From Candidatus Mediterraneibacter surreyensis (GTDB lineage: Bacteria > Bacillota > Clostridia > Lachnospirales > Lachnospiraceae), in contig DWYB01000069.1 in assembly GCA_019118885.1 (NCBI GenBank), positions 1-36,286 on the forward strand: 36,286 nucleotides of DNA, given 5' to 3'. Under the pieces are notes generated by a model. That model had not been told where the DNA came from and ran no database searches. It saw nothing but the letters and a program-made list of their open reading frames with translations. Below are positions 1 through 36,286 of this stretch, one piece after another (within the stretch, counting starts at the first letter, position 1; every line of letters starts with the position of its first letter). Both the position numbers and the translations under genes were made by a program.

Positions 1-639
1 ACCTTCAACTACGGGATCACAAGCGCCCTGCAGCAGATGTGCATCCAGCTGGGAAAGATCTGCGTGCAGACTGTCGTGAATGTGCAGGGCGTGGCATTTA
101 TCGCTGCATTTACCGCTATCAACCGTGTGGATGATTTCGCCATGACGCCGCAGCAGAATATCGCCCATGCGTCGACTACATTTATGGCGCAGAATAAGGG
201 CGCGGGAAATATCAAAAGGATGAAAAAAGGATTCTTAAGCTCCATTATCCTTCAGGTCATTTATACGACGGTGATCGCTATCGTTGTGTTCGTATTTTCC
301 CGCCAGATCATGCAGCTCTTTGTCAGCGACGGTTCTGAGGAGGTCATTACTCTGGGAATGTCCTATCTGCAGCTTATTGCATTTATGTATTTCATGCCGT
401 CGGCGACCAATATCATACAGGGCTTCTTCCGCGGGCTGGGAGACCTGAAAGTTACGCTGATCAGTACGATCCTGAATATGTCGGCGAGATTTCTGTCGGC
501 GTGGATCATGATCCATATCCTGGGCGGCGGATTCGGATGCCTTGCATGGGCGAACTTCGTGGGATGGATCGCGATGCTTGCATTCCAGGTGCCGATGATC
601 GTGACGAGGTGGCGGAAAGAGAAAGTCGAAGAAAATTAA
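1..639 (+). CDS. MATE family efflux transporter, C-terminal part (5' end outside window)
   Basis: The reading frame is open from base 1 and ends at TAA 637-639, so only the last ~212 residues are visible. They form several hydrophobic helices separated by short charged loops. Segments such as AINRVDDFAMTPQQNIAHAS, FMAQNKGAGN and GFFRGLGD match the second half of MATE (multi-antimicrobial extrusion) membrane antiporters, which export cationic drugs or metabolites using a Na+ or H+ gradient. The protein ends in a basic-acidic tail, as is common in the family. No terminator lies between its stop and the CIRCE promoter that begins five bases later, so readthrough into the first heat-shock unit is possible. 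The substrate cannot be told from this fragment. Confidence 0.85.
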   Translation, partial: TFNYGITSALQQMCIQLGKICVQTVVNVQGVAFIAAFTAINRVDDFAMTPQQNIAHASTTFMAQNKGAGNIKRMKKGFLSSIILQVIYTTVIAIVVFVFSRQIMQLFVSDGSEEVITLGMSYLQLIAFMYFMPSATNIIQGFFRGLGDLKVTLISTILNMSARFLSAWIMIHILGGGFGCLAWANFVGWIAMLAFQVPMIVTRWRKEKVEEN

Positions 640-644
640 AAAAA

Positions 645-687
645 TTAGCACTCAAGGGTTGACAGTGCTAACAACGAGTGCTATAGT
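645..687 (+). promoter_or_regulatory. CIRCE (HrcA) operator and sigma-A promoter of hsp20 copy 1
   Basis: TTAGCACTC-N9-CAGTGCTAA spans 645-671 and matches the CIRCE consensus except for one base in the right arm. The -35 box TTGACA (659-664) lies inside the operator, and TATAGT (682-687) follows after 17 bases. A further half site, GAGTGCTA (676-683), overlaps the -10 box. HrcA bound here would block RNA polymerase until heat or misfolded protein releases it. Confidence 0.93.
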
Positions 688-689
688 AC

Positions 690-844
690 AACTAGAACAA
701 AGGGAGAGGGACAAAAGGAACCGGATCCCCAGTTCAAACAGCTTGCAACACTTGAGACAACTTCAAGAGTGCTGATGGCAGCCGCCCAAAGCGGTTCATA
801 AAAACTTGTTTCTGATGTTTCAATTATGGAAGGAGAAATGACTT
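690..844 (+). other. Structured 5' leader of hsp20 copy 1
   Basis: About 150 nt separate the -10 box from the start codon. Visible stems include CACTTGA (749-755) pairing with TCAAGAGTG (763-771), followed by GCTGATGGC. A GGAAC/GTTC hairpin lies upstream. Near the Shine-Dalgarno, TTTCT can pair with AGAAA next to GGAAGGAG. The same layout recurs before copies 2 and 3. A thermosensor or mRNA-stability role is inference. Confidence 0.5.
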
Positions 845-1297
845 ATGTTAATGCCGAGTATTTTTGGAGAAAACTTATTTGATGACGATTGGATGGATTT
901 CCCGTTTGAGAGAGATTTCTGGGGAAGAAAGAATCCGCTGTACGGTAAGAATGCAAAGAACTTAATGAAGACAGATATCCGGGAACATGACGGAGGTTAT
1001 GAACTGGATATAGATCTTCCGGGATTTAAGAAAGATGAGATCACGATCGATCTCGACAATGGTTACCTGACGATCTCTGCAGCAAAAGGTCTGGATAAAG
1101 ACGAGCAGGATAAGAAAGGCAAATACATCCGTAAGGAGCGTTACGCAGGAGCGGTGCAGAGAAGCTTCTATGTAGGAGACGCTGTAACTGAGGAAGATGT
1201 GAAAGCTAAATTCGAGGACGGTATCCTGAAACTCAGCATTCCGAAGAAAGATGCGAAAGCAGTAGAGACGAAAAAGACCATCGCGATCGAGGGATGA
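845..1297 (+). CDS. hsp20: Hsp20/alpha-crystallin small heat-shock protein, copy 1
   Basis: This 150-aa ATP-independent holdase binds unfolding proteins in the cytoplasm and keeps them refoldable. A short N-terminal arm (MLMPSIFGENLFDDDWMDF) precedes the alpha-crystallin domain at about residues 40-135. That domain has the typical GYELDIDLPGFKKDEI strand segment and the late FEDGILKLSIPKK motif (the family's A-x-x-x-n-G-v-L region). A C-terminal extension ends in KTIAIEG, which supplies the I-x-I-type oligomerisation motif. The start is set by GGAAGGAG 828-835. The gene stands alone between a CIRCE promoter and a strong terminator, so HrcA control is well supported. It is nearly identical to the copy at 4199-4651, including leader and 3' flank, which indicates recent duplication. 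Confidence 0.96.
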   Translation: MLMPSIFGENLFDDDWMDFPFERDFWGRKNPLYGKNAKNLMKTDIREHDGGYELDIDLPGFKKDEITIDLDNGYLTISAAKGLDKDEQDKKGKYIRKERYAGAVQRSFYVGDAVTEEDVKAKFEDGILKLSIPKKDAKAVETKKTIAIEG

Positions 1298-1325
1298 TCT
1301 TTCCCGAAAGGGCATAAAACATAAG

Positions 1326-1360
1326 AAGGATCCGGTACGAAAAGTACCGGATCCTTTTTA
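1326..1360 (+). terminator. Rho-independent terminator after hsp20 copy 1
   Basis: A 13-bp stem, AAGGATCCGGTAC against GTACCGGATCCTT, has a GAAAA loop and runs into a T tract. It lies between convergent hsp20 and amylase genes. The minus-strand T run is weaker, so it probably serves mainly the plus strand. Confidence 0.9.
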
Positions 1361-1388
1361 TTAAGAAAGGAGAATCAAAAGAAATTGT

Positions 1389-3662
1389 CTATGAATAATC
1401 TGACCAGCCGTTGTTATTGTAAATCTTTCCCGTACCGTTAATAGTAAGATCCCCGGTCTGCTGTCCGGATCCGTTGGTGAAGATGATATATTCTGCGTCT
1501 TCCGGAACATCTGTCTTCCATACCCCGCTGCCGACATTCGTCATTTTGACCCCGGGCCATATGGTCATCTGTGTATTGCTGCTGCTCCAGTAATATGCGT
1601 ATACTGTATTCCAGTTATTTGTATTTTGGTAGTAAATGCAGTCGTCTGCCGGATCTTCCGGCTTCTCCGGTTCAGAGGAATAACTCGACCAGTTTCCGTT
1701 GTCATAGATTTTTCCATACCCGTCCAGAGTCAGGTCGGACGTCTGAGAATTCCCTTTGTTGCTGAAAATCGCATACTGTGCATCCGTCGGGATTTCAGCT
1801 TTGTAGACATTGTTCCCTGTGTTTGTCATCTGTACGCCGGGCCACGTGGTCATCTGCGTATTTTCATCGCTCCAGTAATAGATGTAGACATCGCTCCAGT
1901 TGTTGGTATTCTTATAGAAGATACTGCCGTCCGCCGGATCCTCCGGATCTTCGGGAATAATCTCGGATGAACCGTCGCTGTACTCAGTCCAGCTTCCGTT
2001 GTTATAGATCATATTTTCTCCGGCGATCGTCAGATCATCCGTCTGGGAACTTCCCCTGTTGCTGAAAATAATGTACTCCGCATCGGAAGGAATATCGATA
2101 CTGTAGGTGTTGTCTTTTACATTTGTCATCCGGGTACCGGGCCATGTAGTCATATGTTCGTTTTTATCGCTCCAGTAGTAAGCGTAAACATCGCTCCAGT
2201 TGTTCGTATTCTCATAATAAACGGTCGACGTCTCTGACGGATCGTCGGGCTCATCCGGATTCTCCGGAAGCGTTCCTTCTTTGTAGAGAACTGAGATACC
2301 GGTAGAACCGATCCTGCCGGACATGGATTCAGAGGTAACCGTCCATTTTTCTCCGGTGATAGCGTCTACATATGTGCCGGCCTGCGTTGTCCCGCCGCCG
2401 TTGGGTACGGTCACATTGAAGTTTTCTCCGCTTCCTGCAACGACTACGGCGCCTGTTTCACGCGATACTACAGCACAGTTATTTCCTGTAGTATAGTAAT
2501 CGGGCTGTCCGTCCATTGCATTGTGGAACTGATTGACCGCGGATACTTCGTCGCTTGTAAAATGTGTGCTTCCTTTTGCTCCCGCTTTGATATCTTCTTT
2601 ATTTGCAGAAGACGGACGGGAGAAATACAGTGCTGAGATATCGTTGCGGCTTGCGGCAACGGCATACGCGCGGTCGATCACATTCTGGCTCATTGTGTTG
2701 GAGTAACCCCAGTCCTGGTTGTTCGACCATGTGTCATGACTTTCCGCCCAGTAGATGAGCTTGTCGTTTGAAATCCCGCGTGCGGACCAGTTGCCGAAAG
2801 CGGTCGGTACCGTGCCGGATGCAAATGCGTCGCGGAGCGTCTTCCCGTATGTGCTGTCAGTTACCGTCATGTATTCGGTATATTCTTTCATCAGACCTTC
2901 ATTCCCGGAAGTGCGGTCGTCTGGACCGACGAGGATCTCACCGTAGTGGTATAAGCCCTGATCCGTTACCTCCGGCCAGAAATTACAGCCTTCGCTGGGC
3001 AGTCCGATATGCTTGGCAGCATCCCAGCGGATTCCGTCCACTCCCAGATCCTGCAGTTCATCAATGTAGTTGCTCACCGTCTGATAAACGTAGGGATGCT
3101 CGCTGTTAAGGTCCGGCATGCCGATCTCTCCGTTGATGACCTGATCGCGGTCCGCCCAGCTGGTTACCTTTCCATATGTATGCCAGTACTGGCTGTCTTT
3201 TAAGTCGCCCTGGATATTTGTGTGGTCGCCGGCGAGATGATTCGCCACAACATCTACGATCACGTTGATGTCGTATTTCTCCGCCTCATCACATAAATCT
3301 TCAAGATCTTCCTTCGATCCGAGATCATTTGTGCCGACATAGAATCCGAGCGGCTGATAGAGCCAGTACCATGTGCCGGATTTGACCGAAGGCTGTGCCG
3401 GTGAGGTTTGGACAGAGGTAAATCCGGCCTCTGCAATGGCGGGCAGTTCGGCTTCGATATCACTGTATTTCCAGTTGAAGCAGTGAAGGATCACACCATC
3501 CTGAATACTGTCCGCGAGACCATAACTGTTCCCGGACGTCCGGGCCGCGGCTTCCGCTGTGACAGCGGGGGCCGTGACGACAATACCCGGCAATACCATT
3601 GAGAAAGAAAGAGCAGTTCCGAGTATCGTGTTTCTTATGCGCTTTTTGGTTTTGCTGTACAT
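1389..3662 (-). CDS. Secreted GH13 alpha-amylase with three CBM26-type starch-binding modules
   Basis: The 757-aa enzyme hydrolyses internal alpha-1,4 bonds of starch outside the cell. Residues 1-40 are a signal peptide: a KTKKRIR n-region, a hydrophobic core and an A-rich cleavage region. The GH13 barrel runs from about 52 to 460 and shows DVVANH (137-142), nucleophile D214 in GIRWDAAKH, acid/base E242 in GEIL, and D310 in ESHD. Three tandem modules of about 83 residues follow (480-562, 580-662, 675-757). Each has the NTNNW...YYW...WPG pattern of starch-binding family 26, and they are joined by acidic, proline-rich linkers. No LPxTG sorting motif or transmembrane anchor is seen, so the protein is probably released or held by starch. 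The start is supported by AAGGAGGG on the minus strand. The gene lies between two hsp20 copies in the opposite direction. Confidence 0.95.
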   Translation of the reverse strand: MYSKTKKRIRNTILGTALSFSMVLPGIVVTAPAVTAEAAARTSGNSYGLADSIQDGVILHCFNWKYSDIEAELPAIAEAGFTSVQTSPAQPSVKSGTWYWLYQPLGFYVGTNDLGSKEDLEDLCDEAEKYDINVIVDVVANHLAGDHTNIQGDLKDSQYWHTYGKVTSWADRDQVINGEIGMPDLNSEHPYVYQTVSNYIDELQDLGVDGIRWDAAKHIGLPSEGCNFWPEVTDQGLYHYGEILVGPDDRTSGNEGLMKEYTEYMTVTDSTYGKTLRDAFASGTVPTAFGNWSARGISNDKLIYWAESHDTWSNNQDWGYSNTMSQNVIDRAYAVAASRNDISALYFSRPSSANKEDIKAGAKGSTHFTSDEVSAVNQFHNAMDGQPDYYTTGNNCAVVSRETGAVVVAGSGENFNVTVPNGGGTTQAGTYVDAITGEKWTVTSESMSGRIGSTGISVLYKEGTLPENPDEPDDPSETSTVYYENTNNWSDVYAYYWSDKNEHMTTWPGTRMTNVKDNTYSIDIPSDAEYIIFSNRGSSQTDDLTIAGENMIYNNGSWTEYSDGSSEIIPEDPEDPADGSIFYKNTNNWSDVYIYYWSDENTQMTTWPGVQMTNTGNNVYKAEIPTDAQYAIFSNKGNSQTSDLTLDGYGKIYDNGNWSSYSSEPEKPEDPADDCIYYQNTNNWNTVYAYYWSSSNTQMTIWPGVKMTNVGSGVWKTDVPEDAEYIIFTNGSGQQTGDLTINGTGKIYNNNGWSDYS

Positions 3663-3728
3663 AGTTCCCTCCTTTTTGTGTTAAACAGCATTTATAGAAA
3701 CATAAAATATCTGAATATAATTTATATT

Positions 3729-3747
3729 TTGTATGGCGGACATACAA
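3729..3747. promoter_or_regulatory. Inverted repeat, candidate repressor operator of the amylase gene
   Basis: TTGTATG-GCGGA-CATACAA is a perfect 7-bp inverted repeat. It lies between the predicted minus-strand -10 box and the amylase start, just after the expected transcription start. It does not fit the catabolite-response (cre) consensus, and the binding protein is unknown. Confidence 0.4.
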
Positions 3748-3761
3748 TAAAAAATTTTTCA

Positions 3762-3792
3762 ATAATATGTAACAAAAACAAGATAATGTTAA
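3762..3792 (-). promoter_or_regulatory. Probable sigma-A promoter of the amylase gene
   Basis: On the minus strand, TTAACA (3792-3787) and TATTAT (3767-3762) are separated by 19 bases in very AT-rich DNA. The spacer is longer than the usual 17 bases, so the assignment is tentative. The rest of 3663-3998 holds no gene that I can support. Confidence 0.4.
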
Positions 3793-3998
3793 AATTTAGC
3801 GGTTGTTAAGGTGAATTTGTTATAATTGGCTGAAAAGGAATGTTTTTCTTTTATTGGAAGAACTAAGTGCTTTTTGTCCGGCTACAGGGCGGAGAGAAAA
3901 ATTTTGACGGCGTGGAGTACGGTTGGCCATTGCAGTGTATAAAACGCCGGAAAATCTGTGGGATTGTGGAACAGCTGTCTGAACGGTAATAAAATAAT

Positions 3999-4041
3999 TT
4001 GGCACTCGACCCTTGACAGTGCTAATAATAGGTGCTATAGT
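3999..4041 (+). promoter_or_regulatory. CIRCE (HrcA) operator and sigma-A promoter of hsp20 copy 2
   Basis: TTGGCACTC-N9-CAGTGCTAA covers 3999-4025, with one mismatch to CIRCE in each arm. TTGACA (4013-4018) and TATAGT (4036-4041) have a 17-base spacer. The layout is the same as at copies 1 and 3. Confidence 0.9.
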
Positions 4042-4043
4042 AC

Positions 4044-4198
4044 AACTAGAACAAAGGAAGAGGAGCAAAAAGGAACCGAATCCCCAGTTCGGACAGCTTG
4101 CGACACTTGAGACAACTTCAAGAGTGCTGATGGCAGCCGCCAAAAGCGGTTCATAAAAATTTGTTTCTGATGTTTTATAATGGAAGGAGAAATGACTT
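4044..4198 (+). other. Structured 5' leader of hsp20 copy 2
   Basis: This leader is nearly identical to that of copy 1. The CACTTGA/TCAAGAGTG hairpin is at 4104-4110 and 4118-4126, followed by GCTGATGGC. Homology to copy 1 begins at the operator; upstream sequence is unrelated. This marks the 5' edge of the duplicated unit. Confidence 0.5.
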
Positions 4199-4651
4199 AT
4201 GTTAATGCCGAGTATTTTTGGAGAAAACTTATTTGATGATGATTGGATGGATTTCCCGTTTGATTCAGATTTCTGGGGAAAAAGGAATCCGTTGTATGGT
4301 AAACACGCAAAGAACTTAATGAAGACAGATATCCGCGAGCACGATAACGGCTATGAGCTTGATATCGATCTTCCGGGATTTAAGAAAGATGAGATCAGTA
4401 TTGATCTTGACAGCGGTTATCTGACGATATCCGCAGCTAAAGGTCTTGACAAAGACGAGGAAGATAAGAAAGGCAAATACATCCGCAAGGAGCGTTATGC
4501 AGGAGCAATGCAGAGAAGCTTCTATGTAGGCGACGGAGTAACAGAGGAAGATGTGAAGGCGAAATTTGAGGACGGTATCCTGAGACTTAGCATTCCGAAG
4601 AAAGACGCAAAAGCAGTGGAGACGAAAAAGACCATCGCGATCGAGGGATGA
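4199..4651 (+). CDS. hsp20: Hsp20/alpha-crystallin small heat-shock protein, copy 2
   Basis: This 150-aa cytoplasmic chaperone holdase differs from copy 1 at only a handful of positions, for example DSDFWGKRN against ERDFWGRKN near residues 24-32. The alpha-crystallin domain (about 40-135) and the KTIAIEG tail are intact, so there is no sign of decay. The Shine-Dalgarno GGAAGGAG precedes the ATG. The 3' flank, with its short CCCGAAAGGG hairpin, also matches copy 1. The duplication therefore covers promoter, leader, gene and tail. HrcA control is expected from the CIRCE site upstream. Whether the copies differ in timing or client range cannot be read from sequence. Confidence 0.96.
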   Translation: MLMPSIFGENLFDDDWMDFPFDSDFWGKRNPLYGKHAKNLMKTDIREHDNGYELDIDLPGFKKDEISIDLDSGYLTISAAKGLDKDEEDKKGKYIRKERYAGAMQRSFYVGDGVTEEDVKAKFEDGILRLSIPKKDAKAVETKKTIAIEG

Positions 4652-4682
4652 TCTTTCCCGAAAGGGCATAAAGCATAAGATG

Positions 4683-4711
4683 ACCCGGTACGAAAGTACC
4701 GGGTTTTTTTT
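4683..4711 (+). terminator. Rho-independent terminator after hsp20 copy 2
   Basis: The stem ACCCGGTAC/GTACCGGGT has a GAAA tetraloop and is followed by seven or eight T residues. It is a very strong intrinsic terminator. Confidence 0.92.
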
Positions 4712-4713
4712 GG

Positions 4714-4757
4714 GTAACGGTTCAGCCATCTGACATCAGAACTGTTACTTTTTTTGT
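4714..4757 (+). terminator. Second, tandem terminator-like hairpin
   Basis: GTAACGGTTC (4714-4723) pairs with GAACTGTTAC (4739-4748), with one G-T pair, across a 15-base loop. Seven T residues follow. It starts two bases after the first terminator's T tract, so it may be a backup stop or part of the SulP upstream region. Confidence 0.6.
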
Positions 4758-4784
4758 GCCGGAAAGATAAATATGTATTATAAT
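4754..4784 (+). promoter_or_regulatory. Possible promoter of the SulP-synthetase operon
   Basis: A good -10 box, TATAAT (4779-4784), has only a weak -35 candidate, TTGTGC (4754-4759), at a 19-base distance. A promoter is needed here because two terminators precede it. Confidence 0.4.
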
Positions 4785-4879
4785 AAGGAATATCATGACT
4801 GTAACAGCGGAGATACGGCTCAGAGAGGCTGTATCCTTATGAGTATGAATACTGACAGAGAGGAGCAGGCAGGTCGATA

Positions 4880-7033
4880 ATGAAAATCCGGTTTTTCCCT
4901 ACTTTGCGAAACTATAGAAAGGAATATCTGGCAAAAGACATTTTTTCCGGTGTGGTCATTGCTGCGGTTTCCATCCCTATTTCCATGGGGTATGCGCAGA
5001 TTTCAGGGCTTCCGGCAGCTTATGGACTGTATGGGTCTTTGCTCCCGATCATTTTGTTTGCCCTGTTTTCTACTTCACGGCAGTTTATATTCGGTGTAGA
5101 CGCCGCGCCTGCCGCGATCGTGGGAGCGGCCCTTACCACCATGGGGATCAGCGCCGAAAGCAGCGGGGCAATGCAGTATGTGCCGGCTGTCGCGCTGGCA
5201 GCGGGACTGTGGCTGCTACTGTTTTATTTTCTCCATGCGGACCGGATCGTAGATTTTATTTCTACGCCGGTCATGGGAGGATTTATCAGCGGGATCGCTG
5301 TGACGATCATCCTGATGCAGATCCCGAAGCTGCTGGGAGGTTCCGCCGGGACAGGCGAGCTTCTGGAACTGCTCCGCCATCTGGCAGAGACAGTACTTCA
5401 TATAAATGGAGTTTCGTTTATCCTTGGCATTCTGGCGCTTGCGGTGCTGATCGCCGGGAAACGTCTGGTCCCGAAATTCCCGATGGCGGCTGCGGTTATG
5501 GCCGCAGGTGTTTTCCTGACCGTATTTTTTCATATTGATGACTATGGAGTACCGCTTCTGGATCATGTAGAACCGGGATTTCCCGGATTCTTCCTGCCGG
5601 ATTTCCTGCAGCTCAATCTCACGGCTGTGATCGGCCGGGGACTGATGGTCGCCGTTGTCATCATGGCGGAAACGCTTCTTGCGGAAAATAACTTTGCGTC
5701 CCGAAACGGGTACAGTCTCGATGACAGACAGGAAATCCTGGCCTGCGCAGCCGGAAATATCGCTTCGGCAGCAGTCGGATGCTGTCCGGTCAATGGCAGT
5801 ATTTCCCGGACTTCCATGAATGAACAATACGGGGGACAGACACAGGCGGTGTCCCTGACAGCCGGAATCGTGATGGCTGTGATCCTGATGTGCGCCACGG
5901 GATTTATCGGTTATCTGCCGATCCCGGTACTGACGGCGATCGTGATATCGGCGCTGATGAATGTTGTGGAGGTCCATCTGGCGGTCCGGCTCTTTAAGGT
6001 GAGCAGACAGGAATTCCTTATCTTCATGGCGGCATTTGTGACTGTTCTTTTCCTCGGGACGATCTACGGGGTTGTGGCAGGGATCCTTCTCTCTTTTGTG
6101 GCGGTGATCATAAAGGCGACGAATCCGCCCAGACATTTCCGGGGAATGATACCGGGGAAACAGGAATTTTACGATCTGGACGGAAACAGGGCGGTATGGC
6201 CGGTAAAAAATGTCCTGATCTACCGGTTCAGCGAAAACCTGTTTTTCGCAAATATCAAGATACTTCAGAAGGATATTGAAAATCATATAAAAGAAGATAC
6301 AAAGGCAGTGATACTGGACGCAGGGGCTGTCAACAGTGTTGACATTACCGCGGCAGACGGGCTTGCAGCGCTGGCGGATAAACTGAAGAAACAAAAGATA
6401 CGTTTTTACATAACCGAACATTCGCAAAATATCAACGATCAGTTCAGGAAACTTGGCATCGGCAGGCTGATCCGGGAGGGAATGGTAAGGAGGACGATCA
6501 TTTCCGCGCTTTCGGATCTGGGAATGAAGGAACCGTTCCCTCTGGATATTCCCGAAAGCGAGATGGAAAAGGTGCGGAGAAACCGTTACTTTGCCCTGTC
6601 CCCGGAGGAAGAAAATTCACTGGAAGAGTTTGCATGGGCGTTTGGATCGGATGCAGTACGGGAGATTGAAAAGCAGGTGAAGTCGATCGTTGAACAGATC
6701 CACGGCATCCCGGATCTGGAGCAGCTGTCTCAGGCAGGGCTGGAGGAAAAGCTTCAGTACTGGCATTCTCTGGGCCCGCTGGATGAAGATGAACTGTTGA
6801 GGAGACTTGAACTGCATATTGATGATTTTCCGGATGAGTTGAAGGAAAACAGCGCTCTCGCAGTCAGGCTGATCGAAAGAAGGAGGAGAGTGCTGCGGGA
6901 TCGGATCTTAAGAGAACATCCGAATATCAGGGAGCATCTGAAAGAAAAAAGAAATATTCTGGAGCAGCGTCTGCAAAAGCAGAATCCGGATGGAATGCAA
7001 AAGCTCCATAATCTGGAAAATCAAAACCGATAA
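4880..7033 (+). CDS. SulP family anion transporter with STAS domain and extra C-terminal region
   Basis: This 717-aa inner-membrane protein probably imports sulfate, bicarbonate or another inorganic or organic anion. Residues 1 to about 420 form the multi-helix SulP core, with the N-terminal signature ISMGYAQISGLPAAYGLYGS. A STAS domain follows at about 437-540 and contains the conserved VILDAGAVNSVDITAADGL segment, where regulation or nucleotide binding takes place in this family. About 175 further residues (about 543-717) are highly charged, helical and unlike the usual SulP end; ordinary SulP proteins stop soon after STAS. GAGGAG before the ATG supports the start. The synthetase-like gene at 7071 follows after 37 bases and is probably cotranscribed, hinting that transport and a nucleotide signal are linked. 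Substrate specificity cannot be assigned. Confidence 0.9.
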   Translation: MKIRFFPTLRNYRKEYLAKDIFSGVVIAAVSIPISMGYAQISGLPAAYGLYGSLLPIILFALFSTSRQFIFGVDAAPAAIVGAALTTMGISAESSGAMQYVPAVALAAGLWLLLFYFLHADRIVDFISTPVMGGFISGIAVTIILMQIPKLLGGSAGTGELLELLRHLAETVLHINGVSFILGILALAVLIAGKRLVPKFPMAAAVMAAGVFLTVFFHIDDYGVPLLDHVEPGFPGFFLPDFLQLNLTAVIGRGLMVAVVIMAETLLAENNFASRNGYSLDDRQEILACAAGNIASAAVGCCPVNGSISRTSMNEQYGGQTQAVSLTAGIVMAVILMCATGFIGYLPIPVLTAIVISALMNVVEVHLAVRLFKVSRQEFLIFMAAFVTVLFLGTIYGVVAGILLSFVAVIIKATNPPRHFRGMIPGKQEFYDLDGNRAVWPVKNVLIYRFSENLFFANIKILQKDIENHIKEDTKAVILDAGAVNSVDITAADGLAALADKLKKQKIRFYITEHSQNINDQFRKLGIGRLIREGMVRRTIISALSDLGMKEPFPLDIPESEMEKVRRNRYFALSPEEENSLEEFAWAFGSDAVREIEKQVKSIVEQIHGIPDLEQLSQAGLEEKLQYWHSLGPLDEDELLRRLELHIDDFPDELKENSALAVRLIERRRRVLRDRILREHPNIREHLKEKRNILEQRLQKQNPDGMQKLHNLENQNR

Positions 7034-7070
7034 AAGACAGTTTATAAAAAACAAAAGTAAGGTGTGGATC

Positions 7071-8060
7071 ATGATATCTTTAAATGATTATTTATATTTC
7101 GGGGATACCGTATTGAAAATACTGAAAAAATATACCCGTGATCTGAAAAACTCAGCGGAAAAAAATCAGAACGAAGTGGACAGGCTTCATGCTGTATTCC
7201 TGAAGCGTACCTCGGATCTGCTGGAACATAATGATTTCCTGACGGCACAGTCACAGAAAATCCGGGAGTTTTATAAATACATGGCAAAGGAATACGCCCA
7301 TCTTTCTTTTACATTCAAAGGAAGGATCAAGTCGCTGATCCGTGCGGAAACAAAATTTAACGGTTATATTGTGGAATATATCTATGATTATTATACCGGT
7401 CAGGGAGAGTATCCTTCGCTGGAAGAACTGAAAAAGAAACTGAACGGTTTTCGGGATCTGATCGCGTACCGCATTGTCATATCTATGCCGAAGTGCCATA
7501 TTGCGGATGACAAAGAACGGGAGAAAGAGGAAATCCGCAATCTGTACGCCATTGCAAATGTCATGAAGGATTTTCTGGAGGACCGCGGATTCCGCGCGGA
7601 GCCTGCCTTTGGCGTAAAAGAAAGTACTTCTCCATTGCTGAGCGATGCGGTGCGGCCTTATTACAGAGATTATATCTGTCATGCGAAGCGGGACGGATAC
7701 CGTTCTCTGCATATTACATTTTTTGATGAAAGCGCAAAATGCTATATGGAAATGCAGCTTCGCACCAAGGATATGGATGATATAGCGGAAATCGGACCGG
7801 CAAATCATCTCGGATACGAGAAAAAGCAGAAGAGCGAGCGCGCCAGAAGAGATATTATCCCGGAGGGGGAGAATGTTTATTTTGACGAGGCCTATGAAAG
7901 AGTCAGGAAACTGCAGGAGCTGGATCTGTCAAAAGTGGATGTGAATATGTTCTCGGCCGTAAACAACAGCCTTATAAATGACGGCTGCGGCCTGTACAGG
8001 GGAAGGCTGATCCTTCCGTATGAGCATCTGTCCAGATTTCAGAATGATCTGATCGATTAA
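7071..8060 (+). CDS. Stand-alone RelA/SpoT-domain nucleotide pyrophosphokinase
   Basis: The 329-aa protein carries the (p)ppGpp synthetase fold of the RelA/SpoT family without HD hydrolase, TGS or ACT domains. Visible motifs are KGRIKSLIRAETK (83-95), FRDLIAYRIV (127-136) in place of the family's D-I-x-G-x-R segment, AKRDGYRSLHI (205-215), and MEMQLRTKDMDDIAE (226-240). E227 lies at the position of the catalytic glutamate. An N-terminal helical region of about 80 residues precedes the domain. An upstream in-frame ATG at 6990 lies inside the transporter gene; ATG 7071 is preferred for its position and a weak GTAAGG ribosome site. By family it could make an alarmone, or be a toxin-type synthetase that modifies nucleotides or tRNA. 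Which one is not decidable here, and no antitoxin-like partner is seen. Confidence 0.8.
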   Translation: MISLNDYLYFGDTVLKILKKYTRDLKNSAEKNQNEVDRLHAVFLKRTSDLLEHNDFLTAQSQKIREFYKYMAKEYAHLSFTFKGRIKSLIRAETKFNGYIVEYIYDYYTGQGEYPSLEELKKKLNGFRDLIAYRIVISMPKCHIADDKEREKEEIRNLYAIANVMKDFLEDRGFRAEPAFGVKESTSPLLSDAVRPYYRDYICHAKRDGYRSLHITFFDESAKCYMEMQLRTKDMDDIAEIGPANHLGYEKKQKSERARRDIIPEGENVYFDEAYERVRKLQELDLSKVDVNMFSAVNNSLINDGCGLYRGRLILPYEHLSRFQNDLID

Positions 8061-8120
8061 GCGGGGATCAATGCAGAAAATCAAGCTTTTTTCAGGCTTT
8101 CTAAAAAAATCTTAAAAAAA

Positions 8121-8163
8121 TTAGCACTCACCTCTTGACAGTGCTAACAACAAGTGCTATAGT
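8121..8163 (+). promoter_or_regulatory. CIRCE (HrcA) operator and sigma-A promoter of hsp20 copy 3
   Basis: TTAGCACTC-N9-CAGTGCTAA covers 8121-8147, one mismatch from CIRCE. TTGACA (8135-8140) and TATAGT (8158-8163) are spaced by 17 bases. AAGTGCTA at 8152-8159 again forms an extra half site on the -10 box. Confidence 0.93.
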
Positions 8164-8165
8164 AC

Positions 8166-8336
8166 AACTAGAACAAAGGAGGAGGAACAAAAAGGAACGC
8201 CAAGGAGTTCCGGTAAGGTTCCGAATCCGGTTCCCTGAAACCAACATCCGAGATTATATCGAGGGTGCTGATAAGGCTGCGTAAGCAGTCAATAGATTAT
8301 TTCAGAGATTCATATAAATGAAAGGAGAAATGACTT
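8166..8336 (+). other. Structured 5' leader of hsp20 copy 3
   Basis: The sequence has diverged from leaders 1 and 2 but keeps their plan. There is a GGAAC...GTTCC hairpin and a stem CATCCGA (8245-8251) against TCGAGGGTG (8259-8267), followed by GTGCTGAT. Stem bases have changed on both sides, which favours a conserved RNA structure over simple sequence drift. Confidence 0.5.
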
Positions 8337-8789
8337 ATGTTGATGCCTAGTATTTTTGGAGAGAATTTATTTGATGATGATTGGATGGATTTCCCGTTTG
8401 ACAGAGATTTCTGGGGAAGAAAGAATCCGTTATACGGCAAGAATGCCAATAAGATAATGAAGACAGATATCCGTGAGCATGACGGAGGATATGAACTTGA
8501 TGTAGATCTTCCGGGATTCAAGAAAGATGAGATCAATGTGGAACTTGAGAATGGTTACCTGACAATATCCGCAGCAAAAGGTCTTGATAAAGACGAGCAG
8601 GATAAGAAAGGCAAATACATCCGCAGGGAGCGTTATGCAGGAGCAATGCAGAGAAGCTTCTATGTAGGAGATGAAGTTACTCAGGAAGATATCAAAGCAA
8701 GATTCGAGGATGGAATCTTAAGACTGAGCATTCCGAAGAAGGATGCACAGGCTGTAGAGACGAAGAAGACCATCGCCATCGAAGGATAA
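8337..8789 (+). CDS. hsp20: Hsp20/alpha-crystallin small heat-shock protein, copy 3
   Basis: This 150-aa holdase chaperone is the most diverged of the three copies, with changes such as NANKIMK, INVELENGYL and VTQEDIKARF. The alpha-crystallin domain (about 40-135) and the C-terminal KTIAIEG tail are complete. The AAAGGAG site precedes the ATG. It has its own CIRCE promoter and terminator. Its leader is also more diverged, so this copy separated from the others before the copy 1/copy 2 duplication. It is the last recognisable housekeeping-type gene before the accessory island. Confidence 0.96.
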   Translation: MLMPSIFGENLFDDDWMDFPFDRDFWGRKNPLYGKNANKIMKTDIREHDGGYELDVDLPGFKKDEINVELENGYLTISAAKGLDKDEQDKKGKYIRRERYAGAMQRSFYVGDEVTQEDIKARFEDGILRLSIPKKDAQAVETKKTIAIEG

Positions 8790-8810
8790 TAATTTTATAA
8801 GTTAAGTCAG

Positions 8811-8848
8811 AGAAGGGCTCGGTGCCGGTAAGGCGCCGGGCTCTTTTT
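8811..8848 (+). terminator. Rho-independent terminator after hsp20 copy 3
   Basis: A long stem around GGGCTCGGTGCC and GGCGCCGGGCTC, with some G-T pairs, ends in CTCTTTTT. It forms the left edge of the accessory island. Confidence 0.9.
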
Positions 8849-9050
8849 GTGAAGGCGACGAGCCAAAGTCCGGGATTGCCCTAGACCTTGGCGACCGCTT
8901 ACAATCACCGGAAGTTTACAGGGGCGCAGTTGCCGACGAACTATACTCGTATAATTTACGACAGAATATGGAGATGGGATATTATAGAGTTATCCATTGA
9001 ACAGTTGTGGATCGCGTAACAGGAAAAATGTTCAAAGAAAGGAAAACTCT
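8849..9050 (+). other. Intergenic region at the left island edge
   Basis: These 202 bases hold no gene that I can support. TATACT and TATAAT stretches near 8942-8954 may provide a promoter for the ClpX-like gene, but no convincing -35 box is seen. No att-like repeat or tRNA end was found. Confidence 0.3.
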
Positions 9051-10475
9051 ATGAGAAAATCAATGTGTTTAAAGTGGATTAAAAAATACTTAAAAGAAGT
9101 TTCCGAGCAGAAAGGCGATGAAAAACATCAGAATCCCTGTGTCAAGTTCCGAGAATATGCCAAACAAGGAACATATAACCGTCTTTCGGACGATGACTAC
9201 AATGAACTTCTGGCGGAGGCTGAAGAACTCTCTGATCCATGGAACAGGCAGTATTCGAAAACTTCCGCTCAGCTTTTCGCAAATTTTATATCCGAACTGA
9301 AAATAGATGAAATGAATATGCAGGCGCTGGCAGAGCTTCTGTCGGACTGTTATGAGGCTGCTCACGGAGAGTTTACAGCGGAGGATAAGGTGCCGTGGAA
9401 AGATCCGCAAGGGAAAAAAATACCGGATATATACGACTTTTCCGGGAAAGAACAAAATGACGGACGAAATGAGGAGGTCTTTATGAAAGACGTCCGTATG
9501 AAAGCTGACGGACAGACGATGAAGTTCGATCCGAATTTCGCTACAAGCCCGAAAGCGATCAAGGAATATATCTCCCGGAGGATCTACGGGCAGGAAGAAG
9601 CAGTAAAAGCTGCGTCGATCCTTCTGTACAATCACATCCTGGGAAGAAAAAGAAATCTCCTTTTTATAGGACCTACCGGTTGCGGAAAAACAGAAATATG
9701 GAGAACTCTGCAGGATATCTATCCCTGCATCAGGATCATCGACGCCACGGCCATTACGATGCAGGGATGGAGCGGAAGTTTCAAGATCCAGGATATTTTT
9801 TACGGTATGAGTACTGACGAAATAGAGAGATCCATTATCGTTTTTGATGAATTTGATAAATTCTGTGAACCGAAATTCGGATCCGGAGGAACAAACTATG
9901 CTATGGCCGGTCAGAACGAACTTTTGAAGATGATCGAAGGGGCCCGAATGTGTTTCCCTCGGGAGAAAGAAAAGTCCGCTCTTGAATTTGACAGTTCCGG
10001 TATCAGTTTTGTATTCTGCGGGAGTTTTGAAAGACTTGTCAAAGAAAAAAGCGCATATGAAGAGAATGAGACGATCGGATTCGGAAGAGATTGCAAGAAA
10101 ACTGACAGCAGCCTTCAGTATGAGAAGACGATCACTCCGAAAGATCTGGTAACCTATGCCGGGATCCGTCAGGAGATCGCCGGACGTATCCAGCAGATCG
10201 TACAGCTGCATCCTATGACGGAGAAAGATTTTCTATGTATCCTGCAGGACGAACATCTCTCGCCGCTCCACACCCTGGAGAGACAGTATGGAGTTAAGAT
10301 CCATCTGAATGAGGAAACGGAAAAAAGGCTGGCCGAAGATGCTGCAGAGACAGGGTTCGGAGTAAGATATCTTCACAGCCGGCTCCAGGAATATCTGGAT
10401 GAACAGATATATGGAGACTGTAACAGAAGAGAATATTGGCTTGATGACCATGTTCCTTTCAAAGAAAGTATGTGA
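9051..10475 (+). CDS. ClpX-type AAA+ unfoldase with ClpP-docking loop
   Basis: The 474-aa protein is a divergent ClpX-family ATPase. After a unique N-terminal region (1 to about 160) that lacks the ClpX zinc-finger CxxC pairs, the AAA+ module shows Walker A GPTGCGKT (207-214), a pore-loop position GWSG (239-242, GYVG in ClpX) and Walker B IIVFDEFDK (262-270). It also shows TIGFG (341-345), matching the IGF loop that docks ClpX on ClpP, an arginine finger in IAGRI (R379), and sensor-2 GVRYL (R439). These are the parts needed to unfold proteins and feed a peptidase. A ClpP homologue lies at the other end of the island (24126-24761). The start at 9051 follows GAAAGG; an in-frame ATG at 8997 lacks a ribosome site. 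The odd N-terminus probably selects substrates or binds neighbours. Confidence 0.85.
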   Translation: MRKSMCLKWIKKYLKEVSEQKGDEKHQNPCVKFREYAKQGTYNRLSDDDYNELLAEAEELSDPWNRQYSKTSAQLFANFISELKIDEMNMQALAELLSDCYEAAHGEFTAEDKVPWKDPQGKKIPDIYDFSGKEQNDGRNEEVFMKDVRMKADGQTMKFDPNFATSPKAIKEYISRRIYGQEEAVKAASILLYNHILGRKRNLLFIGPTGCGKTEIWRTLQDIYPCIRIIDATAITMQGWSGSFKIQDIFYGMSTDEIERSIIVFDEFDKFCEPKFGSGGTNYAMAGQNELLKMIEGARMCFPREKEKSALEFDSSGISFVFCGSFERLVKEKSAYEENETIGFGRDCKKTDSSLQYEKTITPKDLVTYAGIRQEIAGRIQQIVQLHPMTEKDFLCILQDEHLSPLHTLERQYGVKIHLNEETEKRLAEDAAETGFGVRYLHSRLQEYLDEQIYGDCNRREYWLDDHVPFKESM

Positions 10476-10481
10476 TATACT
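10473..10481 (+). promoter_or_regulatory. Possible extended -10 promoter overlapping the ClpX-like stop codon
   Basis: TGATATACT matches an extended -10 box, and its TGA is also the stop codon of the upstream gene. It sits in the palindrome AAGTAT-GTGAT-ATACTT (10466-10482). The same ATGTGATATACTT string occurs before the gene at 16703. No good -35 box is visible. Confidence 0.35.
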
Positions 10482-10503
10482 TGAGCTTAGGAAAGGAAAC
10501 GAT

Positions 10504-11574
10504 ATGAAAAAGGAAGAACAGAGAAAAACAGGTCAGAAAGAAACGGATAATATTGCGCTGTTAAAGTTTCGGGAGAAGCTTTTCCTGGAGGAGATGGAGC
10601 AGTACAGAGCAGGACTTACGGGAGAATATGAGAGTATTCTCCCATATGTAAGAGACGGTGACGGCCGTTACAGCGAAAAGAAAACCTGTGAGTTAATTGA
10701 TGAACTGACAGACTATGCCCGGCTTTACCGGAAATACGAGTCAGAAGAGTATCTGCAGAAGTTAGAGGAATCCGGAAGGTCTGACGAAGAGATAGAAGAA
10801 CTGATGATGTTATTCCCTGAATTTGGACCGGATCAGGAGGCTTTTTTCCGGGCTTTTCTTTATTGTGCGCTTCGGATATCCGAGATGGATATGCTCTGCG
10901 ACCCTGAAGGAAAAGATATTTCCAGGGCAACGCAGACATTTCACGATCTTCTGTGGTTTTCCGGGGAGCATTATAAGAGTCCGGAGGAACTGTATGTCGG
11001 CGAGGCGGTATCGGAGGCTCTCAGGAATGATTATGCTGATATGAAAGGAATATACAGGCCGGCTTCCTGGCTGGTCCATATGCTCACCGGAAAGGCTCTG
11101 TCAAACCTTTATCCGGAAGAACTTCAAAAGGAATATTTTCACTATATCCCCAGGGGGCTCCGGAGAGTTATAGAAGAGCTGGGGTGCACCCCGTCGGAAT
11201 TTTTCCGCGCAAACTGGAAGGAGGGATTTCTTTCCGATGAGAAATTAATGAAAGAAATAGCAGAACAGGTAAAAAACCAGTTTGAGGAGCCTGAAAAGTT
11301 CGTGGAGTGCTATCTTTATTTTCGATCCAAAAGATACGATCCGCGCTATGATAGCGCTGACCCGGAATTAGTAGCAGAAGTTGTCGACATGATGAATATA
11401 GTGTACAGCCTGGACGATTATGTAAAAGCGGCGGTTCAGTTATTTACAGAAAAGAGGGGGCTTTCTCATCTGCAGGATGATGACACATATTTTACAGCGA
11501 TGACTCTGCTCCGGAGAGCGGAAAAGCAGCTGAAAAAAGCGGCGATGGAAGATAGGAGAAGATTTTGTGAATGA
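10504..11574 (+). CDS. Unrecognised 356-aa soluble protein in the island
   Basis: I do not recognise this family. The protein is acidic and predicted to be mostly helical. It has no signal peptide, membrane span, Walker motif or obvious nuclease motif. The N-terminal ~20 residues are charged (KKEEQRKTGQKE). A patch near residues 130-180 contains DLLWFSGEHYKSPEEL, and the C-terminus is basic (RRAEKQLKKAAMEDRRR). The start at 10504 is set by AGGAAAGG; the frame is open upstream, but that part overlaps the ClpX-like gene. It ends eight bases inside the next gene, so the two are translationally coupled. Its place just after a ClpX-type unfoldase suggests an adaptor or substrate, but this is inference only. 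Confidence 0.75.
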   Translation: MKKEEQRKTGQKETDNIALLKFREKLFLEEMEQYRAGLTGEYESILPYVRDGDGRYSEKKTCELIDELTDYARLYRKYESEEYLQKLEESGRSDEEIEELMMLFPEFGPDQEAFFRAFLYCALRISEMDMLCDPEGKDISRATQTFHDLLWFSGEHYKSPEELYVGEAVSEALRNDYADMKGIYRPASWLVHMLTGKALSNLYPEELQKEYFHYIPRGLRRVIEELGCTPSEFFRANWKEGFLSDEKLMKEIAEQVKNQFEEPEKFVECYLYFRSKRYDPRYDSADPELVAEVVDMMNIVYSLDDYVKAAVQLFTEKRGLSHLQDDDTYFTAMTLLRRAEKQLKKAAMEDRRRFCE

Positions 11575-12898
11575 TAGTTACAGCCATTTTCATGACGGAC
11601 TTTTTGAAGATTTGCGGCGTGGAGTGATGTTTTATGAAGGCCGTTCAGTATTGTGCTGTTATTTTCGGGAAGAGAAGAGAAATCACAGGAAGGTAAGAGA
11701 ACGAAAAAGCATTTATGAGAAGACGGCGGTTTACGGACCGCCTGCAGTTCCTGTGGAAGAAACATGGGAAAAGGAAACATGGGGAAATGGAGAGAAGCCA
11801 GTGCGTCGATCTTCCGGACGACAGCCGGCGGTAGAGATCCTTTGCCGGTATTATGATTTTCTTGCAGATTATGAAATCTGCCGCAGACGGAGGGATCCGG
11901 CAGGCGCAGCCGAAAGCGCCGAGGCTTTTCTGGGGGAAATGCGTCGGCTGGCCGATGCGGCAAAAGTAGGAAAAAGAAGAAAAAAACCTGTTTTCGAGGA
12001 GCTGGAAAGAATGCAGGAAACATACCGGCATGAGCGGACAGAGCGTCTGGTGGAACGGATAATGGATCTCCATCTCTATGCGGAAGCTGCTCAGTTTCTG
12101 TATAATGGAGGTTACCCTTTGCCCAGGGAAACAGAAGGGGAGTATGATCTGGATTGGGAGAAGCAGGAGAAGACTCGCCTGATAAAACTTGAAAGATCCA
12201 GGATAAAGACTCTTCCGATGGGGCTTTTGGACATGTATTTTTCCAGAAAGGACCTGTCCTTTCAGAAGTTATCGGCAATTAACCGGACAGCGCCTCACCA
12301 GGTATCCCGCAACATGGACATGAAAGAAGAGATAGAAGAAGTTTATCGGTTTGTCTGTGAAAAAGAGATGGATACAGCCGTTGTTCCGCTGCTGATCGAC
12401 AATGATTCGGGCAGCGGGCTGTATATCATCGGCAGAGCCTATCTGAAGAGCTGGAACGGAGATGTCCGAATGCGCAGGAGAGTAAATGACATACTGGGAG
12501 ACCAGACCTGCTGTTATGCCATCGTGAAATTTCTGAATCTGGAGGCGCGGCTTGATGACACTTATCTGTGGACGCCTTATTCTGTTGTGGATATGGTTTA
12601 TGAAAGCTGCGATACAAATCCGGAGAATATTCTTTTTTCCGATCTTGAGAAAGCGCTGAATATATATGAAGGACAGCTTGGAGTGAGGTCGGGGAATATT
12701 CTTTACGAAAATTTTCATCTGGTCAACCAGCTTGACGAAGAAGAAAGCCTGGAACTGATTCCGCCCGGTTACAGAAAGTATTTCGATGTACCGCGGCAAG
12801 AGGAGGATATGAGGGAAGATATAAAATCATTGAAGGAAGAGTATAAAGTCAGACTAAAAAATGAGCGTTTTTGTAAAAAAAATATTGATCTGAGTTGA
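11567..12898 (+). CDS. Unrecognised 443-aa protein, GTG start
   Basis: I do not recognise this family. Translation probably starts at GTG 11567, which has AGGAG at 11554-11558 and overlaps the preceding stop by eight bases. The first ~110 residues are rich in arginine and glutamate. Residues from about 230 look like a folded domain with helices and segments such as NDSGSGLYIIGRAYLKSWNG and LGDQTCCYAIVKFLNLEARL. No membrane span or nucleotide-binding motif is seen. The last ~14 codons (from about 12855) run into an intergenic repeat that recurs after recQ, so the C-terminus may have been extended by that repeat. It forms an operon with the two genes before it and ends at a terminator. Confidence 0.75.
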   Translation: MNDSYSHFHDGLFEDLRRGVMFYEGRSVLCCYFREEKRNHRKVRERKSIYEKTAVYGPPAVPVEETWEKETWGNGEKPVRRSSGRQPAVEILCRYYDFLADYEICRRRRDPAGAAESAEAFLGEMRRLADAAKVGKRRKKPVFEELERMQETYRHERTERLVERIMDLHLYAEAAQFLYNGGYPLPRETEGEYDLDWEKQEKTRLIKLERSRIKTLPMGLLDMYFSRKDLSFQKLSAINRTAPHQVSRNMDMKEEIEEVYRFVCEKEMDTAVVPLLIDNDSGSGLYIIGRAYLKSWNGDVRMRRRVNDILGDQTCCYAIVKFLNLEARLDDTYLWTPYSVVDMVYESCDTNPENILFSDLEKALNIYEGQLGVRSGNILYENFHLVNQLDEEESLELIPPGYRKYFDVPRQEEDMREDIKSLKEEYKVRLKNERFCKKNIDLS

Positions 12899-13050
12899 AT
12901 TACGGGAAAAAATGAAAGTACTATAAATTTTTTACTCCCTGTCCTTTTGATGAAGAAGGACGGGGAGTTTTTTTGTAAAAAAACAAAAATTTACTACTAC
13001 ACAACGAAAAACACAACGACAAAAGAGAGCTGCGCTCTCCGGGTGAAAAA
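12855..13050 (+). repeat. Intergenic module copy A (related to 22611-22800)
   Basis: Shared elements in order are AAAATGAGCGTTTTTG, TTACGG-N16-TATAAA (12900-12927), a terminator hairpin (12934-12975), and a small hairpin GAGAGC-TGC-GCTCTC (13025-13039) followed by CCGGGTGAAA. Copy B has the same order with matching base changes on both sides of the stems. It separates the first island operon from the VirD4-like gene. Confidence 0.75.
12934..12975 (+). terminator. Rho-independent terminator of the first island operon
   Basis: ACTCCCTGTCCTT (12934-12946) pairs with AAGGACGGGGAGT (12956-12968), followed by a T tract. It is part of intergenic module A. Confidence 0.9.
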
Positions 13051-13099
13051 TTGAATACATGTAAATTTAAGTAGTTAAAAGAAAGGATGTACGAAAATT

Positions 13100-14452
13100 A
13101 TGAATAATTTAACTGATTCTACTAAATCCACAAAAATCAAACTGAGCGTCTTGAGCGGGAGTCGAGATGTAACTCCGGAAATATCACAGAAGGCCGGACG
13201 GCGCCTGGCTGTCGGTCGGTATGTGAGCGATAACGATCTAACCTCGGGAATGAATAATAACGACCTCATTATCGGCTGTTCCGGCAGTGGAAAGACAGGA
13301 GGCTATGTTATTCCGAATATACGGAGATGCCATGGCAGTATGGTCGTTACAGATACAAAAGGCCAGCTTTATCACAGGTTGAGTAAAGAGCTTTCAGATG
13401 CCGGATATAAAGTATACCTGCTCGATTTTATCAGACCGGAGCGTTCCATGGGCTATAATCCGCTGGATTACATCCAGAAGAAGACGGACAAATCTCAGAC
13501 CGGACAGGATGGGCAGAACGGCAGCGCGTACTGTACAAGAGATATTGTATCACTGGCGCATATCCTGTGCCCGATCCGGCAGGATGACAGAGATCCGTTC
13601 TGGCAGCAGGCGGCTCAGACTGTGATTACATTCCTTCTTGCTTTTACACTGGAAGCGCTGGTTCCGGAAGAACATGATATGATCTCGGTTTTAAATCTGT
13701 TCCGCCAGCTGTGCGTTCCTTCTGGAAGGGCAGCAATCGAACAGTGGTGTATGGATAATCCGGCATCCTTTGCGGCAAAGAAATACGGAACATTCTGTGG
13801 TATCTATGAAGCGGATCGGACCTGGGCGTGTATACAGCAGTTTGCATCTGAGGCGCTGCAGATCTTTGATTATGAGGAGATTACGCCGATGTTCAATAAC
13901 AAAGACAAATCAAAACTCCTTGACCTGCATATGATCGGCCGTGAGAAGACAGCGGTATTTCTGAATATCAGCGATACAAACCGGTATGCAGATCAGCTGG
14001 TAAATCTGTTCTATGTCCAGGCAATGCAGGTGCTCTGTGAAGATGCAGACAATATACGCCCCACGGGCCGTCTCCGGATACCGGTGCGTTTTATCCTGGA
14101 TGATTTCGCTGCGAATGCATATATAGAAAACTTTGACAAGCTGATTTCTGTAATACGCTCGCGTAATGTCTCTGTCAGTGTGATTCTGCAGAATATGACA
14201 CAGCTCTATTCTATGTATTCAGAAGCCGAGGCTTCCACTATACTGAATAACTGTGATCATATCCTCTATCTGGGCGGACAGGATATCCAGACAGCAGAGT
14301 ATATCGGCATCCGTTCCAATAAGACGGCGGAAAATATTCTGCTTATGCCGCGCAATAAGGCGTATCTGCTTGAAAAAGGAAGTCGCGGCGAACTGGTCGA
14401 TAAGATAAAACCCTATGCAGAAGATGCAAGAAAAGAACGAGACAAGCTGTAG
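13100..14452 (+). CDS. Soluble VirD4/TraG-type (TraM-recognition) ATPase
   Basis: The 450-aa protein has the core of type IV secretion coupling proteins: Walker A GCSGSGKT (59-66), the VVTDTKGQLY segment (82-91, VVTDPKGEL in VirD4), Walker B FILDDF (331-336) and the following glutamine segment ILQNMTQL (362-369). VirD4 coupling proteins normally begin with two membrane helices; none is present here, and no relaxase, VirB4 or mating-channel gene is in the window. Walker B reads LDDFA rather than LDEFA. It is therefore more likely a cytoplasmic DNA- or protein-translocating ATPase recruited for another task than part of a working conjugation system. AAAGGA lies 12 bases before the ATG. A hairpin (14439-14462) spans its stop codon. 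Confidence 0.85.
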   Translation: MNNLTDSTKSTKIKLSVLSGSRDVTPEISQKAGRRLAVGRYVSDNDLTSGMNNNDLIIGCSGSGKTGGYVIPNIRRCHGSMVVTDTKGQLYHRLSKELSDAGYKVYLLDFIRPERSMGYNPLDYIQKKTDKSQTGQDGQNGSAYCTRDIVSLAHILCPIRQDDRDPFWQQAAQTVITFLLAFTLEALVPEEHDMISVLNLFRQLCVPSGRAAIEQWCMDNPASFAAKKYGTFCGIYEADRTWACIQQFASEALQIFDYEEITPMFNNKDKSKLLDLHMIGREKTAVFLNISDTNRYADQLVNLFYVQAMQVLCEDADNIRPTGRLRIPVRFILDDFAANAYIENFDKLISVIRSRNVSVSVILQNMTQLYSMYSEAEASTILNNCDHILYLGGQDIQTAEYIGIRSNKTAENILLMPRNKAYLLEKGSRGELVDKIKPYAEDARKERDKL

Positions 14453-14516
14453 GGCTTGTCTCGGGAAAAAACATAACACAGTGTCTTGAAAATTAGTGAT
14501 AAGGAGAAGAAAAGAT

Positions 14517-14690
14517 ATGTACGAATCGCAATCACACAGAACATACGAAACCGGACAAGGCAGACGGCGATTAGCGGAGATTATGAGCATGACGTCTGAC
14601 ATTAAGGCGGAATATGCTGCCAAAGACGGGAACTACGAAGACGCTGCCAGATATAGAAGGGAGGCTGACTTCTGGAGATATCATTATTAA
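14517..14690 (+). CDS. Unrecognised 57-aa protein
   Basis: A short frame starts 13 bases after AAGGAG and ends just before a clear terminator, which supports a real gene. The product is hydrophilic and mostly helical (RRLAEIMSMTSDIKAEYAAK, then YEDAARYRREADFWRYHY), with an aromatic and basic C-terminus. It follows the VirD4-like gene by 64 bases and may work with it. No family is recognised. Confidence 0.65.
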   Translation: MYESQSHRTYETGQGRRRLAEIMSMTSDIKAEYAAKDGNYEDAARYRREADFWRYHY

Positions 14691-14727
14691 AAATTACTGA
14701 AAAGAACAATAGAATAAAAGTAAGTAA

Positions 14728-14762
14728 GAACCCGGTGCCAACGGCGCCGGGTTCCGATTTTT
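14728..14762 (+). terminator. Rho-independent terminator after the 57-aa gene
   Basis: GAACCCGGTGCC pairs with GGCGCCGGGTTC across a 3-base loop, followed by CGATTTTT. It lies between convergent genes and may also slow transcription of the minus-strand cassette. Confidence 0.85.
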
Positions 14763-14783
14763 ACAGTACAAAACGTCAGTTCT

Positions 14784-15413
14784 TCAGACAAAAATTGCAG
14801 ACACAAATTTGTAATATCGACTGTTATATGGTGTTCCAATACTGACAACTAATATAGCTTTTTCAAATCTGGTTTCATTTTGGATTTTAAGATATTTACG
14901 GTCTGTTACAGACATATTTTTATACTCTGTTTCCTGATACTTGAAGCTGGCTTTTAGTTTAGTTTTTCCCTCCGTGTTCTCCTCTCGAGTAAAGACCAGA
15001 TCGAATACCTCAACCATGATCAAAGAATACCCGACTGAATCCACTCGCGCCTCTGTAATGTATATATAATCATTTCCCAAAATATTTCTTTTTCTTTCTA
15101 ATGGATGGATTTTCAGCACCTCATCAAGAGTCATTCTTCCGCTGATCTTAATCGGTGTATCCAAATCAAGTAAAACATTTTCCGGCTGGATACAATCATC
15201 ACACATTTTCAGTATAGGCGCATCTATGACATCTAAAACTTCTACACTTCGACCATCTTCACAAATTAAAGCACTGTCTGATACAGCGCCATGACTTTCT
15301 TCGTTTTCTGTCACAAGTCTTACCCAGGCGCCATTACTCAGATCAATGCCTGCAACACAGTTATCTCCATATTTAGCCGATTTTGTTAATACTACCATCT
15401 TAATGTATTCCAT
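14784..15413 (-). CDS. Probable dual OB-fold (DuOB) protein of a DUF488 cassette
   Basis: The 209-aa product starts MEYIKMVVLTKSAKYGDNCV and contains GAWVRLVTENEESHGAVSD, then many beta-strand-like segments. This pattern resembles the dual OB-containing domain that I recall being described in prokaryotic conflict systems beside DUF488 genes; OB folds usually bind nucleic acid or nucleotides. The start at 15413 follows AAAGGAG by 11 bases; an in-frame ATG at 15446 would overlap the previous gene. It is the last gene of a three-gene minus-strand cassette whose base composition is far more AT-rich than the rest of the island, which suggests separate acquisition. The family assignment is from memory of sequence features and needs a profile search. 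Confidence 0.6.
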   Translation of the reverse strand: MEYIKMVVLTKSAKYGDNCVAGIDLSNGAWVRLVTENEESHGAVSDSALICEDGRSVEVLDVIDAPILKMCDDCIQPENVLLDLDTPIKISGRMTLDEVLKIHPLERKRNILGNDYIYITEARVDSVGYSLIMVEVFDLVFTREENTEGKTKLKASFKYQETEYKNMSVTDRKYLKIQNETRFEKAILVVSIGTPYNSRYYKFVSAIFV

Positions 15414-15432
15414 AATGTATGAGTCTCCTTTG

Positions 15433-15870
15433 TTATATGTGGACAATTTTATCTCCTGATTCTTTACTTAAAGCTTCCGCCAGCAATCTCCTGTGACAGC
15501 ATTCGGGCGTTGGTTCCGAACATAACAACAGTACATTATCATACTTAAGATATTTAGTTTTAAAAAGGTCTGAAACATTTCGCCTTTTTATTAACTCATT
15601 GTATTCAACCTCGTATTCTTCCCAACTTATTTGATTTTTTTTATACCGGTCCAGTATATCTTTCGTTGGCGCAAATGGAATCTCATGACTATATTCACAA
15701 TTACAAATTTCTTTTAAGAAGAAACTTAGATCCCGTCCTTTTGTAAAACCTGCCAGTTGGGAGTGGTTATTCAATCTGACATCGATCAATATTTCTATAT
15801 GATGTTCCCGGATTAAATTAAAAAAAACTTCTGCGCTCTTTTTTGTAAAACCCATTGTGAAAATCTGCAT
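15433..15870 (-). CDS. DUF488 family protein, short form
   Basis: The 145-aa protein shows the DUF488 pattern. An N-terminal beta strand with FTMGFT leads to a LIDVR motif (residues about 27-31) and then a C-terminal LLLCSEPTPECCHRRLLAEAL segment, where the cysteine plus CHR cluster is the family hallmark. The biochemical activity of DUF488 is not established to my knowledge; association with defence-type loci has suggested recognition or processing of nucleic acid or nucleotides. The start at 15870 is chosen for AAGGAG nine bases upstream; an in-frame ATG at 15891 precedes it. It lies between the other DUF488 gene and the dual-OB gene, in the same direction with short spacers, so the three are almost surely one operon. 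Confidence 0.8.
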   Translation of the reverse strand: MQIFTMGFTKKSAEVFFNLIREHHIEILIDVRLNNHSQLAGFTKGRDLSFFLKEICNCEYSHEIPFAPTKDILDRYKKNQISWEEYEVEYNELIKRRNVSDLFKTKYLKYDNVLLLCSEPTPECCHRRLLAEALSKESGDKIVHI

Positions 15871-15904
15871 ATCTGTTTTCTCCTTATACAATAGTTCTTT
15901 CTGT

Positions 15905-16510
15905 TTACTCTAAATGATAACCGATTTCTTTATTACGCTTCCGATAAGCTGATTTTATAATTTCTTCATCGTTTACGGGATCATTGTAATCAAATAACGA
16001 TAACTGTGTTCTATCGGGGAAATATCTGTCTAATAACCGCCTGTCCAGTTCCTGCTGTGTTTGGAGCTTTCCATCTGGAAGAATATGTTGTACATCAATC
16101 CCCTCTAAAGAAAACGCCCTTGCCACCATAATAGCTCTATGACAATCAATGGGATCTTTTTCTGTGCACATTAATACAATGTTATTTCCTTTTTTTAATC
16201 CTAATTTTACATTTTCCATACCCGTGATAAATAAATCTGAACGGGATGTCTTTTCAAAGTCCAAATATCCTTCTTTACTGTATAAATCAGTATTATCTGG
16301 TCTTGCGCCAAAAAATTTACCCATAAAAAAGTATGTTATTCCTTCTGAGGCCAATGAATTCTCAAGCTGTTCCCTATTGAATGTCTCGGCATATTTTGAA
16401 TATGGAGTGCTTCTTACATCAAGCAAATAATTTATCTCAAACTTTTTTAACAAATTTGCAAAATATTCAAATTCATATCGGGAATGACCAATCGTATATA
16501 ACAATCCCAT
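15905..16510 (-). CDS. DUF488 family protein, long form
   Basis: The 201-aa product carries the full DUF488 layout: YTIGHSRYEFEYFANLLKKF at the N-terminus, LLDVRSTPYSKY, a central KFFGARPDN segment, and VLMCTEKDPIDCHRAIMVAR with the C...CHR motif. A C-terminal extension of about 50 residues follows, with TQLSLFDY near residue 170. It is the first gene of the AT-rich cassette and has AGAGGTGA upstream. The two DUF488 genes are paralogues of different length (201 and 145 aa), so they may form a heteromeric complex with the dual-OB protein. No methyltransferase or helicase is in the cassette itself; McrBC starts just beyond, in the other direction. Confidence 0.85.
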   Translation of the reverse strand: MGLLYTIGHSRYEFEYFANLLKKFEINYLLDVRSTPYSKYAETFNREQLENSLASEGITYFFMGKFFGARPDNTDLYSKEGYLDFEKTSRSDLFITGMENVKLGLKKGNNIVLMCTEKDPIDCHRAIMVARAFSLEGIDVQHILPDGKLQTQQELDRRLLDRYFPDRTQLSLFDYNDPVNDEEIIKSAYRKRNKEIGYHLE

Positions 16511-16625
16511 TATTACACGTCACCTCTTACGTTGTGTTTCTGTTTTTGATCTTTAATTTTACCACATTATCGGCTGCTTATCCACCGGAAATAACCATAA
16601 ACGTATACCTGTCAGAGACAGAATG

Positions 16626-16634
16626 TGATATACT
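16626..16634 (+). promoter_or_regulatory. Probable extended -10 promoter of the McrBC-RecQ operon
   Basis: TGATATACT forms an extended -10 box. Upstream lies the short palindrome CTGTC-AGA-GACAG (16609-16621). The minus strand of the same gap has TGGTAAAAT, an extended -10 candidate for the DUF488 cassette, so the 192-base gap 16511-16702 is a divergent control region. Confidence 0.45.
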
Positions 16635-16702
16635 TAACATTATGAGAAAAAGCGACAAATTGGACAATCAGAAAAATACAGGAAAACAAGGAGGAAAAAA
16701 AT

Positions 16703-17191
16703 ATGCTGACAAAACCGGAAGCCGGATGGACAGAATTTCATCTGGAGGGAACACATACATATACGCTGAGTTATACGGACCGCATTGCGTCGGACTGGAT
16801 GGGGCAGGCGATACACGGACTTGAAACCATGCTTCCATTCTGTGTGAAGGGCTTTCTGGAACCAGGACGGGTCTTATGTACGGTTAGCTACTGGAACTGT
16901 CATGTTATATACGGATCCGATGGTTCGGAACCGCTGAGCAAAAGTTATACGGACTGGGAAATTTCCCATACAAGTATGCTGCAGTTCTGCAAATATCTCA
17001 GCCATGATATCGAGGAGTATTTTGATGAGTGGGTTTTGTTTGACTGCGGCTCCTATGAGGAGAATATCGATCTGATAGATCGGGATTATATGGAGGAAGT
17101 AAGAAAAGAACTGACCGGAAAACTGGCGCGTTTAAAAGAACTGATCTCTGAAAAGGAGTGTCTGTTTAAAGAAGGTCAACATTTTATGTGA
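16703..17191 (+). CDS. Unrecognised 162-aa protein preceding McrB
   Basis: The start is supported by AAGGAGG nine bases upstream. The protein is acidic and soluble, rich in aromatic residues and cysteine. Segments include GTHTYTLSYTDRIASDWMGQ near the N-terminus and LDYM-like helices (DLIDRDYMEEVRKELTGKLA) near the C-terminus. I recognise no family. Its TGA overlaps the upstream GTG candidate start of mcrB, so it is the first gene of the McrB-McrC-RecQ operon and probably serves it, for example as a sensor or a specificity subunit. This role is inferred from position only. Confidence 0.75.
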   Translation: MLTKPEAGWTEFHLEGTHTYTLSYTDRIASDWMGQAIHGLETMLPFCVKGFLEPGRVLCTVSYWNCHVIYGSDGSEPLSKSYTDWEISHTSMLQFCKYLSHDIEEYFDEWVLFDCGSYEENIDLIDRDYMEEVRKELTGKLARLKELISEKECLFKEGQHFM

Positions 17192-17211
17192 TAAGACAGG
17201 GGGATGGGCAG

Positions 17212-19188
17212 ATGCAGATGTACGAAGCTTTGGAGCGTTACAAGAGAGAACTCAAAGATGAACTGGAAAACGGTTCAGCAGCCACAAAGCACTGGGAAAA
17301 TATAAAGTGCAGGCTGGACTGCATAAAATATTTTCAAAAAGACGGGAACCCGGATGTTTCCGGCTTTATTGCCCAATTAGAGGCAGACCCGGGGTATGTG
17401 AATGCTTTGGCGGCTGTGACGGATACGAATAAAGATTATTTTATAAATGTACTGAAGTCTGTCAGAAAGGATCCCGAGAAAGCGGAAAAAGCATTTGGCA
17501 CATTGTTTGATGAAACTTGTGACATGTGGGATCGGATTGAAGGATTTCAGAAGGATATGCGTCAGTTCCCCCGTATCTCCGGAGGTGATTTCTGGTCCGA
17601 CAAGAATTATACTTCAGAGACGGCGGCCAGTATTTATCTGTGGCTTTATTGCCCGGAAAAGTATTATATCTACAGATTCTGGGAGGCACAGACGATTTCG
17701 AAAGCGCTTGGAGAAAAGGAGCGTTTCAGGATCGGAGCGGACAGAGAAAATATAAAAAGCTGTTACCGCCTGTATGATGAGATCAGGGAAGAGATCATCG
17801 GAGACAGAGAGTTGACCGGACTGCTTGAACGGCAGGATGATTATGGGAAATATGACAAGGATTGGCGTATTCTCACCGCAGATATAGTATCAGCATTCAG
17901 CATGTATGCCGCAGATTCAGAGGATAAGATCGAGATAACGAAACGCTTTTTTGACAGTTTGTCTGTGGATGACTGGCTTCGGGTAATGGAAGACGAAGAT
18001 GTGTTTACACAGGATAATATAAAAGTATTGATGTATCTGAAGCACAAGGAAGAATGGCAGCGCAGGGGGTTCGTCGGACTTACCAGGGAGTATCAGAAAA
18101 AATATAATAACAATACAGATATTTTCACTGCGGGCGGAGCGCTTATGTGGCGGCTCGTGCATAAGGCCGGAAGTCCGGCTCCAAAGCAGAACGGCGAGTC
18201 CGGCATACAGCTGGTTCTGTACATTGAAAGCGATAATGACGGTGAAGTTACATACAGACTGAGAGACTCACTTGTCAGAGCGCTTAATGCGTTGGAATAC
18301 ACAAAAGAGGATTTCCTTTCGGATGTATATATGGGTGATCAGGATCATACAGCATTGGAGAAATATGAGGAGTTAAAAAACATCCTGATAAGGAAGAAAA
18401 ATATTGTCCTTCAGGGTCCGCCCGGAGTGGGGAAAACTTTTATGGCCAAAAGGCTTGCCTATTCAATGACAGGATGGAAGGATGATGAACGGATCCGGTT
18501 TGTCCAGTTCCATCAGAACTATACCTATGAGGACTTTGTGATGGGATACAAGCCGGATGGAGACGGCTTTAAGCTTAAGGAAGGTATATTTTATAAGTTC
18601 TGTAAAAAAGCTGCAGGTGATCCTGATCGTAAGTATTTCTTTATCATCGATGAGATCAACCGGGGCAATATCAGCAAGATATTCGGAGAGCTGCTGATGC
18701 TGATCGAGAAGGAGTACCGTGGGGAAAAGATCACGATGGGTTATACGGGTAAGGAATTTTCTGTTCCGGAAAATCTTTATATTATAGGGATGATGAATAC
18801 GGCGGACAGAAGCCTGGCCATGCTCGATTATGCCCTGAGGAGAAGGTTCAGTTTTTTTGACGTTAAGCCGGGATTTGATTCGGAAGGTTTTAAAATACAT
18901 CAGGATAGACTGGAAAATAGGCATTTTAACGGCGTGATTAAAGAACTGAAAAAACTAAATGATGAGATTAGAAAAGATCCGCTGCTGGGCCCGGGATTCT
19001 GCATCGGACACAGCTATTTTTGTGACTGTACTCCTGAGAAATGTACGGATGAATGGATCCGTTCGGTACTGGATTATGACATTTTCCCCATGTTGAAAGA
19101 GTACTGGATTGATGATGAAGACGACAGAAGATTTAAGAATTGGAAAAAAAGTTTTAAAGATGTGTTCGAACAAACAGAAAAAAGCTAA
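17212..19188 (+). CDS. mcrB: McrB-type AAA+ GTPase of a McrBC restriction system
   Basis: In type IV restriction, McrB recognises modified DNA through its N-terminal domain and moves along DNA using GTP. Here residues 1 to about 390 are a variable N-terminal region with no named domain that I can see. The motor follows: Walker A GPPGVGKT (402-409), Walker B IIDEINRGNISKIFGELL (from about 478), and GMMNTADRSLAMLDYALRRR with sensor and arginine residues (about 525-545). The INRGN and NTADRS motifs are typical of the McrB family. ATG 17212 has AGGGGGAT upstream; GTG 17188 in the same frame is an alternative, adding eight residues. The end overlaps mcrC by 29 bases. The unusual N-terminus decides the target and cannot be named from sequence. 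Confidence 0.9.
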   Translation: MQMYEALERYKRELKDELENGSAATKHWENIKCRLDCIKYFQKDGNPDVSGFIAQLEADPGYVNALAAVTDTNKDYFINVLKSVRKDPEKAEKAFGTLFDETCDMWDRIEGFQKDMRQFPRISGGDFWSDKNYTSETAASIYLWLYCPEKYYIYRFWEAQTISKALGEKERFRIGADRENIKSCYRLYDEIREEIIGDRELTGLLERQDDYGKYDKDWRILTADIVSAFSMYAADSEDKIEITKRFFDSLSVDDWLRVMEDEDVFTQDNIKVLMYLKHKEEWQRRGFVGLTREYQKKYNNNTDIFTAGGALMWRLVHKAGSPAPKQNGESGIQLVLYIESDNDGEVTYRLRDSLVRALNALEYTKEDFLSDVYMGDQDHTALEKYEELKNILIRKKNIVLQGPPGVGKTFMAKRLAYSMTGWKDDERIRFVQFHQNYTYEDFVMGYKPDGDGFKLKEGIFYKFCKKAAGDPDRKYFFIIDEINRGNISKIFGELLMLIEKEYRGEKITMGYTGKEFSVPENLYIIGMMNTADRSLAMLDYALRRRFSFFDVKPGFDSEGFKIHQDRLENRHFNGVIKELKKLNDEIRKDPLLGPGFCIGHSYFCDCTPEKCTDEWIRSVLDYDIFPMLKEYWIDDEDDRRFKNWKKSFKDVFEQTEKS

Positions 19189-20386
19189 TATCTGGATAAA
19201 AAATATCTATTACATGCTGGCCTATGTCTGTGACGCCCTGACATTGTCGGAGTTTAAAAATATGGAAAAGGAAGAGGACTTTGAGAACATTTATGATATG
19301 TTTGCCTCCGTGCTGGAACAGAGGATCTCATTTCAGCTGAGACGAGGACTGCACAGGGAATACCGGAGTAATACTGAAGAGATGACGGTGGTGCGCGGAA
19401 AGCTGGATATGCCCGGAACAGTTCGTAATCGGATTCAGAGGCGCTACACAGTGACCTGTGAGGTGGATGAATTTTCGGAAAATAATCTTTTCAATCAGAT
19501 CATCAAAACAACCGCTTTTCTACTACTGAAACGGTCGGAAGTGGACAGACGATATAAAAGCAGACTGAGGCAGAAAATGATGTATTTTAATAATGTGGAT
19601 CGCATTGATCCGAAACTGATCCGCTGGAACAGCATTCAGTATGACAGGAATAATCGGAACTACCGTCTGCTGATCGAACTGTGCAGATTTATTATAGACG
19701 GGATGGTGCTTCCGACAAAAAGGAATGGCGATTTCAGTCTGCCTTCCCTGAAGGAGGCTGTCGGATACTGGAAAGATAATGATAAGATGAATCAACTGTA
19801 CGAGGCATTCGTGCGGAATTATTACAGAAGGGAATATCAGGGAACTCCCGGATTTTCTGTCGATGATGAGTGGATGGAATGGCAGGGTGACATAAAGGGA
19901 AACAGGAAGGCGGCATGGAGGCTGCCGAAGATGCACACGGATATCACACTGACCTGCGACAGGAAGGACGGCAGAAAAATACTGATCATCGATACCAAGT
20001 ATTATCACGGGATCCGGAAAAAGGATGAGAAGGAAAATAAAAATACAACAGACAGTGCTGACAGACCCCGTATCCATGAGGACAATATTTATCAGATATT
20101 TGCCTATGTGAAAAACAAGGAGGAGATGGAACGAAGATACCGTGTGAAAAATAAGGAAGAGACGAAAGGAAGCCCCCGGAAAGACAAAGTAAGCGGGCTG
20201 CTTTTATATGCCAGAACGAATGAGGAAAATGTTCCCGAGAATATAAAGTACGATCTGATCGGCAGCACGATCGGGCTGGATACGCTGGATCTGAATACGG
20301 ACTTTAAAGAGATATGCAGGCAACTGGAAAAGATCGTCTGCGACAGCGACTATCTGTATTCTGATATCAGGAAGCAGAAGAGGTGA
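19160..20386 (+). CDS. mcrC: McrC-type PD-(D/E)xK nuclease subunit
   Basis: The 408-aa protein is the cleavage partner of McrB. The N-terminus IWIKNIYYMLAYVCD matches the McrC family start. The nuclease core is seen as HTDITL (D261) and LIIDTKYY (D278-x-K280). The 19160 start gives the usual McrC N-terminus; an in-frame ATG at 19109 is deeper inside mcrB. There is no good ribosome site, which fits translational coupling through the 29-base overlap. All catalytic positions are present, so the system should be active. The following RecQ helicase begins four bases after the stop. Confidence 0.9.
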   Translation: MCSNKQKKANIWIKNIYYMLAYVCDALTLSEFKNMEKEEDFENIYDMFASVLEQRISFQLRRGLHREYRSNTEEMTVVRGKLDMPGTVRNRIQRRYTVTCEVDEFSENNLFNQIIKTTAFLLLKRSEVDRRYKSRLRQKMMYFNNVDRIDPKLIRWNSIQYDRNNRNYRLLIELCRFIIDGMVLPTKRNGDFSLPSLKEAVGYWKDNDKMNQLYEAFVRNYYRREYQGTPGFSVDDEWMEWQGDIKGNRKAAWRLPKMHTDITLTCDRKDGRKILIIDTKYYHGIRKKDEKENKNTTDSADRPRIHEDNIYQIFAYVKNKEEMERRYRVKNKEETKGSPRKDKVSGLLLYARTNEENVPENIKYDLIGSTIGLDTLDLNTDFKEICRQLEKIVCDSDYLYSDIRKQKR

Positions 20387-20390
20387 AAGC

Positions 20391-22613
20391 ATGGGGTACG
20401 AGAACGACGACCTGCTGGAGGATATAAAAGAATATTTCCCCTGGTTTGACAGCTTCAGAGAAGGGCAGGAAGCGGTGATCCGGTCGGTCTTAGCGGGCCG
20501 GGATGTGCTGGCTGTCATGCCTACGGGGAGCGGTAAATCTGTCTGCTATCAGTATCCGGCAATGAAACTTCCGGGAATTACACTGGTTGTATCGCCGCTG
20601 ATCGCACTGATGCAGGATCAGGTTGAGCATCTTCGGGGAGACGGGATAAAGGCCGCATGTCTGAACAGTGCGGTTCCATCCAGGGAGCGCCAGAGGATCA
20701 TGCAGGAAGCGGATGACGGCAAATGTAAACTGATCTATGTATCGCCGGAGAGGCTGGCGTCTCCGGAATTTATACGTTTCGCAAGAAGGGAGGAACTCTC
20801 CCTTCTTGTTGTGGACGAGGCACACTGTATTTCGCTGTGGGGATATGATTTCCGTCCGGATTATCTGAGGATCCCGGAATTCCTTAAGCAGGTGGGGAAA
20901 CGACCGGCAATCGCGGCGTTTACGGCTACGGCGTCTCCACGCGTAAGGGCTGAGGTGCAGGAGGAGCTGGGGCTTACAGATGCATTTTGCGTCGACACCG
21001 GACACCGTAGGGAGAATCTGTGTCTTTCCGTCCGGCGCTATAAGTCGGAGGGAAGGAAGCGCCAGCACTTGTACCGGTATGTGGAGACGCACGGGGAACA
21101 GACAGGGATCGTATACTGTGCAACTACGGAGGCTGTTGACGATCTGTACGAACGCCTGAATGACAGAGGGTATCCGGCGGCAAAATATCACGGAAAACTC
21201 TCAGGAGCGGAGAGAAAAGAGAATATGAAGGCGTTTATGTCCGGAGAGAAGAAAGTTATGGTGGCGACGAATGCTTTTGGCATGGGAGTGGATAAGGAGG
21301 ACATTCGATATGTGATCCATTTCCATATGGCAAAGGATCCGGAGAGCTATGCTCAGGAGATCGGCCGGGCAGGCCGCGATGGAAGAGACTCAGAGTGCAT
21401 TCTGTATTATGCACCCCAGGATGAGGGTGTATTTCGGAGGATACTCGGTCAGAAGCGCTCGGACAGTCTGCAGAGACTGGACGGCGAGGCGGCGGACTTT
21501 TTGTTCCGGACGGGTATGAAGCGTTTTCAGGCAATGGCGGAATATGCAAGAACAGGTGTGGGAAACGATACAGATACGCTTCAGGAATGGCTGGGTGATT
21601 ATCTTACCGGGAAGACCGGAGAAAATGAAACGGACAGAGAACTGGAGGAAGAAGGCGAGCGGATCAGACAGTCAATCCGGGAAGCGCGCCGGGATATCCA
21701 GGAGCTGTATACGAATGAAACGAAGATGGCGCAGCAGATACGAAAAGGGCATTACACTCCGGGAGTTAACGAAGAGATACGGATAGACAGGAAGAATGGC
21801 AGTCCGCTTGTGCATATATTCTGCCTGAGCGGCAGGCTGAGCTATTTTGACATGATGGTGGCGGATGCGGTTTATACCCTGTATTTTCTGGGAAAGAAAA
21901 AGATCTACATAAAAAATATTCTGGAACTGCTGTCAGGGGATCCGTCTGCCACGCTGAAACCAGAGAGGGGCGGCACTGAAGGGGAAAAGCAGGATAAACG
22001 CACGATGTTTGCGGAAAGTCTGGAACGAATGGCCCATACGGACATTTATATCAGCAGGAAACGGGGGCCGTTCGGGTCGGTCTTTGCGGATGAGAAGGAG
22101 CAGACGGAATTAAGAGGCGCGTTTCTTCCGATCCAAAAAGAGGGAAAGAACGGATACAGGATCACAGATGTTCCCCCGCTTTACCGGTATGCAGAACTGA
22201 CGGGCAGTCAGTTTTATAAGATTCCACGGAACTGGCTTTTCATCAGGAATGAGAAGGCAGCCAAGATGCCAAACTCCATAGAAAACCTGGAACTCCGTCA
22301 TTTTCTGGCACGGCGGATCCAGCTTATCATGAGACACTGTACACAGGAAAAAATGGGATGGAAACCGCGGATCCGGCTGCAGCGGGGAGAAAGGGAACAA
22401 CCGGGCATGTATGAGATTCTGGATATAGAGTTCCCGGATGATCCGTACCGGAAGAAAAGAAAACGGGAGACTATTGAGAAAAAGATCTGTACGATCCTGG
22501 AATACTATAAGAGATACTGTGTATATGGCGTGAGCGGATATAAATTCTATGAAGATGAATACACAGGCGGGGAAGAGGGAAATATCAGTCTGGGTATCCA
22601 ATTCTTCCTTTAA
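20391..22613 (+). CDS. recQ: Divergent RecQ-family DNA helicase with novel C-terminal half
   Basis: The 740-aa protein has a full RecQ helicase core: FREGQEAVI (22-30), MPTGSGKS (43-50), DEAH (142-145), the RecQ aromatic-rich loop as ISLWGYDFRPDY (147-158), and QEIGRAGRDGRD (about 320-332). It would unwind DNA 3'-to-5' using ATP. Beyond the core it departs from RecQ. The zinc-binding subdomain cysteines are missing: where MxxYC is expected, MAEYARTG is seen. The last ~350 residues show no clear RQC or HRDC domain. AGAGGTG precedes the ATG. Because it is the last gene of the McrBC operon, it probably acts on the DNA that McrBC recognises or cuts. It is unlikely to be the housekeeping RecQ. Confidence 0.88.
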   Translation: MGYENDDLLEDIKEYFPWFDSFREGQEAVIRSVLAGRDVLAVMPTGSGKSVCYQYPAMKLPGITLVVSPLIALMQDQVEHLRGDGIKAACLNSAVPSRERQRIMQEADDGKCKLIYVSPERLASPEFIRFARREELSLLVVDEAHCISLWGYDFRPDYLRIPEFLKQVGKRPAIAAFTATASPRVRAEVQEELGLTDAFCVDTGHRRENLCLSVRRYKSEGRKRQHLYRYVETHGEQTGIVYCATTEAVDDLYERLNDRGYPAAKYHGKLSGAERKENMKAFMSGEKKVMVATNAFGMGVDKEDIRYVIHFHMAKDPESYAQEIGRAGRDGRDSECILYYAPQDEGVFRRILGQKRSDSLQRLDGEAADFLFRTGMKRFQAMAEYARTGVGNDTDTLQEWLGDYLTGKTGENETDRELEEEGERIRQSIREARRDIQELYTNETKMAQQIRKGHYTPGVNEEIRIDRKNGSPLVHIFCLSGRLSYFDMMVADAVYTLYFLGKKKIYIKNILELLSGDPSATLKPERGGTEGEKQDKRTMFAESLERMAHTDIYISRKRGPFGSVFADEKEQTELRGAFLPIQKEGKNGYRITDVPPLYRYAELTGSQFYKIPRNWLFIRNEKAAKMPNSIENLELRHFLARRIQLIMRHCTQEKMGWKPRIRLQRGEREQPGMYEILDIEFPDDPYRKKRKRETIEKKICTILEYYKRYCVYGVSGYKFYEDEYTGGEEGNISLGIQFFL

Positions 22614-22800
22614 AAATGAGCGTTTTTGAAAAAATAATATCGATTTGAGTTTAGTTACGGGGAATGTTCTAAACACTATAAATCCTTTATCCCTGTCCTT
22701 TTTACAAGGGCAGGGATTTTTGTATGCAAAAAAAGGAAAAAGGATTTGCCCACAACAAAACTAAAAAACTAAATGAAAGCTTCGCTTTCCGAGTGAAATT
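22611..22800 (+). repeat. Intergenic module copy B (related to 12855-13050)
   Basis: This copy begins at the recQ stop codon. It has AAAATGAGCGTTTTTG, TTACGG-N16-TATAAA (22655-22682), a terminator hairpin (22689-22721), and GAAAGC-TTC-GCTTTC (22775-22789) followed by CCGAGTGAAA. Spacing matches copy A, and the stems differ by paired changes. The rest of the gap to 22911 shows no gene. Confidence 0.75.
22689..22721 (+). terminator. Rho-independent terminator after recQ
   Basis: ATCCCTGTCCTT (22689-22700) pairs with AAGGGCAGGGAT (22706-22717) around a short loop, followed by TTTTT. It is part of intergenic module B. Confidence 0.9.
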
Positions 22801-22911
22801 ATGAGTATATGAGTAATGAGTAAGTAGAGTATAGAGTAAATCTGTTCTCTCATCGTTACTATCTGTTATTCGGTCAGTACTACCAAAAAAAGAAAGGAGG
22901 CAGCGGTTATC

Positions 22912-23133
22912 ATGTTATACGCTTGCGCTATGGTAGGTTACATCTATTCTTTTGTACAATTTGTAAAAATGTGTGCATTCTTATTCACTGACTCTGTGGC
23001 TATCCGTGTTTACGATAAGTCTTACCGAGACAGCGATCCAAGAATGGCCCGCCTGAAAAGATCTTACAAGGCATTCGGTAAGATGCTCCTTGGGGCTCTT
23101 GTTGCTACAGGCTTTATGATGCTTACATTCTAG
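22912..23133 (+). CDS. Unrecognised 73-aa small membrane protein
   Basis: AAAGGAGG precedes the ATG. Hydrophobic stretches at about residues 3-27 (ACAMVGYIYSFVQFVKMCAF) and 56-72 (MLLGALVATGFMMLTF) flank a basic, tyrosine-rich loop (YDKSYRDSDPRMARLKRSYK). It could be a two-helix membrane protein. It is the first gene of the last island operon, after intergenic module B, and is followed by two soluble proteins and ClpP. A holin-like or membrane-effector role is possible, but nothing in the sequence proves it. Confidence 0.7.
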   Translation: MLYACAMVGYIYSFVQFVKMCAFLFTDSVAIRVYDKSYRDSDPRMARLKRSYKAFGKMLLGALVATGFMMLTF

Positions 23134-23166
23134 CATACCTGTCGGAGAAAGGAGGTGAGTTCCCGT

Positions 23167-23553
23167 TTGTACAAAGGACAGAAACTCAGCATAAAGACAT
23201 TTCAGAGTAATCATTCATTTACATTCATAGAGGATATGGAGACGATCCTGAGACTCACTAAGGAGCTGCTGGATATGCCGCTCTGCAAAGTCTACCATCC
23301 TGTATGGACCGAGCCTGACTTTTCGCCTGCCATATATCTGGGAGAGATTTACTGTGAAGACGGGGTGCTTCCGGCGGAATGCAGTGGGAGGCTTGACACA
23401 CTCAGCTATGCGGAAGCGCTGGCGCTTCTCAGGGCAGACCTGGATCTTCCTGAGAGACGAAAGAAGCTGGAGACAGAGGGTTTCATAGATGCGCTGCTCA
23501 GGATGTATGTGTATCTGTATGTAGGCTACCTGAAAAAAGGCAACAGCAAATAA
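23167..23553 (+). CDS. Unrecognised 128-aa protein, probable TTG start
   Basis: The frame follows the 73-aa gene. A GTG at 23155 lies directly on the AAAGGAGG site, too close to be used, so TTG 23167, 11 bases downstream, is the better start. The product is soluble and acidic, with a helical C-terminal half (TLSYAEALALLRADLDLPER). The C-terminus is aromatic (LLRMYVYLYVGYLKKG). I recognise no family. The spacing to both neighbours is short, so it belongs to the clpP operon. Confidence 0.65.
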   Translation: MYKGQKLSIKTFQSNHSFTFIEDMETILRLTKELLDMPLCKVYHPVWTEPDFSPAIYLGEIYCEDGVLPAECSGRLDTLSYAEALALLRADLDLPERRKKLETEGFIDALLRMYVYLYVGYLKKGNSK

Positions 23554-23584
23554 CTTAGCAAATAATTTAGAAAGGAGATATGCA

Positions 23585-24085
23585 ATGCAGGACTTATCAT
23601 TAAAAAGCCTGGCTGTAGATGCAGCTATGCATAAGGGAACAGATATGAGCAGGAAGAAAAAGGAAGCCGGCCAGGCCCTGAGCAGTATTATCTTCGGGGT
23701 TACAGAGGAGAGGGGGGCGGAGAGTGTTCCGGAACTGTTCCTGAATATCAGCTTGAAGAGATTCTATGCTGTAATGTTCAAAGGCTGCCTGATGGCAAGC
23801 CGGGGGCGAAATCCGGAAAGAGCAGCGAGATATAAGAAGATTTATTCGATGATCACATTGTCTGTTCCGGGCGCAGAACGGATGACCATCGGTCAGTTCC
23901 TGCGATACATCAACGAGGAGTGTATGAACAGGGAGTGTCCTGAGGGCATAGATAAAAAGCAGTATATACAGGATATCAGCAAAGGAAAACATCTGGCAAA
24001 GCTCTTTTTCGTAGATACGTTTGAGCCTATCTTAAACAACTACAAGCTGAACTGTGAATCCGTAGTCTCGAAATTATGTTCCTGA
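23585..24085 (+). CDS. Unrecognised 166-aa protein upstream of clpP
   Basis: AAAGGAGA lies before ATG 23585. The product is basic and mostly helical, without membrane spans. Segments include MSRKKKEAGQALSSIIFGVT near residue 21 and LNISLKRFYAVMFKGCLMAS near 53. No motif names a family. It sits 40 bases before the ClpP gene and might be a delivery factor or substrate for it; this rests on position only. Confidence 0.7.
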   Translation: MQDLSLKSLAVDAAMHKGTDMSRKKKEAGQALSSIIFGVTEERGAESVPELFLNISLKRFYAVMFKGCLMASRGRNPERAARYKKIYSMITLSVPGAERMTIGQFLRYINEECMNRECPEGIDKKQYIQDISKGKHLAKLFFVDTFEPILNNYKLNCESVVSKLCS

Positions 24086-24125
24086 AATCAGAAAAATTCA
24101 AAGAAAAGAAAGGAGGGCATTACAC

Positions 24126-24761
24126 ATGCTCATTGTACCTAACATTATTGAAGAAACATCCAAAGGGATCCAGTCATTTACGATACAGGACTCCATGCTC
24201 AGAAACAGGGAGATCTTCCTGACAGGAGAAATTAATGAGGAATCTGCAACAGAGATCATCAGACAACTGATGTATCTTGAGAGCAGATCTTCGGATCCGG
24301 TCACCCTGTATATCAGCAGTCCGGGCGGCAGCGTTATGAGCGGCATGGCAATCTACGACTATATCGGTGTGATGCAGTCGAAGGTAAATACGGTCTGTAT
24401 TGGCCTGGCGGCCAGTATGGGGGCAATTCTGTTCCTGGCAGGTGCTGAGCGGATGATCCTGCCGCACTCGAAAGTGATGATCCACGATCCGTCTTACGGC
24501 GGCAATGCCAGTATAGCCGGACAGAAGCCGCTGGAGATACAGGAACAGCTCAATAGTCTGATGAAAACACGGCAGATCCTTGCCGACGTGATCGTTGCGC
24601 GGACCGGCATGTCCAGAAAGCGCGTGCTGAATCTCACAAAGAAAGATTCCTATTTTGATGCCGAAGAGGCCGTCAGGGAAGGGCTGGCGACGCGGATACT
24701 GGATAGCGCTGTGACTTCGGACGGGTTCAGGAAGGTTCAGACCGAAGACACGCCCTTTTAG
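24126..24761 (+). CDS. clpP: ClpP-family serine peptidase of the island
   Basis: The 211-aa protein is a ClpP homologue, the chamber peptidase that degrades proteins fed in by a ClpX or ClpA unfoldase. The triad is intact: S97 in GLAASMGA, H120 in VMIHDP, and D174 in KKDSYFDAEEAV. The substrate-binding strand with SSPGGSV (64-70) is also present. The N-terminus is short, and no long propeptide is seen. AAAGGAGGG sets the start. It stands apart from the usual tig-clpP-clpX-lon context and shares this island with a ClpX-type unfoldase that keeps the IGF docking loop. A dedicated pair is the simplest reading. It could also join the housekeeping ClpP or ClpX. Confidence 0.92.
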   Translation: MLIVPNIIEETSKGIQSFTIQDSMLRNREIFLTGEINEESATEIIRQLMYLESRSSDPVTLYISSPGGSVMSGMAIYDYIGVMQSKVNTVCIGLAASMGAILFLAGAERMILPHSKVMIHDPSYGGNASIAGQKPLEIQEQLNSLMKTRQILADVIVARTGMSRKRVLNLTKKDSYFDAEEAVREGLATRILDSAVTSDGFRKVQTEDTPF

Positions 24762-24778
24762 AAGAAGCAGAGGTTAAA

Positions 24779-24811
24779 GACCCACGCCATGAGGCGTCGG
24801 GTCGCCTTTTT
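24779..24811 (+). terminator. Rho-independent terminator at the right island edge
   Basis: GACCCACGCC pairs with GGCGTCGGGTC around a short loop, and GCCTTTTT follows. It ends the clpP operon. Confidence 0.8.
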
Positions 24812-24878
24812 GACTGTTTTTGCAATTGTTCAAAAATAATAAAAAAGACAGAAAATTTATAGATTTTTAATAAAATGA

Positions 24879-24907
24879 TTGACATATAAAATGACGGATG
24901 TTATCAT
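24879..24907 (+). promoter_or_regulatory. Sigma-A promoter of the ECF transporter operon
   Basis: TTGACA (24879-24884) and TATCAT (24902-24907) have a 17-base spacer in AT-rich DNA. The promoter is followed at once by a LacI-type operator. Confidence 0.85.
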
Positions 24908-24917
24908 ATGAAAAACA

Positions 24918-24935
24918 TAGTAAACCGTTTTACTA
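24918..24935. promoter_or_regulatory. LacI-family-type operator
   Basis: TAGTAAACCGTTTTACTA is an 18-bp near-perfect palindrome (two mismatches) with a central CG, as is usual for LacI-family sites. It begins 11 bases after the -10 box, over the start of transcription. A LacI-type regulator is encoded in the same operon at 30905, so autoregulated repression is likely. Confidence 0.7.
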
Positions 24936-24956
24936 GAGGAACAGGAGGAGATTCAA

Positions 24957-25541
24957 ATGAAAAAATGGAACAAACTGACAATTTTCTTGATCCCTATCGG
25001 AATTGCTGTGAATGTTGTGGGCGGACAGCTTGCTCTCATGCTTAAGCTCCCGGTCTTTCTCGATTCGATCGGAACATTTGTGGTAGCGGCTCTTACGGGA
25101 ATCGGACCAGGTCTGATCATCGCCATTGGCACTCAGCTTATCAATGCGATCACGACGCCTACGGTACTGGCTTATATCGAAATTGGTATGTTGTTTTCTG
25201 TATGGTCATTCCTGTTTGCAAAAGGAGGAATTTATAAATCCCTCTGGAAATCAGCTCTGTGCGGCGTAGGCGTTGCGGTTGTCGACTGCTGCCTTTCTGT
25301 TCCGACAACAGCGTTTTTCCTTGGCGGATTTGCAGGAACCGGAGCAACGACTATTGCAGCCGGACTGATGGCAGCGGGATGGGGTGTATTCCCTGCAACA
25401 TTTGTCAGTGAACTTGTAAGCGAGACGGCGGATAAGGTCGTATGTATGATCATTATCTTCTTTGTACTGAAGGCGATTCCGGACAGATTAAAAGTAAAAC
25501 TGCCGAATGCAAGATTTTTTGTCAAAGACGTAGAAGGATAG
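24957..25541 (+). CDS. ECF transporter substrate-binding (S) component
   Basis: The 194-aa membrane protein has about six hydrophobic helices and ends in a short charged tail. S components bind the substrate and dock on the shared EcfT-EcfA-EcfA' motor. The N-terminal helix carries IPIGIAVNVVGGQLALMLKL followed by PVFLDSIGT, a pattern seen in ECF S proteins that bind vitamins or small heterocycles. AGGAGGAG precedes the ATG. Its own T and A genes follow directly, so it has a private motor (group I) rather than sharing the general one. The substrate is not known. The downstream hydrolases and kinase suggest an amide- or ribose-containing compound. Confidence 0.8.
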   Translation: MKKWNKLTIFLIPIGIAVNVVGGQLALMLKLPVFLDSIGTFVVAALTGIGPGLIIAIGTQLINAITTPTVLAYIEIGMLFSVWSFLFAKGGIYKSLWKSALCGVGVAVVDCCLSVPTTAFFLGGFAGTGATTIAAGLMAAGWGVFPATFVSELVSETADKVVCMIIIFFVLKAIPDRLKVKLPNARFFVKDVEG

Positions 25542-25550
25542 AGGAATTAC

Positions 25551-26348
25551 ATGGATAATAGAACATTTGCAAATCAATTTCTGGAACCAAAACGGTCGGG
25601 AAATATTGTAAGAGACCTGAATCCGTTAAGCAAATTGAATATTTTTATTTTACTTGGATTAAGCGCGTTTTTTGCAGGTGACTATCGCTATGGCTTTGGA
25701 GTTGTGATATTGCTTTTTGTCGTAGCCCTGGCAGCGCGTCGTATGAGATCTTATCTGAAGGTTTACTGGAAAGTTTTGCTCTTGTTCGGAGTGTTCTTAT
25801 TTGTTATCAAAGCGGCATTTTCTCCGGGAGAGCAGATCATCTGGCAGAAGTGGGGAATCCATATTTCGGTGGAAAGCATTCAGGCAGCGCTTGTCCTGAC
25901 CTCGGGAGTACTTGCTTTCTGCGGGGCGGTCATTATGTTTGTGCAGACAACAGAATGGTGTGATCTGACTTACGCTCTGGAAAAGAAAGGCCTTTCTCAC
26001 ACAGCGTCATTTGTGATCCTTTCCTCGTTTCAGACAATCAGCGATCTCGGGGTAAACGCCCATGTGATCATGGATTCTCAGAAAGCGCGGGGCATTGAGA
26101 CAGAAGGAAATCTGATACAAAGAGTAAAAGCGTACATACCGGTGATGGGGCCGCTTGTCTTAAATGCCATCGCCAGTGTGGAAGAGAAGTCTATAGCAAT
26201 GGATGCAAGGGCGTTTTCTGCGAAAGGAACCCACACATACCTGATGGAATTACCGGAAGTCAAGACCGGCGAAAAAGCTGTAGTGATTGTTGTTGACATA
26301 TTATTTATACTTCTGGTCGTATGGAGGATCGTCACATGGCTTATATAG
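25551..26348 (+). CDS. ecfT: ECF transporter transmembrane component EcfT
   Basis: The 265-aa protein has several membrane helices at the N- and C-ends and a cytoplasmic coupling region. The two characteristic Ala-Arg-Gly/Ala motifs that touch the ATPases are visible as SQKARGIETEG (about 175-185) and MDARAFSAKGTH (about 216-227). It links the S component to the ATP-binding pair. It begins nine bases after the S gene and overlaps the next gene by 13 bases, so all four transporter genes are translated together. Confidence 0.9.
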   Translation: MDNRTFANQFLEPKRSGNIVRDLNPLSKLNIFILLGLSAFFAGDYRYGFGVVILLFVVALAARRMRSYLKVYWKVLLLFGVFLFVIKAAFSPGEQIIWQKWGIHISVESIQAALVLTSGVLAFCGAVIMFVQTTEWCDLTYALEKKGLSHTASFVILSSFQTISDLGVNAHVIMDSQKARGIETEGNLIQRVKAYIPVMGPLVLNAIASVEEKSIAMDARAFSAKGTHTYLMELPEVKTGEKAVVIVVDILFILLVVWRIVTWLI

Positions 26349-27181
26349 AATTAAAAGATGTAACATATACATATCCGCTGACGAAAGAACCGGCCCTGAA
26401 GAATATAACGTTCTCTTTTGAGCGGGGAAAATTCTACGGGATCATCGGAGAAAATGCGGGAGGAAAGACAACTCTATGCAATCTTCTAAGGGGCCTTATC
26501 CCTCATTTTTACAAAGGAAAACTGGAGGGAGACGTGCTGATTGACGGGGAAGATATCCGAACCCTCGATATGGATGAACTTTCAACACAGATGGGATACA
26601 TTTTTCAGAATCCGTTTACGCAGATCAGCGGGGTGAAGAAAACAGTTTTTGAGGAGATCGCTATGGGAATGGAGAATCTCGGAGTTCCCAAGGAGCAGAT
26701 GATAGAGAAGGTGTTTGAGATAGCAGAGCTTTTGAAGATCGAGGAACTGCTTCAGAATGATCCCAACGCGCTCTCCGGAGGCCAGAGACAGAAAGTTGCC
26801 TTTGCGTCTATCATAGCGATGGATACAGATACATTCGTTATAGACGAACCCACATCTCAGCTTGATCCTGACGGTACAGCGGCTATTTTTGAGATTATTC
26901 ATAAACTCAAGGAGCTGGGCAAGACGATTATTCTGGTAGAGCACAAGATTGACCTGATAGCACAGTATGCAGATGAGATATTGGCGCTGGAGCACGGCGA
27001 AGTGGCTGCCAAAGGAAGTACGAAAGATGTACTTTCCGATTTTTCGCTTCTTGATCGAGGCGTGATGCTGCCGCATACGGCTCTGTTCTATAAAGAATTT
27101 ACCGGAAGAGGGCATACAATGGAGTCTGTGCCGGTCACAAAGGATGAATGTATTGACCAGTTAAAACCCAGATTATTATAG
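26336..27181 (+). CDS. ecfA: ECF transporter ATP-binding protein EcfA (canonical signature)
   Basis: The 281-aa ABC ATPase shows Walker A GENAGGKTT (38-46), a Q-loop IFQNPFTQ, the signature LSGGQRQKVAFA (about residue 145), Walker B FVIDEPTSQLD, and an H-loop VEHKID. It is one half of the motor that powers the S component. ATG 26336 with GGAGGA upstream is preferred over an in-frame ATG at 26321. All ATP-site motifs are intact, in contrast to its partner at 27202. Confidence 0.92.
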   Translation: MAYIELKDVTYTYPLTKEPALKNITFSFERGKFYGIIGENAGGKTTLCNLLRGLIPHFYKGKLEGDVLIDGEDIRTLDMDELSTQMGYIFQNPFTQISGVKKTVFEEIAMGMENLGVPKEQMIEKVFEIAELLKIEELLQNDPNALSGGQRQKVAFASIIAMDTDTFVIDEPTSQLDPDGTAAIFEIIHKLKELGKTIILVEHKIDLIAQYADEILALEHGEVAAKGSTKDVLSDFSLLDRGVMLPHTALFYKEFTGRGHTMESVPVTKDECIDQLKPRLL

Positions 27182-27201
27182 AGACAGGAGGAGCAGAGGA
27201 T

Positions 27202-28014
27202 ATGGATCAGATCGTATTAGATCATGTGAGTTTCCGCTATCCGAACGGTTTTCTGGCCAATGAGGATCTCAATCTCACGATCAATCAGGACGAGCGGGTA
27301 GCCATCGTAGGACAGAACGGCGCTGGTAAGACAACGGCGGTAAAGCTGATGAACGGCCTGAATAAGCCGACAGAGGGTACGGTACATATAAACGGGATGG
27401 ATTCAAAAGATTATACTACGGCCCAGATTGCAAAATATGTGGGATATGTGTTTCAGAACCCGGATGACCAGATCTTTAATCAGACGGTATATGACGAGAT
27501 CGCATATATGCCGAAATACTATAAATGTGACGAAAAAGAAGTGAAAAGACGTGTGGACGAGGCGGTTGACGTAATGGGAATCAGGGAGTTCTTAAAGAGC
27601 AATCCGTATGAGATACCTTATACGATCCGAAAGTTTGTAGCTATTGCGTCTATCCTTGCGGTGTATCCTAAGTATATGATTCTGGACGAGCCGACGGCAG
27701 GCCAGGATATAAAGGGAACAAAGGTGCTGGAGGAGCTTCTCGACTATCTCAGCGAGAAGAAGATCGGCGTCATCACAATCACTCATGATATGGAATTTGT
27801 AGCGGATAATTTTAAGCGCGTGGTCGTCATGGCGCACAAGCACATTATCGCAGACGGGAGCGCGAAGGAGATATTTTCCCAGGATCGCGTGATCGAGGAG
27901 AGCAAGATCAAGCGTACGGAAATGGGAATCATAGGAGCAGAGCTGGGGCTGGGCAAGGATATCCTGAATCCCGGGGAACTGGCGGATGCAGTTGAGAACA
28001 GATTAAGGAGTTAA
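27202..28014 (+). CDS. ecfA: ECF transporter ATP-binding protein EcfA' with degenerate signature
   Basis: The 270-aa ABC ATPase has Walker A GQNGAGKTT (37-45), Q-loop VFQNPDDQIF, Walker B YMILDEPTAGQD (158-169) and H-loop THDME (H195). The LSGGQ signature is replaced by IPYTI (139-143), within NPYEIPYTIRKFVAIAS. Because each ATP site uses the signature of the opposite subunit, the EcfA-EcfA' pair should have one normal and one impaired site. ECF and other ABC heterodimers can be asymmetric, but loss this complete is notable. The Shine-Dalgarno AGGAGGAG lies before the ATG. Confidence 0.9.
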   Translation: MDQIVLDHVSFRYPNGFLANEDLNLTINQDERVAIVGQNGAGKTTAVKLMNGLNKPTEGTVHINGMDSKDYTTAQIAKYVGYVFQNPDDQIFNQTVYDEIAYMPKYYKCDEKEVKRRVDEAVDVMGIREFLKSNPYEIPYTIRKFVAIASILAVYPKYMILDEPTAGQDIKGTKVLEELLDYLSEKKIGVITITHDMEFVADNFKRVVVMAHKHIIADGSAKEIFSQDRVIEESKIKRTEMGIIGAELGLGKDILNPGELADAVENRLRS

Positions 28015-28020
28015 CGGCTT

Positions 28021-29310
28021 ATGGAGAAGAATTACAGTAAACTGATCGAAGAGACAGTTGAGAAAAATAAACAGAAATATATTGACCATTTGCTGAAACT
28101 TGTGAGCATCGATACCCATGATATCGGTCACGGGATCGAAGGCGGTCTGGAAGGAAATGGTCAGGAATACCTGATACAGGTTTTTGAGGAACTGAATGCG
28201 GATAAGATCGAGAAAGATCCGTTGAAAGAAGAATCCATTTTAAAGTGCAATGAACTTTACGGTGAAGGAAACACCGGGCATAATTACGATAACCGGTTTA
28301 ACGTATATGCAAAGATCAAGGGAAAATCCGACAAATCTCTGCTGTTTAACGGACATATCGACCATATGCCGGCTGATAATCTGGAGAACTGGAAGATCGA
28401 TCCTCTGAAGCCGGAAGTAATCGATGACAAGATTGTAGGTCTTGGAGTGGCGGATATGAAAGCCGGACTGATGGCAGGGATCATGGGCAGTATGGTCTTA
28501 AGAGATGCGGGAATTGATTTCCCTGTGACCGTGAAATATGCCTCTGTCTGTGACGAAGAAGGCGGAGGAAACGGTTCTCTCTGTGCGGCCATGAGCGGTG
28601 TAAAAGCGGATGCTGTAGTTGTCTGCGAGCCGACGAACTACGAACTGATCGTAGCACACATGGGATGGGTGTTCTTTCAGGTGGAGGTGTCAGGGATCGC
28701 AGTGCATTCCGGGCTGAAGCTGGCAGGAGTGAATGCCATTGAGAAAGCGTATCTGCTGATGGAAGCTATCGATAAGCTGGAACATAAGTGGCTGTTAAAA
28801 TACAAACATCCTCTCCTTCCGCCGCCGTCCAGCAATGTAGGCGTGATCTACGGAGGAGAAGCCGGATCCACGATACCGGATTACTGCTGTTTTAAGACAT
28901 GCGTTCACTATCTGCCGAATATTATGAGCAGGGAACAGGTGATACATGAATATACCGAAGCTATCTATGAACGGTGCAGAGGCGATGAGTGGCTCAAAGA
29001 CCACATGCCGAAGATATCTACGTATCAGATGGGAAATCCATTTGAGATGGAACTGGATCATCCGTTTGTCGGGGCATTTCGCGATGCATATAAGGATGCG
29101 CTCGGGAGAGACGTGAAGCTTGTAGGTTCACCGGCGGGATGCGATTCCAGAACATGGCACAACATTGTAAAATGCCCGACTCTTCAGTACGGGCCCGGTT
29201 CACTGGAGCAGTGCCATGCGATAAATGAATTTGTGACTGTAGATCAGTACCTCGATGCGATCAAAATATATGCAAATCTGATCATGGAGTGGGCGGATAC
29301 GGATGCATGA
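28021..29310 (+). CDS. M20 family metal-dependent amidohydrolase/peptidase (first)
   Basis: The 429-aa enzyme belongs to the ArgE/DapE/carboxypeptidase family of two-zinc hydrolases that split amide bonds of acylated amino acids or small peptides. Metal and catalytic residues are visible: H112 and D114 in NGHIDHM, D145 in VADMKAG, E179-E180 in CDEEGG, E203 in CEPTN, and H399 in QCHAINE. The dimerisation lid lies in between. It starts six bases after ecfA'. It is cotranscribed with the transporter, so its substrate is probably the imported compound or its first product. The exact bond cut is unknown. Confidence 0.88.
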   Translation: MEKNYSKLIEETVEKNKQKYIDHLLKLVSIDTHDIGHGIEGGLEGNGQEYLIQVFEELNADKIEKDPLKEESILKCNELYGEGNTGHNYDNRFNVYAKIKGKSDKSLLFNGHIDHMPADNLENWKIDPLKPEVIDDKIVGLGVADMKAGLMAGIMGSMVLRDAGIDFPVTVKYASVCDEEGGGNGSLCAAMSGVKADAVVVCEPTNYELIVAHMGWVFFQVEVSGIAVHSGLKLAGVNAIEKAYLLMEAIDKLEHKWLLKYKHPLLPPPSSNVGVIYGGEAGSTIPDYCCFKTCVHYLPNIMSREQVIHEYTEAIYERCRGDEWLKDHMPKISTYQMGNPFEMELDHPFVGAFRDAYKDALGRDVKLVGSPAGCDSRTWHNIVKCPTLQYGPGSLEQCHAINEFVTVDQYLDAIKIYANLIMEWADTDA

Positions 29311-29380
29311 CCAGCCCGTGCAGTGACCGGGAAACCGGCCGGGATGAGATTTTCCTGCCGGAGAGAGGAGAGAAAATACA

Positions 29381-30088
29381 GTGGCAGCGGAATTATCAGA
29401 AAAATATTTTCAAATGCAGGATCTGTGCCGGGCGGCGATGGAGTATGCAAGAGAAATTGTAAAACCGGGAATGAATCTGAGAAAATTCAGGGCAATGTGC
29501 GAGCAGTATCTGCTGGATAACGGAGCGGATTCATTCTGGTGGGATAATATCGGAGCATTTATATTTTCCGGCGATGAGACGGCGGTCTCTGTATTGCCGG
29601 ACAGGTATGAGGCTTCCGATAAATGCATAGAGGATAATGATATTATCACTATTGATCTGAGCCCTCAGAGAAACGGTGTATGGGGAGATTACGCCCGGAC
29701 GATTATTCTTCAGGATGGAAAAGTGGTGGAAAATATTTCAGATATCCGTCAGGAAGAATGGAAAAACGGGCTCCTTATGGAAGAACTTCTCCATAATACT
29801 CTGGTGGATATTGTAAATGAAGATATGACTTTTGAAGAACTGCATGAAAGAATCAATACTCTGACAGAAGAGAAAGGGTATGTGAACCTGGACTGCCTGG
29901 GAAATTTCGGGCATTCCATCGCGGAGCGGGATGAAGACAGGATCTACAGCGAGAAAGGAAATAAAGCCAGGCTTTCTTCTGTAGCAATGTTTACGTTCGA
30001 GCCGCATATCAGTCTGCCGGGATCAAAATACGGTTTCAAGAAAGAAGATATCTATTACTTTAGCGACGGCAGGTTAAAGAGAATGTAA
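29381..30088 (+). CDS. M24 family (aminopeptidase P/creatinase fold) metallohydrolase
   Basis: This 235-aa single-domain pita-bread protein probably hydrolyses a proline peptide or a C-N bond. The five M24 metal ligands can be placed: D92 in TIDLSP, D103 in VWGDYART, H178 in NFGHSIAE, E207 in FTFEPHI, and E222 in KKEDIYYF. It lacks the N-terminal domain of typical Xaa-Pro peptidases. GTG 29381 is the start, with GAGGAG ten bases upstream. It is flanked by M20 and amidotransferase-like genes in the same operon. Confidence 0.85.
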   Translation: MAAELSEKYFQMQDLCRAAMEYAREIVKPGMNLRKFRAMCEQYLLDNGADSFWWDNIGAFIFSGDETAVSVLPDRYEASDKCIEDNDIITIDLSPQRNGVWGDYARTIILQDGKVVENISDIRQEEWKNGLLMEELLHNTLVDIVNEDMTFEELHERINTLTEEKGYVNLDCLGNFGHSIAERDEDRIYSEKGNKARLSSVAMFTFEPHISLPGSKYGFKKEDIYYFSDGRLKRM

Positions 30089-30103
30089 ATATGGAGGTTT
30101 GTG

Positions 30104-30844
30104 ATGAAAAGAGTTTTACTGGCAGGGGAATCCTGGATGAGTTATACAACACATGTGAAAGGATTTGATTCCTTTTATACTTCAACATATGAGACAGGGG
30201 AAAAGTGGCTGAAAGCTGCTCTTGAGAAGGGCGGCTACGAGGTGGATTTCCTTCCGAACCATCTGGCCAATGATGAGTTCCCGTTTACGATGGATGAGAT
30301 CAGGAAGTATGACTGTGTGATACTTTCGGATATCGGGGCAAATACGCTTCTGCTTCCGGGAGCGACATTTGCCAGAAGTGAAAAGAAACCGAACAGAGCG
30401 AATCTGATCCGTGATTACGTCCTTGAAGGCGGAGCGCTGGTCATGGTCGGCGGATATCTTACATTCTCCGGTGTGGATGCAAAAGGCAAATGGCATGATA
30501 CCGCCGTACAGGAAGTGCTCCCGGTGGAAGTTCTGACTGTGGATGACCGTATGGAGCACTGCGAAGGGGTCACTCCGAAAGTTGTGAAAGCCCATGAAGT
30601 GCTTGAGGGAATACCGGATACATTTCCCGACATACTGGGATATAACAAGACAATTGCAAAAGAAGGCGCGGAAGTTGTGGCGGAGGTAGAGGGCGATCCG
30701 TTTATTGCGGTAATGCAGTGTCAGAAGGGCCGATCGGCGGTTGTGACGACAGACTGCGCTCCCCACTGGGCTCCTGAAGAATTCTGTGAATGGGAATACT
30801 ATGACAAACTCTGGCAGAACATTGTAAACTGGGCGACTTCTTGA
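30104..30844 (+). CDS. Glutamine-amidotransferase-like protein (DUF1355/GATase1-like)
   Basis: The 246-aa protein has a Rossmann-like class I amidotransferase fold of the type formerly called DUF1355. Recognisable segments are MKRVLLAGESWMSYTTHVKG, ILSDIGANTLLLPG, GGALVMVGGYLTFSG and VTTDCAPHWAPEEFC. The nucleophile-elbow cysteine of true glutaminases is not seen: the strand reads MVGGYLTF. It may therefore bind rather than hydrolyse, or use another residue. ATG 30104 is preferred over GTG 30101 because of GGAGG spacing. It sits in the middle of the catabolic operon. Confidence 0.75.
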   Translation: MKRVLLAGESWMSYTTHVKGFDSFYTSTYETGEKWLKAALEKGGYEVDFLPNHLANDEFPFTMDEIRKYDCVILSDIGANTLLLPGATFARSEKKPNRANLIRDYVLEGGALVMVGGYLTFSGVDAKGKWHDTAVQEVLPVEVLTVDDRMEHCEGVTPKVVKAHEVLEGIPDTFPDILGYNKTIAKEGAEVVAEVEGDPFIAVMQCQKGRSAVVTTDCAPHWAPEEFCEWEYYDKLWQNIVNWATS

Positions 30845-30904
30845 CTTTTCCCGGCCGTCCTGCCAAAATATAGTAAAAAGCAAGACGTGGGGGAAGTTTT
30901 CTAT

Positions 30905-31924
30905 ATGCGGAGTACATTGAAGGATATAGCAAGGCGGGCGGGCTGTTCTGTGACAACTGTCTCGCTTGTGCTGAACAATAAAGCGCATTCGATTCCGGAT
31001 AATACAAAGAAAAAGGTGATGGATGCGGTCAGGGAGCTGGAATACAGGCCGAATCAGCTGGCGGTGGGGTTGATCAAGAAGCAGACAAAGACCATTGGGC
31101 TTGTGATATCAGATGTGAGCAATAATTTTTTCGCCACGCTGACAAAAGGCGTGGAGGATGAGTGTCACAGCCAGGGATGGAATCTGATTCTGTGCAATAC
31201 CGGCGATCACCACGAAAGGGAAATGGAATATATCCAGACTCTGGATGACAAAGGCGCTGACGGGATTATATTGTGCTTCGCAAAAGAAGACGATGTGAAA
31301 CGGGTAAAGGAGACGGCCGGACTTCTGAATCAGCTTGGTGTTCCCCATGTGATGGTTGACCGATATGTGGCGGAAGTGGAAGGCTACTATGTGTCTGTAG
31401 ACCATGAGAAGGGCGGATATCTGGCAGGCAGATATTTGACCGATATGGGTCACCGGAAGATCGGATGTATCACGGGACCGGACAATCTGGAAGATTCCCG
31501 GGCCCGTACGGCCGGCTTTAAGCAGGCCCTGGAAGAGGCCGGCGTTCCTTATGATCCCGAATATATCTATGAGGGAAACTACGATATAACAAGCGGCGGT
31601 CAGGGAACGGATTATCTGATGAAGAAAGGTGTTACGGCTATTTTCGCCTACAATGAATTGTCTGCGTATGGAGTTTACCGTCAGATCAATCAGACCGGCG
31701 GCAGGATTCCCGAGGATATTTCCGTGGTAGGATATGACGATGTGGGATTTACCGATATTCTTCATCCTGCCATGACCAGTATCAGACAGCCGGTTTATGA
31801 GATGGGAAGAGAATCTGTCCGGCAGATGATCAGTATTATCAAGGAGAAGTCTGCAGAGAGAAAAAAGGTCCAGTTTGAACCGGAACTGGTGATCCGGCAG
31901 AGCGTGGCGGACTTAAGAGCATAA
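30905..31924 (+). CDS. LacI family transcriptional regulator
   Basis: The 339-aa protein has an N-terminal LacI helix-turn-helix (TLKDIARRAGCSVTTVSLVL, residues 3-22), a hinge near YRPNQLAVGL, and a periplasmic-binding-protein-like sensor domain (IGLVISDVSNNFFATLTKGV onward, then MGHRKIGCITGP). It most likely binds the 18-bp operator at 24918-24935 and senses the imported compound or a product such as a ribose derivative. ATG 30905 follows GGGGGA by about ten bases. An upstream GTG at 30887 is possible, but it would add residues before the conserved start. It is inside the operon it would control. Confidence 0.92.
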   Translation: MRSTLKDIARRAGCSVTTVSLVLNNKAHSIPDNTKKKVMDAVRELEYRPNQLAVGLIKKQTKTIGLVISDVSNNFFATLTKGVEDECHSQGWNLILCNTGDHHEREMEYIQTLDDKGADGIILCFAKEDDVKRVKETAGLLNQLGVPHVMVDRYVAEVEGYYVSVDHEKGGYLAGRYLTDMGHRKIGCITGPDNLEDSRARTAGFKQALEEAGVPYDPEYIYEGNYDITSGGQGTDYLMKKGVTAIFAYNELSAYGVYRQINQTGGRIPEDISVVGYDDVGFTDILHPAMTSIRQPVYEMGRESVRQMISIIKEKSAERKKVQFEPELVIRQSVADLRA

Positions 31925-31937
31925 GGCTGGTGAGTAT

Positions 31938-33290
31938 ATGTATAGAAATAAACTTCCGTTACAGGAACAGAAACTGGCACATGTAAGAAACAGTGTCATG
32001 CATGACGTATATAAAGATATTGAAGACAACGGCCGCCTGATTTTAAGAGGCGGCCGTATTACAGATCCGAGGAATCAGACGGAAGAGGAAGGAGACCTGG
32101 TGATCCAAAACGGCGGGATCTGCCAGGAGGGGGGATCGGTCATGCCGGAAAAGGGAGACCGGATCATCGACTGTGAAGGTCTTATCGTTATGCCGGGTCT
32201 TATCGATATGCATCTGCACCTGGGGGATCTTTTTGAGGTGAGTACGGATCCTGTATTCTGCGCTGCTCAGGACGGGGTTACGATAGGGCTGTCGCCGGGA
32301 GCCGGCAACACGTTTATGTCTCCGTCTCTTCTGGGAGCAGAGATAGACAGAGGGCTTCCGGTCAGCTGCGGAGTCTATCTGGGCGCTGCAAACGTGCTGG
32401 GAACATGCATGACTACAGAAGAGCTGATACAGATGTTCCGTGGCGAGATAGATCCGGAAATACTGTCGGAAAAAATGACACGCAACAGTATCACAAATAC
32501 GACAGCAGCCCTTACAGTGGGGATTAAGGATCACATGGGGCATTTTATCCTTTCAGATGAGAATATTGACAGGATCTACGAAATCACTTCCCGGGCAGGG
32601 CTGGTCTTTATGTCACACACACAGGATCCGGAACACGCGGAGAGGCTTGTATCCCTGTCGAACGGAAGACCGCTGCACCTGGGCCATGTGACGGCGGCAG
32701 GATGCGGAACGCACGGGGATCCGGTGGAAAGTCTGCAAAGAGTACTGGACCTGATCGACGGAGAACAGATCACAGGAGAGTTTGTCACCACTATGCTCCG
32801 GTCCGGCAGAGGATCCAGAGAGGGAATCCTGATGTCGGAGAAGGCTCAGCAGCTCGCTTATGACGCTCTTCGGGAAGGCAGGGTGAATATCTTGATCTCC
32901 GACGGTCAGAATCAGGCGACGATGAAGGGGTTCGGAGATACAAGAGACAATATTCCTGCTATTCTGGAACTGGCGGAGGCTGGAGTGCTGACCATGAGCC
33001 AGGCGGTGGCGGCAATGACATGTAATCCTGCAAAACTGCTGGCAAAAAGGCTTCATAATAAATGGTGGACAGAAAAGACGGGGCATCTCGGCGCAGGCGC
33101 TCTGGCCAACGTTACAGTTGTGGATCCCACTGATAAGCTTGCCGTGTATACGATCGTAAACGGCAGAATCGTGTCATTTGAAAACAGAATTGTACGAAGC
33201 GGAATGGGAGCAGGCGGCTGGGTCAGCAAATTCGGCATGGTGAAGAAGACCGGCGTCGGAGATCTGGCGATGTTCTCGGATATCCGCTGA
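31938..33290 (+). CDS. Metal-dependent amidohydrolase (dihydroorotase/adenine-deaminase superfamily)
   Basis: The 450-aa enzyme shows the amidohydrolase pattern: HxH in IDMHLHLGD (H92, H94), a possible carboxylated lysine K197 in VGIKDHMGH, H227 in MSHTQD, H250 in LGHVTAA, and the late catalytic aspartate in ISDGQNQ (about 319). Small beta-sandwich parts flank the barrel (NGRLILRGGRITDP and the VNGRIVSFENRI end). It would open a cyclic amide or deaminate a ring. A leading tail of about 30 residues precedes the domain. The gene lies 13 bases after lacI in the same operon. Confidence 0.88.
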   Translation: MYRNKLPLQEQKLAHVRNSVMHDVYKDIEDNGRLILRGGRITDPRNQTEEEGDLVIQNGGICQEGGSVMPEKGDRIIDCEGLIVMPGLIDMHLHLGDLFEVSTDPVFCAAQDGVTIGLSPGAGNTFMSPSLLGAEIDRGLPVSCGVYLGAANVLGTCMTTEELIQMFRGEIDPEILSEKMTRNSITNTTAALTVGIKDHMGHFILSDENIDRIYEITSRAGLVFMSHTQDPEHAERLVSLSNGRPLHLGHVTAAGCGTHGDPVESLQRVLDLIDGEQITGEFVTTMLRSGRGSREGILMSEKAQQLAYDALREGRVNILISDGQNQATMKGFGDTRDNIPAILELAEAGVLTMSQAVAAMTCNPAKLLAKRLHNKWWTEKTGHLGAGALANVTVVDPTDKLAVYTIVNGRIVSFENRIVRSGMGAGGWVSKFGMVKKTGVGDLAMFSDIR

Positions 33291-33306
33291 TAAGAAGAGT
33301 GAAAAT

Positions 33307-34479
33307 ATGAGAGAAAAAAACAATTGGACGCCTTCTGAAAAGAGATGCGGGGAAATGATGGCGTCTCTGGTGAGCATCAATACCTGTCAGCCGGAGGGAA
33401 ATGAAGAGCGGCTGACAGACTGGATCATTGAAAGACTGCCCCGGAAAGCGGAGTACACCCGAATCAGTCATGGAGGCGGAAGGGCTTCACTGGTAGTAAA
33501 AATAGCCGGAAGATCAGAGAAAGGCGGCGTGGCCCTGATCGGCCATATAGATACCGTGACCTGCGGCAATGTGAATGAATGGAAAGATCCGCCGCACCAG
33601 GCGGTCATAAGAGAAGGAAAACTCTATGGACGCGGTGCAGCGGATATGAAGGGCGGAGATGCTGCCATGCTTCTTGTGATGGAACAGCTCTGCGGCGAAG
33701 AGATCTGTCTGGAGAAACCGGTATACTTCTGCTTCACGGCAGATGAGGAAAACCAGGGCATCGGGATATGTGCCGTGGCGGACGGCGGCTTTTTGAAAAA
33801 TGTGGATGAGGTTCTGATCTGCGAGCCGTCGGACAGCCGGATCAGCATCTGTGAGAAAGGCGCGCTCTGGCTGTCTGTTTCTGTGACCGGAGTTTCTTCC
33901 CATGCATCCCGGCCGGATCTTGGAGTCAATGCAGTGGAGGCCGCATATACATTTGCAGAACAGATCAAGCAATATATCAATGAGAAAGAGACGCATCCGA
34001 TCCTCGGGGCGGCAACGGCATCTGTGACAAAGCTTACAGGAGGAATCATGACGAATATGATCCCTCCTCATGCGGAACTGGAAATGGACATTCGAACGGT
34101 TCCAGGGATATCACACAGTGATATTCTTGCGTATGCAAAGACAAGTGCGGAGAACCTGAAGGAAAGATTTCCGGGGATCAGGATGGATATTTTGGTGATG
34201 AATGACAGACCCGCGGTAGAGACGGAAGAAGATAATGCCTGTGTAAAACGCATTTTGAAGCTGGCCGATGAGATGGGGATGGACCCGGCTCCCCGGGGCA
34301 CGTATTTTTATACAGATGCATCTCAGCTGATACCGAAGCTTCCGGTGCCCTTTGTAATTGCCGGACCGGGAGATGATAAACTTGCGCACTGTACGGATGA
34401 ATATATCGAGATTAGCAGTGTGGCTTTATTTGCAGAGTTTTATTACCGCTATATCACGGATAATTATACGGCGCCGTAA
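33307..34479 (+). CDS. M20 family ArgE/DapE-type hydrolase (second)
   Basis: The 390-aa two-metal hydrolase has H80 and D82 in LIGHIDTV, D113 in AADMKGG, E147-E148 in DEENQG, E173 in CEPSD, and a late histidine in LAHCTDEY. It resembles ArgE/DapE more closely than the first M20 enzyme of the operon, so the two are likely to act at different steps. It begins 16 bases after the amidohydrolase gene. A sequence of ring opening followed by removal of an acyl group would fit, but is inference. Confidence 0.88.
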   Translation: MREKNNWTPSEKRCGEMMASLVSINTCQPEGNEERLTDWIIERLPRKAEYTRISHGGGRASLVVKIAGRSEKGGVALIGHIDTVTCGNVNEWKDPPHQAVIREGKLYGRGAADMKGGDAAMLLVMEQLCGEEICLEKPVYFCFTADEENQGIGICAVADGGFLKNVDEVLICEPSDSRISICEKGALWLSVSVTGVSSHASRPDLGVNAVEAAYTFAEQIKQYINEKETHPILGAATASVTKLTGGIMTNMIPPHAELEMDIRTVPGISHSDILAYAKTSAENLKERFPGIRMDILVMNDRPAVETEEDNACVKRILKLADEMGMDPAPRGTYFYTDASQLIPKLPVPFVIAGPGDDKLAHCTDEYIEISSVALFAEFYYRYITDNYTAP

Positions 34480-34547
34480 GCGGGATTGGGAGCCGGGGAA
34501 CTTTGTTCCGCCGGAAATTATGTATAGAACGTACAAGGAGAATGAAT

Positions 34548-35444
34548 ATGAAAATATTGAATTTTGGATCGCTGAATATCGACTATACATACAGTGTGGA
34601 TCATATCGTGCATCCGGGAGAAACGATTACTTCCGGAAGTCTTGAGGTATTCCCGGGAGGGAAAGGGCTGAATCAGTCAATTGCACTTGCAAGAGCAGGG
34701 GCGGATGTATATCATGCAGGTCTGATCGGGGAAGACGGTATTTTCCTGAGAGATCTCTGCAGGGAAAGCGGCGTGAAGACCGGATATATCAGAGAGACAG
34801 AGACACGAACGGGAAATGCTATCATACAGGTGTCTGAAAAAGGTGAAAACTGTATTATCCTTTACCTGGGAGCGAACCGCGAACAGACGGAAGAGTATAT
34901 AGATGAAGTGCTGAAAGGCTTTGGAGAAGGCGACGTCCTGCTCCTGCAAAATGAGATCAATCTTCTGGATTATCTGATCAGTAAGGGGGCAGAAAAAGGG
35001 ATGAAGATCGTGCTGAACCCTTCGCCTTTTGACGAGAAGATCGCAGCCTGTGATCTGACAAAAGTAAGCCTGTTCCTGATCAATGAGGTGGAAGGGGAAC
35101 AGATTACAGGAGAAAAGGAGCCGGAACAGATCCTTGCAAAAATAGGCACAATGTATCCCGGGGCGGAGACTGTGCTCACGCTTGGAGACAAAGGCTCCAT
35201 ATACGCAAGAGGAACAGAGCGTATCCGCCAGGAGCCGGTAAAGGTAAAAACGGTGGATACCACTGCGGCGGGAGATACATTTACAGGATATTATCTGGCT
35301 GCGGTAATGGAAGGAAAGGATAAGCCGCAGGCCATGAAAGAAGCGGCTTATGCGGCGGCGCTTGCCGTTTCCGGTAAAGGCGCGTCCTCCTCCATTCCGG
35401 TAAAGAAAGATGTGGAACTATTCATGAATAAAAGCCAGTGTTAG
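34548..35444 (+). CDS. rbsK: Ribokinase/PfkB family carbohydrate kinase
   Basis: The 298-aa kinase begins with KILNFGSLNIDYTYSVDHIV and has the first PfkB signature as FPGGKGLNQSIALARAGADV (35-54). The second signature, DTTAAGDTFTGYY, carries catalytic base D243. It phosphorylates ribose or a similar sugar or nucleoside. ATG 34548 follows AAGGAG by about eight bases; in-frame starts upstream are not supported. Being the last gene of the operon, it suggests that the pathway releases a ribose-like unit. No ribose transporter or nucleosidase is present, so the substrate may be a phosphorylatable intermediate. Confidence 0.85.
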   Translation: MKILNFGSLNIDYTYSVDHIVHPGETITSGSLEVFPGGKGLNQSIALARAGADVYHAGLIGEDGIFLRDLCRESGVKTGYIRETETRTGNAIIQVSEKGENCIILYLGANREQTEEYIDEVLKGFGEGDVLLLQNEINLLDYLISKGAEKGMKIVLNPSPFDEKIAACDLTKVSLFLINEVEGEQITGEKEPEQILAKIGTMYPGAETVLTLGDKGSIYARGTERIRQEPVKVKTVDTTAAGDTFTGYYLAAVMEGKDKPQAMKEAAYAAALAVSGKGASSSIPVKKDVELFMNKSQC

Positions 35445-35465
35445 TCTGCAGGTTATGTTTTGAAT

Positions 35466-35939
35466 CTAAGCGGCAGAGGCCGGCTGTTTCCTGAAGATCG
35501 TGCGGAAGATCAGCCGCACCAGCGGTCCCACATAGAACACCTGGGCGCACAGCGCGAACGGGAAGTTCTGTACCAGCTTCATCAGCCAGTGCCCAAGCAG
35601 CTCCGGACACAGGCCCATGTGATAGATGGAGACATACAGCGTCATCATCGGAGCCATCATGGATACCGTGAATCCTGCGGTGGCAAGGATGATGAAGATC
35701 GGCTTGTCCTCGCCCGGTGTAAATACCCGGCGGACGAGCCGTTTTACAATGGGAGCTGCTATGTAGCGCTGTGCGATGAATGCTCCGATCACCTCAACCC
35801 ACATGTGGGTCAGGGCATATCCGAACGTGGCAAATGTGACCCCGCTCTCCAGCCCTGCGTTGTAGAATGTCATGACATACACAAAGATGAGTACCATGAT
35901 ACAGGTAAATGTCAGATCCTGAAATTTTGTCTGTGGCAT
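35466..35939 (-). CDS. DUF2798 family membrane protein
   Basis: The 157-aa protein has four hydrophobic helices arranged as two similar halves (FQDLTFTCIMVLIFVYVMTF and KPIFIILATAGFTVSMMAPM), each followed by a stretch with AQRYIAAPIVKRLV or VFYVGPLVRLIF. This tandem layout fits DUF2798, a membrane family of unknown function. AAGGAGG precedes the ATG on the minus strand. It converges on the ribokinase gene with 21 bases between stops. Its leader carries a likely attenuator. Confidence 0.85.
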   Translation of the reverse strand: MPQTKFQDLTFTCIMVLIFVYVMTFYNAGLESGVTFATFGYALTHMWVEVIGAFIAQRYIAAPIVKRLVRRVFTPGEDKPIFIILATAGFTVSMMAPMMTLYVSIYHMGLCPELLGHWLMKLVQNFPFALCAQVFYVGPLVRLIFRTIFRKQPASAA

Positions 35940-35975
35940 ATTGATTCCTCCTTAATGATAATCCTGATTTTGCGG

Positions 35976-36036
35976 CAAAATAAAAACAACGAACGGTATC
36001 AGACAACTGGACTTACGTTACTGATACTGCTCGTTG
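35976..36036 (-). terminator. Intrinsic terminator in the leader of the DUF2798 gene (candidate attenuator)
   Basis: On the minus strand CAACGAGCAGTATCAG (36036-36021) pairs with CTGATACCGTTCGTTG (36002-35987) at 15 of 16 positions including one G-U. TTTTTATTTTG follows. It lies between a promoter and its gene, with no other gene upstream in the leader. Confidence 0.75.
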
Positions 36037-36072
36037 CTTGTTCGCAAATGGATTCTGTATTTTCTAATGTAA

Positions 36073-36098
36073 ACCGGTCAGGAAACATCCCGACCGGT
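36073..36098 (-). other. 5'-proximal leader hairpin of the DUF2798 gene
   Basis: ACCGGTC (minus 36098-36092) pairs with GACCGGT (36079-36073) around a 12-base centre. It begins at the expected transcription start and may stabilise the RNA or be a sensor domain before the terminator. Confidence 0.5.
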
Positions 36099-36102
36099 AA
36101 GT

Positions 36103-36131
36103 ATTCTATCATAAATTCGGCAAATTTTCAA
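36103..36131 (-). promoter_or_regulatory. Sigma-A promoter of the DUF2798 gene
   Basis: TTGAAA (36131-36126) and TAGAAT (36108-36103) are 17 bases apart on the minus strand, and TGA before TAGAAT makes an extended -10. Beyond it (36132-36286) I see no gene, only a short palindrome TGATAGTATCA near 36256-36266. Confidence 0.7.
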
Positions 36132-36286
36132 AAGAATCTTTCAATCTTTTTCTGAAGGTAAAATGAAATTTTAAATTCTAGTTCACTGACATGAGATAGA
36201 CTTTACTCTTTCACAAGTAGAAGTTATCCTTTCACATCTCCTTCAATCAGTATATGATAGTATCATCTCTTTCTGTCTGGTGGCAG

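Follow-up and report, generated by a model that had tools for sequence, protein, structure and literature searches.

The window (the whole stretch of DNA analysed: 36,286 nucleotides of the gut bacterium Candidatus Mediterraneibacter surreyensis, contig DWYB01000069.1) holds an island opened by a gene for a ClpX-like AAA+ unfoldase, hereafter ClpX* (9051..10475, plus strand, ATG start, 474 aa), and closed by a gene for an accessory ClpP (24126..24761, plus strand, 211 aa). Both window edges are contig ends. ClpX* is followed on the plus strand by unkA (10504..11574, 356 aa), unkB (11567..12898, GTG start, 443 aa, 8-bp overlap with unkA) and a terminator-like hairpin (12934..12968, 15 pairs, T tail). 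The next plus-strand gene (13100..14452, 450 aa) encodes a VirD4/TraG-like soluble ATPase (CD1115 family), member of a ClpP-linked clade, and is followed by a second hairpin (14728..14754). An inserted block of three minus-strand genes (14784-16510) splits the island. It encodes a DuOB protein (14784..15410, start uncertain), a DUF488-like protein (15433..15891) and a DUF488 protein (15905..16510), matched by PADLOC to PDC-M45A, PDC-M45C and PDC-M45B, respectively. The plus strand then carries genes for a 162-aa protein with no assigned function (16703..17191), a McrB-like AAA_5 subunit (17188..19188), McrC (19109..20386, start at 19109 or downstream) and a RecQ-family helicase (20391..22613), a third hairpin (22689..22717), and the genes of two small proteins upstream of ClpP, sA (23167..23553, TTG start likely) and sB (23585..24085). 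The three hairpins, all on the plus strand, come from a consensus scan that returned 23 in the region versus a mean of 13.8 in shuffles. Given these hairpins after unkB, the VirD4-like gene and recQ, and the minus-strand block, the island does not look like a single operon; by terminator prediction ClpX*, VirD4 and ClpP are separate units. A private ClpX*-ClpP operon was rejected, being supported neither by the terminator-like sites nor by gene order. A flanking transporter gene is found in only 4 of 58 genomes of the genus, two of these four being carriers.

The first-pass annotation had described the opening gene as a ClpX AAA+ core with a TIGFG loop (341-345) and no zinc finger, and this is borne out by motifs, alignments, cysteine count and profile search. 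Walker A is at 207, Walker B at 262 and the pore-1 loop at 239 (GWSG, where the ClpX of this genome has GYVG); a GVRYL resembling sensor 2 is at 437. These motifs (Walker, pore-1, docking, sensor-2) are named after their usual roles in AAA+ proteins. The IGF of ClpX* (342-344) aligns with that of the ClpX structure 6wr2 (chain A) and with that of the genome's housekeeping ClpX, and TIGFG is identical across all five ClpX* orthologs. The N-terminal ~160 aa are novel: residues 1-160 hold three cysteines only (6, 30, 100), none clustered, no zinc-finger family was matched at E<=0.01, and the N-terminal zinc-binding domain of ClpX is absent. ClpX* scores 106.9 bits against the NCBIfam ClpX equivalog (cut-off 359, not reached) and matches DolB of PADLOC 2.0 at 38 bits.

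The catalytic triad of the ClpP (S97-H120-D174), previously reported as intact, was confirmed in the 211-aa protein and is conserved across the accessory ClpP rows (S 73/73, H 73/73, D 71/73). A split with support 0.976 sets the protein apart from ten housekeeping ClpPs in the genus, which supports its assignment as an accessory ClpP. Housekeeping clpP and clpX do sit elsewhere, as had been claimed of their tig or lon neighbourhood: both are on another contig (G000:C58), between a gene that we take by eye to be trigger factor and a Lon-type gene. Two hydrophobic-pocket positions are presumed to be the equivalents of F82 and F112. The former is Y in 10/10 housekeeping rows and aromatic in 1/73 accessory rows; the latter is F in 10/10 housekeeping rows and E in 40/73 accessory rows; the window ClpP carries V and M, respectively. 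Since the pocket positions so mapped are altered across the accessory clade, IGF docking is uncertain. The F112-equivalent is hydrophobic in 5 of 7 ClpPs with an AAA+ neighbour versus 13 of 66 others (Fisher p=0.008), an association taken as a lead only, given the relatedness of the rows and the placing of L069, which is the G026 locus, among ClpPs without such a neighbour. PADLOC 2.0 at E<=0.01 gave 0 families for each of ClpP, sA and sB.

The near-constant partner of the accessory ClpP is a short soluble VirD4/TraG-like ATPase, not ClpX. Of 80 loci collected by VirD4-like sequence (queries derived from ClpP-linked genes; some near-duplicates), 71 have a same-strand ClpP at 150 bp or less, and in 75 the distance is at most 1.5 kb. 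The median gap is 6 bp, and 25 of the 71 adjacent pairs overlap. A second, overlapping sample (17/299 family genomes, 21 places) gave 18 adjacent pairs and 20 within 1.5 kb, the sole exception being the window itself, where the two genes are 10 kb apart and the pair has drifted apart. One or two small proteins (sA and sB in the window) often precede the pair. ClpP and VirD4-like distances are correlated (r=0.84, 68 loci; 500 permutations reached at most 0.16), also among 52 non-redundant loci (r=0.77; 1000 permutations reached at most 0.30). By their titles, the records with the ClpP-VirD4 module come from several Clostridia groups and from Slackia; the module is also on one IMG/VR contig.

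The ATPase of the window matches the VirD4-like conjugal transfer (CD1115) profile at 279.3 bits (cut-off 250) and, by hydropathy, has no hydrophobic N-terminal segment. Hydropathy peaks of four conjugative controls are 1.8-2.9 and start within the first 80 residues; the median peak of the VirD4-like family is 1.23, and the 6/79 members above 1.6 peak near residue 130. A remnant of a conjugative element was rejected: no T4SS family, and none of VirB4, PrgI or relaxase, was found among the 30 window proteins (a subset of the ORFs) scanned with Pfam, and plasmid and phage relatives are distant. Identity is <=33.1% in the best 15 of 1776 plasmid records (the four inspected are conjugation-type) and <=33.1% in the best 15 of 35 phage matches.

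ClpX* forms part of an optional block, ClpX*-unkA-unkB. Of the 58 genus genomes, five carry the ClpX-like gene, and the same five carry unkA. The proposal that ClpX* and ClpP work together survives in part: the ClpP is an accessory one, its close ortholog is found in 3 of the 58 genomes, all three with ClpX*, and divergent AAA+ proteins occur at other ClpP-VirD4 pairs. The idea of a private pair is not supported, the near-constant partner being VirD4-like. ClpP is on the ClpX* contig in 2/5 ClpX* genomes (G000, G026). In G057, ClpP lies on a separate contig, the end of which corresponds to the point where the ClpX* contig breaks off; the stretch covered around ClpX* in G030 and G018 does not include it. 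G030 has a ClpP-VirD4 pair on another contig. In G018 (85% complete), ClpX*-unkA-unkB is present, nothing VirD4-like is matched at E<=1e-40 and a close accessory ClpP is lacking, the only ClpP-like match besides the housekeeping one being distant (28%). According to the G018 and G030 loci, ClpX* does not need an accessory ClpP beside it. Replacement of ClpP by Lon in these two genomes was rejected, since genus genomes without ClpX*, such as G008, G012 and G027, also have a close Lon (76-84%) and a Lon-like AAA match, the match being within about 1 kb of the close Lon in G008 and G012. In G026, the genes are consecutive on one strand: ClpX*-unkA-unkB-McrB-McrC-RecQ-sA-sB-ClpP-VirD4. An AAA+ found by the ClpX* profile is present in at least 6/80 ClpP-VirD4 stretches, a lower bound since 40/80 stretches are <13 kb and G026's own ClpX* is outside its stretch; 4 of the 6 keep (I/V)GF at the ClpX docking position. 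Among divergent AAA+ beside the pair, this tripeptide is present in L117, L127 and L138, absent in L096 and L136.

These distributions bear on a rival reading, in which the VirD4-like ATPase is itself the ClpP motor (a HerA/TraG-type ring) and ClpX* is separate, using the housekeeping ClpP or acting as a chaperone. We consider it unlikely, though no other rival fares better. It is favoured by the adjacency and co-varying distances of the pair, by the altered pocket positions, by G018, where ClpX* occurs with neither partner, and by the 74/80 stretches in which no ClpX*-profile AAA+ was seen (half of all stretches being short, as above). It is weakened by the (L/I/V)-G-(F/L) docking tripeptide, which is not conserved in the VirD4-like family (any occurrence in 15/79, in scattered columns, versus a mean of 38 in shuffles), and by the docking-tripeptide AAA+ that adjoins the pair in L127 and is one gene away in L117. 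Nor are soluble VirD4-like rings known to unfold proteins. A broader formulation makes ClpP a self-compartmentalised protease that a soluble VirD4/TraG-type ring, a motor of the DNA-translocase kind, drives or directs to its targets together with one or two small adaptors; it would destroy proteins on foreign DNA, the ClpX-like block serving as an optional second unfoldase. This is likewise doubtful, to much the same degree.

unkA is predicted to be all-helical (pLDDT 85.6), with no Pfam match over cut-off and no confident PDB match; unkB has a conserved D278/G282 region, a model of pLDDT 71 and no confident match. Pfam and PDB profile searches with both gave nothing credible, and fold searches with both models gave none outstanding among the matches listed, an absence that should not be taken as a sign of a new fold. 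unkA and/or unkB adjoin ClpP-VirD4 in at least 13/80 loci and, beyond these counts, in G547 and G388 (in the latter as one gene run). Sampled independently of VirD4, unkA occurs in 2/299 family and 2/391 class genomes (three genomes in total), and in all three the contig with unkA also has a VirD4-like gene.

McrBC, RecQ and the VirD4-like motor, all announced by the first-pass annotation, are present by domain match. McrB has its AAA_5 domain and McrC its own, McrB scoring 296 bits against its NCBIfam equivalog (below the cut-off of 637), and all three PDC-M45 proteins are matched. The 162-aa protein that precedes mcrB is present in G057; in the G026 locus, neither it nor DuOB (PDC-M45A) is matched. 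RecQ-like genes (profile E<1e-30) occur in 10/80 stretches, in three cases at E values of just 1e-37 to 1e-42; five precede ClpP on its own strand. McrBC, RecQ and the M45-like genes are treated here as neighbours of the module rather than as shown partners; together they suggest a defence role, which we infer from this neighbourhood. The same genes allow for an ordinary defence hot spot, with ClpX*-unkA-unkB, McrBC-RecQ, the PDC-M45-like set and ClpP-VirD4 independent and brought together by chance. The separating terminator-like sites, the different placement of the VirD4 gene and M45-like block (G000/G057 versus G026) and the occurrence of ClpX*-unkA-unkB alone at the G018 and G030 loci agree with it. 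That unkA and/or unkB recur next to ClpP-VirD4 in other genera, and RecQ-like genes upstream of ClpP, both as raw counts, speaks against it, and we rate it lower than the motor reading. A heat-shock or proteostasis locus, with an extra Clp protease for damaged protein, is very improbable: each of three hsp20 genes has a CIRCE-like operator upstream and one hsp20 directly precedes ClpX* in the window and G057, yet no hsp20 was matched in the G026 stretch or in other ClpP-VirD4 stretches except L068 (the G057 locus), and the distribution is sparse (17/299). A scan for a CtsR operator found none at up to 2 mismatches.

The explanation retained, tentatively and with a little under an even chance, is that of a composite island built round a module, conserved yet undescribed, of ClpP and a soluble VirD4-like ATPase, with an optional unfoldase block, ClpX* feeding ClpP and a function in mobile-DNA control. 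The lineage would have added ClpX*-unkA-unkB and McrBC-RecQ to this module. ClpP would form its usual double-ring chamber; ClpX*, docked through its IGF loop, would unfold chosen proteins and feed them into it; the choice of targets would lie with unkA, unkB, the small proteins and the novel N-terminal domain of ClpX*. As the constant second motor, the VirD4-like ring would probably engage DNA or protein-DNA complexes and deliver or position protein targets. More speculatively, the whole would act alongside McrBC and RecQ to hold phages or incoming mobile DNA in check. To our knowledge, the known partners of ClpP are AAA+ unfoldases; a ClpP joined to a conjugation-type ring ATPase, if true, would widen the range of drivers or targeters of a compartmental protease. 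The module may reveal a protease-based policing of mobile DNA, and its small gene set is open to direct testing.

No description of a ClpP-VirD4 module was found among the matches listed from the open-licence literature (titles and abstract openings). In the HerA-DUF4297 and HerA-Sir2 defence pairs, a ring ATPase of the FtsK-HerA-VirD4 kind is coupled to an enzyme gene; the partner is a nuclease or NADase there and a peptidase here, the likeness being one of description. McrBC and PDC-M45 (PADLOC) are matched by domain, yet lie beside the module rather than at its core. The ClpI unfoldases of Actinomycetota are additional Clp unfoldases in which the ClpP-docking motif is either retained or lost; they are of the double-ring type, like ClpB and ClpC, and the abstract that describes them names no VirD4-like link (PMC10149685). 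With conjugative VirD4 (CD1115), the island ATPase shares the profile match and Walker A. It differs in family length (median 422 aa versus 598-624 aa in four conjugative controls), in the second acidic residue of Walker B (97% D among 79 rows versus E in 4/4 controls) and in its surroundings: plasmid VirD4 controls have PcfB alongside in 4/4 and PrgI and VirB4 in 3/4, none of which is among the 30 window proteins scanned. With housekeeping ClpXP, the island shares the ClpP family match and triad, the AAA+ core with IGF loop and alignable core motifs. It differs in that ClpX* lacks the zinc-binding N-domain and has Trp for Tyr in the pore-1 loop, and in its separate locus and near-constant VirD4-like neighbour.

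The window, which is the entire contig G000:C18 of a Mediterraneibacter-like Lachnospiraceae genome, carries both genes on which the first-pass annotation was built, and both had been described correctly: the ClpX-like AAA+ protein ClpX* (9051-10475; TIGFG at residues 341-345) and an accessory ClpP (24126-24761; S97, H120, D174). The housekeeping clpP-clpX pair lies elsewhere, as claimed, on a separate contig, adjoining a Lon-type gene and a gene that we take, by eye, to be trigger factor. Between ClpX* and ClpP are encoded: unkA and unkB (no family match); a short soluble VirD4/TraG-like ATPase (VirD4-like); an M45-like block (DuOB/DUF488/DUF488, 14784-16510, minus strand; matches to PADLOC PDC-M45A, C and B, in that order); a 162-aa protein; McrB, McrC and RecQ; a hydrophobic-looking 73-aa protein (22912-23133, plus strand, between recQ and sA; present in genome G057 too); and the small proteins sA and sB. 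Terminator-like sites (consensus matches only) would divide the island into four plus-strand units. Each of three similar hsp20 genes has a CIRCE-like operator about 200 bp upstream (645-671, 3999-4025 and 8121-8147; one or two mismatches to the consensus; none in 100 shuffles). The last of these operators precedes the hsp20 gene adjoining ClpX*.

The accessory ClpP goes with the VirD4-like gene. In genome G026, the order on a single strand is ClpX*-unkA-unkB-McrB-McrC-RecQ-sA-sB-ClpP-VirD4, and no match to the M45-like block was found in this locus. The genome of the window (G000) encodes a second accessory ClpP, 46% identical to that of the window and directly followed by another VirD4-like gene (L050, 11097-13917, contig G000:C66). 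Contigs were therefore scanned more widely, using six VirD4-like sequences from accessory-ClpP loci as queries; of 190 confirmed relatives, the 80 best were retained. These 80 loci are not independent (five, L074-L077 and L110, belong to a single Ruminococcus MAG, JAMPDU, and several others are close to identical); ClpP lies on the same strand within 150 bp of the VirD4-like gene in 71, and the distance is at most 1.5 kb in 75. L068 (window type, short contig), L115, L120, L121 (3.4 kb contig) and L123 make up the remaining five. ClpP and the VirD4-like gene overlap in 25 of the 71 pairs, and the gap between them has a median of 6 bp. Among 299 Lachnospiraceae genomes (one per genus; some species shared with the 80-locus sample), VirD4-like genes were found at E<=1e-90 in 17 genomes, at 21 places, 18 of them ClpP-adjacent and 20 within 1.5 kb of ClpP; the sole exception is the window. 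ClpP distances correlate with VirD4-like distances, a correlation to which common ancestry of the hosts may contribute. The L050 module is followed by a gene that looks, by eye, RNase H-like; this layout is repeated in L055, L140, L142 and L143.

The partnership of ClpX with ClpP proposed at first pass was checked by co-occurrence: the usual neighbour of ClpP is the VirD4-like gene instead, but AAA+ proteins matching the ClpX* profile do recur. They were found in at least 6 of the 80 stretches, and unkA and/or unkB, by wider profiles, in at least 13 (L118 by unkB only; L139 and L144 by unkA only); 40 of the 80 stretches are shorter than 13 kb. The AAA+ protein of L117 is of double-AAA type and has a C-terminal domain of ClpB type. 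In L136 (2316-10360), a 1220-aa AAA_2/AAA-M41 (FtsH-type protease) fusion is followed, in a single gene run, by VirD4, ClpP, unkA and unkB. Four of the six AAA+ proteins, all but those of L096 and L136, have the tripeptide (I/V)GF at the position of the ClpX docking loop in the alignment. An unfoldase is thus a recurring but optional companion of ClpP-VirD4.

Within the genus, unkA is found in 5 of 58 genomes, the same five that carry a ClpX* ortholog (99% identical to ClpX* of the window in G057). Two of the five, G000 and G026, have ClpP-VirD4 on the contig of the ClpX* block; the two parts are split over two contig ends in G057. No ClpP-VirD4 was found in the stretches fetched around the block in G030, which has a different pair at another place in its genome, and in G018 (85% complete), which gave no VirD4-like match at E<=1e-40. 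An unkA profile that itself contained rows from VirD4 loci was searched against 299 genomes of the family and 391 of the class and matched in three only (G000, G547, G388); ClpP-VirD4 shares the contig with unkA in each. A second Lon protease and an opposed Lon-like AAA gene beside it, a pair recurrent in the genus, adjoin ClpX*-unkA-unkB in L030 (12392-16548, G018) and L028 (G030).

In the favoured reading, ClpX* would serve a dedicated accessory ClpP chamber in this lineage, and the VirD4-like ring would be a constant second motor on DNA or protein-DNA targets. This reading is opposed most strongly by G018, where the ClpX* block occurs but the module was not found, and by residue changes at positions assigned to the ClpP pocket across the accessory clade. 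The F82-equivalent is Y in 10/10 housekeeping rows but L or A in 42/73 accessory rows (aromatic in 1/73); the F112-equivalent is F in 10/10 housekeeping rows and E in 40/73 accessory rows. To judge from these residues, the accessory clade could dock another partner, perhaps the VirD4-like ring. A conserved docking tripeptide was looked for in the VirD4-like family and none was found. The docking-motif rule, (L/I/V)-G-(F/L), is taken from PMC8745299; the IGF-loop account follows PMC12383707.

In 49 of 73 rows, the gene immediately before ClpP on its strand encodes no more than 350 aa; in that place the other rows have a VirD4-like gene (7), a longer gene (3) or none within 250 bp (14). The family comparison took in 30 of the 49 rows. 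Links of the fused form F2 (~250 aa) are strong with F28 and F74 (98-99%) and weak with sA of the window (31%). They are moderate with sB (70%, C-terminal half) and with s127 (63%, N-terminal half), which occupies the sA position in the second locus. F30, F33 and F50 showed no firm tie in this comparison. It is thus likely, though not proven, that the modules share a pair of small subunits.

A defence role, raised at first pass beside mobile-DNA control, is circumstantial. It is suggested by the sparse distribution (VirD4-like in 17/299 Lachnospiraceae genomes), the multiple copies (two or more modules in some genomes), the RecQ-like neighbours (10/80 stretches, seven strong matches) and the McrBC and M45-like genes of the window. 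ClpP, sA and sB gave no match to PADLOC models at E<=0.01.

By profile score, the VirD4-like family is a CD1115-type coupling protein; it separates from seven longer CD1115-type sequences (split support 0.977). Four conjugative plasmid controls were picked among the best 15 of 1776 plasmid records. Members of the family are shorter (median 422 aa; controls 598-624 aa) and, unlike the controls, have no hydrophobic N-terminal segment; the second Walker B acid is D in place of E in 97% of members. The controls have PcfB (4/4) and PrgI and VirB4 (3/4), and no ClpP was found in the flanks (up to 5 kb) of their VirD4. The ClpP-VirD4 module was not found in profile libraries or in the literature searched. 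We regard it as a variation on Clp-type proteolysis, none like it having been found described; were the VirD4-like ring to prove the motor of ClpP, it would be a new kind of system.
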